This document shows positions 1-64,000 of a DNA stretch of 64,000 nt, piece by piece. A program made the translations under genes and the position numbers. The number at the start of each line of letters is the position of its first letter. The first letter of the stretch is position 1. The notes under the pieces are model-generated. The model ran no database searches. It was given only the letters and a program-made list of their open reading frames with translations, and had not been told where the DNA came from. The stretch comes from Tubiluchus corallicola (taxonomy: Eukaryota; Priapulida; Priapulimorpha; Priapulimorphida; Tubiluchidae): assembly GCA_030141605.1 (NCBI GenBank), contig JAQGDQ010000750.1, forward strand, positions 1-64,000. Direction: 5' to 3'.

Positions 1-271
1 TCTTTTAACAGGAATTTCTACTTAAAAAGTGAGTAGACTTGAGGCCAAAGTGTATGGTTAGTTGAAATTTTCTGCATTAGTCGATTTCACACGAGTGATA
101 CTGTACATTGTTACAGTGCAAACACGCTTTCATCAAAAATCGATTTTTAATTTATCTAAGGTAAGCAAATGCATTTCATATATAATGTGTTGCATGAAAC
201 CTATAAAATTTATCAAATATAATGTGATAGCACATAGTGAAAGCACTTTAAGTAGAAATTCCTGTTAAAAG
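1..271. mobile_element. MITE with 26-bp terminal inverted repeats
   Basis: The first 26 bases (starting TCTTTTAACAGG) are matched in inverted orientation at about 246-271 (ending CCTGTTAAAAGA). The interior is AT-rich with no credible coding capacity; the 68-codon frame inside it is an accident. The element may begin a few bases before the window, so no target duplication can be checked. Family not recognised. Confidence 0.6.
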
Positions 272-530
272 ATGAAATGACTTTAATTTTTCCATGGCTG
301 ATCGGTTGGTTTTTCCTGGAACTCTGTACGGCAGCCAGTTCTGTTGGCTTGTTGAAAGCGGGCAATCAATAAAATAGTGTGTACGATCACGCAAGTGCAC
401 ACCAGACTAAGCTACTCAATAGGCTACGTTGGACTGCTTGAATTGAGCATGCCTCACTTAATTTTATCCAATTAAATCTTTCATTTTTACTAGAATTTTT
501 GTTGACGGATCAATGATGTTATTTGTTTAG

Positions 531-671
531 ACAGAGAAGGTTAGTCATTTGAACAGCAAGATCAACGAGACGAGGAACGGAATCACGGACTACACGCTCT
601 CCATCGACAAGATGAGGCTTTCTCGTGATGTCAAACTCCACGACATTGAAACATTCCGTGCAAATGCTGAT
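531..671 (+). CDS. ITSN1: intersectin exon A, coiled coil
   Basis: 47 codons, phase 0 in and out, after the acceptor TTATTTGTTTAG. It encodes a charged heptad-like stretch starting TEKVSHLNSKINETRNG and ending FRANAD, typical of the central coiled coil through which intersectins form dimers and bind partners. The donor GAT|GTGAGT is the first member of a 20-bp tandem array that repeats the splice site many times. Confidence 0.85.
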
Positions 672-1500
672 GTGAGTAACTGAATGTTGATGTGAGTAAC
701 TGAATGTTGATGTGAGTAATTGAATATTGGTGTGAGTAACTGAATGTTGATGTGAGTAACAGAATGTTGATGTGAGTAACAGAATGCTGATGTGAGTAAC
801 AGAATGTTGATGTGGGTGAACAAATGTTGATGTGAATAACTGAATGTCGATGTGAGTAACTGAGTGTTGATGTGAGTAACAGAATGTTGATGTGAGTGAA
901 TGAATGTTGATGTGAGTGAATGGATGTTGATGTGAGTAACAGAATGTTGATGTGGGTGAACAAATGTTGATGTGAATAACTGAATGTCGATGTGAGTAAC
1001 TGAATGTTGATGTGAGTAACTGAATGTTGATGTGAGTGAATGAATGTTGATGTGAGTGAATGAATGTTGATGTGAGTAACAGAATGTTGATGTGAGTAAC
1101 AGAATGTTGATGTGTGTGAACGAATGTTGATGTGAGTAACTGAATGTGGATGTGGGTGAACAAATGTTGATGTGAATAACTGAATGTCGATGTGAGTAAC
1201 TGAATGTCGATGTGAGTGAATAAACATTGGTGCATGAGAATAATTATGATATGAGCGAATAAACATCCTGTGAATTTATAGTGTTCACCGATGTGAGTAC
1301 ATAAATGCCAATGTGAGTGAATAAGCACCAATGTGAGTGAATAAATGTCGATGTGAGTATATAAATATCAGCGTGAGTGAATAAACGACAGTGTGAGCGA
1401 ATAAATTTCAACGTGAGTGAATAAACATCAGTGTGACGGAATGAATGTTGATGTAAGTGAATAAGCACTGATACAAGTCTATAAACGTGAGTAAATAAAT
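664..1500 (+). repeat. 20-bp minisatellite seeded on the exon A splice donor
   Basis: The unit is TGAATGTTGATGTGAGTAAC with variants. It runs nearly clean to about 1220 and in decayed form to about 1500. The exon A junction (GAT|GTGAGTAAC) is the first copy, so the array repeats the 5' splice site more than 25 times. No stop codons occur on the - strand in several frames, which creates long false reading frames rich in His, Thr and Ser. Confidence 0.95.
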
Positions 1501-1675
1501 GTTAAGCAAATAAATATGAGTGTGAGTGAATAATGCAAATAAGTATTCATTGACGCGTGTGAATTGCACAGTGACAAAGCTTTATTATACAAATCTGCTC
1601 GGTGCAAGCCACTATCAACATTCAACAGCACCACCTGTTGGCGAGTGAATAACAGTAATTTTGTTTTTGTCACAG

Positions 1676-1763
1676 GAATATAACTCAACGTTGACGAGGC
1701 TGCATTCTGAAAAGAAACAGCTGGAAACGAAACTGAAAGAAAATGAGCCGAGTAATCCGGTCG
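1676..1763 (+). CDS. ITSN1: intersectin exon B, coiled coil
   Basis: 29 codons plus one base (phase 0 in, phase 1 out), acceptor GTTTTTGTCACAG, donor GTCG|GTAGGT. It encodes EYNSTLTRLHSEKKQLETKL followed by an acidic tail, a continuation of the coiled coil. The phase-1 end joins the 2-base start of exon C to make an Ala codon. Confidence 0.85.
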
Positions 1764-2400
1764 GTAGGTGTAACTCCATCCGGAAAGTTTGCAACTAATG
1801 CATTTTGAGAGACAAAAATTGTTTTGAATTATAAATGGCTTCGAGAGTTGGGTAACTGAAGAACCCTGGGAAAGTGCGCAATCACCAGTTTCCAGGAGTC
1901 GGTCTTGTAAAAATTTGTTGTGGTATTTTAATTAGGGCTGACACGACGTACAGACTGGTAGTGGTTAGCTAACCAGGTTCACTGTCTAGACCCCCTACTG
2001 GCGCTATATACTTGTGAGGACTAATAAAAGGCGTGACTACTTTAACCGCTCCACTGCCACGCTATTTGTGTTCTTGCTGGCCCAGGTGAATGTTACAAAA
2101 AAAAACCTTGAGTTGCTACTGCTCCACATGCTACTAGGGCCGATTTAGCCTAGGCGAGGCCAGGGGAAGTGGGGCATGTGAGGCCTCATTGGGGGTGGGG
2201 CGATGTGCTGGGGGGCGGGCGCCATCATTGTTGGCGCCCAGAAAATTTTTGAACAGCTAGAACGCCGGAGAAGCATTTTCGAACAGAAAATATGGGGTTA
2301 TACAGTTGTTAAAGGAAAAAACAATTGAAAGAAAAACTGCTTTTTATTCTCAAGACCAGTCCTTAATACTTGTCAATACTGGCAAAAGGCACGCGTGCGG

Positions 2401-2446
<46 letters not shown>

Positions 2447-2779
2447 GAGGCAGTATGTTCACATAAAGCAAAAAAAATGTTACCTTGGCGCGAGACCCCC
2501 CTGGAGGGTGAGGCCCCGAGGAAGTATCCCCACTTCCCCCCCTTGAAATAGGGCCTGCATGCTACTACATTCTTTGCTGCATCTCTATCAGGTTTACTGA
2601 CACAAATATCAACGCCACCATCATGGCTGTTAATTGATACCCCATTAATTTTCATTGCTGTTACCACTGCTCTTGTCCACCACCACTAGCATGGGTGCCG
2701 CCATTTTCTTCACATCATTTCACAGATTTTTGTTTTGTTTTGTATAATTCAAAACATCTCACAAAATATGGGGTAGACA
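1764..2779. other. intron sequence, no gene seen
   Basis: Only a (GA)n microsatellite (about 2404-2446) and a G-rich patch near 2150-2230 stand out. The reading frames over the microsatellite are low-complexity accidents. Confidence 0.6.
2404..2446. repeat. (GA)n microsatellite
   Basis: About 40 bp of alternating GA with one GGG interruption near its end. Confidence 0.95.
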
Positions 2780-4690
2780 ACTTAGCAGACTGCAAAAAAA
2801 CACACAAGACTGCAGATTAACACAGAAGACTGCAGAAAAACAGCAGACTGCGAAAAAACACAGTAGACTGCAAAAAACACAGCAGACTGCAAACAAACAC
2901 AGCAGACTGCAAATTAACACAGAAGACTGCAAAAAACACAGCAGACTGCAAATTAACACAGAAGACTGCAAAAAACACAGCAGACTGCGAAAAAACACAG
3001 AAGACTGCAAAAAACACAGCAGACTGCAAAAAAACACAGCAGACTGCAAAAAACACAGAAGACTGCAAAAAACACAGCAGACTGCAAAAAACACAGCAGA
3101 CTGCAAAAAAAACAGAATACTGCAAAAACACAGCAGACTGCGAAAAAACACAGAAGACTGCAAAAAACACAGCAGACTGCAAAAAAACACAGAAGACTGC
3201 AAAAAAACACAGAAGACTGCAAAAAGCACAGAAGACTGCAAAAAAACACAGAAGACTGCAAAAAAACACAGAAGACTGCAAAAAACACAGCAGACTGCAA
3301 AAAACACAGCAGACTGCAAAAAACACAGCAGACTGCAAAAAAACAGAAGACTGCAAAAAAACAGCTGACTGCAAAAAACACAGAAGACTGCAAAAAACAC
3401 AGCAGACTGCAAAAAACACAGCAGACTGCAAAAAAACAATACTGCAAAAAACACAGCAGACTGCAAAAAAACAGAATACTGCAAAAAACACAGCAGACGG
3501 CAAAAAACACAGTAGACTGCAAAATAAACACAGCAGACTGCAAAAAACAAAGCAGACTGCAAATTAACACAGAAGACTGCAGAAAAACAGCAGACTGCAA
3601 AAAAACACAGCAGACTGCAAAAAAACACAGAAGACTGCAAAAAACACAGAAGACTGCAAAAAAACACAGCAGACTGCAAAAAACACAGAAGACTGCAAAA
3701 AACACAGCAGACTGCAAAAAAACACAGCAGACTGCAAAAAAAACAGAATACTGCAAAAAACACAGCAGACTGCGAAAAAACACAGAAGACTGCAAAAAAC
3801 ACAGCAGACTGCAAAAAAACACAGAAGACTGCAAAAAAACACAGAAGACTGCAAAAAACACAGAAGACTGCAAAAAAACAGCTGACTGCAAAAAACACAG
3901 AAGACTGCAAAAAACACAGAAGACTGCAAAAAACACAGCAGACTGCAAAAAAAACAACAGAATACTGCAAAAAACACAGCAGACTGCAAAAAAACAGAAG
4001 ACTGCAAAAAAACAGCTGACTGCAAAAAACACAGAAGATTGCAAAAAACACAGCAGACTGCAAAAAACACAGCAGACTGCAAAAAAACAATACTGCAAAA
4101 AACACAGCAGACTGCAAAAAAACAGAATACTGCAAAAAACACAGCAGACGGCAAAAAACACAGTAGACTGCAAAATAAACACAGCAGACTGCAAAAAACA
4201 AAGCAGACTGCAAATTAACACAGAAGACTGCAGAAAAACAGCAGACTGCAAAAAAACACAGCAGACTGCAAACAAACACAGCAGACTGCAAACAAACACA
4301 GCAGACTGCAAAAAAACACAGCAGACTGCAAAAAAACACAGAAGACTGCAAAAAACACAGAAGACTGCAAAAAAACAGCTGACTGCAAAAAACACAGAAG
4401 ACTGCAAAAAAACACAGCAGACTGCAAAAAACACAGCAGACTGCAAAAAAACAGAATACTGCAAAATACACAGCAGACTGCAAAAAAACAATACTGCAAA
4501 AAACACAGCAGACTGCAAAAAAACAGAATACTGCAAAAAACACAGCAGACGGCAAAAAACACAGTAGACTGGAAAAAAACACAGCAGACTGCAAAAAACA
4601 AAGAAGACTGCAAAAAAACAGCAGACTGCGAAAAAACACAGAAAACTGCAAAAAAACACAGCAGACTGCAAAAAACACAGCAGACTGCAA
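2780..4690. repeat. 17-18 bp minisatellite array with higher-order structure
   Basis: More than 100 copies of ACAGCAGACTGCAAAAAA and close variants (AGAAGACTGC, CAGCTGACTGC, AATACTGC). Variant strings recur in the same order: the block holding CAGCAGACGG then CAGTAGACTGC then CAAATTAACAC occurs at about 3491 and again at about 4142, an offset of 651 bp. A partial third occurrence is near 4543. This indicates amplification of multi-unit segments. The - strand has almost no stop codons in any frame, so 200-640 codon Phe/Cys/Leu frames appear that are not genes. Confidence 0.95.
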
Positions 4691-5012
4691 CGCACAAGCG
4701 GTAAAAATGGCAGTGTTTTCTGCAAGTTTCGTCCATGTTTTCGGCTATATGCATTTCCTGATCTGCATGTTAACTTTTTTGTCAACAGAGGGCAGCGCCG
4801 CTGTTTATTTTGAGTATCAAGTGTGCCTGATAGGTGCCGGTATGATTGCTGCTGGTGTACGCATCACTTAATTTCCTTATTAGGCATGATGGTCAGTCTC
4901 GTCGTACAGGGCAGTCAGAACAGCATTTTCATGATGGCAGATTCTCTTCATACGGGCAGTAAAGTGGTTAATGTACGTCGCTACAGCTGCCTACTACTTT
5001 TCTATTTACTAT
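4691..5012. repeat. dispersed repeat, related to 50590-51480
   Basis: This segment (TTTTCTGCAAGTTT, then GTCAACAGAGGGCAGC, then GTCAGTCTCGTC) aligns by eye with 50620-51480, where the same repeat is interrupted by a TTAA-flanked MITE. In the second copy the left part reads AGCAGACTGCAGCGCGC, suggesting that the adjacent 2780-4690 array grew from this repeat. Confidence 0.6.
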
Positions 5013-6212
5013 TTAAAGAAGACAGGGTGATTTTTCATATACAGGTTTTACACGTCAAATGTAGACACGGGAAAGTTCAAATGTGACTTAGGTAAGTCAA
5101 ATGTAGACACAGGAAAGTTCGAATGTGTTTTGGTAACTCAAATGTGACTTAGGTAAGTCAAATGTAGATGCATTACTTTGAATAAATGGGTAATTAAGTT
5201 ATTTAAGTGCAAATTAGAAAAAGATAAACCAAAGTTAGTGCATCTATTAGTAAGCCTATAACGTTGTTATTTTAACTTGGGAGCAATTATTAAATTGAAA
5301 TTAAAGAAGATTAAATTTAACATCCTTAAACTTTACCACCTATCCACATTTGAGTTACCAAGACACATCTGAATTACCTAAATCTACATTTGAGTTACCA
5401 AGACACATTTGAATTACCTAAATCTACATTTGAGTTACCAAGACACATTTGAATTACCTAAATCTACATTTGAGTTACCAAGACACATTTGAATTACCTA
5501 AGTCTACATTTGAGTTACCAAGACACATTTGAACTACCTAAGTCTACATTTGAGTTACCAAGACACATTTGAATTACCTAAATCTACATTTGACTTAACG
5601 TAGGTCTACATTTGACATGTAAAACCTATACTATCCCATTTTCAAGTTAGATAAAAAGTATACATTTTAACACAGTTAGTATAGCAAAAGCATTTCTGAT
5701 GATTAAATAATAGATTAAAAACTTAATTAACAGCGGGCGAGCTCAACTATTGATGACTTCACAAACTAACTTAAGTTGCAACGGGAAAAATATTCCACGA
5801 ACGTGTTGCACGTGTTTGTGAAAACGAAAATTGAAGTACAGTACTATAAGATATTCAGTGTGTTGTACTAAAACTAGACAAGTTTTAAGATAAAAATTCA
5901 AATTTCAAATATACTGTTATGCTAGGGCATGAGGTGTCAAACGTGTGTAGTTCATCAGTGACTAATACAGCTGAACTGAAAGGCACAGTACCTGTTTTTG
6001 TGCAATGGGTTTCAGAAATACAGGCGCTAGTGCCCATCTAACTAGCGAATGGCGAAATGCACGTAACAGTGAAGAACTAGTGACGCGAATGTGAAATTGT
6101 AATAATTCTTTCATGTAAGTCATTTTTGAAAAAATTGTGTGTTTCCTTTCAACGTTTTAACGAGTAGATTGTCTTGACCTACAGTTTAAGATTGTGTCCG
6201 GTTTTGCTTTAA
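5013..6212. mobile_element. piggyBac-like MITE (TTAA ends) carrying an internal minisatellite
   Basis: Both ends are TTAA followed by inverted repeats (TTAAAGAAGACAGGGTGAT at the left, TGTCCGGTTTTGCTTTAA at the right). A second copy at 56671-57269 lacks the internal array. Interior blocks shared between the copies include AAAGTATACATTTTAACACA and AAGATATTCAGTGTGTTG. TTAA target sites are typical of piggyBac-group elements; the superfamily call is inferred from the target site only. Confidence 0.65.
5050..5630. repeat. about 40-bp minisatellite with inverted flanks, inside a MITE
   Basis: The right part (about 5330-5600) repeats CTACATTTGAGTTACCAAGA plus CACATTTGAATTACCTAAAT about six times. 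The left part (5050-5165) carries the same words inverted (TTGGTAACTCAAATGTG, GTAAGTCAAATGTAG), and the outer ends are complementary (GGTTTTACACGTCAAATG against CATTTGACATGTAAAACC). The whole forms a large imperfect palindrome. Confidence 0.85.
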
Positions 6213-6301
6213 TTGCCAATGGAGCGTATTCACGAGCGCAAGCCTCAGCCATTTTTATACCTGCCAAAATGCGTTTTTGCATCCATATGTTTTATTTCTA
6301 G

Positions 6302-6441
6302 CCGAAGATCTGAAGATAGTACAGCACAACATCTCGACAAAAAGGCAAATCTTATCTCAGCTTAATGAACGGAAGCAGAATTTGCAGTCGGACAAGAATA
6401 AAATCAAAACTGACGTGCAATCAACTAATGCTCAGATATTG
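6302..6441 (+). CDS. ITSN1: intersectin exon C, coiled coil
   Basis: Two bases complete a codon from exon B, then 46 codons; phase 0 out at ATTG|GTGAGT. It encodes EDLKIVQHNISTKRQILSQL, then a Lys/Asn/Gln-rich helix ending TNAQIL. No Pro or Gly interrupts the heptads. Confidence 0.87.
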
Positions 6442-6525
6442 GTGAGTCCCGCCCTTTAACTTGAGGCAGATCAGCTTCTTTGTGCTAAACGTGTTTTAGT
6501 GCTTTGCATTTTTTCACTTGTTGAC

Positions 6526-6856
6526 CCTCGACAACAAGACGGCTATGACAACAACAAGACAGCTATGATGACAACAAGACAGCTATGATGGCAACAAGAC
6601 AGCTATGATGACAACAAGACAGCTATGACGACAACAAGACAGCTATGACGACAACAAGACAGCTATGACGACAACAAGATGGCTATGACAACAACAAGAC
6701 GGCTATGACGGCAACAAGATGGCTATGACGACAACAAGACGGCTATGACGACAACAAGACGGCTATGACGGCAACAAGACGGCTATGACGGCAACAAGAC
6801 GGCTATGACGACAACAAGACGGCTATGACGACAACAACACAGCTATGACGGTGACG
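6526..6856. repeat. 20-bp minisatellite downstream of exon C
   Basis: About 16 copies of ACAACAAGACGGCTATGACG (variants GACAGC, GATGGC) starting 84 bp after the exon C donor. Confidence 0.95.
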
Positions 6857-6980
6857 ACAAGCCGGGAATTAGTGTATCAACTGCTGAAATGTGACAAGAT
6901 CTGAAAACGCTGTACCTTAGTCTGCAGAACAGTGACTATTCGAACATTGTTGTGTGTTGTTTGTTGTTTATTGTTTTTTG

Positions 6981-7135
6981 ATAGTTGGGTATTTTAAATT
7001 GTGCATGAAACAAGATAATTGATATTTTAAGTCCATTTAGAGGCTCTCTATGGTCACAAAATTGCAATTTCTTGCTGGCTTCAATGGGGTTTTGCCTGTT
7101 TCAGAGTTTTTTGCAATTTGTCATTCTCATCCCTG
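6981..7135. mobile_element. 3' fragment of the CAGGGATGAGAA MITE family
   Basis: It aligns with the right halves of the elements ending at 17202, 30863 and 60427 (ATAGTTGGGTATTTTAAATT, AGAGGCTCTCTATGGTCA, TTGTCATTCTCATCCCTG). The left half is absent. Confidence 0.8.
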
Positions 7136-7329
7136 AATAAATACATTTAGCTTCTTTGTAGGTCACTTCTTTACTCTTCAGTAACTTTTATTTCTTTGAA
7201 TTATTTTGTTTATTTTTGGTTTTTTATGCGACTTTCTTATGATAACTGTATTTGCAGTGTCGATTCTAACTAAATGCTGGTAGTGACATTACTAAATAGC
7301 TGTCTAAATTAACTCTTTACTGTGTGCAG

Positions 7330-7520
7330 GGGATGAAAGAGAAGCTGATGACAATTATGGAATCTCACAAACAGATGCAAAAAGATCTTCTTGAGAAACA
7401 GAAGGCCGTAGCGGCTTTGAAAGCAAGCGAGACCGCAACCGTTAAAGCCAACGACGTCAGCGTTCCTCCCCCATCAATAGATACGACCGCATTCAAGGCC
7501 GAGCTGGAAAAGAAGCTCGC
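7330..7520 (+). CDS. ITSN1: intersectin exon D, end of coiled coil
   Basis: 63 codons plus two bases (phase 0 in, phase 2 out), acceptor ACTGTGTGCAG, donor CTCGC|GTAAGT. It encodes GMKEKLMTIMESHKQMQKDL, then a Lys/Ala helix, a short VPPPS break and FKAELEKKLA. The last bases and donor are the first copy of a 76-bp tandem array. Confidence 0.87.
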
Positions 7521-8349
7521 GTAAGTATAGCGTCACCATACAGGGTGGTGCAAAACGTTTTGCTAGGGGAGTACAACATCAACTGGTACAGCTCGCGTAA
7601 GTATAGCGTCACCATACAGGGTGGTGCAAAACGTTTTGCTAGGGGAGTACAACATCAACTGGTAAAGCTCGCGTAAGTATAGCGTCACCATACAGGGTGG
7701 TGCAAAACGTTTTGCTAGGGGAGTACAACATCAACTGGTAAAGCTCGCGTAAGTATAGCGTCACCATACAGGGTGGTGCAAAACGTTTTGCTAGGGGAGT
7801 ACAACATCAACTGGTAAAGCTCGCGTAAGTATAGCGTCACCATACAGGGTGGTGCAAAACGTTTTGCTAGGGGAGTACAACATCAACTGGTAAAGCTCGC
7901 GTAAGTATAGTGTCACCATACAGGGTGGTACAAAACGTTTTGCTAGGGGAGTACAACATCAACTGGTAAAGCTCGCGTAAGTATAGCGTCACCATACAGG
8001 GTGGTACAAAACGTTTTGCTAGGGGAGTACAACATCAACTGGTAAAGCTCGCGTAAGTATAGCGTCACCATACAGGGTGGTGCAAAACGTTTTGCTAGGG
8101 GAGTACAACATCAACTGGTAAAGCTCGCGTAAGTATAGCGTCACCATACAGGGTGGTGCAAAACGTTTTGCTAGGGGAGTACAACATCAACTGGTAAAGC
8201 TCGCGTAAGTATAGCGTCACCATACAGGGTGGTGCAAAACGTTTTGCTAGGGGAGTACAACATCAACTGGTAAAGCTCGCGTAAGTATAGCGTCACCATA
8301 CAGGGTGATACAAAACGTTTTGCTAGGGGAGTACAACATCAACTGGTAA
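7515..8349 (+). repeat. 76-bp minisatellite containing the exon D splice donor
   Basis: Eleven nearly identical 76-bp units start at 7515, 7591, 7667 and so on. Each unit contains GCTCGCGTAAGTATAGCGTC, that is the last six coding bases of exon D plus its donor. Only scattered single-base differences occur (for example GGTGGTGC/GGTGGTAC), so the array is young or homogenised. Confidence 0.97.
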
Positions 8350-8663
8350 CAATACAGAACAATTCATTACAGTAAACTCAGCCTAACTCTAAATCGCATA
8401 AGTCAGCGAAACGGAAATCCTTCGTTTTTCCCACAAAAAACATCTCTTCGCTCAAAATATATAACTCAAAATTTCTCCCAACTCAAATAAAAAATTATGA
8501 TCCATTTAATAAAAATACATGTAATTAGTTTGTTTATCTCAAAAACGTAATTTATACTCTAAAAAAGTGGTTTCGTACAACTCAAAAACAGTATCGTCTT
8601 CCCAGAATATTCTGATGTCTTACAAGTTGCGCCTCCCCCCCCCCCCAATTATTTTCTCCGGGA

Positions 8664-9360
8664 TTGATCTTTTCGGGAAAGTCTCAGTCAGCTACTATGT
8701 ACAGTAACGCTCTGCTGAGGAAGATCTTTCCGGGAAAGTCTCACTCAGCTACTATGTACAGTAACACTCTGCTGAGGAAGATCTTTCCGGGAAAGTCTCA
8801 CTCAGCTACTATGTACAGTAACACTCTGCTGAGGAAGATCTTTCCGGGAAAGTCTCACTCAGCTACTATGTACAGTAACACTCTGCTGAGGAAGATCTTT
8901 CCGGGAAAGTCTCAGTCAGCTACTATGTACAGTAACAGTCTGCTGAGGAAGATCTTTCCGGGAAAGTCTCACTCAGCTACTATGTACAGTAACACTCTGC
9001 TGAGGAAGATCTTTCCGGGAAAGTCTCAGTCAGCTACTATGTACAGTAACACTCTGCTGAGGAAGATCTTTCCGGGAAAGTCTCAGTCAGCTACTATGTA
9101 CAGTAACAGTCTGCTGAGGAAGATCTTTCCGGGAAAGTCTCACTCAGCTACTATGTACAGTAACACTCTCCTGAGGAAGATCTTTCCGGGAAAGTCTCAG
9201 TCAGCTACTATGTACAGTAACACTCTGCTGAGGAAGATCTTTCCGGGAAAGTCTCACTCAGCTACTATGTACAGTAACACTCTCCTGAGGAAGATCTTTC
9301 CGGGAAAGTCTCAGTCAGCTACTATGTACAGTAACACTCTGCTGAGGAAGATCTTTCCAG
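8664..9360 (+). repeat. 57-bp intronic minisatellite, 12 copies, open in frame
   Basis: The unit of 57 bp (19 codons) contains GATCTTTCCGGGAAAGTCTC then AGCTACTATGTACAGTAAC. One + frame is open for 240 codons and reads FPGKSHSATMYSNTLLRKI repeatedly. Positions that vary between copies (His/Gln at CAC/CAG, Thr/Ser/Ala) alternate along the array. It lies wholly in the intron between exons D and E, with no convincing splice sites in frame, so I treat it as repeat and not as an exon. Confidence 0.9.
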
Positions 9361-9470
9361 ATGTGTTCAAAATGTGTAACGTATGATTGCGCACCTCTCT
9401 GCTTGCAAACTGAGTTCCAGATTACAAATGACTCTAATATTATGCATTGTTTTTATTTTGACGAAATTAG

Positions 9471-9574
9471 TCAGCAACAGGTGCCTGCAGCGGTGACCAA
9501 TGACAGTTGGGCAAATGCGGCGTTTGACGAAAGCGGCTGGAAACCCAAAGAACCGGAACTGCCGTCCGGGAAAG
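9471..9574 (+). CDS. ITSN1: intersectin exon E, start of the long linker
   Basis: One base completes the Ala codon from exon D, then 34 codons and one base (phase 1 out, AAAG|GTAGCG). It encodes QQQVPAAVTNDSWANAAFDE, then SGWKPKEPELPSGK. Tryptophans in an acidic context (NDSWANAAF) resemble AP2-appendage ligands. The acceptor at ACGAAATTAG was chosen because it alone keeps phase with exon D; CAGCAACAG six to ten bases downstream could serve only if the upstream phase were different. Confidence 0.78.
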
Positions 9575-9631
9575 GTAGCGCCGGTGTTAATCTACAATCT
9601 GTTACGTTCAACTTGTTTGTTTAGTACTGTT

Positions 9632-9686
9632 TTGTTTTTTTGTTTGTTTGTTTGTTTGTTTGTTTGTTTTGTTTTGTTTGTTTGTA
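9632..9686. repeat. (TTTG)n microsatellite
   Basis: Simple repeat of TTTG with a TTTTG break, about 55 bp, shortly after exon E. Confidence 0.95.
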
Positions 9687-9754
9687 AGGCAAAGATTGCT
9701 CGTGCAAGCACTGAGAGCATATATCATTAGTTGTGTGGTTATATCGTACTAGTG

Positions 9755-10241
9755 CAGGGGTGTGCAAATTGCGGCCCGCTGGCCAAGAGAATTTGTGCGG
9801 CCCGCAAAAAGATTTGTTAGCCTAATGAAAGTGCGGCCCGGGCGATTAATTGAGTTTATCCAGCTCAAGTCTGTGCCACGATCACAAAGATAGTACGGGT
9901 AGTTTTTTCTACTAGATCGGATGCCATTAACCCTTTACAAGACTGTTGTCACTTAATGTCACTGTACTACACAGACTGTGTGATACACATTACTAATATG
10001 CATTGTAATGAAATTACCACTATCTGTCCTGAAAGTAGAAATATATGGTTTGTAATATAAATTTTAATAACTTCTAAAATAGTTTCTTGAGTTTAGTAGT
10101 AATGATGTACGCGGGTCGGATGCAAAAAAATCATTATTAGGCCTTTCTGTACTTGGCTTCTTCATCAAACTGGCTGTGACCCGCAGGAATTGCGGGAAAG
10201 TTTAATGTGGCCCGGCTAGTCAGATAAGTTGCACACCCCTG
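9755..10241 (-). mobile_element. hAT-type MITE, copy 1
   Basis: The terminal inverted repeat is CAGGGGTGTGCAA, and an exact 8-bp target duplication (TACTAGTG) lies at 9747-9754 and 10242-10249. 8-bp duplications and CAGGG ends are hallmarks of hAT elements. It is inverted relative to copies at 12313 and 41275. No transposase frame. Confidence 0.92.
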
Positions 10242-10249
10242 TACTAGTG

Positions 10250-11056
10250 GCTAAATTATGTTTTGACGTCGTAAATGAACTCGTGTCGCGGCGCGTTCGG
10301 ACACGTTCGGACCAGCGAGTTTTTTTCTCACAAGTTTTCTCTCTGATAGCAAACACACAAGCGTCAACTGCTTTGAGACTGCCAAGATGGCTGTTCAATT
10401 CTTATCATTTTTGAGGTGGATTTAACAATGTGATCAAGAACGTTACGATCTCCCTGCGTGGTAGCGCCATACCAAACAGTGGCGGATGTTGTTACGACTT
10501 TTTCAATTACTGCACGATAAAAATGCTCCGTCACAGCAGGCAATGTTAAATGATTCGAGTTGTCTTACAAAGTACAAACTCCATATATTCCTTGTATAGT
10601 AAGAATGTAAACTTCCGTAAGTTAATTCTGATGAATAACTTTAAAGCCAAGTGAATCACTACTGTCATCACTGATTAACTATGTAATTATCTCAATGCAT
10701 ATGGTAGTATAAGAGTGTTGGCAGGAAGTAGATCCTTGGGGAAAACCTGTCTGGTTCATGAAATGGTTGGAACAGGTTTTTTCCTCATGTTATAACAATT
10801 TCTAACATGTTTATAAGTAAATTGTAGCCAAAATGTGCACAGATAAAGGAATTAGTACTGACACTTATGACTATAACTCAATATGACACATTTATTATTG
10901 TATTTCAACATGTTGTCTAACATTTTACAATTGTTGTAAATAAGTAATTGTATCATCTTGTTTTAATCAGTCGTTCTTTGATTTTATTTATTTCTAGCTG
11001 AGAATTAAAGTGAAGATCAACAAAATGCTAATAATATTATTTTCGTGAACTTCAAT
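10250..11056. other. intron sequence, nothing recognised
   Basis: AT-rich unique-looking sequence; short frames near 10216-10414 show no family features. Confidence 0.5.
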
Positions 11057-11520
11057 TACCGTATATACTCGCACATAAGCCGAATTTAGAACTATAAAAT
11101 ACAATACTGAAATCAGGGGGTCGACTTATATGCGCATGAAACAAAATGAACACAAGGACAGACACTAATGCCAATTTTCCAGCCACGCATTTTCATCGCT
11201 ATCTGACTCTTTATTTGGTTGTGTGTCAACAGTGGTGTATTGGAGGGGGATCGTGGGGATCGCCGTCCACCCACTTTTTTTTTAGAAAAAATTCACATTT
11301 CAATAAATGTCTGCTTTTTGTATTCATTAGATAAAAAATATTAAAAATGTATAAATATATGTGACAAAAAGGGATCAATTTTTTTGATTGGGTATGGAGT
11401 CAAATTAGACAAGTTGATGGTCGGCTTATATACAGGTTTTTGCAAAAACTGGCCATTTTAAAGCAGTTTTAGGGGGTCGGCTTATATTCGATGTAGGCTT
11501 ATATGCGAGTATATACGGTA
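11057..11520. mobile_element. MITE with TACCGTATATACTCGCA ends
   Basis: The left end TACCGTATATACTCGCACAT is complementary to the right end ATATGCGAGTATATACGGTA. Internal copies of CGGCTTATAT are repeated. TA at both ends fits a Tc1/mariner-type target site, but the superfamily is not certain. Confidence 0.75.
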
Positions 11521-12304
11521 GATAGAAAAAACTTTCAGTGTAATAGCTTAAAAATTCCTAAAATTCCTAACTTTCATCTACCCCCGTCCCTGACTCCATA
11601 AAACGATTAAGAATGAAATTTTTTTTTAAAAATTATGTAATGTAATACGTGTTATGTTAGTTTTGTAATGTCAAATGTATAAATAGTGTAAATGTAATGA
11701 GTGAAATTTATGTAATGTAAAGCATGTTTCTGTTAATTGTGTCATGTCAAATGTATATATAGTGTAAAATATATCATGTAAAATTTAATGTACTATTGTA
11801 GTATTGTTTTGTAAAAATATTTTAATATGGTGTTTGTAAATATGTTCATTTATTGTACCATAATTAGGCCTTAGTTTTGTACTTTAGTTTTTCTTAGTCT
11901 GCACTGGACGCATTGGTCTTGAACAGTGTTGTTATCTTAACATTACGCTGAGGCTTACTCAATTCTATTATAATGAGTGAACCATTTTAATGACAAATAA
12001 TGAATTAATAATAATAATAAAGTTTAGGATCAAACAAGAAATAACTAGACACTTTTACAAGTTCATGACATAGTGTCGAAGAGCACTGTGCCGCTAGACA
12101 AGTTTGCAACTTGGCAAATTAATTATGTTTTTTTGTTTTTCTGCATCATTATTCCTGCTCTCACCTTTTTATTGTTGTTTCTTACCTGAGTGGTGGTTGA
12201 CTGTGTTTGGTGCGAAGTGTTCAAAAGAATTAGGTACTATGCATAAAATGTATCCATAAATGTACCTTGGATCATGTTTAAAATGCCTCCATAAGGACTC
12301 GAGG
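11521..12304. other. AT-rich intron sequence, nothing recognised
   Basis: Repeated short words (AATGTAATGTAAA, GTCAAATGTATA) occur near 11630-11800, suggesting an old duplication. No gene seen. Confidence 0.5.
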
Positions 12305-12312
12305 AGTTAGTA

Positions 12313-12795
12313 CAGGGGTGTGCAAATTATCTGACTAGCCGGGCCACATTAAACTTTCCCGCAATTCCTGCGGGCCACAGGCAGTTTGATCAAGGAGCCA
12401 AATACAGAAAGGTCTAATAATGATTTTTTTTGCATCCGATCTGCGTACATCATTACTACTGCACTCAAGAAACTATTTTAGAAGTTATTAAAATTTATAT
12501 TACAAACCATATATTTCTACTTTCAGGACAGATAGTGGTAATTTCATTGCAATGCATATTAGTAATGTGTATCACACAGTCTGTGTAGTACAGTGACATT
12601 AAACTACAACCGTCTTGTAAGGGTTAACGGCATCCGATCTAGTAGAAAAAACTATCTGCACTATCTTTGGGATCATGGCATCGACTTCAGCTGGATACAC
12701 CCAATTAATCGCCCGGGCCACACTTTCATTAGGTTGACAAATCTCTTCGCGGGCTGCACAAATTCTCTCGGCGGGCCACAATTTGCACACCCCTG
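12313..12795 (+). mobile_element. hAT-type MITE, copy 2
   Basis: Same family as 9755-10241 in the opposite orientation, with ends CAGGGGTGTGCAAATT and AATTTGCACACCCCTG. An exact 8-bp target duplication AGTTAGTA lies at 12305-12312 and 12796-12803. Confidence 0.93.
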
Positions 12796-12860
12796 AGTTA
12801 GTACATTGAGGAGTGTATTTTAACTCTTTACCATATGTGCTATATACCTGTGTTCTACAG

Positions 12861-13070
12861 GTGCTGATGTTTGGGAAGATGCTTTTGACGCGCAAAAGAA
12901 TGGACTCGACTCGGACCCGTGGGGTGCCAGCAAATTACCAACGTACGATGAGGTGCCCTCCGAAAAACCTGCTGACGAGGGAGGGGATGTAGATCCGTGG
13001 GGAGCGACAAGTGCCCAGGGTGCAGAAACGGGACGTCCCACGTACGACGAGGTGCCTGCAGATCAGAACG
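12861..13070 (+). CDS. ITSN1: intersectin exon F, two DPW and two YDEVP motifs
   Basis: Phase 1 in and out: two bases, 69 codons, one base. Acceptor TGTTCTACAG, donor AACG|GTAGTA. The product is acidic and unstructured. It carries WEDAF, then DSDPWGASK and TYDEVPSEKP (Tyr codon at 12944), then DVDPWGATS and TYDEVPADQ (Tyr codon at 13043). The two halves are internal duplicates of a DPWG...YDEVP module. DPW is a known AP2 alpha-appendage ligand. YDEV fits the preference of Nck-type SH2 domains once the Tyr is phosphorylated; that part is inference. Confidence 0.88.
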
Positions 13071-13242
13071 GTAGTACTGCTTGTTAAAACATCGTGTTGA
13101 TTGGTTGTTTTTCTGCATGTTCTGTAAATTATGTTGTCGTGTCATCCTGCGATGCTTTTATGTATGTTTGCTACCAAGCTAAACATAGTTTCAAAATTGA
13201 TTACAAATTTGAATGGTACGTAATGTCAAATGTGGTGTCATT

Positions 13243-13910
13243 GCAAACAAAAACCGTCCACAAGTCGGCATAGTCAAAAGTACGTTATGATGATTCAAAG
13301 TAGAGGGCACCAAAAATTTGGTCAAATGTCAATTTTTCGATTTTTATGAAAAGAAATGCTAAATATATTTGACTTTTGTGTTTTAGTACCAAACTATCAG
13401 GAAAATGTTCACAAAATATAAAAAATCTAATTTATAGAAATTACTAATTCTGTCTAGAAATTAGTACTGCAATTGTAAAAAACTTGTATTTTCAAACTCC
13501 GATGGTAGCTCATTAAAACGGTCATTTTGCTTTGGTTTTTTTTCTGTTGCCAAGCCCAGGTCTTTGTCAGGAAGAGCCATCTACTGGATTTAAACATAAC
13601 CTCAGTGTGTTATTGCAAAGTCCATAGCAACCAACATTTGCACGGTTGCTAAGTGTTTTGTAGAAATGCGACAAAAACAACTGGCTGACTTTAACAGCAA
13701 TTTTCTCAAGATTATGTTTTTCAGTGTGCAGCCTGCACCTCAACTTCAACGTGGATTATCTCAGCTTAGAAATAACATAGAGTGATGAACTTGGTATCAA
13801 AATGATCCTCATAAAATGGAGATTCAGGATACCTGAATAACTAGAAAGGTTGCTTTGCCAACTTATAGACGATTTTGCTTTGCCGACTTATGAACGATAT
13901 TGTTATGCAA
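13243..13910. mobile_element. dispersed repeat (CCGTCCACAAGTCGGC family), copy 1
   Basis: It shares long blocks with 31262-31900 and, inverted, with 59231-59655 (for example TGGTATCAAAATGATCCTCA, TTCTCAAGATTATGTTTT). Ends look inverted (CCACAAGTCGGCATAG against TGCCGACTTATGAACG). Probably a non-autonomous DNA transposon; no coding capacity seen. Confidence 0.7.
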
Positions 13911-14365
13911 GCACACAAATGGGGTCTGTTCTTCGTACTTTTATATGAAGTAGAAAAACAAGCATCTGGTAGTTTATGCGGCATTTCTGCCGTGCAAACA
14001 ATTTTGAAACTGAAGTGTCCGTTCGGACGTTAGCTTAAAGTGTGTTAATTTTAGTGATTAATGGCAACTGTTGCATTTAGCGCTTGAGTTTGTCAGATTG
14101 TAAAACAATTCTCCTAGCTTCTAATTTGCCATGTCGTGTCATTTTATACACTCCTATCTCGATTTGTCGGACAAAAGCGGGTAGACGTCGGTCCGAATTT
14201 ACCGATTGCAAAAAGCCAGTTTCGTTCGCACCGGGTGTGTTCTGTCGTATTCTTTACAAAAATTCTGGCTTTTTTACGGCCCAAAAGGATTAATGCCATT
14301 ATATGTGGTCGTCTCTTAAGAATAATGCTCTCAATAGAAGAAGATTAGAGACTCTTATAAATAGA
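13911..14365. other. intron sequence, nothing recognised
   Basis: No repeat copy elsewhere in the window and no exon-like frame with splice sites. Confidence 0.45.
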
Positions 14366-14925
14366 AGCTGAAGCTGAGTCAGTTGCTCCTACATCAGCTG
14401 ACTCGCACAGTAATCAGCTAGCTCGACTAAATCTGAGTCAGTTGCTACTACATCAGCTGACTCACACAGTAAATCAGCTAGCTCGGCTGAAGCTGAGTCA
14501 GTTGCTACTACATCACCTGACTCACACAGTAAATCAGCTAGCTCGGCTGAAGCTGAGTCAGTTGCTACTACATCAGCTGACTCGCACAGTAATCAGCTAG
14601 CTCGACTAAATCTGAGTCCGTTGCTACTACATCAGGTGACTCACATAGTAAATCGGCTAGCTCGGCTGAAGCTGAGTCAGTTGCTACTACATCAGCCGAC
14701 TCGCACAGTAAATCAGCTAGCTCGGCTGAAGCTGAGTCAGTTGCTACTACATCAGCCAACTCGCACAGTAAATCAGCTAGCTCGGCTGAAGCTGAGTCAG
14801 TTGCTACTACATCAGCTAACTCACATAGTAAATCAGCTACCTGGGCTGAAGCTGAGTCAGTTGTTACTACATCACCTGACTCACACAGTAAATCAGCTAG
14901 CTCGGCTGAGGTTGACTGAATTTTC
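14366..14925. repeat. 59/60-bp minisatellite, about 9 copies
   Basis: Units contain GCTGAGTCAGTTGCTACTAC, ATCAGCTGACTCACACAGTA and AATCAGCTAGCTCGGCTGAA. Some copies lack one A (CACAGTAATCAG) and are 59 bp, which shifts the frame, so the Ser/Ala-rich open frames are not a continuous coding sequence. Located in the intron between exons F and G. Confidence 0.93.
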
Positions 14926-14929
14926 AGCT

Positions 14930-15673
14930 GAGGTGGCTTAAAGGAAAAATAAGCTCAGTCAGTTAACTAAAGAAATAAAAAATTGTTAGTTAACTGTTAA
15001 TTATGGACACATGTTTTTTAAATAATTCATTTGCTCATACACAGATGAAAAATTCAAATAATGCATTAGAGATCAATTTTTATTTTTGTTAAAAAGCAAT
15101 GGATTTGTTGCAATTATATTTTAAATCCAACTCTTGGCAAGGCTTATTTTGATTACCGGCTAATCAATTCCAAAACACCAAAATGATCCCATACGTGTGA
15201 CTGACGTTGCCTATTTGCAAATTTGATTATGAATTGACCAGCTTTCCCTTCAAAATTTTTTAAAGTTTCTATCTCTGCCAGCACACGCACAGTCTGACCA
15301 CGAATCCGCAATGCGTGTGCCATATTTCAACCAGTGATTTGCAGTGTCACGTGATTATCGCAAGAGCAGAAATCTTTGCAAAAATGTCGGCTAGGTCGAC
15401 TTCCATCAAAGAATGGCGGGCACGACTAACGCTAAGTTTCTTATCGGCTAGGTCGACCGTAGAAATAAACCGGCTGGAGTTCAGCTGAAACGGCACGGTT
15501 GTTCATGGCATGGCAAATTTGATTACAAGTTTCAGCACAATTGCTTTGTCTGTTTTGAAACTTGAACGGCTGCTTTTCATTTTACTTACCTATGTGAATA
15601 GAGTGAGTGTGCCTGCTAGTTTATTTGTTTATCTAAATATTTCTTTCTTTTTCGTGGAATGTAATTTTTTTAG
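14930..15673. other. intron sequence, nothing recognised
   Basis: No repeat family or gene identified. The tract ends in the T-rich acceptor of exon G. Confidence 0.5.
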
Positions 15674-15754
15674 ATTCTTGGGCTGTTTTTGCCACCACTA
15701 CGGCCACTTCAAGGCCTATTTATGATGAAGTTCCCGAGGAGAAACCGTTCAAAG
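15674..15754 (+). CDS. ITSN1: intersectin exon G, YDEVP module
   Basis: 81 nt, phase 1 in and out, acceptor TAATTTTTTTAG, donor CAAAG|GTTTGT. It encodes DSWAVFATTTATSRPI, then YDEVPEEKPFK (Tyr codon at 15721). DSWAVF may stand where other modules have DPW. The donor GTTTGT is weaker than its neighbours and is repeated in the array that follows. It is in the same frame as F and H, and its 81-nt length means it could be skipped without a frameshift. Confidence 0.82.
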
Positions 15755-15983
15755 GTTTGTCATATTGAAATTCACTGTGGTTATCCATTTCAGTTAAAGG
15801 TTTGTCATATTGAAATTCACTGTGGTTATCCATTTCAGTTAAAGGTTTGTCATATTGAAATTCACTGTGGTTATCCATTTCAGTTAAAGGTCTGCCATAT
15901 TGAAATTCACTGTGGTTATCCATTTCAGTTAAAGGTTTGTCATATTGAAGTTCACTGTGGTTATCCATTTCAGTTAAAGAGAA
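15751..15983 (+). repeat. 45-bp minisatellite containing the exon G donor and an acceptor-like site
   Basis: Five copies (starting 15755, 15800, 15845, 15890, 15935) of a 45-bp unit that begins AAAGGTTTGTCATATTGAAA and ends TTATCCATTTCAGTTAAAGG. Each unit offers AAAG|GTTTGT (donor-like) and TTATCCATTTCAG (acceptor-like) 39 nt apart. Read in the exon G frame the first copy gives a stop at once (TTG TCA TAT TGA). Confidence 0.95.
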
Positions 15984-16251
15984 AAACCCCAGTACAAGAA
16001 ACCTCTCTGCATAACTCTCTTTCATCAAGAAATTTTATATCACTTACACGCTTTCTTATCACGTATTACATATTACATACTTTCTTATTACATACGGGGC
16101 TTGCCTTAGCAGTAACACTGTGTCAAACTTGTAAGTTTAAATCCTCTTGATGACCGTTAGGCGCAGCCATTTTAACAGTTAGTCATTTGAAACAAGTTTA
16201 GATAGCATAGCCTAAGTTTTAAAAAATAATTATGGTATTTATAGCACACTG

Positions 16252-16524
16252 CTGAAAAAGAAATGATGGAAAATCATCACTGTACCACCATGAAAAGTAC
16301 GGACAACTGACTCACCAAAAAACATCACAGGCTCACAGAAAAAACATTATTAATCTTATATAATATAAGGTAATCTATACTTTTGCTTAGTGTGCGAACA
16401 GATTACCTTATATTATATAAGATTAATAATGTTTTTTCTGTGAGCCTGTGATGTTTTTTGGTGAGTCAGTTGTCCGTACTTTTCATGGTGGTACAGTGAT
16501 GATTTTCCATCATTTCTTTTTCAG
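16252..16524. repeat. perfect 125-bp inverted repeat with 23-bp loop
   Basis: The left arm 16252-16376 is the exact reverse complement of the right arm 16400-16524 (arm begins CTGAAAAAGAAATGATGG). The loop is 16377-16399. I compared the arms base by base and found no mismatch. A transcript of either strand would fold into a 125-bp duplex. Confidence 0.97.
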
Positions 16525-16564
16525 TTACACAAGTCTTTCAAACAGATAAGCATAATGTTAACTA

Positions 16565-17202
16565 CAGGGATGAGAATTTTCTGCGGATACGCGGAATTCC
16601 GAGTTTTTGGAAGACCTGTAGTGCCATTTTTGTAAATCGCGTAAATTCGTTGAGAAAATTTTTCGGGGTTGAACCTCGTTTTCGTCGAAATTGTAACCGA
16701 AAGTTTCAGTAGCATTTTTTCGAGGTTTTTATCCAGCTTACCTTTTACCTCCTAGATGTTAAAAATTGCGGAAAAATTTTGGCTAAAATAGTTCAAATGA
16801 AGCGTAAATATCGTTTATTTGATAATCTGTATGATTTCTAGCATGCCATTTACGGCAATGCGGCATATCTTCATTGCTGACAAATGTGAAGCTTTGAGGC
16901 CTCCAGACACAAACAACCGAAATACCAAAGCGTAATTTGAATAAAACCAAGTTTAATTTTATAATTTATGAAATATAGGCAACAAAATATATACAAAATA
17001 AAATTTGTTAATTTTTTGAAGCTTCACGATCATATGTATCATGTATCCTTGATAGTTGGGTATTTTAAATTATGCATGAAACAAGGTAATTGATATTTTA
17101 AGTCCACTTAGAGGCTCTCTATGGTCAGAAAATTGCAATTGGGCGGCCCCCAAACCCCCGGCCTGTTTCAGAGTTTTTTGCAATTTGTCATTCTCATCCC
17201 TG
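16565..17202. mobile_element. CAGGGATGAGAA MITE, full copy 1
   Basis: Ends CAGGGATGAGAATTTTC and TTCTCATCCCTG, flanked by TAACTA at 16559-16564 and 17203-17208. Shares most of its length with 30374-30863. Probably a non-autonomous hAT-like element, but the target duplications seen here (6-7 bp) are shorter than the hAT norm. Confidence 0.85.
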
Positions 17203-17557
17203 TAACTAATATAACTTTGTATGAAAAGTTTTTTGGGATGATATATTTTAAAATTTTCTTTTTCTTCTCCTTCAAATGGAAAGTGAAACAAATGCGGGTC
17301 GTCTCCCGATGAAAAAGTCATAGTTACAAAAAGAGAGCCAATGTTCTGATAGAGAAAATGCTGTTTTTTTCATTTCAAAAAATAATGCCACCTTATTGCT
17401 AACTGCATCGTTTAACATTTTTTGCTGCTGTGTTATTTATTTTTGCATTAACTGTCTTAACCATTGCAAGAACTCTGTAACAACTTGTACGCAATGCCCA
17501 AGAATGCAACGAACTTTGTTTTGAAGCATGCCTTATGTTTTGTTACGTTAATTTTAG

Positions 17558-17749
17558 ACACCTCCAGTGATCCGTGGGCAGACAGTTTTCAAACGAAATT
17601 AGACAATATTTTTGGCAACATCGATTTAGGAACCTCTAAATCGGTTGCATCGTCGCTGGCTGATCCATTTGGGGGTGAAGATCCTTTTAAGGCTGCGAAT
17701 AACAACTTTCAAAGTCGACCCTTATATGATGAAGTGCCTGTCAATAAAG
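17558..17749 (+). CDS. ITSN1: intersectin exon H, DPW/DPF/YDEVP module
   Basis: 192 nt, phase 1 in and out, acceptor CGTTAATTTTAG, donor AAAG|GTATTG. It encodes DTSSDPWADSFQTKLDNIFG, then SLADPFGGEDPFKAANNN and RPLYDEVPVNK (Tyr codon at 17725). One DPW and two DPF are classic AP2/accessory-protein ligands. The layout matches exon F: adaptor motifs first, YDEVP at the 3' edge. Confidence 0.9.
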
Positions 17750-18150
17750 GTATTGCACTGGAGTTGGCAAGAGACTTACTAGATATAATATACATTCATA
17801 TAATGGTCTATTTTTTAGTTTTTTTTGCTTTAGTTTTTATCGGTGGTGTTATACGCATTATTACTGGATGCCTAATAACATGAAAACGATGTGAACTTAG
17901 TTCATTTGTGCTATTTTCACTAAATTTTGTATTATCTGACTTTTCCGAACACAGAATTTTCATATTTACCCTAATCGCTAGTAACTTATGTCAGTTTCTT
18001 ATGTTATTTTGCACTTCTGTTGCAGCTATGGGACTCCTTCTCATTTTTGTTTATCTCTTACTACAATTTTTTTGCCTTTGTATATTTAGGCCATACCTAT
18101 TTTGCTTATTTTGCTAACTAACCATATCTTAGTTGCCATAAATTTTTTTT
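17750..18150. other. T-rich intron sequence, nothing recognised
   Basis: Hydrophobic short frames here come from T-rich sequence only. Confidence 0.5.
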
Positions 18151-18157
18151 TGCATAT

Positions 18158-18236
18158 ATAGCATAAATAGTACTGGCAATAGCGTACTTCCTTGAGGAAT
18201 GCCTACAGCATGCTTCCTTGGGGAACACCGATTTGC
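18158..18236 (-). pseudogene. reverse transcriptase motif fragments (LINE)
   Basis: On the - strand, GGCATTCCTCAAGGAAGTAC reads GIPQGSTLLPVLFM, the conserved G-P-Q-G motif region of non-LTR reverse transcriptases. Directly beside it a second fragment reads IGVPQGSML before a stop. Nothing else of the LINE is recognisable here, and exon I begins 33 bases later. Confidence 0.65.
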
Positions 18237-18268
18237 GTTTTCCTACAACTGCTCTACTCTTTCTTTAG

Positions 18269-18727
18269 ATCGGCATGTTGGTGATGGCACTAACAGTGTT
18301 AGTGAAGAAAAACCCGACGTAGAGTCGGTCGATATTCCCTGCATTTTAGTAACCCGACCTTCATCGGGAAGCGCGGCCAGGTCTCTAGACGAGTCATCGG
18401 CCTGGAGTAATTCTAGTACCACGTTCAGCAGCAGCATGTACAGCTGCGAGAACGAACTGTTTATTGACGAGAGTAAATTTAACGCAAAGGGCGTGCTGAA
18501 CAGCACCAGCTTAACTGATCCCGATGCAGATTCTGTTAATTCTCGAACGGGAATTATCGCTTCTGATAAAATGAAAATTGGCGTCGATCTGAATGAAAAT
18601 GTTGTGATGGAAAAGGGGGCAGCGCTTCCCGAGGTGGGCAAAATGGACGACAATGAGCAGGATGATCCGGCATTGTATGTTGATGATGAAAATCCCTATG
18701 ATGAAGTACCGTTTGATCTAACCATAG
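18269..18727 (+). CDS. ITSN1: intersectin exon I, large acidic linker exon
   Basis: 459 nt, phase 1 in and out, acceptor CTACTCTTTCTTTAG, donor CCATAG|GTACAT. It is the largest exon here: 152 codons rich in Ser, Asp, Glu and Asn, starting DRHVGDGTNSVSEEKPDVES and ending DENPYDEVPFDLTI (Tyr codon at 18697). No globular domain is visible. It ends with the fifth YDEVP copy but has no DPW/DPF. I recognise no family beyond the motif. As a symmetric exon it could be cassette-spliced. Confidence 0.88.
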
Positions 18728-19545
18728 GTACATAGCCGTGTTTCTAACTGCCATTGTGTGTTATTGCTGTGCACTGTTCGTGGTATTCTCACACCGTATT
18801 GTGTGTGTATGGTAACTAACTGTATCACGGCTGTTTAGTGCCGATTAACCCTTCCTGTCTACCAAATGATTTTGGCATTTCCACATCGATAGTGAAAGAT
18901 TGGTCTTTATGATAAAGATTCTGTTTTGTTTCCAAAAGAATTTAAGTGCTCGATGCAAAGTCTTTCGACAAAACTGCTGTTTGAATCAGCAGTACTTTTT
19001 TGGCTGTCCAAGCTTTTTCTCTTTTTTGTTGCTCAGCTTTCTCTGATTATTAAATTGTCCATTAGTTATAAAATCTTACTTTGTTTAAATGTGCTGAACA
19101 TATGGTTGAGGAATCAGCATAAAATGTTTTCAACGGTTTTACAAAAATACTTAATCCCAAAGGTCCTTCCACACAAGACTGTGTAAGTGCATCTGGGAGG
19201 TGAACAAATACGTGTGGAAAATTGGCAGTTGTTATACATTTATAAAATCAAGCGGGAAAGTTATCCTCAGTGAAAATGCTAAACTTATAATAACTGACGA
19301 TCCAGTTCCTTGGTTTTCGAGCTTTTCCAAGACCTGCTAAAAGTGTTGTTTTTGTCTTACACTGGTTGACTTTTTTTGCTTGCTTGCAACAGATTAATTT
19401 AAGTAACACTTCTCTGCAAAAAGACTGTAGATTGAGTAGTACAACTAACATTGTGTGCTTTTATATTCGAATTTTATTTTGCACAAATTTGCATGCTCTT
19501 ATGTGCTGTGTTACTAGCGACTTGTGTTATCACATATATTGAATT
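18728..19545. other. intron sequence, nothing recognised
   Basis: AT-rich; no gene or repeat copy identified. Confidence 0.45.
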
Positions 19546-20135
19546 GTGAGTTGATTTTTACCTATTTTTGTTAATATATGAATTAGATATTATTGGAGCT
19601 AGTGTGTTGCCTTGTGGAACACCTATAATTATTTGTGGCCACAGACAAATGAGGCCACACATTTTAACATTGAAGTTTTTTTTCATTGCCATTTCTTACA
19701 CTTTCAGAAGCTTTATTAAAGTATTTTGTGACACCTAAGTTGCCTCTAACACACCTAAACGCCTATAACTGTTTGTGAATTGTGAGTTCATTTTAACCTT
19801 TTTTAATTTACAAATTAAACATTATTGGAGCTAGTGTGTTACCTTGCAGAACACCTATAAGTGTTTGTGAAATTGCTCAGAATGACAAATATAAAACATT
19901 TAGAATTGTGAGTTCATTTTAACCTTTTTTAATTTACAAATTAAACATTATTGGAGCTAGTGTGTTACCTTGTAGAACACCTAAAAATGTTTGTGAAATT
20001 CCTCAGAATGACAAATATAAACCTGTGAGGCAAACTTTTCTGTAAGGCCGCACATTTTAACATTGGAGATTTTTATTTTCATTGCCATTTCTTACACTTT
20101 CAGAAGCTCTATTAAAGTATTTTGTGACACTTAAG
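19546..20135 (-). pseudogene. tandemly repeated LINE reverse transcriptase fragments
   Basis: Three imperfect copies of one segment carry, on the - strand, IGVPQGNTLAPII or decayed forms (motif at about 19590-19625, 19821-19858, 19947-19982). Shared flanks include AATTGTGAGTTCATTTTAAC and TTACACTTTCAGAAGC. Only the motif-B neighbourhood of the reverse transcriptase is present, several times. Superfamily (CR1/Jockey-like) uncertain. Confidence 0.6.
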
Positions 20136-20574
20136 TTGCCTCTAAACGGTTGCTCTGGTTTTGTTTAGTTTTTTCATGACTCCTCTAGGTCACCTTAAGC
20201 TTGGTGTAGAAGATGCAGACGTAACAAATGCTTGCTTTAGCTGAATAATTAGACATTTTGGTTGCAACTTTTCACACTATAAAATTGCATTCACCCCTCA
20301 ACTGCAGGAGCATTGCATTGAAGTGGGAAAACTGGAGACGGGCTCCCTCTTTTTGAAAGATAATTTTTTGAGACAACGCTTCGAATCACTGACGCATCTT
20401 TGAGCTGTGTTCCACTCTGCACGTACATCTAAACGAGTCAATGACAGTAATCACCGGAAGTAATTTGACCCAGTCACTCATCTATTTACTGACTGAGCAC
20501 AACAGTGCAGCTATGCAAAAGAGCACTCTAGTGTTTTCCTAGTTCTGATTGTGTTTTGATTGCGGTTTTTCTAG

Positions 20575-20717
20575 ATGTTGGTGAAAAAAGCGAGGAACCG
20601 GACAGCTCTGCCGTGACCAACAGTGAGAAACCCAAGTACTTTAAGTACAAAGCCACGTTTGAGTTTACGGCTCGCAGTGATGACGAACTGACAATCAAAC
20701 CCGGAGACCTCGTGCTG
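20575..20717 (+). CDS. ITSN1: intersectin exon J, SH3A N-terminal half
   Basis: Phase 1 in, phase 0 out: two bases plus 47 codons, acceptor TGCGGTTTTTCTAG, donor GTGCTG|GTAAGT. After a short linker the SH3A domain starts with KYKATFEFTARSDDELTIKP and GDLVL, containing the ALYDY-equivalent strand, the acidic RT loop and the GD turn. Completed by exon K more than 10 kb away. In vertebrates SH3A binds N-WASP, dynamin and Sos. Confidence 0.95.
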
Positions 20718-21809
20718 GTAAGTTTCACCAAGTTGATTTTAAAACGTGCTGATACAGATACGCTTACTTTTGGCTTATTTGGTTTCCATTCAGAATAATA
20801 TTTATAAGCGAGTCCTCGCGTAACACGGCGTAATGCGTTCCAGCAAAATACCCGTTGCTGACGTTTAAATGACGTTAAATAATTCAAGGTTAACCTAATC
20901 TAAAATTACAGCCTGAACGACTCTAGGTAGATTTGCAAAAGTTGTAGGAACCGGAATAAACTAGTTTGCAATACTGTAAATGAAAAGTCTAGGAGCAGAG
21001 TTGAACCCAATCACGGAAAGGGGGCTCAACCTCCAGGGTGCGCCATTCACTAACTCAAAAGCATATTTTTTAACGTATTTTGACAAGATACAGTAATTTA
21101 AAATTTTACTTAGTTAGGAACGTGTGTGCTACGAATGCTCTGATTATTTTTTCAAACTTCACGCAATGTTATCCCAATTTGTTTCAAACGACCGACCATG
21201 AAAATGGCTGCACCTAACGGTCATCGCGAGAGTTTAAATTTATACGGCGTTTATACAGGTTTTTCACAGCGTTACTGCCGATGCAAGCCCTGCATGCAAA
21301 AAGGCAAATGTAAGTGGTATAAAATTTCAAGACGAATTTAAAGCTTTATGTAAGTGGAGGATTTTCTTTTGCTTTAACGGCGCTAATACGTTCCAGCAAA
21401 ATACGACGTTAAGCGAAACGTCGTTAAACGCAACCAAGACTTCCGTAGAAAGTAATGTAAAAGAATTGTGATACGTTCCAGAGGCAAAAATCAATGCTAC
21501 TTAAATCATATAAATTAAAAACATTTTATTCAGATATCTGCTGATTCATTTCTTTCGTTTTGCTTGAAACCCGCCTATTTTTCTTACCGATATCTAGCTA
21601 GACTTGCTAGTTAGTGGTTGTCTTTCTTAACGCTGAAGCGTTTGTATGGGCACTTAGCTGTTAAACACAATGCGTAGTGAAAGCCAAGCCCTGCATGAAG
21701 CCCCCTTGAGACAATTTCATGCTGTACTAATTTGGTTGTTATAGCAACAGGTTGCAGACAAAGTTCCTTGCCATAATGTTTAAATTCCGTGTGCCTGGAG
21801 GCGTATAAG

Positions 21810-22572
21810 CAGGGTGCATAAGATTATGGATATGTATAAAATAAATAAAATAGCTTATTTTATGGATTTTTGAAATTTCATTTTATGGATATCAATAAAA
21901 TAAGAAATAGACTATATCTGGAACGAGATGCCCAGGGGGAAATCAATTGAAAAGTAAAAACAGGAGTGCTTGAAACGTGTTTTTAAAAACGCAGGACGCA
22001 GTTTTAATTTTATCGGTTTCGTATCACTTCAAATTTAATCAAATTTTACGAGACAATGCCTTGTAATTCATCACTTCAATTCAAATAATTCATCTATTTG
22101 GTACGAATGTAGAATGCCCTCTAGGCTGAAGTTTCCGATCCAATGCCTGTATTCAGTTTTGATTGCCTATTGCTTTGCACCTTCTTTTTCTTCCTTTACG
22201 AAATGTACACAAAACAGACACTCTACAGAGAGTACGTCTCTGGTGGCTGGGTCTCAGTTATTTTCAGACCGAACTCCAGCTCATGCTTTGGTTGAAACTT
22301 CGCCATCTTGATAACAAAAAGACAATGAGAAAAAACAATGTAAAATAGCAAATCCGGAAATGCGCTTTTGTTGGTTTGTTTTCTTTCTCTTTCTCTCCTT
22401 CTAACGTTCGTTTTCAGTGTTGCCAATGCTTACACAACTCGTTACTTTGTACAAAAAATCAGAAAAAAAATACTTTTTTATTTTATGCATTTCTTATTTT
22501 ATGGATTTTTCAAATTTTATTTTATGGATTTTTGGTCTTATTTTATGGATATCCGTAATCTTATGCAGCCTG
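21810..22572. mobile_element. CAGGSTGCATAAG MITE, copy 1
   Basis: Left end CAGGGTGCATAAGATTATGG, right end AATCTTATGCAGCCTG. Flanks CGTATAAG (21802-21809) and AGTATAAG (22573-22580) match at 7 of 8 bases, fitting an 8-bp hAT-type duplication. TTTTATGGAT is repeated near both ends. No transposase. Confidence 0.8.
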
Positions 22573-22754
22573 AGTATAAGTCATAGAAATCCTCAGATAG
22601 ATGTCATTTGGTACAAACAGTCGTGAAACAGAAACATTATCATTGAACTTTTGAGTTACCAATGCGTGTTTCGAACAGAATAATGCAATACGTACCATTT
22701 TAATACTTCATATCAGGTAAAAAATTTGTTGATAAAATAAAAAAATGGCAAAGT

Positions 22755-23110
22755 ATGAAGTCCTTTGAGTTGTGATTGAAGTACAATGGCAATGGTTTGC
22801 TGGAGGATCTTCTAACCCTGAGTCCAGTTCACCTTTGGCAATGGGTCGATTAGTTATATGTACTTGAGGAACTAATGCTGTATTATTGCGCATGAAATAG
22901 TAGATTTTGTTAGTGAACTATCACCTTGAGTAAGAAAGTGTTAGTAATAAAAGGAATTGGGTTTAGACTTAAATTTAGAAAAGATTCATTTTTAAGGACA
23001 TAGTCCATGTAAGAATTCATACAATATAAAATTTTAAAAAGCTTCTGCCATAAGACAATAAAATATGGAAAAGTGCTATAGATGCCAAAACATTAAAAAT
23101 GGTTTGTTAG
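22755..23110. repeat. dispersed 350-bp repeat, copy 1
   Basis: It aligns almost without gaps with 28271-28630 (TTGAAGTACAATGGCAATGG, TCTAACCCTGAGTCCAGTTC, TAATGCTGTATTATTGCGCA). No coding signal; family unknown. Confidence 0.85.
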
Positions 23111-23235
23111 CAAAATAAAAGATCGTCATTAAAACGAAACGTGCGTCGTTAAGTGGGAAAAAGGTGTCAACGTTCAGCGTCGTTAAAACGAAACGTTACT
23201 AAACGGGGTGTCGTTAAGTGAGCACTTACTGTATG

Positions 23236-24063
23236 CTACATCCTGTACAATGTAGGGCAGCAGTGTAATGTGATAACATCCAAGTTTAAGCAAATGGCCA
23301 GTAATTGTAATTGTAATTTATTATCACTTCAGCATGTATTTTTACATTACAATTTGCATTATTATCTTTAACTATTATGCCCTATAACTAGAAAATGAAA
23401 TTTTAGTTACAATAATTGTAACAGAACTACATTAGTATACTATAGCATGATATAGTTAGGGAAAAAATTTCAACTATAATTACAAAAATTTAACAGAAGT
23501 ATATTAACATAGTTACTAAACTACATAATAGTTTGTCAACAAGAAATAGATGCTGCATGGTGGTCAAGAAGCAAAGCTTGTAAGACGACCATGAAAAGTG
23601 AAAAAACGACTTAGTTTACAAGAGAGAGAGAGAATTATAGAAAAACAGGGAGTAGTTAAGATAAAATAATAGACAAAGATAGAGAAAAAGAGAAAAGAAA
23701 TGAATTAGAAAGAAGTTCAGTAAAGGTGAAGAGCTACGTAGAAAAATGAACACGTAAATATAGGTCCAGGAATGTAGAATTCCAATGACAAATTTGCTAA
23801 CGATATACACTTTACTTTGCAATCATTCTCTTGAAGCAGGTGGTTGTACTTAATATGGAAACAATTTTCTGCTGTTGAGTTTGGCAAGCAACCGCCGCGA
23901 AAACTGGTTTATTTAATTAGTAACATCTAAAAGAGGATTAAAATATATCTTTTCCAGTGCCATAATCTCCATCTGAGTGAGTCGTTTCGGCCGAAACGAG
24001 TTTTTTCATCTTCGTAGATGGTGTCAGCTCTGTTGACCTCGAATGCTTTACTAACATCATGGT
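23236..24063. other. AT-rich intron sequence, nothing recognised
   Basis: No exon or repeat copy found. There are purine-rich patches near 23620-23700. Confidence 0.45.
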
Positions 24064-24570
24064 CAGGCTGCATAAGATTATGGATATCCATAAAATAAGA
24101 CCAAAAATCCATAAAATAAAATTTGAAAAATCCATAAAATAAGAAATGCATAAAATAAAAAAATATTTTTTGTGATTCTTTGTACAAAATAAGGCAATCA
24201 AAACTGAATACAGGCATTGGATCGGAAACTTTATGCCTAGAGGGCATTCTACATTCGTACCAAATAGATGAATTATTTGAACTGAAGTGATGAATTACAA
24301 GGCATTGTCTCGTAAAATTTGATTAAATTTGAAGTGATATGAAATCGATAAAATTAAAACGAAACCCATCAAATTAAAACTGCGTCCTGCGTGTTTAAAA
24401 ACACGTTTCAAGCCTCCTGTTTTTACTTTTTAATTGATTTCCCCCTGGGCATCTCGTTCCAGATATAGTCTATTTCTTATTTTATTGATATCCATAAAAT
24501 AAAATTTCAAAAATCCATAAAATAAGCTATTTTATTTATTCTATACATATCCATAATCTTATGCTCCCTG
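24064..24570. mobile_element. CAGGSTGCATAAG MITE, copy 2 (opposite orientation)
   Basis: Ends CAGGCTGCATAAGATTATGG and CATAATCTTATGCTCCCTG. The interior matches copy 1 inverted (TTTATGCCTAGAGGGCATTC, CTGGGCATCTCGTTCCAGAT). No clear target duplication. Confidence 0.75.
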
Positions 24571-24719
24571 AATTTTTCATTGTACAAAATTAAGTGTAGT
24601 TTGTTTATGCCTCTGTCCTTACCTTTTTACTAAGTAATGCAGAACAGCACCCATTTTACAAATTGAGTAGCTTCATTTTCGTTCCATTCGTAGTATAGTG
24701 CTATGGTGCTGTTGTGATT

Positions 24720-25268
24720 ATTATTATTTTTGTTGTTGTTGGCATGCTTTTGTCTCGGAAGACAATGGAGTGTGCGCCAAGAGGGTCAGTTATTGATCAC
24801 ATTGATGGAGCTGCAGCATCGACTGTGGCTGAGCAGTCCGATCCTTGAACGTCTCCAGGGCACACGCCTGGGCAAGGTATGGAGATCCTGAGTTGCCCAG
24901 ACAACAGGAACCTCCTTTCTTTCTCCCTGGTGTAGTCCAAAAGTAAGCATTTGGCACCAGGTTGGCTGCAGGAACTGCCAAAGTCAGTGAGCATGCTGCA
25001 CTGGTCTGCCTTCGGGGCTCCACTCCTGATTTGGAAGGTTTACTTCTCTACACATGGCCGTTGTGTCACTTGACCTCCTCCGCCCTCTAGCTGTTGGCTG
25101 CTTGTGCAGCTCCTCCGCCTAGTGTCGAGATACAGTGTGGGCATCCCGCAAGCCTACAGAACCTGGTATTCCTGGGCGGTCACCCATTCAAGTACTAACC
25201 AGGCTCTACGTTGCTTAACTTCGGTGATCAGACGAGAACCGGTGTTTTTAACGTGATTTGACCGTAGA
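24720..25268 (-). mobile_element. SINE with 5S rRNA-derived head (SINE3 type)
   Basis: Read on the - strand it begins with a nearly complete 5S rRNA-like sequence (25268 down to 25152), containing CTCGTCTGATCACCGAAGTT, TAAGCAACGTAGAGCCTGG and GTGACCGCCCAGGAATACC. A body of about 400 bp follows, ending in a tail of AACAACAACAAAAATAATAA near 24720-24745. A 5S head plus body plus simple tail defines SINE3. The body is not one I can name. Confidence 0.85.
25152..25268 (-). other. 5S rRNA-like sequence (SINE promoter head)
   Basis: 117 bp, matching eukaryotic 5S rRNA over its full length, from TCTACGG at the 5' end to ACCAGGTTCTGTAGGC at the 3' end. It has substitutions in the middle (CACCGGTTCTCG for the usual GCCCGATCTCG). 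It is directly joined to SINE body sequence, so it is unlikely to be a functional 5S gene. Confidence 0.85.
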
Positions 25269-25552
25269 TTATTATCATTATCGTATATATTAATTCTACT
25301 GGTACGGTCTTAATATATAAAATTCGAGGCTACAGCTCCAACGACGCCACCATTTGCGGCGATCTATACATCAAAAGAAAGGTCTCCATCTAGTGTCGTG
25401 CCGTTGGGGGTTAATTTTTCGAATCGAAAGAATTAACTAAACTTTCAAGAGGAAAATTAGGAGCATCGCTAAATTCTCCCAAGACTAACCACGAGAATCT
25501 GTACTGTGACATCACAAAATCGTTTAAAACATTTTCGACGGTTTTAATTAAA

Positions 25553-25558
25553 TTTATT
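25553..25558 (-). terminator. poly(A) signal of the nested gene
   Basis: AATAAA on the - strand, about 250 bases beyond the stop codon of the nested LRR gene. Confidence 0.6.
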
Positions 25559-25805
25559 TCCAACATTAAAGCATACAAATTCTGTAATATAAAGATTTAA
25601 ATTTCGTAAACACAAGTAGTAATTCAATACAATTCGATTACTAGAAAATGTTATGGACTTTACACGACTGAACAAAATGAATTTGTAAAATAAACAACAG
25701 CGGGTAAAATTAATGGTTTTTGTAAGAAAATGAACAATTTTTCCTAAAAATAAGACAACAAATAGAAAGGGTCTCCAAAATTAAAAGAAAAATTTTAGCC
25801 TAATC

Positions 25806-25954
25806 TTAGCATAAGTCAAGCATTTTACATGCTATGCTAGTGAATTCATATCCAATAACACGCTTAGGATTCCGGAAACCACATTGCAAGCTTATGGATT
25901 TCCACTCGTCCTCCAGAGACCAGAGTAGATGCTTGTCGCAGACCAACCGCGAAC
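25806..25954 (-). CDS. nested LRR gene, exon 2 (C-terminal cysteine cap)
   Basis: Acceptor TTTTATTTTCTAG ends at 25955. The exon continues phase 1 from exon 1 and runs 49 more codons to TAA at 25806. It encodes SRLVCDKHLLWSLEDEW, then SLQCGF and SIACKMLDLC. The spacing of Cys and Trp (C-x-x-x-L-L-W, C, C) resembles an LRR C-terminal cap. The phase match plus this domain logic is the reason for joining it to exon 1 rather than using the unspliced frame, which would end 18 codons past the donor. Confidence 0.75.
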
Positions 25955-27016
25955 CTAGAAAATAAAATCCTCGTTAGCCATAGGCGTACGGTTAAGGGAG
26001 GTGATTGCCTTCCCACAGCTGCAATTGGGAGTTCTTTGTGTGACGAATTGTCTACAAATTTTAATAATTATAACGCTATGATAATGCCTGCTATCAGTTT
26101 TAGCTCACTAAACCTCATAAGTCCATTATTCGCTTGCTAAGCACGCACTCCTCAATGTGCTGGCAAAGTTATAGACATGTTTGCAAGAGGAAAGCGTAAT
26201 CTGGGTCACCATTATTTCTTTTGAATTTGTCAAACGTTGGAAAAACTATTGTGAAAGTATTTGCATGTTTGTTCATGTTCAGTGAAAATGCAAATCTTTG
26301 ACTTGTGTCTTGTTAGACTAGTGATTTCTTCATAAAGGATATTTATTATAATTTGGTGTTCTTGCATTTATTTATTGTTACTTTTGCAATTGCTATATGG
26401 TGTGACTTCAGGAGCTGATCGTCTCCCCCTGCTCAAATTAGAGCAACTTGGAAAATTTTCAGAGCAAATTTATTGTACCGCCACCTTGTGAAACTTCCTT
26501 CCGTATGCCTATGTTGCTAGCATTTCTGTAATGAGTAATTTTAATAAAACATTCTGCCACATGAAACATTTTGAAAGCTTGTTAAGAACAAATCTGGCAG
26601 AATTTGGTTTTAGTAATTTCTTTGATTTTTTGCTTAGTCACTTCCTGTTAGCTGGAGGTTTGTTGTTCACCCACTGAATTAAACAGTAAAATACATGCAT
26701 AAATTTACAGATATTTATTAGTTTTAGATTTACCCTGAGTAAATAAAGCAAAAAATACAATCTGCAAATAACAAAACTTCCTGGTAATACAAGTTATAGC
26801 AGCACGCCGGGAAGGGGAGCTAGCTGTTTCAAACCTCCCCCGCACGAATTCTGACTAAACAAACCCGAGGCCCTTAACGACTGTTTACCAACCTGATAAC
26901 AGTTTCTTTTTTATGATTTTTAAAGGCAAGTATCTTTTTAAAAAGGAGATTTTTCAATGTTTACTAAAGATTTTTTCCACATTTTGTCACTTCTGCTTGC
27001 CAAAGATGAAACTTAC
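25955..27016 (-). other. intron of the nested gene
   Basis: GT (27016) to AG (25955) on the - strand. AT-rich with no other gene or repeat recognised. Confidence 0.65.
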
Positions 27017-27674
27017 CTTTAACTGTTATACTAACTTGAGAAGTGGAGCGACTTGGGTGTAGCAGAGGTTTCTCGATGCTCTTTACATCCGTTACATACA
27101 AGTTAGAGAAGTTTGGATGTTGAGTCAAATCCAAGGCAGGAATCTTCAAATCTTGACTGCCAAAGGCAATACTTATTATTCGTAGAGCAGTTACTTTAGC
27201 AAAAGCTTGTGGGTGTATGTGCAAGAGCTCTTTATTAAAAGTGAATGAAAGATGTCCAACGGTACCTACAATAGCATTAGCAGGCAAGGTAGTGAATTTA
27301 CCTAAGTTTATAGACAATCCACGCACTGATTTGCCGGTAAAATTCATTTTGAAAGGATCTCCACCTGCGGATTCGCTGGTTGCGAAGCGTTCGATTTTCA
27401 GGTACTCTGTAGGCTGAGGAAGCTTATCAGCTATATTCTGAATATCCTCGGGTTTCAAGCAATAACCTTCATATGGTGTTCCCGGGTAGCACTTTGGTTC
27501 TTGATAGTTTGGTCTGCAGACTATAGTACAATTGTCTCCATTGTAATAGAGTGTGATATGAAAGCACAAATGATGGTCAATCTTTTCACAAAAGGCTGAA
27601 AACCCTGGCTGAATGCACATCACAACAATAATAAATGCACCACAAAGGATTATAGAAACTTCAGGTGCCTTCAT
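27017..27674 (-). CDS. nested secreted cysteine/LRR protein, exon 1
   Basis: The start Met at 27674 begins a signal peptide with hydrophobic core IILCGAFIIVVMC and a likely cleavage after FSA (residue 27). Residues 29-72 hold six Cys (29, 37, 49, 53, 62, 72) in a small disulfide-type module. Residues about 95-205 form degenerate leucine-rich repeats (LSINLGKFTTLPANAI, LSFTFNKELLHIHPQAF, LRIISIAFGSQDLKI, FSNLYVTDVKSI). Donor AAAG|GTAAGT at 27017/27016, phase 1. With exon 2 the protein has 268 residues and no membrane anchor, so it is likely secreted. It lies antisense inside the intron that splits SH3A of intersectin. The ligand and exact family are unknown; invertebrate secreted LRR proteins of this size exist, but I cannot assign one. 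No clear TATA box is seen upstream. Confidence 0.8.
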
Positions 27675-28268
27675 CTTAGTGCAAACAAGTCAACAAATTA
27701 AGTTAGTACGCTTGACTGTCTTCGAAACGGATATTGAAGGTAGGAGACACAAGTTTCAACTGAGCAAAAATTAGAATGTTTATGATGAATGTCAGACAAT
27801 GCTGTACCGTAACTATGACAACATGACGTAATAATGTCTCTGCCCAACTGGAAAAGCTAAGTCAAAACTATGCTATAGTTGCAAATGTTCAGGTTTACTT
27901 TCTTAAAATAAGATTCAATCATTTTTATTAGCGGCAATGATTGCTATTGAGTTTCTTTAAAAATTGAATGTTTAGGATCCAGATTTTAGTGTCGGGATCA
28001 TAATGACCCCGATCTCAAACACCCCTGTTAGTCTTCTCTCCTCGCCTCTATCATATTTCTTTTCCATTTTTCTTCCTCTCCCCCTGTTTCAATCACTCTC
28101 TCTTTCAATCTCTCTATCTCTTCTGTCACTATAGCTCTTCCTCTGTATGTTCTATTTCTCTCTCTTCTCCCCTCTCTGTTTCTTTCCATATTCCTCTTCT
28201 TCTCTGTCTGTCCTTCGCTTCCTCTCTTTCTCTCTCCCTCCCTCCGTCACTTTCGAGATTTTTTCTGC
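27675..28268. other. upstream region of the nested gene; pyrimidine-rich tract
   Basis: 27675-27900 should hold the nested gene's promoter, but I see no clear core element. About 28030-28260 is a degenerate (CT)-rich tract (TCTCTCTTTCAATCTCTC). Confidence 0.5.
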
Positions 28269-28270
28269 CA

Positions 28271-28630
28271 ATGAAGTCCTTTGAGTTATGATTGAAGTAC
28301 AATGGCAATGGTTTGCTGTAGGATCTTCTAACCCTGAGTCCAGTTCACCTTTGGCAAAGGGTCGATTACTTATATGTACTTGAGAGACTAATGCTGTATT
28401 ATTGCGCACGAAATAGTAGCATTTTGTTAGTGAACTATCACCTTGAGTAAGAAAGAGTCATTAATAAAAGAAATTGAGTTTAGATTTAAATTTAGAATTT
28501 GTTCATTTTTAAAGACATAGTCCATGTAAGAATTCATACAATATAAAATTTTAAAAAGCTACTGCCATAAGACAATAAAACATGGAAAAGTGCTATAGAT
28601 GCCAAAACATTAAAAATGGTTTTGTTAATA
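28271..28630. repeat. dispersed 350-bp repeat, copy 2
   Basis: Same orientation as 22755-23110 and nearly identical. Copy 1 has TGGAGGATC where this has TGTAGGATC. Confidence 0.85.
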
Positions 28631-28984
28631 GAGTGTATAGAAATTTTGTTGGACCTGATTAACTGTATTATATAAGGTGCTTGCTGCCACAATAAATGTT
28701 TTTCTGTATCGTTTCGTCGCATTTTTGGAAGGAGAAATTGCATTTGCATCTCGTGTGAAAAGCGCCATTGACATTTGTACATTGACTTCAATTGAACTAA
28801 TCCCGACAATAAAAATACTTCTGTTTCCATCTGATTGCCCGGGTTATTTTTTTTTGCACACCCAGCCGGGAATTTTATAATTTTTTTGTACTTTTATATA
28901 CTTTTTTGACGTAATCACAGAAAAGCTTATTTTTTAAATTTAAAACGTAAAACGCAGTAATTATTATAACATCGTTCTTTCGGG

Positions 28985-29390
28985 GAACGCAGAACGTATG
29001 TTTTCCACGGCTATCTCTTCATTTATGTCTTCCCTTCCCACAAGATCTTCACCGACTCTTCTTTTCAGGTGTCCATACCATCGCAATCTTGCGAGGCTTC
29101 CACTACTTTTACTGTTCCTCTGATATTATTATTTCTAATTTTATCTCTTCTTGTTATTCCCACCATCCGTCTCAACATCCTCATCTCCGCCACATCCATT
29201 TTCTTCTCTTCGGTCTTCTTTAGAGAAGCTGCTTCCAGCCCATAGATTAGAGCGGGTCTGACCACTTCTTTATGGACTTTCCCTTTAAGCCTCACCGTGA
29301 GCAATCTCCATGATCTATTACTGGAAAAAAAGGCATAGTCTGGGTGGGGGAGGTGTCCTGTCTTCAGTGGACACTCGGCCGGCAACACAA
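28985..29390 (-). pseudogene. LINE ORF2 C-terminal remnant
   Basis: The - strand reads HKEVVRPALIYGLEAASLKK, then EMRMLRRMVGITRRDKIRNN, and after a frame break KRRVGEDLVGRE. The order PALIYG...E...RMLR...G.TR.D..RN is typical of the region after the reverse transcriptase in RTE/L2/CR1-type LINEs. Frameshifted and truncated. Confidence 0.8.
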
Positions 29391-30366
29391 GAACACGTTT
29401 TTCTGTAGTTAGCTCTCGTGTGTTGAACTGGTAGTTTTCTAGTGACGAATATTGTTTCTAGATTAGCAATGTGGTCGCAAACACTTTGCGAAAGGAGGGA
29501 ACGGTGACACCCCTTCATCAAGAGTTGAAAATTTTGGTAAAATTTACTACAGTGCCAGTACTGGCACCAATTGAGAGAATTCAAATTTTGTTCTTAGAAA
29601 AGTTTGCCTTTCAGTTATTTTGTTACAGTTTTCCTTTAATAATTTCATTGAATTTTTTTTGTTTACGTTTATTATTTGTCTGTTTTGTTCTTTTAGGCTT
29701 TATTTTCCTAATAACTGGAATACAGTTTTTTTACATGAAGAAAATTTGGTTAAGCACTTTAGTTGTGCCATGTTGTTTGGCATAATTTTGAAAATTAGGA
29801 TTTGTGTTTTGTTTATTTGATTACTGTTTATTATTATTATTCATATAACTTTTCGCATAATTATTCACATAACTCATTATTATTCACGTAACTAGTAATT
29901 TTTATTGTTCACATTAACTTCAGGCTAATTTAGGTATCTATTGCTAGCTTTTGTATTCAGTAGTCTCGATAGCTGGCGGTAGGTGTCAGCACTAGTTTGT
30001 TTGTACTCCATGGTCTTATTGCAATAATGTCTTTCAAGTTGTCCTCTTGGACTACTAGTTTGCTGGTTTTCACTTGTCAAATTTCAAATTGTTAAATCAA
30101 GCTAATGTCTCGAAGATGAAAATTTCTGTAGCAGTAAGTTTTAATTATTGTTTTTAGGCTTATTTTGTGTTGTTTATTTTTTATTTAAAAAAAATTCGGT
30201 AGAAATTTGTTTTTTGTTTTGTTTACATAACGATTATTGTTAGTTATTAGTGTTAGTTTATTATTGTTAGTTAACAGCTAAAAAACCAAAATAAGTCAAA
30301 GTAAAATTTCAACCTGCATTGCATCTGAAGCATTGCATTGCATTCGTAAGAAGCATTCGTTTTTGT
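29391..30366. other. AT-rich intron sequence, nothing recognised
   Basis: No repeat copy or exon identified. Confidence 0.45.
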
Positions 30367-30373
30367 TGCAATA

Positions 30374-30863
30374 CAGGGATGAGAATTTTCCCCGGATACG
30401 CGGAATTCCGAGCTTTTGGAAGACCAGTAGTGCCATTTTTGTAAATCGCGTAAATTCGTTGAGAAAATGTTTACGGACCCAGTACATTATTTCACAAGCT
30501 GCCCGCTAGTTGGCAGGGGGTCACTTTGTTTACATCACGTACATCAGTGTAACCACGTGTATATCTCTATGTATAAAAATATAGAATCAATTGTGCGGAG
30601 TTATTTGAGTCAATTGCAGACAGTTTTTGTATACTTTTGCATAGGAGCGGCCAGTACTTAGGTTTGAGACAATTAGGTATCATGTATCCTTGATAGTTGG
30701 GTATTTTAAATTATGCATGAAACAAGGTAACTGATATTTTAAGTCCACTTAGAGGCTCTCTATGGTCACAAAATTGCAATTTGTTGCTGGCTCCAAGGGG
30801 GCTTTGCCCCTCAACTCCATTGGGGGTCCAAAACCCCGGCCAGTTTTGTTATTCTCATCCCTG
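30374..30863. mobile_element. CAGGGATGAGAA MITE, full copy 2
   Basis: Ends CAGGGATGAGAATTTTC and TTCTCATCCCTG. A 7-bp duplication TGCAATA lies at 30367-30373 and 30864-30870. Shorter than copy 1 by an internal deletion, but it carries a segment (about 30600-30680, ACAGTTTTTGTATACTTTTG) that is also in the fragment at 60201. Confidence 0.87.
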
Positions 30864-30980
30864 TGCAATACTTTCATTATAAATTAAAATGATTCACTGC
30901 GATCTGTTATGATTGAACTCAGTTTGCTGGTTTTTCTTCCCAGTTGTTCCGGATTGTTAATGTCCGTTTCTTCCTACCAG

Positions 30981-31147
30981 GTGCCCGCAACGCAGACACC
31001 GGAGCCCGGTTGGCTTGCCGGAGAAGTAGACGGCAAGACGGGATGGTTCCCGGAAGCCTACGCAGATAAGATCAATGAAGAGCCTCAAACTCCGGATACA
31101 ATCACGCGGGATTTTCTTTCCGCTGCTTCTCAGGAACCTAGTCTGGG
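30981..31147 (+). CDS. ITSN1: intersectin exon K, SH3A C-terminal half
   Basis: 55 codons plus two bases, phase 0 in, phase 2 out; acceptor TCTTCCTACCAG, donor CTGGG|GTGAGT. It encodes VPATQTPEPGWLAGEVDGKT, then GWFPEAYADKI. The W of GWLAG, the GWFP turn and the YADKI strand complete the SH3A ligand groove. Ser/Thr-rich linker follows. Confidence 0.94.
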
Positions 31148-31261
31148 GTGAGTTTAGTCTCTTTTCCATTTTTTTGTAAGTTCATATGCTTCCGTATGAC
31201 ACAGTCATAGAAAAGCTTATTTTTTTAATTCTTCTTTGTAAAGTTGTTGATGAAATGTGCG

Positions 31262-31900
31262 CTTGCAAACCAAAACTGTCCATAAGTCGGCATAGTTAAA
31301 ACTACGCTATGATGGTTCAAAGAAGAGTGCCCCAAAAATTTGTTCAAATGTCAGTTTTTTTGTTTTCTGTAAAAACAAATGCTAAATATATTGGAGTTTT
31401 ATATTTTAGCATCAAATTGTCAAGAAAATGTTCAAAAATGCTAAAAATTTAATTTTATAACTCCTTACCCACTTCTGACTAGAAACCAGTAATGCAATTG
31501 TAAAAAACTTGTATTTTCAAACTCATATACCTCGTGGAAGCAGCCATTTTGCTTCCTGGTTTTACTGTTGCCAAACGCAGATCTTTTTCAGGAAGAGCCA
31601 CCTACTGGATTTAAACATAACTTCAATGTGTTCTTGTAAAGTCCATAGCAACCAACTATTGTGCGGTTGCTAAGTGTTTTGTAGAAACACGACAAAAACA
31701 ATGGCTGTCTTTAGCAACGATTTTCTCAAGATTATGTTTTTAACTGCATAGCCTGCACCTCAACTTCAATGTGGATTATGTGAGCTTAGAAATAACATAG
31801 AGCGATGAACTTGGTATCAAAATGATCCTCATGAAATAGAGATTCAGGATATTTAAATAGCTTTATAGCCGACTTATGAACGATTTTGCTATGCAAACAC
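31262..31900. mobile_element. dispersed repeat (CCGTCCACAAGTCGGC family), copy 2
   Basis: It aligns with 13243-13910 in the same orientation over most of its length (GCATAGTTAAAACTACGCTA, CATAGCAACCAAC, CGACTTATGAACGATTTTGC). Confidence 0.72.
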
Positions 31901-32347
31901 ACAAATGTTGTTTATTTTAAATTTGAAATCTGTTAATGCATTTAAATAATTTCAAGATATTTTAGTATCATTTCAACTGTGATTATTTTCTTCAACCTCT
32001 GGACTGAAATGCACTGTCAATTTTTTCTCGCATTTTACCAGCACCACACCCGGGTTGAGATATTTTTCACAGTGTCTAGACAGTGAATCACACAACTATC
32101 ACTTGATTAGTTGCATTGCAATATGGTACCCTGACATTTTTTTATCAGTTTTTGTGTCGTGCCGTTGCATGTCTAGAGTATCCGATTTTCCATTTCAAAA
32201 TTAACCAAATTTCATTTCAAAGAATCGTCAGTTCGGTTTCAATTCCACTTCACAGTAATTAGAGGCCACATGGCCCTGTAACTAGTATTTATCATTAAAT
32301 TATGTGATGAACGATGGATTGTCATTAAAAAATAAATTTCATATGTA

Positions 32348-32686
32348 CAGTCGACCCTCATTAAACCGGACCCCGTTAGCCCGGATATCGGATAAGACGG
32401 ACGTCATCCGTGGCAAAGGAAACTGACCGATTTCCGCCCGAGCCGGAGCGCTAAACACAACATGGCCTACCAACTGTACAATAATTTCTTTATCCTCACA
32501 GGTTAACTATTTTAAAGTAATATACAGTATAGTATATAGTGCACAGTATATAGTGCAATGTATATAGGCCTTATTAAGGTGATTATTCCTGTATAATATA
32601 GACTATATATAGGCACATCGGATAAATCAGACAATCGGCTAAACCGGACCCCCCCCCCATTAGTCCGGTTTAACGAGGGTTGACTG
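32348..32686. mobile_element. pogo/Tigger-like MITE
   Basis: Inverted ends CAGTCGACCCTCATTAAACC and GGTTTAACGAGGGTTGACTG flanked by TA on both sides. The CAGT(C/T)GAC-type ends and TA target fit Tc1/mariner elements of the pogo/Tigger group. No transposase inside. Confidence 0.87.
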
Positions 32687-32981
32687 TATTAAGTATCTAG
32701 CCTATCAGGTATTTGTATATGGCTAAAATAAAATAAGAATGCCAACATTTAATTCGCACACAAAAGTTACAGAACAATATCCCATCATATTCGTACAAAT
32801 CATCGGGAAATTACCTGGCTAGCTGTCACACGCATAACATTGTTAAATTTAAGTTTCTAGTTAAATTTAAGTTTATGTTAAGGCTGTCACACGCGAAGTA
32901 ATTATGAGACAAACTTTGTGACAGTAAAGATCACGTGATGTTTGTACACACTAGTGATTTTTTTTGTGTAATTATATGTAG

Positions 32982-33120
32982 CGAAATCCCGGAAAAAACA
33001 GAGGAAACGTCATTGACGCCTGTGGTTGCCCCGGAAACGTCTCCTATGCCTGATAATGCTGCAGTGTCGCCATCTACTGAGGGTTTTAGAGAAGCGGCTA
33101 ACACTTCATCTCAGAAAAAG
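32982..33120 (+). CDS. ITSN1: intersectin exon L, SH3A-SH3B linker
   Basis: One base completes a Gly codon, then 46 codons; phase 0 out at AAAAAG|GTTTTT, a weak donor. It encodes EIPEKTEETSLTPVVAPETS, then PSTEGFREAANTSSQKK: acidic, Pro/Thr/Ser-rich and probably disordered. In vertebrates the SH3A-B linker holds AP2-binding sites; I see no W-x-D-F type motif here. Confidence 0.83.
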
Positions 33121-33429
33121 GTTTTTTTGTTATGTTTCATACACTATCGTTATCATAAAAGAATAATTGTACTGCAGTGGGCTAGAGAAGCAAAGGCTTG
33201 TATAAGTCCACTGTCATGTGAACCCAATAAAAAAAGAATGGATGAGTGAACAAAAAAAAGAACTGGGAGAAAGGTTAGATCACACAGGAAGGGTAGAAGG
33301 ATGTGTTAGTGGAAATGGTAGGAAGAAAGATAATACATTGTGCTATGTTGACATCAGCTCTAAAGATTTATCAATGATGCCTTGTTTTGCATAATCTGTA
33401 CCAGGATTGTGGTATGACTGCTGCAGTAG

Positions 33430-33612
33430 GTGTAGGAAATTAGGAAGTGTTGTACTTGTTGAGAATCATTGCTCTGTATTTCTTTTTAAATTTTTGAATT
33501 GGCTGAACAGTTTTTAATTCATCATTTATGTCATTCCGTAGCCTTGAACCAACATTTGCAATGAATTGGAAAGGTTGGAAAGAGACTTCTGTACTGCAAA
33601 TCCGTGTTAGTT
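33430..33612 (-). pseudogene. LINE 3' coding remnant
   Basis: The - strand reads LTRICSTEVSFQPFQFIANV, then GSRLRNDINDELKTV and FKKKYRAMIL before a stop. This resembles the C-terminal end of CR1/Jockey-type LINE proteins (R-x-F-x-G-x-x-x-W-N-x-L-P...F-K-x-x-x). Degenerate; moderate confidence. Confidence 0.5.
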
Positions 33613-33737
33613 CTTTTCCGTGGCGTTAATTACGCAACGTAGAATAGCAGAATTGAATATTAGTTTATCTTATCTTACTGTCATTGCCATTGTCTCTCTA
33701 CATGCTGACTGAGCATGTATTTACGTATTTTTTCCAG

Positions 33738-33890
33738 CCTCAGACCACTCCCGCACCGGAAGGCTTACAGGCTCAGGCGGTTCATCCGTGGAAAGCCAAG
33801 AAGGACAATCATCTCTCATTTAGCAAAGGAGAAATCATCAACGTCAAGTATCAGCAGGACATCTGGTGGTCGGGTGAGCTAGACGGAAAG
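33738..33890 (+). CDS. ITSN1: intersectin exon M, SH3B N-terminal part
   Basis: 51 codons, phase 0 in and out, acceptor TATTTTTTCCAG, donor GGAAAG|GTACGT. It encodes [20 protein letters not shown], then [19 protein letters not shown]. The [13 protein letters not shown] stretch and the [10 protein letters not shown] motif are diagnostic of intersectin SH3B. Confidence 0.97.
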
Positions 33891-34927
33891 GTACGTGCAC
33901 GCTTTAATTCGATTCAGTTTAATTTTATTCTTCACTCACTGAGTAAAACTAAAAATTTCCGGTGAACTTTCATTCGAATAAAAATTTGAAGACAAAGTGC
34001 AGGTACAGGGTTGCCCTAAAGAGTTGTTCTGTTAGAAAGTTTTCTGGCACCTAACAGGAACCAGAAGGATTACTTTAAGACCAGGTTTCAGGGTCCCACG
34101 GTCAGGGAAAACCCTTGAAAATGAAAGCTATCCTGGAAAGTCAGGGAAAAAGATAATTTGATGAAAAGTCGGGGGAAAATGATGAAATTGGGGCGAAAAG
34201 TCAGAGAAATTGGAAAGGTTTGCAAAAATAATCACCGTGAGCGGATATTTTTCCAAACACATTTTTCAGTGATTCGTGTTCAAATAAAATTTTGCTTTGA
34301 CAGGCTGCCACTTTCAATTTCTGTTCCAGAAATAACGATTGGTTTAAGAAAGTTTATTTAACGTGATTAGTGTAATTTCGTTAGCACTGCTGCAACTGTG
34401 TCGACACATTATATATCAGTATATGTATGAATGTCCACACACCAAAATGTTTGAATACGTATACTGGTAATGCAATCAATTTCTGCTTATCTTGGTCGTG
34501 GAAAATCAATATTTGGTCAGGGAAAACTCCTGGAAATGTCAGGGAAATTTATTCTAAAATTTTGTGGAAACACAGACTGGTTTATACGGTTCTGGAAAAT
34601 CCTCTTGCCTTTTTGTTTGGGATAACGTAGTAAGTGTCGCAGCATCCTTGAGCGACATAGTCTACTTCTTCGTTAGGCTTCGTTAGGCTTAGTTAATTAA
34701 TTTTTTGATCTAAACAGAAGACTGCGTCATCGCATTCTAATATACACTATTTTTTCACACACAAGGGATACGACATTTTAGATACGTAGTATAAAAATAT
34801 TGCTGTTTTATCATGTATTTTTGAGTCTTTGTTTTTAATTACTAATATACTAATTAATACCGTATAAAAACAAGTACTGTAAGTAATACAACTATAATAT
34901 GCCGGCATTATAACTGTCATATAATTG
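33891..34927. other. intron sequence with scattered AGGGAAA-type short repeats
   Basis: Words such as GTCAGGGAAA recur near 34100-34200 and 34510-34550. No gene or known element recognised. Confidence 0.45.
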
Positions 34928-35590
34928 TTGTTTTTTCATAACTTCTTGTTTATGTATGTAGTTTATGTATGTAGTTTATGTAGATATTATAATTGTCATA
35001 TAGAATTATTGCTTTTTTCATAACTTCCTGCTTATGTATGTTGTTTATGTATGTAGTTTATGTAGATATTATAATTGTCATATAGAATTATTGCTTTTTT
35101 CATAACTTCCTGCTTATGTATGTTGTTTATGTATGCAGTCTATGTAGATATTATAATTGTCATATAGAATTATTGCTTTTTTCATAACTTCCTGCTTATG
35201 TATGTTGTTTATGTATGTAGTTTATGTAGATATTATAATTGTCATATAGAATTATTGCTTTTTTCATAACTTCCTGCTTATGTATGTTGTTTATGTATGT
35301 AGTTTATGTAGATATTATAATTGTCATATAGAATTGTTGCTTTTTTCATAACTTCCTGCTTATGTATGTTGTTTATGTATGTAGTTTATGTAGATATTAT
35401 AATTGTCATATAGAATTATTGCTTTTTTCATAACTTCCTGCTTATGTATGTTGTTTATGTATGTAGTTTATGTAGATATTATAATTGTCATATAGAATTG
35501 TTGCTTTTTTCATAACTTCCTGGTTATATATGTTGTTTATGTATGCAGTCTATGTAAATATTATAATTGTCATATGACTGTTGCTTTTTT
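34928..35590. repeat. about 82-bp minisatellite, 7-8 copies
   Basis: Units contain TTTTTTCATAACTTCCTGC, TTATGTATGTTGTTTATGT and ATATTATAATTGTCATATAG. It ends about 260 bp upstream of the exon N acceptor. Confidence 0.93.
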
Positions 35591-35847
35591 TATAATTTTC
35601 TGCTTGCATATGTAGTTTGCATTGTACATTTTCAGTATCTTCATACTTCATTATTTAAATTGTACTTTTTGAAGGCCCTAATAAAACATGAAATATGAAA
35701 TATACAAAATTACTAATAAAAGAACTGAAGCACCACTTGGCTGTTTGTTCAAATTCATTGAATTGACCAGATTTTAGGGCAAATGCATTTTAAAGTGTTT
35801 TAAAACGCAAAGAAAACGTTGTTCCAATTAGTAATTTTTATTTTCAG

Positions 35848-35912
35848 ATTGGCTGGTTTCCCAAATCCTACGTAAAGCTGATCTCCGCACCGAGGAGGCA
35901 CACGTCACAAGG
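35848..35912 (+). CDS. ITSN1: intersectin exon N, SH3B C-terminal part
   Basis: 21 codons plus two bases, phase 0 in, phase 2 out; acceptor TTTTTATTTTCAG, donor CAAGG|GTAAAG. It encodes IGWFPKSYVKLI then SAPRRHTSQ. The GWFPKSYVKLI end matches the vertebrate SH3B terminus almost exactly. Confidence 0.95.
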
Positions 35913-36108
35913 GTAAAGATTCTTAAATTTGTTTTGAATTGTAGTAGTGCATTAAAGACTGGTTCACACTTGTGTCTCTTGTACTCTTATCCGTGTTTTT
36001 GTCCTCTCTATCACTTCGATATTTTTTTACACGAATCTTTCTGTTTCGCACTTTTTTTTTCTTAAACGCACTTTTATCTTTGTTTTCGTTTGGTTAATTT
36101 TTGCATTA

Positions 36109-36109
<1 letters not shown>

Positions 36110-36164
<55 letters not shown>

Positions 36165-36413
36165 CATTTAAAGTCGGCTTTTGGGTCAACAATTAACATT
36201 AGCTCAAAGAGCTATTATCACCGACTGTAAATAACAACCTACAACTGCATAACAGAGACTTGTATTACCCCACTTTTACCCTGAATACCACGCGTCAGGC
36301 AGGGCAATGGCAGGTACCATTTTTAAGTCTTTGGTATGACCCGGCCGCTGGTTCGAACTCACGACCTCCCAGACGGAAAGCAGACGCATTACCGCTAGAC
36401 TAAACCGTCTGGT
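36110..36413 (-). mobile_element. tRNA-derived SINE
   Basis: Read on the - strand it starts with a tRNA-like head holding an A box (TAGTCTAGCGG, + coordinates 36392-36402) and a B box (GAGTTCGAACC, 36350-36360). A body follows, ending in an (ATT)n tail, seen on the + strand as (AAT)n at 36112-36165. Not a functional tRNA gene: no credible acceptor stem. Confidence 0.87.
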
Positions 36414-36414
36414 C

Positions 36415-37004
36415 ATTAATGCTTTCTGTCTTTGCTAAATTGACCAATGCTGGTACGGTAGATGCAGAGGCACGTAAAGGTACAAAATACGCGCGTCATG
36501 TTTGGCTTCTTTCGTCAACACTTTCTCAAAAACAGATCGTCATCGACTGACGACCATCATTACTTCTGGCGGATTGGCGGTAAGGTGAATTGGACTCATG
36601 TTTGACCCGTATGTCAAAACGGTGCGCGTCTACATGCAGGACGATGTATGTGTACCTGTACTAAGTATGGTGATGCCTGCGCACGAATTTATCAAAACAG
36701 ACGGCAATTTAAGGTTCATTTGTTTAAAAGCGTATTAGGAAATGCCAGTTATAGTTAGTTTTATATAATTGGTTAATTAAGTTGTGGTCAATACACAATC
36801 ATTGGTCGTAAAGTCGAACGGACGTAAGTTGCTCAAGTCGTAAGTCGACAACTTCCTGTACCGGTACATTTAAATTTTTTTTGTGGACATTGGGATTGTG
36901 TTTTTGTTCCAAGGCGCCATCTATAAAAATTTTTAACAATGTTCTGCTTTATCTTTAATGCTGTTCAAGATAAAAAATTGTTCAACACAGGAACGTAATT
37001 AGCA
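36415..37004. other. intron sequence, nothing recognised
   Basis: No exon, RNA gene or repeat copy seen. Confidence 0.45.
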
Positions 37005-37012
37005 CTGATGAG

Positions 37013-37545
37013 TAGGGTTACCGTACATCCGGGTTTCCCCGGACACGTCCTCTTTTTAGGCCTCTGTCCGGGCGAGTTTTCAAAAAATCAGCAGTTTGTC
37101 CGGGTTTTGCCTCAATCCGTAAGTATGTACGGACGTTGCCAACTGCAGAGGCGTACGACAGTACGAGACAAAGAAAAGCTCGTTAATTTTCAATACAAGA
37201 TGTTGCTAACATCTCAAAATGCAACCCTTGTAAAAGCTTTGTGTACATATTTACTGAACAAAAGTAAGCGATGCGCACATCACTATGGGTCACACGACTC
37301 ACACCGCTGTCGATACTCGGCGTATTCGCTAACGACTTAAAATGGCATCAGCTTCCGGAAGCCATTTTGTTTGTTTTTATGTGAATTTCTTTAAATTTGT
37401 GTAGTTTCGCTGTTTTGCAGTTTTGAGCAACTTGTAAAAGTTAATTAGAAAGTAGCAATGCCGAAACGACAGCGTGCATTTACAGACGAAATGAAGGCCA
37501 AGTACCCGTGTCCTCTTTTTCAACTCAGACAATATGGTAACCCTA
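37013..37545 (+). mobile_element. hAT MITE with TAGGGTTACC ends
   Basis: Ends TAGGGTTACCGTA and ATATGGTAACCCTA. An exact 8-bp target duplication CTGATGAG lies at 37005-37012 and 37546-37553. Near its right end the + strand begins MPKRQRAFTDEMKAKYPC, similar in style to the N-terminus of hAT transposases, so it may be a deletion derivative that kept the start of the transposase frame. Confidence 0.9.
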
Positions 37546-37553
37546 CTGATGAG

Positions 37554-38196
37554 GCGCTTTAGAACATTTAAGAGAGCCGTCGCCAAATTAGCCGTTGATT
37601 GCTTTGATCTCATCTCTGACACCCGTGCATAATTCCATTTGTAACTTGGTCCTAAAACATTTGACAGATCCCTTCCAAAAAGACATTACTGTGAAACGCA
37701 TGTATGAGGTTGTAGTTGAACACTTTGTAGAAAAAGAATAAAACACTGTACTACATATTTGCACAAAACTGAAAGTGTTTATTAGACTGCATACACATAT
37801 GTAGAATGACTGAACACTGAGGACAAGAGTGTCCTGCACTGCACTGAGAGTGAGAGTTAGACAGTTGTGTAGCACGACTAGCATGACTCCTGCACTGCAC
37901 TGAGAGTGAGACAGTGACTAGAAGTGAAATCCAGCCAGTATATATAGGTAAAGGTAATTATACAAACTTGGCTTCACAAATACCATTACAGTAAAATAGG
38001 GAGAGATCCAGTGAGTATGCATATTCACTGGACCGAACAATTATACTAGGGGTGAGTTTAGCTAGTAAAATGTAAAGTGATTAGTCAATAGATGGCAGCA
38101 CCTAAAAATATACAGTTACAACTTCCACAGTTAGCGATTATCTCTTGTTTCTGTCAGTCCAGCATAGTACGAAGCTAACAGAGTTTTTTGTAACAG
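37554..38196. other. intron sequence, nothing recognised
   Basis: A direct duplication of CTGCACTGCACTGAGAGTGA occurs near 37835 and 37890. Otherwise no feature found. Confidence 0.45.
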
Positions 38197-38324
38197 GCAG
38201 GAGATCGGCAGTACGACGACGGCAGCGGGTGATTCGGTCACGACGCCTTCCTCGCAGGCTGAGCTATTCATTGCCGTCTATCCGTATACGTCCAATGAAC
38301 CTGGTGACCTGAGTTTTGAAGCAA
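38197..38324 (+). CDS. ITSN1: intersectin exon O, SH3C N-terminal part
   Basis: One base, 42 codons and one base (phase 2 in, phase 1 out), acceptor TTTTTTGTAACAG, donor GAAGCAA|GTAAGT. After a Thr/Ser linker it encodes ELFIAVYPYTSNEPGDLSFE, the first strands and RT loop of SH3C. The last 20 bases of the exon are copied in every unit of the array that follows. Confidence 0.93.
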
Positions 38325-38800
38325 GTAAGTTCAATGTACCTGAGTTTTCAAGCAACTAAGTTCAATGTACCTGAGTTTTCAAGCAAGCAAGTTCAATGTA
38401 CCTGAGTTTTCAAGCAAGTAAGTTCAATGTACCTGAGTTTTCAAGCAAGCAAGTTCAATGTACCTGAGTTTTCAAGCAAGTAAGTTCAATGTACCTGAGT
38501 TTTCAAGCAAGCAAGTTCAATGTACCTGAGTTTTCAAGCAAGTAAGTTCAATGTACCTGAGTTTTCAAGCAAGCAAGTTCAATGTACCTGAGTTTTCAAG
38601 CAAGTAAGTTCAATGTACCTGAGTTTTCAAGCAAGTAAGTTCATTGTACCTGAGTTTTCAAGCAAGTAAGTTCATTGTACCTGAGTTTTCAAGCAAGCAA
38701 GTTCAATGTACCTGAGTTTTCAAGCAAGTACGTTCAATGTACCTGAGTTTTCAAGCAAGTAAGTTCATTGTACCTGAGTTTTCAAGCAAGTTAATTCATT
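38304..38800 (+). repeat. 31-bp minisatellite built from the exon O end and its donor
   Basis: About 15 copies of ACCTGAGTTTTCAAGCAAGT plus AAGTTCAATGT. The true exon end ACCTGAGTTTTGAAGCAAGT differs by one base. Donor-like AAGCAA|GTAAGT alternates with AAGCAA|GCAAGT (destroyed donor) along the array, so functional-looking donors occur in about half the copies. Confidence 0.96.
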
Positions 38801-38844
38801 GTACGTCTCACCTGTAGGTCATTTGATAACAAAGGTCATGATTA

Positions 38845-39175
38845 TCATGGGTCGGCATCGAACATTCGAATGAGGTTTTTTTCGAATTCGATTTGAATAA
38901 AAAATTCGACTACATACGTTCTTTATCATAAAAACTTTTGAAACATCATGCAGTCGGCACAGTTTAGTTGTAATTTCTGTCTCACGATTTTTTGACAAAT
39001 TATTAGTGTTCTTGCTACAGAATAAAAGCAAGTAATATGCTTGATCTTTGTGAGACCTCGTATTATTAACGATTCGAAACTCTTGACAGCTAAATTCTAA
39101 TTTAAATCCGGTTTGATTCGAGTTTGAAACTCACAAATTCAATTCGATTTGAATTCTCTTTCTGACAGGGAATTA
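38845..39175. repeat. GATTCGAATTCG-type dispersed repeat, partial copy
   Basis: GGTCGGCATCGAACATTCGA, then TTCGAATTCGATTTGAATAA and CATACGTTCTTTATCAT match the elements at 43754-45140. Probably a degraded DNA transposon. Confidence 0.6.
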
Positions 39176-39712
39176 TGTTGACCTGAATATAATGAGAATT
39201 TGACTTATTTGGGCGCAAGTACTACATTTCGTTTTTGATGTGTATTCATCCGCCGAATAAATACACTATTTACTGTAAATGGTAATTTTTTATGATGTTA
39301 GATTTTTTTTAATGTTAGAATTAATATTTTAATATATTTTTATGCATTTTGTGATTTTTTTTTGTGCAAAATTCATTAAATCTATACATTACTGTACAAT
39401 ACGTACTGCGCATGTGCAAAAAAACTTTAGACGGGGTTCCGCAAAAACCTACGAAAGAGCAAAAATACCGCGATAAATATTTTACATTGATATTTTTGAA
39501 AACCCGCGAAACAGCGAGTCCGCAATAAACGAACTGCGAAGTAGCGAGGGAACACTGTACATATCTTAAAAAATAGGCAGAACAACAAAAATATATTTCG
39601 TTGTTTCATTTTGCTACTGCTTTTGTCCGCTGTTGCTGGAAAAATGTGGTCTTATTAGACGGCACGCTGGTTTTGTTACGGATTCAAGATAATCTTTCCA
39701 TTTTTTATGTAG
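39176..39712. other. AT-rich intron sequence, nothing recognised
   Basis: The 5' portion of the reading frame here (before the acceptor at 39712) is intronic. No other feature. Confidence 0.45.
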
Positions 39713-39816
39713 ATGATATAATAACTGTTACAAAACAAGATGGCGAATGGTGGACTGGGACTTTTGGCAATAATACTGGAATATTTCCGCATAATTACGT
39801 AACAAAGTACACGGCG
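39713..39816 (+). CDS. ITSN1: intersectin exon P, SH3C C-terminal part
   Basis: Two bases plus 34 codons, phase 1 in, phase 0 out; acceptor TTTTTTATGTAG, donor ACGGCG|GTAGGT. It encodes [20 protein letters not shown], then [16 protein letters not shown], the G-x-F-P-x-N-Y core and the last strand of SH3C. Confidence 0.97.
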
Positions 39817-39879
39817 GTAGGTGCTTTTGATTATTGCAATGAATAATGTTTTCTGAAAAGACTAGTAGTTGTTTATTTT

Positions 39880-40450
39880 CCAGATTTAATCGTGATTGAA
39901 TTTTGTATGCTGAGCATTATCCAGATTTAATCGTGATTGAATTTTGTATGCTAAGCATTATCCAGATTTAATCGTGATTGAATTTTGTATGCTAAGCATT
40001 ATCCAGATTTAGTCGTGATTGAATTTTGTATGCTAAGCATTATCCAGATTTAATCGTGATTGAATTTTGTATGCTAAACATTATCCAGATTTAGTCGTGA
40101 TTGAATTTTGTATGCTAAGCATTATCCAGATTTAATCGTGATTGAATTTTGTACGCTAAGCATTATCCAGATTTAATCGTGATTGAATTTTGTATGCTAA
40201 ACATTATCCAGATTTAATCGTGATTGAATTTTGTATGCTAAACATTATCCAGATTTAATCGTGGTTGAATTTTGTTTGTTTAGCACCCATATTTAATCGT
40301 GATTGACTTTTGTATGTTTAGTATTGTCCAGATTTAATCGTGGTTGAATTTTGTTTGTTTAGCACCCAGATTTAATCGTGATTGAATTTTGTTTGTTTAG
40401 CACCCAGATTTAATCGTGATTGACTTTTGTATGCTTAACATTATCCAGAT
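39880..40450. repeat. 41-bp minisatellite downstream of exon P
   Basis: About 13 copies of CCAGATTTAATCGTGATTGA plus ATTTTGTATGCTAAGCATTAT. The last copies have GTTTGTTTAGCACC variants. It begins about 65 bp after the SH3C donor. Confidence 0.95.
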
Positions 40451-40511
40451 TTTGCTGAATTCCAACTTTGGCACCTTGTACTAAGTTAAATTTACAAAAA
40501 TTTATTAGCAG

Positions 40512-40601
40512 CCGCAGAAGGCGCCTCAACCATCCGGAGTGTTAGGTTCGTCAACGTCGGCGGAGAACGTTCGCTCGAAATCGCCTCGCGCTTCCAAGAA
40601 G
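40512..40601 (+). CDS. ITSN1: intersectin exon Q, SH3C-SH3D linker
   Basis: 30 codons, phase 0 in and out, acceptor TTTATTAGCAG, donor AAGAAG|GTATTG. It encodes PQKAPQPSGVLGSSTS, then RSKSPRASKK: Ser/Pro-rich and basic. A CAG six bases inside the exon could be an alternative acceptor dropping two residues in frame. Confidence 0.8.
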
Positions 40602-41266
40602 GTATTGTCACCTTTATTGACATCAAGTTGCTTGAATTGAGTGTTGAAGATCATCTGTCCTGCTTTCCTGCCGTCCGTCCTTGTCGTGCAGCGATTCCTA
40701 CCTACAACGTATCCGGAAAAATAACAAATTGTTCATTTATTTATGTATTTATTGTTTGCAAAACGTTTTTATGTGATTATTACAAACTTAACGATAAGTA
40801 CAATAGTATCATTTTACCTATTTAGGCAATAAACTAAAAAACATGTAGCAGTCGGGTAGCTGTGTTAGTTTGTAGCGGTAGCTATAGCTGTAGCTGAGAT
40901 TCTGATTTTGCAAACACCCGTTTTCTAATTTACTGCTTTTTAAACGAAAGTAGAAAGAAGATTTTTAGGTTTCTCGCTTGCAAATAACTCTATAGAATGG
41001 TTCATTTCGCCACGTTGCTGGTCTGGTTATGCAATACTTCATCATTGTATGCCCATTACGTTTATTGTACATATTGGGTAAGCAGACTTCAAAAATAAAA
41101 GAAAACACTGGCTTAGCAGTGTCTAGTTTTTCGCTGGATTACTCCTGTGTTTTCCTGTCAGTGATGTTTGCAGTAGACTTATATAAGCTATTCCGTTTCT
41201 GGAAAATGTGGTATAAAGGCAGTAATAACAATCTCATTGTTTCTTAATTCTGTTCTGTGCTGGACG
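40602..41266. other. intron sequence, nothing recognised
   Basis: Short + frames here have no splice support or family features. Confidence 0.45.
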
Positions 41267-41274
41267 TTGTAATA

Positions 41275-41774
41275 CAGGTGTGTGCAAATTATCTGATTAA
41301 CCGGGCCACATTAAACTTTCCCGCAATTCCTGCGGGTCATAGGCAGTTTGATCAAGGAGCCAAGTACAGAAAGACCTAATAATGATTTTTTTGCATCCGA
41401 CCTGCGTACATCATTACTACTACGCTCAAGAAACTATTTTAGAAGTTATTAAAATTTATATTACAAACCATATATTTCTACTTTCAGGACAGATAGTGGT
41501 AATTTCATTACAATGCATATTAGTAATGTGTATCACACAGTCTGTGTAGTACAGTGACATTAACCTACAACCGTCTTGTAAGGGTTAATGGCATCCGATC
41601 TAGTAGAAAAAACTACCCGCACTATCTTTGGGATTGTGGCACGGACTTCAGCTGGATACACTCAATTAATCGCCCGGGCCGCACTTTCATTAGGTTGACA
41701 AATCTCTTTGCGGGCCGCACAAATTCTCTCGGCGGGCCGCAAGTGGCCCGCGGGCCGCAATTTGCACACCCCTG
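41275..41774 (+). mobile_element. hAT-type MITE, copy 3
   Basis: Same orientation and nearly the same sequence as 12313-12795. Ends CAGGTGTGTGCAAATT and AATTTGCACACCCCTG, with an exact 8-bp duplication TTGTAATA at 41267-41274 and 41775-41782. Confidence 0.93.
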
Positions 41775-41916
41775 TTGTAATATATTCTCAGAAAAAATAT
41801 TCATTATCAATATTATTTTATCATTTGTTTAAAGCTGTAATGTGCTAGTAAGCTCAACTGATTTTAATATTATGTTTCTCGCGTCAAATTCATCAAAATG
41901 CTGTGATTGAGCTGTA

Positions 41917-43234
41917 CAGGGTGTCTCATAAGTCACTATACACATTACCATTTCTATATTTTTCTAGAAAACAAAGCAAATGTTTGAAAATTAATGCAGA
42001 CGAACTAAAACATTGAGCAGTTCTTTTAGACAAATTAGATGAAAAGCCGAAAGAACTACTGGTCTAGTAGAAAACGTATTTTTACTTCCTTCTTGAGGGT
42101 TTTCAAGAGCTTTAGGGATCCATCCAATAGCAAGTCGGGCACCTTGCATTGAGAGAACATTGCGCGTTGTTGAAAAATTACATTGTTAATAGCGAGAGAG
42201 TAGTGTGGTGTGTTGTTGAAGGAAAACCGGATGATTGTGTACACACGAGCTCAGAATAATTACTAAGCCAATTCTAGCCAGCACGCCACAAACACTTATT
42301 TGAACATCGTATGGGTATAAATATTAGTCAAGTACAGTGAATAATGAATAAGAGTAACGTTGGAAGACGGAATGTAACATTCGCACAAAGGCATGTGCTT
42401 CTTCAGTCTTTCTGGAATTCGACTTCTCCGTAATTCATTTTTGCTCCGCAAACAAACTATGTGAAAATCTTAGCTTAAAGGAAAACCGGATGATTGTGTA
42501 AACACGAGTTCAGAATAAAGAATGCTCTAAAATATTGAAAACTACTATAGCTTTTTTTAAATCAAAGCTTATATCAAATAATAATTACCTCGGATACTCA
42601 AATTTCGTTAAACTTTCAAAGCTACGCGCGTCTCAGTGAATCTACTAATCTACTTTTTGTCACGTTCACGTGGCCGACAAATAAAAGGCGGTACCGTGGT
42701 AACCATGATCATGAACTGCGGTGTTAGTTTCTGAGGTCATGTGATGTAAAGCCCATTTTTCGTGACATCATGCTCTTAAGCAGTAATGTAACACTTACAG
42801 AAAGGCACTTGACGTGTAAGGGAAGGTGCCTGCCATTGCACAAAGTGTGGTTAGTTTCTGACGTAAGCAATAGCTGTGTTCGGTTGCCGTTAATTAACTT
42901 TCTAAGCTAATTCTTCAAACATAAGAAACAATTGTTAACTTTTATAGGCAAGAAAATGTTTATTTTCAACAGTAAATTAAAATGAGATTGAGTCTAAACA
43001 ATCGTCCGGTTTTCCTTTAATGGCGCTCTGAATTTCTGTTAATGGTCAGTTGGAAGGACTTCATACCATGCCGATTTTTCATCTCATTACTAGCCATACT
43101 GCTACATTCAAAAAATAAATAAAAAGTATTGCCAAACATCCAGTTTGATTCTTGTAAAAAGCTTGCCAGAATGGAGAAACATTTGTAAGGAAAATTTGAA
43201 ATCAAAAGTGTATAGTATTTTTTGAGACAACCTG
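41917..43234. mobile_element. mariner-like element remnant, interrupted
   Basis: Left end CAGGGTGTCTCATAAGTCAC, right end GTATAGTATTTTTTGAGACA then ACCTG, with TA on both sides. The inverted ends (CAGGGTGTCTCA against TGAGACAACCTG) fit a mariner/Tc1 element. The middle is occupied by a TTAA-flanked MITE at 42475-43020. No intact transposase. Confidence 0.55.
42475..43020. mobile_element. piggyBac-like MITE (AGGAAAACCGGATGAT), copy 1
   Basis: TTAA-AGGAAAACCGGATGATTG at the left and ATCGTCCGGTTTTCCT-TTAA at the right. Copy 2 at 50687-51240 is collinear (AGAATGCTCTAAAATATTGA, GTAATAATTACCTCGG-like words in both). A further left-end fragment lies at 42220-42258. Confidence 0.85.
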
Positions 43235-43404
43235 TATTTTGAATACTTTGCTGATTTAGCTCACATATTGAAGTGCAGTTATGCTTAAGCAAAAATCCCT
43301 GTTTTTTTTTTGCTGACAAATGTTGATTGTTGCTTTTTATAACTTGGTGGCGGGTGCTGATTATTCACTAACACATCTATTCTTTTTCTTCTTTGGCATA
43401 ACAG

Positions 43405-43434
43405 AGAATGGCTCCGGGCGCGCCAGTACACAAG
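43405..43434 (+). CDS. ITSN1: intersectin microexon R, 10 codons
   Basis: 30 nt, phase 0 in and out, acceptor CTTTGGCATAACAG, donor CACAAG|GTCAGT. It encodes RMAPGAPVHK. Basic/proline residues continue the SH3C-SH3D linker. Its inclusion is optional for the frame, so it may be an alternative cassette. Lower confidence than its neighbours because of its size. Confidence 0.6.
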
Positions 43435-43753
43435 GTCAGTATGCCAATCTGCTTAGATATTTGTGACACGCGATGTAAGAATGACTGCAGGAATGGTCGT
43501 TTAGAGAGACCGGGTCTCGTCTTCAGTTCCGGGAAAAGACGGTCGAGTCGGGTGCCTGTGAACAAGGGCACCATGGCAGATGTAAAGTGTCGCGGAGAAA
43601 TCGGCCATTTGTTAAATCTACCCTCACAAAGTTCAGGTTTAATGAAAGGATCATGATAATGTGGATTTTAGAGGGTTTTTGTGACGGCAAATCCGTTTAA
43701 GTTAAAAAAAGAGCGCCAGCAAATATGGCACTTCAAAAAAGGGGTTGTCGTTA

Positions 43754-45145
43754 GGGTGAGCGTTGAACATTCAGGTTCGAACGCGTTTTTTTACTTCGAA
43801 TTTGATTTGAACCCAAAATTACAGATTCGAATAATTCAGCAATTCTTCCACATATGTTCTTTATCATTAAAATGTTTGAAGCAGCAGCAGCAATTAGCAG
43901 AATTTAGCTGCAGTTTCTGTGCAAAATTTTTAACAAACTGATAGTGGTTTACTGCAGGACAAAATCAAGTAATATGCATGATCTTTGTAAGACCAATTTT
44001 TACTACTGGTTCGAAAACTTGTTCAAAAATCTTTCAAACTCGATTCGAATTCGATTTGGATTCGAAATACCGAAATTCGGTTCGATTTGATTTCGGAAGT
44101 CGCAAATTCGACTCGATTCGAATTCGCTTTCTGGTCGAAAATGCTCACCTCCATTTGTCGTCCCTTAGCTCATCTGTTTTACAACTTTGTGTAAGCGTTT
44201 ATTTATGTGAAATAAATAAACAAACAATAAAAAAGCGTTACACCCTCCGGTAGTCATTTACCATAAGAAATAAGTTCTGTGACTGTGAGTGAACTACAAC
44301 AGCTTCATTTTTCACTGTTGCCTCTCCATGAGGAAGCTGCAGTTAAGAAAAGAGGCCGTTCAACACCCGATCTTCAAATATAACTACAGCATTAAAATTA
44401 CATCTGTTTGTTTCGTTTTACACAATATTAAAACAATGGCTAAAAATGTTCTGAAGCAGCACCCCCACTAATTTTAGCGATGTGTTTAAGCTATTTTGGC
44501 CACTGGTGCAAGATAAGATGTGGTAGATATGTGACTACGTTAGCTTATCGACTCATTTGCTATAATATTTCGAAGGAAACTCAACTCTCTACCGAATTTC
44601 ATTATTTCTAGTCCAGATCAAATTCAAATCGAGTTTGAAAGACTTTTGAACAAGTTTTCGAACCAGTAGTAAAAATTGGTCTTACAAAGATCATGCATAT
44701 CACTAGATTTTGTTCTGCAATAAAACCACTATTAATTCGTTAAAAATTTTGCGCAGAAATCACAGCTAAATTATGTTAATTGCATGATGTTTCAATCGTT
44801 TTAGTGATAAAGAGCATGTGTGATTGAAGTGCTGAATTATTCGAATCCATAGTTTTGGATTCGAATCGAGTTCGAACTGAAAAAACTTTCGAATCGAATT
44901 CGAGCGTTCGATGCTCACCCCTACTTGATTTTGTTCTGCAGTAAAACCACTATTAATTCGTTAAAAATTTTGCACAGAAACTGCAGCTAAATTGAGCTAA
45001 TTGCTGCTGCTGATGCTTCAAACATTTTAATGATAAAGAACGTATGTGGATGAAGTGCTGAATTATTCGAATCCATAACTTTAGGTTCGAATCGAATTCG
45101 AACTAGAAAAACTCGTTGCAACGTGAATGTTCGATGTTTTTGGGG
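43754..45145. mobile_element. GATTCGAATTCG element, two head-to-head copies and a partial third
   Basis: The left arm (43754-44110, starting AGGGTGAGCGTTGAACATTC) is repeated inverted at about 44615-44928 (ending TTCGATGCTCACCCCTA). Shared words are TCTTTGTAAGACCAATTTTT and its complement, and ATTTTTAACAAACTG. A third partial copy in the orientation of the second follows at 44936-45140. Probably a DNA transposon with GGGTGAGC ends. Confidence 0.7.
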
Positions 45146-46204
45146 CAAAACGCTTAGTAAAGTGACGCCGTGTGAAGCAATAGTGAAAATATTGTTCAGG
45201 TTTAGATGATTTTTCGAAACTTGTTACCTGTAATGTGCAGCAGCTCTAGCTGACGGAAAGCATTAGTACATTCTGAGATTGAAATGTATCTTTGCTGCAT
45301 TGATTCATCTACTGCAGTTTCATTGTTACTTCGCGTGTCGCCATTTTCCTACCGTTTCCTTCAGTGGTTTTGTTTTATGTAAGTTTTTTTTTATTTTGTG
45401 TTTGTCTACTATCTGCTACTTAACATAAAATGAATATTGAATATGTACTCGTGTTTTAGTAAGTTTTTAACAATTTTTTGAGATTCTTTACCGAAAAACT
45501 CATGCATCGTGTAACCGTTAGCGCTACTTGGTGTTCCAAGAGAAACGTTACGGTAGGAAATGCGACCAAATGTAAAAAATGAGCTTGGAATTCTGCATTG
45601 TGACATCATCACGATGTAAAAACGATACTGTATTTATGACGTCATCATTCCAATTTTCCTACCATGTTAGACCTATTTCACGGTGAAAACGCTTGGCAAA
45701 ATTCCGGGCCGAAAAGTTTCCCGTGGCACTAGAATGGAACGCGTCGTTTTCCTTCACGCCGACACCTCGTGAGGAATTGCAATTCCCTCACCTCTTGAAG
45801 CTATGCATTCTCTTCGTGAGGAAATTTGCTGCTTTTACAGACGTGCTGCATGTTCCATTTTCAAGGGGAAATCTTTGCGGAATTCACACTAAATTTTAAC
45901 TGAAATTTAGCTGCTCATTTACTTTCGTGTTTAGCGAACAAGCATTAATCTCAGTTGCCATAAAATTGTAAATTTTCAATTTCTATTTTAACGTACAGCG
46001 GACTCTTTGTTTTATTAGTGCAACAGTGATGGTTATATCCGTGAAAAAAAGAAAATGACTCACGCACCTATTTATTTTATATACGTATGTTATCAGTTAT
46101 TGAAGTTGTTAGTAGAACTTGACTCAAAAAACAAACAGGTCTTGACATTACATTGACTAACATCATTTACTGTACTTAGTATATGAGAAATGTGCCACAT
46201 TAGC
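45146..46204. other. intron sequence, nothing recognised
   Basis: No exon or repeat copy recognised. Confidence 0.45.
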
Positions 46205-46666
46205 TTAACCCTTTCATACCCGTTGTATCCTGTGGGATACGAGAATATTTTCTGCCTTTAAAATTAATAAAATTTCAAAACTGACAGTTATTTGATCTGT
46301 TAATAGTTATTTTGATTTAAGCCAATAACAATAGACTAAAAATGGTGATAAAATGGCAAACTAGAAAATCTACATAGCATAAAAAACTGCGCAAGGTACA
46401 GTACTTTAGAGATGACTTTGTACAGATCAGCATAGCATGCATACTAAATGTCTTAAATACTTTAAAAAATTATCAGCAGTTGCAAAATGAAGCACATTTT
46501 ATGCTTCCATTGAATCCCAATGTATCCCGTGGGATACAGGCTATATTTAGCACGCGGGCACAGGTAGAAAAAAAATTATGTGTAAACAAGATGGACATAC
46601 TGAACAAAAGTACCAAGCTAAAAAAAATTTTCTTATTAAAAAATAATTTGCGACTGAAAGGGTTAA
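46205..46666. mobile_element. TTAA-flanked MITE with CCCTTTCA ends
   Basis: Left TTAACCCTTTCATACCCG, right GACTGAAAGGGTTAA. Subterminal GTATCCTGTGGGATAC and GTATCCCGTGGGATAC are short palindromes at both sides. TTAA on both ends suggests a piggyBac-group target site. Confidence 0.75.
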
Positions 46667-47064
46667 TCTAGACGTGATTATACAAAATATCATACAACAA
46701 AGTTCACTTTTTCTTGCCGTGGTAGTGCGCATTCAGGAGATAAAAAAGTCATGAACCGTTTCGGATGCTGAGCGCACTGCAAAGATGACGGTAATTAATG
46801 CTGTCGTAATTAGCGCTCAGTAAAAACATTACATCGTCCTTGCTGACCGTGATAGCGAGTAATAGCTACCAGTCTGCACCTCACAAAGTAGCTGGATGTG
46901 CGTCAGAAAGAAACCGCGCGACTTCAGTGTGTAATGAACTTTCTTGCTGCATGGGTTTTCAAAAAAAATGCAGCAATTTCACTATGAAATGGGCCTAACT
47001 TGGTACGACTACACATATAATCGTTCGCGTGGCGTAATGGTTGGTATGGTTATAGCATCTGTCG

Positions 47065-48035
47065 TTGTACTGTTTCTTTTGGAACACCCTGTAGTTACAT
47101 ACTACCGCTGTAAACTCAAGTTGTACTGTAGCTCCCTTTTCTCTTACATTTACGTACTGTTTCTTTTGGAACACCCTGTAGTTACATACTACCGCTGTAA
47201 ACTCAAGTTGTACTGTAGCTCTTTTTTCTCTTACATTTACGTACTGTTTCTTTTGGAACACCCTGTAGTTACATACTACCGCTGTAAACTCAAGGTGTAC
47301 TGTAGCTCTTTTTTATCTTACATTTACGTACTGTTTCTTTTGGAACACCCTGTAGTTACATACTACCACTGTAAACTCAAGTTGTACTGTAGCTCTTTTT
47401 TCTCTTACATTTACGTACTGTTTCTTTTGGAACACCCTGTAGTTACGTACTACCGCTGTAAACTCAAGTTGTACTGTAGCTCTTTTTTCTCTTACATTTA
47501 CGTACTGTTTCTTTTGGAACACCCTGTAGCTATGTACTACCGCTGTAAACTCAAATTGTACTGTAGCTCTTTTTTCTCTTACATTTACGTACTGTTTCTT
47601 TTTTAACACCCTGTAGTTATGTACTACCGCTGTAAACTCAAGTTGTACTGTAGCTCTTTTTTCTCTTACATTTACATACTGTTTCTTTTGGAACACCCTG
47701 TAGTTACATACTACCGCTTGTAAACTCAAGTTGTACTGTAGCTCTTTTTCTCTTACATTTACATACTGTTTCTTTTGGAACACCCTGTAGTTACATACTA
47801 CCGCTTGTAAACTCAAGTTGTACTGTAGCTCTTTTTTCTCTTACATTTACGTACTGTTTCTTTTTGAACACCCTGTAGTTACATACTACCGCTTGTAAAC
47901 TCAAGTTGTACTGTAGCTCTTTTTTCTCTTACATTTACGTACTGTTTCTTTTGGAACACCCTGTAGTTACATACTACCGCTGTAAACTCAAGTTGTACTG
48001 TAGCTCTTTTTTCTCTTACATTTACATTTTACCTA
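47065..48035. repeat. 87-bp minisatellite, about 11 copies
   Basis: Units contain GTACTGTTTCTTTTGGAACA, CCCTGTAGTTACATACTACC and GTAAACTCAAGTTGTACTGT. At 29 codons the unit keeps frames open on both strands, giving false Tyr/Leu-rich proteins. On the - strand ACAGGGTGTTCCAAAAG resembles a mariner end, suggesting origin from a transposon terminus. The array ends about 80 bp upstream of the exon S acceptor. Confidence 0.95.
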
Positions 48036-48115
48036 TTATGAAACTGAATATTTCATTTTCAATCGAAAGTGTTGAACAGAGCATTGTGAACAAAAACGTT
48101 CAATCGTTCTCTTAG

Positions 48116-48238
48116 GAACAAGCGTCGGTTCTTGCGCCGTTTACGCCAACGGGACCCGACCAGCTGCCTCTGGAACTAGGACAAACTGTCACCGTGTTAA
48201 AGAAGAGCGAAAGTGGGTGGTGGCAGGGTGAAATAGTG
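48116..48238 (+). CDS. ITSN1: intersectin exon S, SH3D N-terminal part
   Basis: 41 codons, phase 0 in and out, acceptor TCGTTCTCTTAG, donor ATAGTG|GTACGT. It encodes EQASVLAPFTPTGPDQLPLE, then LGQTVTVLKKSESGWWQGEI. The TGPDQL RT loop and GGWW-type motif are specific to intersectin SH3D. Confidence 0.96.
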
Positions 48239-48929
48239 GTACGTTCTCATTCTTATAAGAAATAACAGATTTAACGAGGTGAAACTCTTTAATTCGCTGA
48301 CACATCGCCGCTTAACGACCGGTGATGGCTCAGGTACAGGTACTGAAGAACTGCAGCGCCCCCTGTTTTCACTCAATATTATCGATAATATTCAATATAA
48401 TACATCCTTTTTCTTTTCTTCTTTCTTCATACTTGTACGGAACCAGAGCACGTAAGGGTAGTACTGCTTGCTTCACAGCTCAGCGCAGTGTGTTCACAGC
48501 TCAAGCAACGCGGTGTTTGGTTGTTGTGCGCACGAGGCCATGAACACTTGTGAGATAAGATGTTGCACTTTAAGTAGAAAAAGTACTGTCACTCACGCAG
48601 TGTGTGTTGTCAGTTGTCATGTGTATAAAAGCCGTGCACTGGCATATTCTTTAACTGCGACAATTCAAGTTATTCTTAAACAAACAATACTTTTTGTTTA
48701 TCAAGTTTATGTATAAATTTTCGTATGTTTGTTTGTTTAAACTTACAATTATCACATAAAATTGCATATATATATATAAGATTTTATTCACACACATTAC
48801 ATATTATAACTGTGCAATTCATCAATGTTTGTTAGTAATAATTTACAGTCACTATCTTTTTTTGCAAGTCCAATCTGTAAAAATGCTTTCTTAATATCTG
48901 CAGTAATTGCAACTTTTCATCTTTTAAAC
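48239..48929. other. intron sequence, nothing recognised
   Basis: No gene or repeat copy identified. Confidence 0.45.
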
Positions 48930-49611
48930 TTAAAGGACAAGAAAAGGGGCACCTGAAGTAGGTTTCAGAAAAATCACCTTAAAAAATTATACTACTTTAC
49001 AGCAATTTTATGCACATATCGTATTTGTGTTGAAAGGAATTTTCGTTTGTTTGCATTTTAAATCTCGCGCAATATTGTGCCGACGGCGCCATTACATGAC
49101 ATCACTAAAATACGTAAATCAGGGGAAGAAAAGGCAATGTAAAATTATGACACAAAAAAACTTTCCATGCAAATCTATATTACTTAGCATTTCACTTACC
49201 TGGTGGAAACACTAATGTAACTAGAGTAATCATTTAAAATGTTTGTGCCAGTTGGTAAAATGTCGCTGAATCACCCTCCAGAGTGCGCCACTCACTAGCC
49301 AAAAAACGTATTTTTAATCTTATTGACAAGATACTGTAATTTAAAATTCTACTTAATTAGCAACATGTATGCTACGAATGCTCTGATTATTTTTTCAGAC
49401 TTTACTTAATGTTATCAAAAACTTGTTTCAAACGACCTACTATTAAAACGGCTGCGCCTAACGGTCACCGCGGGAGTTTAAATTTACACGTTTTATACAG
49501 CGTTACAGCCGATGCAAGTCATGCATACGAAAAGGTAGTATGTAAGTGGTATAAAATTTCGAAACAAATTTTTTAAGCTTTATGTGAGTGGAGGGTTTTC
49601 TTGTGTTTTAA
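48930..49611. mobile_element. TTAA/GGGGCACC repeat family, full copy
   Basis: TTAAAGGACAAGAAAAGGGG at the left and GGAGGGTTTTCTTGTGTTTT-AA at the right. It is collinear but inverted relative to 54535-55191, with fragments at 16080 and 21000-21410. TTAA ends suggest piggyBac-type integration; no coding sequence. Confidence 0.75.
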
Positions 49612-49676
49612 GCAAAACTGCCACCAAAAGAGGTAAAAGGCACATGCGACATTTAAGCCTATTATTAGAATTTAAA

Positions 49677-49875
49677 TCATGAGTAATCACTAACTCAAAG
49701 AACGTTCTGTTACATTTGTTCCATAACAGCACATTTATTACCACAAAATCCTAAAACGGAGTGTGTTACTGTGTTCCATTTGTTCAAGAAAATTCTGTTA
49801 TAAACGTTCTGTTACATTTGTTCCATAACAGCACGTTTATTACCACAAAATCCTAAAACAGAGTGCGTTACTGTA
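49677..49875. repeat. short tandem duplication (about 107 bp x 2)
   Basis: AACGTTCTGTTACATTTGTT and CCATAACAGCAC(A/G)TTTATT recur about 107 bp apart, just upstream of the exon T acceptor. Confidence 0.85.
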
Positions 49876-49915
49876 AAGCGGAAGTCTGAATTCCTGCTTT
49901 TTATATTTCTTGCAG

Positions 49916-50090
49916 GGTAGTACACACGGTAAAGGCTGGTTTCCCGCAAACTACGTAAAGCTGGCCCCCGGGAGTAACGCGGGAACGCCCACGCCTGCTC
50001 AAGGCGACTACGACAAAGGTCCTTCGCCTGTTCCGACAATCAGCGTTCAGCATGTGGATAATTCCGGGAAGTCGCTCGACACTGGCACAG
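49916..50090 (+). CDS. ITSN1: intersectin exon T, SH3D C-terminal part and linker
   Basis: 58 codons plus one base, phase 0 in, phase 1 out; acceptor TATATTTCTTGCAG, donor GGCACAG|GTAATT. It encodes GSTHGKGWFPANYVKLAPGS, then a Pro/Gly/Ser linker (PAQGDYDKGPSPVPTIS...). GWFPANYVKL closes SH3D. Confidence 0.96.
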
Positions 50091-50589
50091 GTAATTCACC
50101 TAGTAGATATTAATCATCTTTTTTTTTTTACTTTTATGCACTTTTGTATGAAAATTATTCCCCTGTTTCTCCAAAACTGTCGATCTGCTAAGCCATGTGT
50201 CATCCTACATAGCCAATCAGTAACAACATTAGCTTTTTTCTGAGCCGTATGTAAGCTACGATGATCCCTGACTAGGCAATTTTGTTGTCGTTTGAAAACT
50301 TTTGTTCATTGCTAATGTCGGATTAAAAATTTATTGTTAACGGTCATTAAACTAGAAGAATTTTACATCTTTCATTATTGCACCTGTCATCGCCTAGATT
50401 ATATTACATTTATATTTATATTTACTTCTGTAGAAAATTATCTGTATTTTTATTATAACTCTAAGATGCAGAGTGGAAATAAACAAACTTAAACTTAAAG
50501 CACCATTTTCATCAGCATCAGCTTGGTCGTGTTATTTCAAAAGTAGTTTTTGTTTTGACTGATGTAATTCATACCATCTTGCAAGATAT

Positions 50590-51480
50590 AGGAATGAAAA
50601 GTCACGACATAGCAGACTGCAGCGCGCATTCAGTAATAGCAGCAATTTTTTCTGCAAGTTTTGCCCACCCATAGGCATTCTATGGCTTAAAGGAAAACCG
50701 GATGATCGTGTAAACACGAGTTCAGAATAAAGAATGCTCTAAAATATTGAAAACTACAATAACTTTTTTTACATCAAAGCTTAAATTAAATAATAATTAC
50801 CTCGGATACTCAAATTTCTTTAAACTTTCAAAGCTACGTGCGGCTCAGTGAATTTACTAAGATTGGCAACGGCGCTTTTTTGTCACATTCGCATGGCCGA
50901 CAAATAGAAGGCGGTACCGTGATAACTATGATCATGAACTGCAGTGTTAGTTTCTGACGTCATATGATGTAAAGCCCATTTTCGTGACATCATGCATTTA
51001 AGCAGTACTGTAACGCTTACGCAAACTTGCTTGACACGCAAGGGAAGACGCCTGCCATTGCACAAACTGTGGTTAGTTTCTGACGTAAGCAATAGCTGTG
51101 TTCAGTTGCCGTTAATTAACTTTCTATGCTAATTATTTAAATATAAGGAACAATTGTTAACTTTATATGCAAGAAAATGTATATTTTGGACAGTAATTTA
51201 AAAGGAGGTTGAGTCTAAACAATCGTGCGGTCTCCTTTAATATTACATTAAGTTTTTTGGCCAACAGAAGACAGCACCATTTTCAGCAGCTTGATTCACA
51301 AAGTGTACCTGGGCATGCAGGTATTCCTGCTACTCGCGTATGTTAATTTGCATATTAAGCATAGTAATAGAGTCTCGTCATGCAATCAGTCAGACAGTTA
51401 GTCAGTCAGGTTAGCATTTTATCGACGGGAGATTCTAACGTTTTTCTGGAGAAGTAGTAAAGTGTTTTTAAAATTAAAAA
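50590..51480. repeat. dispersed repeat related to 4691-5012, split by a MITE
   Basis: CATAGCAGACTGCAGCGCGC, TTTTTTCTGCAAGTTTTGCC, then after the MITE GGCCAACAGAAGACAGCACC and GTCAGTCAGGTTAGCATTTT match the first copy's order. Confidence 0.55.
50687..51240. mobile_element. piggyBac-like MITE (AGGAAAACCGGATGAT), copy 2
   Basis: TTAA flanks at 50687-50690 and 51237-51240, with inverted ends as in 42475-43020. The right end is shortened (GTGCGGTCTCCTTTAA). Confidence 0.83.
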
Positions 51481-51602
51481 AAATGTGCCAGCTTTTAATA
51501 TATTATTATAATCTCGTGGAATCGTGGAATACCTTTGCCTTTCTCATGCTTTTAAACTAATAATAGTTAATTATAATTAATTATATTATATTAATTATTA
51601 AG

Positions 51603-52372
51603 TGTGGAGGAAACAAATTGCTTGTCGCGTGTTAAGTAGAAAGCGTGGAGGAAAGAAACTGTTTGTGGTGTATTAAGTAGAAAGTGTGGAGGAAAGAAAC
51701 TGTTTGTGGTGTATTAAGTAGAAAGTGTGGAGGAAAGAAACTGTTTGTGGTGTATTAAGTAGAAAGTGTGGAGGAAAGAAACTGTTTGTGGTGTATTAAG
51801 TAGAAAGTGTGGAGGAAAGAAACTGTTTGTGGTGTATTAAGTAGAAAGTGTGGAGGAAAGAAACTGTTTGTGGTGTATTAAGTAGAAAGTGTGGAGGAAA
51901 GAAACTGTTTGTGGTGTATTAAGTAGAAAGTGTGGAGGAAAGAAACTGTTTGTGGTGTATTAAGTAGAAAGTGTGGAGGAAAGAAACTGTTTGTGGTGTA
52001 TTAAGTAGAAAGTGTGGAGGAAAGAAACTGTTTGTGGTGTATTAAGTAGAAAGTGTGGAGGAAAGAAACTGTTTGTGGTGTATTAAGTAGAAAGTGTGGA
52101 GGAAAGAAACTGTTTGTGGTGTATTAAGTAGAAAGTGTGGAGGAAAGAAACTGTTTGTGGTGTATTAAGTAGAAAGTGTGGAGGAAAGAAACTGTTTGTG
52201 GTGTATTAAGTAGAAAGTGTGGAGGAAAGAAACTGTTTGTGGTGTATTAAGTAGAAAGTGTGGAGGAAAGAAACTGTTTGTGGTGTATTAAGTAGAAAGT
52301 GTGGAGGAAAGAAACTGTTTGTGGTGTATTAAGTAGAAAGTGTGGAGGAAAGAAATTGGTTGTGGTGTATTA
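51603..52372. repeat. 41-bp minisatellite, about 19 near-identical copies
   Basis: The unit GTGTGGAGGAAAGAAACTGT plus TTGTGGTGTATTAAGTAGAAA repeats with almost no variation except in the first and last units. It ends 55 bp before the SH3E exon, so the branch point must lie in the short remainder or in the last units. Array length in an assembly should be treated with caution. Confidence 0.97.
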
Positions 52373-52427
52373 AATTTAATTTAAGATATTGGTTTCTCAC
52401 GCTGTTTTCATTTCCATTATCTTTCAG

Positions 52428-52637
52428 AACAAGTGCTCGCGCTGTACGACTACACGGCGATGAACGAAGATGAACTTACGTTCAACAAGGGCTGCGTGAT
52501 CAACGTCACGAACAAGCAAGATGACAACTGGTGGCAGGGGGAGCTGAACGGCACCACCGGGTTGCTTCCCGCTAATTACGTGCAGTCGCTTAACGAAGCT
52601 CAGCCTCTTCATACGGCTTCGCCCGTGCCTAATCAGT
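52428..52637 (+). CDS. ITSN1: intersectin exon U, complete SH3E
   Basis: Phase 1 in and out (two bases, 69 codons, one base), acceptor TTCCATTATCTTTCAG, donor AATCAGT|GTAAGT. The whole SH3E domain lies in one exon: [20 protein letters not shown], then [13 protein letters not shown] and [16 protein letters not shown], the acidic RT loop, WW and PANY are all present. If the intron is retained, translation stops after NQCKWLLS. Confidence 0.98.
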
Positions 52638-53073
52638 GTAAGTGGCTTCTTTCGTAAATATTACGCGTTAACGATTTGCTTTCTTTTATGTGCTAGAGAT
52701 GTTTTTTTTTGTGTCTGACCCCTTTACCTTCTAGGTTGTTATGCCTTCCAAAGCATGCAGCAAATTCTACGGTTTCTTTTAGATTTTGCTTGTAGAAATT
52801 TTAGTTTTTTAAATAAAAGAACTGACGACAGCAGCTTCATTTTGCTTCGTAGTTTTCATATCTGACTGATGTCAAAAGTTTTAAATTTGGAAATTACAGA
52901 TGCTTTTTCCTGCAAGTTTTCTTTTGTCTCTGAAACACGCTTATCCTGCGTTTTCTAACGTTTATAAATTTATGCTGCGCTACTCTAATGTACGCCAGCG
53001 CCATCTGTTTTTTCAGAGTAGAATCGCTGAAGTCTTTTTTGACTTACCTCTTTTTTTCTCTCTCTTCTGCAGG
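52638..53073. other. intron sequence upstream of the candidate short-isoform end
   Basis: Contains pyrimidine-rich tracts ending in TTTTTTCAG near 53018 and CTCTCTCTTCTGCAG at 53073. Confidence 0.5.
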
Positions 53074-53400
53074 ATGTCTTTGGAAGGCATAACAGCTACA
53101 CCGGGGGCCCGCCCATCTCAATCTCCGCTTGTGATATGGCAGCAAACATCTTCGTCTGTGGCGACGGCGATGGCGACGGCTTTCCGGCAACCGAGAAGGC
53201 ATCTAAATGTGCAAAAAACTCCGCTTGAATATTCTGCATAGTTAGAGCCTATTGAGCAAAGAAGAAGAATTTTCAATAAAAGTAGTTCCTGCATAGTAGA
53301 GTCTATTGAGCAAAAAAGAAGAATTTTCAATAAAAGTAGTTCCTGCATAGTAGAGTCTATTGAGCAAAAAAGAAGAATTTTCAATAAAAGTAGTTCCGCG
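53074..53400 (+). other. candidate alternative terminal exon (short intersectin isoform)
   Basis: A strong acceptor (TTTTTCTCTCTCTTCTGCAG) ends at 53073. Joined to exon U it would give TGA at the junction, ending the protein just after SH3E. Using the AG at 53092 (GGCATAACAG) would instead add a 45-50 residue Ser/Pro/Ala tail (STPGARPSQSPLVIW...) up to TAG at 53239. Three AATAAA signals follow. Vertebrate intersectins have a short isoform ending after SH3E, so the position fits; transcription is not shown. Confidence 0.45.
53243..53396 (+). terminator. triplicated 54-bp unit with AATAAA poly(A) signals
   Basis: Three tandem copies of a 54-bp unit (TAGAGTCTATTGAGCAAAAA, GAAGAATTTTCAATAAAAGT) place AATAAA at 53275, 53329 and 53383. 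Confidence 0.7.
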
Positions 53401-54412
<1,012 letters not shown>

Positions 54413-54534
54413 ATTTTGTGCGATTTTGACATCAAGAAGCAGGAATATCATTGTATATCTCTTCTATCTAGCATAATTCATTTCGAAAACTTTGTTTCTT
54501 TGACCAAACCGCTGCCTGTTATATTCATATTTAG

Positions 54535-55191
54535 TTAAAGCACAAGAAAACGCTCCACTTACATGAAGCTTAAAATTGAAGCTTCGTCTTAAAATTTTAT
54601 GCCACTTACGTACTACCTCTTTGCACGCAGGGCTTGCATCGGCAGTAACGATGTATAAACCTTGTAATGCTTTATGTGCTTAATTGCTTTATACATGCTG
54701 TATACAAGTTTGATAAAAGTTCAGGTAACATTGCATAATCAGAAAATTCGTAGCACAAACGTTACTAACTAAGTAAAATTTTAAATTATTGTATCTTGTC
54801 AGTAAGATTAAAAATACGTTTTTGGCTAGTGAGTGGCGCGCCCTGGAGGTCAGCGACATTTTACCAATTGGCACAAACATTTTAAATTATCATTTTTAGT
54901 TACATAAGTCTTTCCAGCAGATAATCTAGATAAGTAACATAGATTTGCATGGAAAGTTTTTTGGGACATAATTTAACATTTCCTTTTCTTCCCCCGATTT
55001 ACGTTTGCGTAGTGACGTCATGTAATGGCACCGACGGAACAGTATTGCGGGACATTTAAAGCTAAACAAGCACAAATTCCTATCAACACGAGTACGATAT
55101 ATGCATAAAATTGCTGTAAAGTAATATAATATTTTAAGACGATTTTTCTGAAACCTTTTTTAGGTGCCCCTTTTCTTTTCCTATAACTTAA
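54535..55191. mobile_element. TTAA/GGGGCACC repeat family, copy in reverse orientation
   Basis: TTAAAGCACAAGAAAACGCT at the left, GGTGCCCCTTTTCTTTTCCT then ACTTAA at the right. The inverse of 48930-49611, with shared AGGGCTTGCATCGGCAGTAA and AGATTTGCATGGAAAG. Confidence 0.75.
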
Positions 55192-55725
55192 GTTTAAGCT
55201 GGCATAAAAATTTGTCAACCCTAACGATAGTTTTCCTTTCTATATGCTAGAAAATCTTGCTTTAAAGGGATGTGATTTACGCAATACTCAGAAATTGTTT
55301 TTAAGTACGCTCTTGCATGTTTATGACTAGAAATGTAGACGAATCATTGCGATACAAGTAATAACTAACCTAAGTGAAAATGCTTAAGCGAGATAGTCAC
55401 ACCAAAATGATATAATGTACATTTGTGTATTAGAGTTGTGGTGTAGCATATATACTCAGATATACTCAGTTACTCAACCGTTAGAAGTGGACTAATATAT
55501 GACATTAAATATTGTTACTGTAAATTTAATATCTGGTATCTTTGTATGTTTTGTCTTGTCCTGCTGGGGCTTTATGTTTGCATATAGAAAGCAACAAGCA
55601 ATCCATCGTTTTCTTTGGCACAAGAATGTATTAACTAGCAAGAAAATAAGTCTCTTAACGTAACACTTCGATTATTTAATGCTTACGTTACCAGCATATT
55701 TATGCACAGTAGCAAAACTTGGGGT
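55192..55725. other. intron sequence, nothing recognised
   Basis: No exon or repeat copy seen. Confidence 0.45.
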
Positions 55726-55729
55726 TTAT

Positions 55730-56115
55730 CGATTACTCAAGAAAAGCTGACTGACATTTTTCTTTAGAAGTCTTCCTAGGAATGTTTTAAAGATAAAATG
55801 GCCGTACATAATCAAAAATGAAGATGTATACACCAGAACAGAAGAATTTTCATGAAGTTCAAAAGTCAAGATCTGAAGATTAAGATGGCTAGGACATCTT
55901 CTAAGATTACCAAATGAAGAACCAGTAAGAATCACCTTAAAGGAAGCCTTAAAATCTTGCAAAACACCACCTGACAAACCAAGAACAAGTCGGATAACTA
56001 AGATAAATAAAGACGTTCAACAACTTCAACCAATTCCATCTTTAGGAGTAGAAGAGCTTACGATGTTAGATGCAGATAGAAGAGGGTGGAATGTGCTAAC
56101 AAATGTTGATGCATC
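55730..56115 (+). pseudogene. LINE ORF2 C-terminal remnant
   Basis: The + strand reads KWPYIIKNEDVYTRTEEF, then RLRWLGHLLRLPNEEPVRIT, then KPRTSRITKI and LDADRRGWNVLTNVDAS. RW.GH..R.P....R is the hallmark of LINE proteins downstream of the reverse transcriptase. Stop codons interrupt it (after EEF and after KVKI). A (GATGAC)n tract follows directly, as a LINE 3' tail would. Confidence 0.82.
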
Positions 56116-56142
56116 AATGACTACAGCAGACAGAATGAGACT

Positions 56143-56300
56143 TATGATGATGATGATGATGACGATGACGATGACGACGACGATGATGATGACGACGATG
56201 ACAATGATGATGATGACGACTACGATGATGACGATGATGATGGTGACGATGACGACGATGATGATGACGATGACGACGACGATGATGATGATGATATTCA
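56143..56300. repeat. (GATGAC)n-type microsatellite
   Basis: About 155 bp of GAT/GAC triplets, probably expanded from the 3' tail of the adjacent LINE. It produces false Met/Thr and His/Arg frames. Confidence 0.95.
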
Positions 56301-56670
56301 GCTTTAGCTCTTTTCTTCTTTGAAATCTTACAGCAAAGCAGCATGCGTACCTCTCACAATGCATAAAAGACTAACACAACTCACATTTCTTTGCTCCTGC
56401 TGCATTGAATGTTACTATTCTGTTTGGAGAAATCTTCGAATGAAATTTACTCTTGTATATAACAATTGTCAAGTCGTTTCAGTGTGACAGCAGCAGATCT
56501 TTTAGTAGTGCGGGTTTGAGTCATAACTTGTAATATTCTTCAAGTTATGATGGCATTTTGAAAATTTGCATTTTGTCTTTGCGATTTATTTGGTTGCAAC
56601 CCCTGAACCGCACAAGTTATTGCAAAAACGATATCCGTGCGTACATAATATGAATATAAATTGCTGCTTC

Positions 56671-57269
56671 TTAAAGGAAGGCAGGATGATTTTTCATACA
56701 CTAACCCATTTTCAAGTCCGATAAAAAGTATACATTTTAACACAATTAATACTGCAAAAGTGTTTCTGATAATTAAATAATAGATTAAAAACTTAATTAA
56801 TTGAGGGCGAGTCCAACATCACAAACTAACATAATTTTCAAAAGCAAAAATATTCCACGAGCATGTTGCGCGTGTTTGCAAAGCGAAAATTGAAGTACAG
56901 TGCTACTGTAAGATATTCAGTGTGTTGCATTAAAACTAGGCAAGTTTTAAGATAAAAATTTCAAATTTACCGCTATGCTCACGCATGAACTGTGAAATGT
57001 GTGTAGTGCATCACAAACTAACACATCTGTACTGAGATGTACAGCAGCTATTTTTGTGCAATGCATTTTCAAAATGCAGGCGATAGTGCCCGTCTAACTA
57101 GAGGGCAGTGAAATGCATGTAACAGCGAAGAATTAGTGTAAATTGTGTTTGTGTTGTAATAATTCTTTCACGTAAGTCATTCTTTAAAAAATAGTATATT
57201 TCCTTTCAATATTTTAAAGAGTAGATTGTTTTGACGCACAGTTGAAGATTGGATCCGGTTTTGCTTTAA
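56671..57269. mobile_element. piggyBac-like MITE, copy without internal array
   Basis: TTAAAGGAAGGCAGGATGAT at the left, ATCCGGTTTTGCTTTAA at the right. Collinear with 5013-6212 but lacking its minisatellite. Confidence 0.78.
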
Positions 57270-58115
57270 ATGCTTATGGACTGCAAATTTTACTTGAATT
57301 GTATTGATACAGCTTTACATTTACAAACATTTTGCTGTCAAAACAAGCTATGCTTAACTTTTGTTGGCTGGTGAAATAGGCACAAACAGGTTTTGATTCG
57401 ATTAACCGTGAAAAAATACAACTTAAAATCAAATAAAAACCGTCAAATGATCAAAAATTGCCACAGACAACCTTAAAGGATTGTGTCACGGAACACTTTT
57501 GAAAGTGTGAGCCAGGGATTCCGGCATTTTCTCTTAATTTTGCTCGAGAAGATTTCTGGTATTGGATTAAACCACTTGGAAAAGATCTGCACGAGTCAAG
57601 TTGTGAATGAATATGAATGACCTGTGGCCAGTGTTGCTGAACTAAAACTGAATGAGTTAATCCAGTACTGTAGCAAGTATCCTACAGTACTTGAGCAGTC
57701 TAAAGGCAGAGTAGTGGGGGGGGGGGCAGTTAAGGTCATATACTGAAAGAATTGCGCATCTAATGACTAAAGTCTGAAATTTTCTCCACGGTTTTCATAG
57801 ATCTTAAAGTTCTTTTTCAGATGTGTTGGCATTTCAGATTCGACCTCTAGGACTAGGTAAAGGGCAGAGACTTTCAGGCTGACAAATTGTTATTTTTTCT
57901 TACTTTTTCACAAACATAATGGAAATTCTCACTTCCTTAATGAAAGTTCATTAATGTTCTATTTGTACAGTCTTACTGTACATATAACTGCTGTACATAA
58001 TGTTTCAAAACATGAAAACATGAAAAATTTGCAAAAAAAAATAATTTTAGGCAACCTGTGAGTTATAGCAGTAGTTAAGCATCTTTAATAAAAACAAACG
58101 TGCACTTCTATCAAA
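57270..58115. other. intron sequence, nothing recognised
   Basis: A short poly(G) run lies near 57716-57726. No gene found. Confidence 0.45.
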
Positions 58116-58172
58116 GATATACATGATTACAATGAAGAATGATGATGAAAATACTGAAATAATGCCATCTTG

Positions 58173-58205
58173 AGGTCATTGACCTCTCAAGGTCACCACA
58201 GGTCA
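58173..58205. promoter_or_regulatory. candidate nuclear-receptor sites (IR1 and DR4), first copy
   Basis: AGGTCA-T-TGACCT (58173-58185) is a perfect inverted repeat with one spacer base. AGGTCA-CCAC-AGGTCA (58190-58205) is a perfect direct repeat with four. IR1 is the consensus of ecdysone receptor/USP and some RXR dimers; DR4 is used by RXR heterodimers. Function is inferred. Confidence 0.4.
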
Positions 58206-58321
58206 GATACAAAATACCTCCACGTCTGAAATAAAACCTGGGGGTATGAAGATCATATGCTGAAGATATACGTGATTACAATGAAGAATGATGGTGAAAA
58301 TACTGAAATAATGCGACCCTG

Positions 58322-58354
58322 AGGTCAATGACCTCTCAAGGTCACCACAGGTCA
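58322..58354. promoter_or_regulatory. candidate nuclear-receptor sites (IR1 and DR4), second copy
   Basis: AGGTCA-A-TGACCT (58322-58334) and AGGTCA-CCAC-AGGTCA (58339-58354). The only difference from the first copy within the sites is the IR1 spacer base (A for T). Confidence 0.4.
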
Positions 58355-58413
58355 GATACAAAATACCTCCACGTCTGAAATAAAACCTGGGGGTATGAAG
58401 ATCATATGGTGAA

Positions 58414-59076
58414 ACTTTCATGCTTTAGTAATTAAACTCACAGTTGTTTTAGCTTACTAGCCCCCTGGGGTGTTTTTCATAGATATTGCTGATATACAAT
58501 TTACCTGAGTAAGATATGCGTTTAACTGACTTATAAGCTCTACTTTGTAGGGTACGTTGTGTTTAATACATCTTTTGTCAAACTGTTCTAGACTGTTTGA
58601 GTTACACCGAATTTAATTTAACCAATGTACATTCAGTGATACATAACACTAATAACAAAATGGCATACCAAAATGTTTAATGATGCATACAGGAATTATT
58701 GTGCTTAATAAAGAGCTCATTGTAAGTAGTGGTAATAACACTCGTTAGTAGTCACAATTCTTCGAGTGAGTGCCGTGTGCAGCGATATTGTTATTAAAAT
58801 TGACAAACAAACGTCCTGCAAAAGCGTTTTACACATAATCAGGGAATTGTTATTGTAATTTAACCAAAGTGTGTGCCAACAAGTATTGTACTCATTAACA
58901 AAGACATGAACAAGTACATGATTAAAGTATGTAAGTATCTAATAAGCGTACACGCAGTACTGAACAATCAATGACCGCTCTCCACTGTCTCTTGCTACCC
59001 CGTCTCAAATACTTCACTAAGTCTGCTATAGAAATAATAAGTTTGCTTTAAATAATTATTTTATTGGACTTTGTAG
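58414..59076. other. intron sequence, nothing recognised
   Basis: AT-rich. Ends in the exon V acceptor. Confidence 0.45.
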
Positions 59077-59189
59077 GGTACGTTGATGAGAAGACGTTAA
59101 GCTCCGAGGAGCGCCGACGTCAGGGAGCCATCCAGGAATTGGTGGCCACTGAAGAGTCGTACATGGCGGACATGTCCATTGTTATTGAT
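59077..59189 (+). CDS. ITSN1: intersectin exon V, start of DH domain
   Basis: Two bases plus 37 codons, phase 1 in, phase 0 out; acceptor ATTGGACTTTGTAG, donor ATTGAT|GTGAGT. The junction codon with exon U is TGG (Trp), matching the Trp before the vertebrate DH domain. It encodes YVDEKTLSSEERRRQGAIQE, then LVATEESYMADMSIVID: helix 1 with the conserved E-L-x-x-T-E-x-x-Y. The DH domain exchanges GDP for GTP on Cdc42. Confidence 0.96.
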
Positions 59190-59230
59190 GTGAGTGCAGC
59201 TGAGAGTTTAGAATCATCTGTGTGCTTATA

Positions 59231-59655
59231 GAGCAAAATTCGTCCATAAGTCGGCCTTAAGTCGGCCTTAAGTCGGCCATTAAGCTTTCCTAGTTATTCA
59301 CATATCCTAAATCTCCATTTCATGAGGATCATTTTGATACCAAGTTCATCACTCTGTGTTATTTCTAAGCTGAGATAATCCACATTGAAGTTGAGGTGCA
59401 GGCTGCACACTGGAAAACATAATCTTGAGAAAATCACTGTTAAAGTCAGCCATTGTTTTTTGTTGCGCTTCTAGAAAACACTTAGTAACCGTACTTCACA
59501 ATTGCAGTACTAGTTTCAAGCCAGAAAAGTGTACACGGGTTTATAAAATTAGATTTTTAGTATTTTCTTAACATTTTCTTGATAATTTACTGCTAGAATA
59601 TAAAAGTCCGATATATTTAGCGCCTGATAAATCCTAAATCTCCATTTCACGAGGA
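59231..59655. mobile_element. dispersed repeat (CCGTCCACAAGTCGGC family), copy 3, inverted
   Basis: TCGTCCATAAGTCGGC at the left, then words complementary to copies 1 and 2 (TGAGGATCATTTTGATACCA, AAAACATAATCTTGAGAAAA). The right part repeats TAAATCTCCATTTCACGAGG. Confidence 0.65.
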
Positions 59656-59928
59656 TCATTTATTATTATATTATTATTAATAAAGTATTAAAAAACGTCT
59701 TTGTTTACATTCGTGTTAACTTTTAAATGTTGCAAGTCTATCATTTCTTGATAAGTTTTATTTCAAACGATTGCGATTGCGTATCACTGAAACTTTCGAG
59801 TTTAACTTAATATAGTTAAGGAATTATAATCAAACATGTTTTTTTACTTTTTGAAATAAATACAACTTGTTTGATGGTAAAAAAACTTTAAAAACATTAA
59901 ATTTTTATAATTTTTGCTTCTTTTCCAG

Positions 59929-60035
59929 GCATTTCAAACTCCTATGTTGGCTGGCAAGGCTTTGAACAAAGTTGAAGTGTCGCTCATATTTGTCAATTGG
60001 AAGGAACTGATTCATTGCAATAAGTTACTATTAAA
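59929..60035 (+). CDS. ITSN1: intersectin exon W, DH domain
   Basis: 35 codons plus two bases, phase 0 in, phase 2 out; acceptor TTGCTTCTTTTCCAG. It encodes AFQTPMLAGKALNKVEVSLI, then FVNWKELIHCNKLLLK. IFVNWKEL is nearly identical to vertebrate intersectins. The donor must be TTAAA|GTTACG to keep frame with exon X; it is weak, and the stronger-looking GTAAAC five bases downstream would put a stop in exon X. Confidence 0.9.
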
Positions 60036-60125
60036 GTTACGTAAACATTTGTAATGTATTTGCAAGTTAGTTAAGAATTTAATTAAGTTATGAACTTATG
60101 CAGCTGATATACTTACCTGATATCG

Positions 60126-60200
60126 TCTGCGGCCATATCACGTTCAAAACACCGGTTCTCGTCTGATCACCAAAGTTAAGCAACGTAGAGCCTGGTTAGT
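60126..60200 (+). other. truncated 5S rRNA-like fragment
   Basis: GTCTGCGGCCATATCACGTT, then CTCGTCTGATCACCAAAGTT, then GCCTGGTTAGTAC: the first about 75 bases of a 5S sequence like that in the SINE at 25152-25268. It is fused at 60200 to the MITE fragment. Confidence 0.85.
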
Positions 60201-60427
60201 ACAGTTTTTATATACTTTTGCATAGGAGTGGCCAGTACTTGGGCGTTTTTGAGACAATTAGGCATCATGTATCCTTGATAGTTGGGTATTTTAAATTATG
60301 CATGAAACAAAGTAACTGATATTTTAAGTCCAGTTAGAGGCTCTCTATAATTGCAATTTCGGCCTAGGTGGCCCCAAAACCCCCGGCCTGTTTCAGAGTT
60401 TTTTGCAATTTCTCATTCTCATCCCTG
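60201..60427. mobile_element. CAGGGATGAGAA MITE, right-end fragment fused to 5S
   Basis: It starts ACAGTTTTTATATACTTTTG, matching 30615 onward, and ends TTCTCATCCCTG. The left half is replaced by 5S-like sequence. Confidence 0.8.
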
Positions 60428-60501
60428 TAAGTGGAGGGTTTTCTTGTGCCTTAAATTTTGCTTCATTAATCAGAATTTCCATTAATTATTGGTTTTTGTA
60501 G

Positions 60502-60574
60502 GTCGTTGAGAGTCAGAAGAAAAATGAGTTCCGGGGAGGTGATTACCATGATTGGCGACGTACTGTGTGAAAAT
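60502..60574 (+). CDS. ITSN1: intersectin exon X, DH domain
   Basis: One base plus 24 codons, phase 2 in, phase 0 out; acceptor TTGGTTTTTGTAG, donor GAAAAT|GTAAGT. It encodes SLRVRRKMSSGEVITMIGDV then LCEN, aligning with the RVRKKMSGE...MIGDIL segment of vertebrate DH. Confidence 0.95.
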
Positions 60575-62346
60575 GTAAGTCAATTCAATTCATTTATTAA
60601 CTCCGCAAGAATTATCAATATACAGTATTAAGAATACATGCAATATTATGTAACAAAGGAGAAGGGCAGAGAAGAACCCGTAGGTTATCTAGTCAGCCAC
60701 CCTTAAATAGCTAGGATTAAGTAAAATTAATTTTGGCACCGTTCTCAATTTAAATTTGAATTGTGTTGACGTAATTAAACCTTCTGCTTTCATAATGTAC
60801 ATAATTGTAGATCTAGTAAATCTCACTTTCATGCTGTCTCACTTTCTTGAAAATACATGTCCGATTAGCAAATTAAGTATTTGCCTCATCTAAATAACTG
60901 TATGAAGTACCCACGAAATTATGTATAAATTACTTCTGTAGTTCCGTTGTGTACGTATGTAAATAAAAAACTTGACTTGACTTGGCAAAGCTAGTAAATG
61001 CATTGAGCGAATTGTTCTGTTGACTGTTTTGTTTCTCTCGGAAGGCTCGTAGAGAAAACCAGAAAACACGTCATCAAATTAAACTAGTTTATTATGCGAG
61101 AATTCTACAACACAAAAGTATGAAAGAACGCGAAATGTTTACAGTAAATGTGATAATCTGGAAACTTGAAAGCGAGAAAGCGTATCTGAGAATCTGAGAA
61201 TACGAGAGAATGTGAGAGAATGAACTTGAGTGGGCAGCTCCGCCTTGTATATCAGTGCAAGGGAACAATCTAGAAATAGAAAGTTCTAGAAACTTCTACA
61301 AGGTAAGAAGGTTGTTCTACTGTACTATAGAACATTCCAGATATCCACAACATGAATAAAACCTGGTATGAAGTCCGAGGTAGAAATTAAGAGTTGAGAA
61401 AAGACGGGTCTTACGTAAAGTAGATGGCACAGGTTTCTCCCCAAAAAATGCTATAGGGAATATAGTTCTTCCCCACAAATAAGTGCACTGTAGGAAAGAG
61501 GTATAGTTTATCCCTGTTATGCGTGAAATGGATACAAAATGCCAGTTTAACGTTTTGACCAAAAGTTTCTTTATTCTGAAAGACAATTATTAACATTTAG
61601 TTTAACTTGCATTGAATAGAAGAAAATTAGTTTCATGATTAAATGTATTGCTATAACTAAGAACTGATGTAAAAATTATGTAGACTATATTGAAATACAT
61701 TAATAATAACTTACGTTGTTAGAGCCTTTAACAGTTACAAAGACAGGAATGAGAACTCCAAGTTGCCTTAAGAACAACGACGTCACAACAATAAATTCGT
61801 AAGAAATTCACAGTCATAATGCTCATCACAGTCAGAAAAATAGAGCAATGGCAGAGAGAACCAAAAGACGGGTAAAATGTCATACAACTACTACACCTGT
61901 AGCTCACGAAAGGCCAAAATGCTAATCTATTGAAGGATATTTAGGTGCTTCAATTTTAAAATAGTGACTACTGTAAAAAGCTGAATGCCTACTAAATAAA
62001 CAAACAGGTGGCAGCACCGTGGCACTAATTGAAAACTCAATTAAAACCAAAACAGGACCTATGCACCCACTACATTGCGGAATATAAGCTTTCCCAAAAT
62101 GTTACATTCAAATTGTAAACTGTTATTGTCGTGTCTTTACTTTCCTTTTCTTTGTTTTCTTTCACAGGAATGTTGTCATGAATTGTGTGTTTAGTTGAAT
62201 TGTAAATAAGTACATTGTGATGTTTTAATTCATCGTCTATTCATTTCATTCACTTACATACAGGAATCACCAAATTGGACAACAGATATTATAAGTAAAC
62301 CTTTTCGATTACAACCTTTCAGATACATTTAGTTGTGCCCAAAATA
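60575..62346. other. intron sequence, nothing recognised
   Basis: AT-rich. GAGAATCTGAGAAT-type short repeats lie near 61180-61230. No gene found on either strand. Confidence 0.45.
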
Positions 62347-62760
62347 TTGTGCAAGAATTTTGTCTTGTTCTCGACATTGTGCTAAAAACATTGTGCAGAA
62401 TTTAGCCTTGTTTTCGACATTGAACCAAAAACACTGTGCAGAATTTGGTCTTGTTCTTAACAATCTGCCGAAAACATTGTGCAGAATTTAGTCTTGTTCT
62501 TAACATTGTGCCGAAAACATTGCAGAATTTAGTCTTGTTCTCGATATTGTGCCGAAAACGTTGTGCAGAATTTAGTCTTGTTCTTAACATTGTGCCGAAA
62601 ACGTTGTGCAGAATTTAGTCTTGTTCTTAACATTGTGCCGAAAACATTGTGCAGAATTTAGTCTTGTTCTCAGGGTTGTGCTGAAAACATTGTGCAGAAT
62701 TTAGTCTTGTTCTCGACATTGTGCCACAAACATTGTGCAGAATTTAGTCTTGTTCTCCAC
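62347..62760. repeat. 43-44 bp minisatellite, about 9 copies
   Basis: The unit contains TTGTGCAGAATTTAGTCTTG and TTCTCGACATTGTGCCGAAA. It ends about 115 bp before the exon Y acceptor. Confidence 0.95.
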
Positions 62761-62875
62761 AATGGTATTATTTTCATTTATGCTACGTGCAAGACGGTAT
62801 GTGTTGCTAACTTCCTCCTTACATCGGGCAATTCAAGCTCTGGATTTGAACCAGGTCGTTTTTCTTCTTTTTCAG

Positions 62876-62983
62876 CTGCCGCACATGTCACCGTACATTC
62901 GCTACTGCAGCAGGCAGTTGAGCGCAGCCAAACTGATTCAGAAAAAGTCAGAAGGAGATGACAACTTCAACATAATACACGGC
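62876..62983 (+). CDS. ITSN1: intersectin exon Y, DH domain
   Basis: 36 codons, phase 0 in and out, acceptor TCTTCTTTTTCAG, donor CACGGC|GTAAGA. It encodes LPHMSPYIRYCSRQLSAAKL, then IQKKSEGDDNFNIIHG. LPHM-PYIR-CSRQL is highly diagnostic of intersectin DH. Confidence 0.97.
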
Positions 62984-63154
62984 GTAAGAGAATTATTTTG
63001 AAGTTTGGTTACTGTACTAAGTTGAAACGCAAATACTGCTGCGATCACTTTTTTCAATAGAAGAAAAACTTGTGCTCTATTTTCAACCCGCTTGCACTCG
63101 TGACAATCAAATGCAAGTTTCTTCTTCGACTGGCAAATTTGTTTCTCTTTTCAG

Positions 63155-63253
63155 CAATGTTTGAAAGATCCTCGGACAAAAGGGATGCCGCTGAGTAGCT
63201 TTTTGCTGAAACCCATGCAACGAATTACCAAGTATCCACTGCTTGTAAAACGG
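63155..63253 (+). CDS. ITSN1: intersectin exon Z, DH conserved core (CR3)
   Basis: 33 codons, phase 0 in and out, acceptor TTTCTCTTTTCAG, donor AAACGG|GTGAGT. It encodes [20 protein letters not shown], then [13 protein letters not shown]: the L-x-x-F-L-x-K-P-x-Q-R-x-x-x-Y-P-L helix that contacts the GTPase. Confidence 0.98.
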
Positions 63254-63882
63254 GTGAGTTCATTTTGCCACTCATTTGTGATTCGGATCCCTTTTACCAT
63301 GTTATTTCCTTCGCGAATTGATCTCAGCTTCCTCGCGAAGATTTGACGACGCAAAATGACAAGTTTGAGCAATACAACAAAGCTGAAATGTAATGAACTA
63401 ATAGTAATAGGCCTTTTCACAGTTTCGTTGTACGCACGCACATTTACTGCAGGTCGAAGCTTAAGTGTACCATAGCAACGCGTTTTGGCTACAACCGTCA
63501 TGTCACATGTGGGTAAAGCAAAGCCGTCTGTCGCATCAGTCCAATAACTTGATTATTTTACATGGATTTTACTTAACTATGCATTAGTCTGTAAGGTTTA
63601 GTGATTTAGTAGTAGAATCTTGCTTGGGAACAAGAAAAATAAATTAGGTAGGGTTTAGTTAGCTGTTAAAACTGTTACTATTACAATAGCATGGGCTGCG
63701 AAGCATTGTCAAGTGTACACAAATGCGTTGCCTGGTACATTTAACCCTTGACCTTTTCACGATCATCATCAATCGCCGGAACTATGAAAAGGTTTATTGG
63801 CTAGATAGATTTTTTTAATCTTTGTTAATTTAAGAATATTAATGTGTTGTTTGCACTTGTGTTAAGTCAATTTTTTTCCTAG
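63254..63882. other. intron sequence, nothing recognised
   Basis: No repeat or gene identified. Confidence 0.5.
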
Positions 63883-64000
63883 ATTTTGGATTATACTCCC
63901 GATCAGCATCCAGACTACGCCAACCTGCAAGACGCCCTCTGCCGAGCAGAGGAGCTCTGCGCCCAGGTGAACGATGGCGTTAGAGAGCAGGAGAATTCCG
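63883..64000 (+). CDS. ITSN1: intersectin exon AA, DH domain (cut by window end)
   Basis: Acceptor CAATTTTTTTCCTAG, phase 0 in; open to the last base of the window. It encodes [20 protein letters not shown], then [19 protein letters not shown]. The AEELC-QVN-GVRE-ENS series matches the end of the vertebrate DH domain. Confidence 0.97.

What the first reader, a model, noticed from the sequence alone, without database searches (positions are those of the whole stretch)
664..38800. Four introns start with minisatellites whose repeat unit contains the 5' splice site
After exons A (671), D (7520), G (15754) and O (38324) the tandem unit (20, 76, 45 and 31 bp) begins within the last coding bases and includes the donor, so each exon is followed by a series of near-identical 5' splice sites. 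The four arrays have unrelated sequences, so this is a recurrent process, not spread of one repeat. Possible causes are replication or repair slippage seeded at exon/intron junctions, or retention because extra donors buffer splice-site loss. Consequences could include U1 decoy sites and exon 3' extensions, most of which would shift the frame.
Basis: partly seen in the sequence, partly recalled or inferred. Interest (0 to 1): 0.82.

Follow-up and report, generated by a model that had tools for sequence, protein, structure and literature searches.

The report
Tandem repeats copying exon-end splice sites
In one animal gene, several introns begin with a short DNA repeat that copies the end of the exon together with its splice signal; this is the kind of structure already reported from lancelets as 'mirages', here unusually dense in a single gene.

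Summary
Four exons of an intersectin gene (ends 671, 7520, 15754, 38324) run straight into tandem arrays (units 20, 76, 45, 31 bp) whose unit includes the last 4-18 coding bases and the 5' splice site. Twenty exons join in frame (1032 aa, no stop), so the exon ends are sound. A fifth case lies downstream of the window (C159:70747-71117; 38 of 41 unit bases are exon). Shuffled arrays reach five donor-spanning cases in 1 of 10000 runs (null mean 0.49). The units are unrelated to each other, and D occurs nowhere else in the genome. Readable breakpoints share 1-4 bp, so I read them as in-situ tandem duplications of the exon-intron junction, later expanded. Past the first donor a stop follows within 4-35 nt in all five, so only the first donor gives the protein.

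It is not general: 0 of 60 sampled exon regions of myosin and ion-channel genes show a comparable array, 80 other arrays are not donor-rich, and genome-wide tandem-donor counts are confounded by dispersed repeats. Tandem duplication over exon-intron boundaries is published for lancelet genes ('mirages') and for human duplicated genes. New member of a known kind; the density in one gene is the unusual part.

The parts
535..671 (+). exon A (intersectin, coiled-coil-like region by position)
   Evidence: joins in frame to exon B, phase 0
663..1217 (+). 20-bp array, 27.8 copies; first unit = 9 exon bases + donor, 11 intron bases; degenerate copies run on to about 1464
   Evidence: TRF; copy table
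7330..7520 (+). exon D
   Evidence: joins in frame to exon E, phase 2
7513..8349 (+). 76-bp array, 11 copies; first unit = 8 exon bases + donor
   Evidence: TRF; 11 of 11 copies keep GTAAGT; found only here in the genome
15674..15754 (+). exon G (carries the YDEVP motif also seen in exons F, H and I)
   Evidence: joins in frame, phase 1 like its neighbours F, H and I
15751..15979 (+). 45-bp array, 5.1 copies; first unit = 4 exon bases (AAAG) + donor; the unit also holds an acceptor-like CCATTTCAG
   Evidence: TRF; 4-bp AAAG shared by the two breakpoints
38197..38324 (+). exon O (first half of the third SH3 domain)
   Evidence: O|P junction gap-free against intersectin-2 SH3, 1uhf
38307..38804 (+). 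31-bp array, 16.1 copies; first unit = 18 exon bases + donor; 10 of 16 copies keep GT, part of the array alternates GT/GC
   Evidence: TRF; copy table; 2-bp AC shared by the breakpoints
39713..39816 (+). exon P, which completes the SH3 domain begun in exon O

Best explanation
Each array began as a short tandem duplication whose left end lay in the last coding bases and whose right end lay in the intron, joined at 1-4 bp of shared sequence, and later grew by unequal exchange or slippage. The exon-side copy still has the whole exon and a working donor, so the duplication was tolerated and splicing goes on at the first donor. The later copies are intronic relics. Shown: anatomy, frames, shared bases at the readable breakpoints, unrelated units. 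Inferred: the order of events, use of the first donor, neutrality. This is the published 'mirage' structure, here five times in one intersectin gene of a minisatellite-rich animal genome.
For: In-frame gene model and phases; O|P and CC|DD junctions. In the fifth array 38 of 41 unit bases are exon sequence and the last copy runs into GTAAGTGTGAC, which gives the polarity. Breakpoint shared bases D 1, G 4, O 2, CC 2. Units match neither each other nor other letters held; D hits only itself genome-wide. In all 5 an in-frame stop lies 4-35 nt past the first donor and before the next donor of score 3.5 or more. Genome minisatellite-rich: 64 arrays, 16.3% of 215,250 bp in 23 stretches beyond the window, four of them from the same contig. 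Mirages described in lancelet genes (PMC3087553 and PMC3902484, passages).
Against: No RNA data: use of the first donor is inferred. 0 of 60 sampled exon regions elsewhere show a comparable array (5 of 32 against 0 of 60, Fisher p 0.004), so neutral seeding at one uniform rate does not explain why this gene has five. Array starts fall in the last 40 exon bases (5) and not in the first 40 intron bases (0), which a strictly neutral model does not predict (p 0.06). Array A is too degenerate for its right breakpoint to be read.
Confidence: 0.75

Rival explanations
1. Chance: in a genome with about three minisatellites per 10 kb some arrays fall over donors, and the reader picked a gene where this happened.
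For: Dense arrays in most stretches sampled; 0 of 60 exon regions elsewhere; the gene was chosen after the fact.
Confidence: 0.12
2. Selected redundancy: extra donors are kept because they buffer loss of the first donor.
For: Donor GT kept in 28 of 28, 11 of 11 and 5 of 5 copies of A, D and G.
Against: Splicing at any later donor of score 3.5 or more includes a premature stop in all five; O has lost the GT in 6 of 16 copies; low divergence alone explains conservation in D and G.
Confidence: 0.04
3. A dispersed repeat that carries donor-like sites inserted next to the exons.
For: Dispersed array families with GTRAGT exist here (C17 and C26 share the motif of window 5054-5165; 15/30-bp spacing recurs on 8 of the 10 contigs listed).
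Against: The five units match nothing else in the letters held, D matches only itself genome-wide, and each unit contains that exon's own last coding bases.
Confidence: 0.03
4. The exon ends are misplaced, and the arrays are coding or fully intronic.
For: No transcript evidence was available.
Against: Twenty exons join without a stop; O|P and CC|DD align or join across the junction; reading into each array meets an in-frame stop.
Confidence: 0.02

Closest known systems
Mirages: minisatellite-like tandem duplications of exon-intron boundaries in lancelet Adh3, troponin C, globin (BflGb6, BflGb9) and PGBD5 genes (PMC3087553, PMC3902484; passages read)
   Same: Unit spans the exon-intron boundary, many copies carry the splice signal, unit lengths of tens of bases or more.
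   Different: Five in one gene and all at donors; the lancelet cases also include acceptor-side copies. The genome here was not identified: no GFP-family match, but the tool's control genomes do not ring either, so this is weak evidence against Branchiostoma.
Internal tandem repeats at exon-intron boundaries of human genes in segmental duplications (PMC2812944; passages read)
   Same: Minisatellite-size repeats over an exon-intron boundary.
   Different: There the repeats are variable between paralogs and reported to give alternative splicing and novel introns; nothing of that kind could be tested here.
Intron gain by tandem genomic duplication, potato RdRp gene (PMC4974935, title and start of abstract in a search listing only)
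   Same: Tandem duplication across splice-site sequence.
   Different: No new intron is seen here; the arrays lie in introns that already exist.
Ordinary intronic minisatellites
   Same: Same genome-wide array class.
   Different: These include coding bases and the exon's own donor.

Membership tests
mirage (lancelet exon-intron boundary minisatellite) | tandem duplication that spans an exon-intron boundary | tested here: met
   for four arrays; for the fifth
mirage (lancelet exon-intron boundary minisatellite) | unit length of roughly 10-160 bp | tested here: met
   20, 76, 45, 31 and 41 bp; lengths in PMC3087553: Adh3 10-72, globins 150-160
mirage (lancelet exon-intron boundary minisatellite) | many but not all copies keep the splice signal | tested here: met
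   28/28, 11/11, 5/5, 10/16 copies with GT; 8 donors of score 3.5 or more in the 9-copy fifth array
mirage (lancelet exon-intron boundary minisatellite) | normal mRNA in spite of the copies | not testable with these tools
   no RNA data; only the frame is shown
mirage (lancelet exon-intron boundary minisatellite) | length polymorphism between alleles or somatic instability | not testable with these tools
   one assembly; no second copy of the exon D junction region and none among the matches scored for exon A
mirage (lancelet exon-intron boundary minisatellite) | reported host group is cephalochordates | tested here: inconclusive
   no GFP-family match in the genome, but the control genomes do not ring either
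tandem-duplication intron gain | a novel intron bounded by the duplicated copies | not tested
   no relative with the intron absent was available

The most novel reading that the evidence does not exclude
Exon edges themselves are hot spots for birth of minisatellites in this gene, tied to transcription or splicing. Twelve of 27 arrays have an edge near an exon (3.9 expected, 0 of 10000 shuffles; the measure was chosen after seeing the distances). On the donor side arrays run into the exon and take the donor with them; on the acceptor side they stop 44-115 bp short, as if only the part that the branch point and acceptor need were protected. Genes would then differ in exposure, which would explain 5 of 32 here against 0 of 60 elsewhere.
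Probability: 0.2. Interest if true: 0.65.

Novelty: new member of a known kind. Interest (0 to 1): 0.42.

Why it matters
If read from RNA, each of these introns is a natural test of how the spliceosome picks one 5' splice site among 5-28 near-identical copies in a row. Recalled from older work, not from a call: when duplicated donors compete, the one nearer the acceptor is often favoured, which here would give only premature stops. The gene also shows, in several stages of decay, how exon sequence is copied into introns, which is the raw material in duplication models of intron gain.

Tried and rejected
Genome-wide pattern counts as a test of donor preference: GGTRAGT x3 gives 1482+1857 against 481+590 for the backward pattern; CAGGTAAGT x3 gives 143+231 against 20+9; single CAGGTAAGT 2750+2718 against 1146+1104; CAGGTAAGTW x3 gives 65+174 against 6+0. 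These all point towards donors, but I do not use them as evidence. Places count copies, not arrays: the 29 control places are 5 arrays, and the first 100 of 374 donor places lie on 11 contigs, against 3 control arrays over the same contig range, which is not clearly more than the single-motif ratio of 2.4. In one search, 8 of the 10 contigs listed share 15/30-bp spacing and look like one dispersed family (inferred from spacing; letters not shown), and C12 and C21 share a 26-bp unit, C17 and C26 a GGTAAGTCAAATGT unit.

Unit-level test: of 80 other arrays 5 have p<0.05 for a strong donor, about what chance gives; 6 of the 11 with donor score 8 or more were read and none has an exon model ending at the first donor, but that exon finder is weak (next paragraph).

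An exon finder trained on this gene gave a model in only 4 of 20 myosin regions, so it was dropped as a genome-wide tool. In the random stretches it predicted few exons and no donor in an array.

The 60 exon regions: exon ends were not resolved one by one; the test is whether any array of score 50 or more and period 9 or more lies over the junctions. Three such arrays occur in all: L050 and L064 lie downstream of the hit, L077 (14 bp x 2.1) sits at the uncertain 5' edge of its hit. Below the cut-off, two-copy repeats of 9 bp (L054) and 11 bp (L069) lie over possible donors; if counted they would be small relatives of the finding.

Organism: COX1, GFP and GH6 families gave no match; the last two have no ringing control. 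PF03552, PF00225 and PF00069 searches did not complete. I did not identify the organism.

Rows dropped: L014 and L030 look non-animal by GC and ORF length and were left out and the motif counts, but are in the totals. The seven longest myosin hits (591 bp and more) and the + strand copies on C917 were not fetched. The 60 regions are centred on 40 of the 93 myosin hits (one region, L043, holds a second whole hit) and 20 of the 140 ion-channel hits.

Full report
What is there. The + strand of the window carries most of an intersectin gene. The best solved-structure match of its second SH3 exon is intersectin-1 and a RhoGEF exon lies near the end. Twenty exons, A to T, join in one frame into 1032 residues with no stop. 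The junction after exon O aligns without a gap to the intersectin-2 SH3 domain 1uhf.

The arrays. TRF puts arrays at 663-1217, 7513-8349, 15751-15979 and 38307-38804. They take in the last 9, 8, 4 and 18 bases of exons ending at 671, 7520, 15754 and 38324. Copies with the donor GT: 28 of 28, 11 of 11, 5 of 5 and 10 of 16. A fifth array, C159:70747-71117, takes in the last 38 bases of exon CC (end 70784); 38 of its 41 unit bases are coding sequence, and the last copy passes into GTAAGTGTGAC and unique intron.

Chance. On C159:1-76200 with 32 exons and 27 arrays, 5 arrays span a donor (null mean 0.49, 1 of 10000 shuffles reaches 5) and none spans an acceptor (null 0.51). Six end within 120 bp upstream of an acceptor (null 1.54, 42 of 10000 shuffles), at 44 to 115 bp; twelve have an edge near an exon (null 3.93, 0 of 10000). 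Array starts: five in the last 40 exon bases, none in the first 40 intron bases, two between 40 and 100. Four of the five donor cases were noticed before the test; the fifth was not. The acceptor-side and edge measures were set after seeing the distances.

How general. The genome is rich in minisatellites: 64 arrays and 16.3% of bases in 215,250 bp of 23 stretches beyond the window, four of these from the same contig; the window has 21 arrays and 16.9%. Yet 60 regions around exon hits of myosin (40) and ion-channel (20) genes hold no array of score 50 or more over a donor; two much smaller two-copy repeats lie over possible donors, and one two-copy 14-bp array sits at an uncertain 5' exon edge. 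The same truncated flanks detect all five cases in this gene, so the zero is not a detection failure; the upper 95% bound is 4.9%, and 5 of 32 against 0 of 60 has p 0.004. Eighty other arrays are not enriched for donors. Genome-wide tandem-donor patterns are more frequent than their backward controls, but dispersed families and copy counting spoil that comparison.

Origin. The five units match neither each other nor other letters held. The D unit occurs only here in the genome. For A, the array matches shown are all on C159, but only 40 of 554 candidates were scored; G, O and CC were not searched genome-wide. The breakpoints that can be read share 1 (D), 4 (G), 2 (O) and 2 (CC) bases. This fits microhomology-mediated tandem duplication in place, then expansion. 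The order of events is inferred.

Effect. Reading past the first donor gives a stop that ends 12, 4, 14, 35 and 4 intron bases on in A, D, G, O and CC, in each case before the next donor of score 3.5 or more. So only the first donor can give the protein. Whether later donors are used at all needs RNA.

What is known. Tandem duplications of exon-intron boundaries are reported as mirages in lancelet Adh3 and globin genes, with unit lengths of 10-72 and about 150-160 bp and with length instability (PMC3087553, passages), and in lancelet PGBD5 and troponin C (PMC3902484, passage). Internal tandem repeats at exon-intron boundaries, with novel introns, are reported for human genes in segmental duplications (PMC2812944, passages). 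A recalled DOI for the founding Adh paper is not held. Of my paper searches most named amphioxus; others (6 listed; 10 of 216 listed) did not, and I opened only PMC2812944 and PMC3152781 (no passage on splice sites) from them, so I make no claim that other hosts are unreported. The host genome here (343.5 Mb, 2344 contigs) was not identified; absence of a GFP-family match is weak evidence against Branchiostoma, without a ringing control.

Verdict. Real, local, and of a known kind. What stands out is five in one gene, all on the donor side, with arrays also crowding the acceptor side but stopping short of it.

Noticed in passing
C159:70747-71117 (outside the window; 6747-7117 of L009): Fifth donor-spanning array of the same gene; 38 of 41 unit bases are coding sequence, and the last copy ends in the stronger donor GTAAGTGTG.
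   Followed up: yes
window 8666-9358, 39875-40452, 47067-48025, 51589-52373, 62333-62761; C159:65757-65963: Six arrays end 44-115 bp upstream of an acceptor, more than shuffles give (42 of 10000 reach 6).
   Followed up: partly
window 5054-5165 and 5342-5616: Two arrays of one motif in opposite orientation, with inverted ends around 5040 and 5632 read by eye; the motif recurs on C17 and C26, so it looks like a dispersed element with tandem-repeat ends that carries GTAAGT.
   Followed up: partly
window 400-484: Part of a dispersed repeat: 39 other places in the genome are listed at 82-87% identity (a lower bound).
   Followed up: no
window 38307-38804: Part of the array alternates GT and GC at the donor, a 62-bp higher-order repeat; 6 of the 15 extra copies have lost the GT.
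   Followed up: partly
window 15751-15979: The 45-bp unit holds a donor and an acceptor-like CCATTTCAG, so each copy looks like a tiny intron.
   Followed up: no
C159:69183-69335 (L009): A second copy of the RhoGEF exon at 62876-62968 lies in a later intron, between exons BB and CC.
   Followed up: no
window 26964-27689, - strand: Open frame of 241 codons inside an intron, secreted-looking by eye, no Pfam match.
   Followed up: no
L014, L030: Contigs C120 and C1975 have higher GC, long open frames and no arrays in the 10 kb read; they may not belong to the animal.
   Followed up: no
C507, C557, C676, C823, C854, C864, C911, C939: Arrays with 15/30-bp spacing of CAGGTAAGTW, apparently one dispersed family, on C676 in an inverted pair (letters not shown).
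   Followed up: no
L054 418-435 and L069 342-367 (in exon orientation): Two-copy repeats of 9 and 11 bp lie over possible donors in ion-channel exon regions, below the array cut-off; possible early stages of the same process.
   Followed up: no
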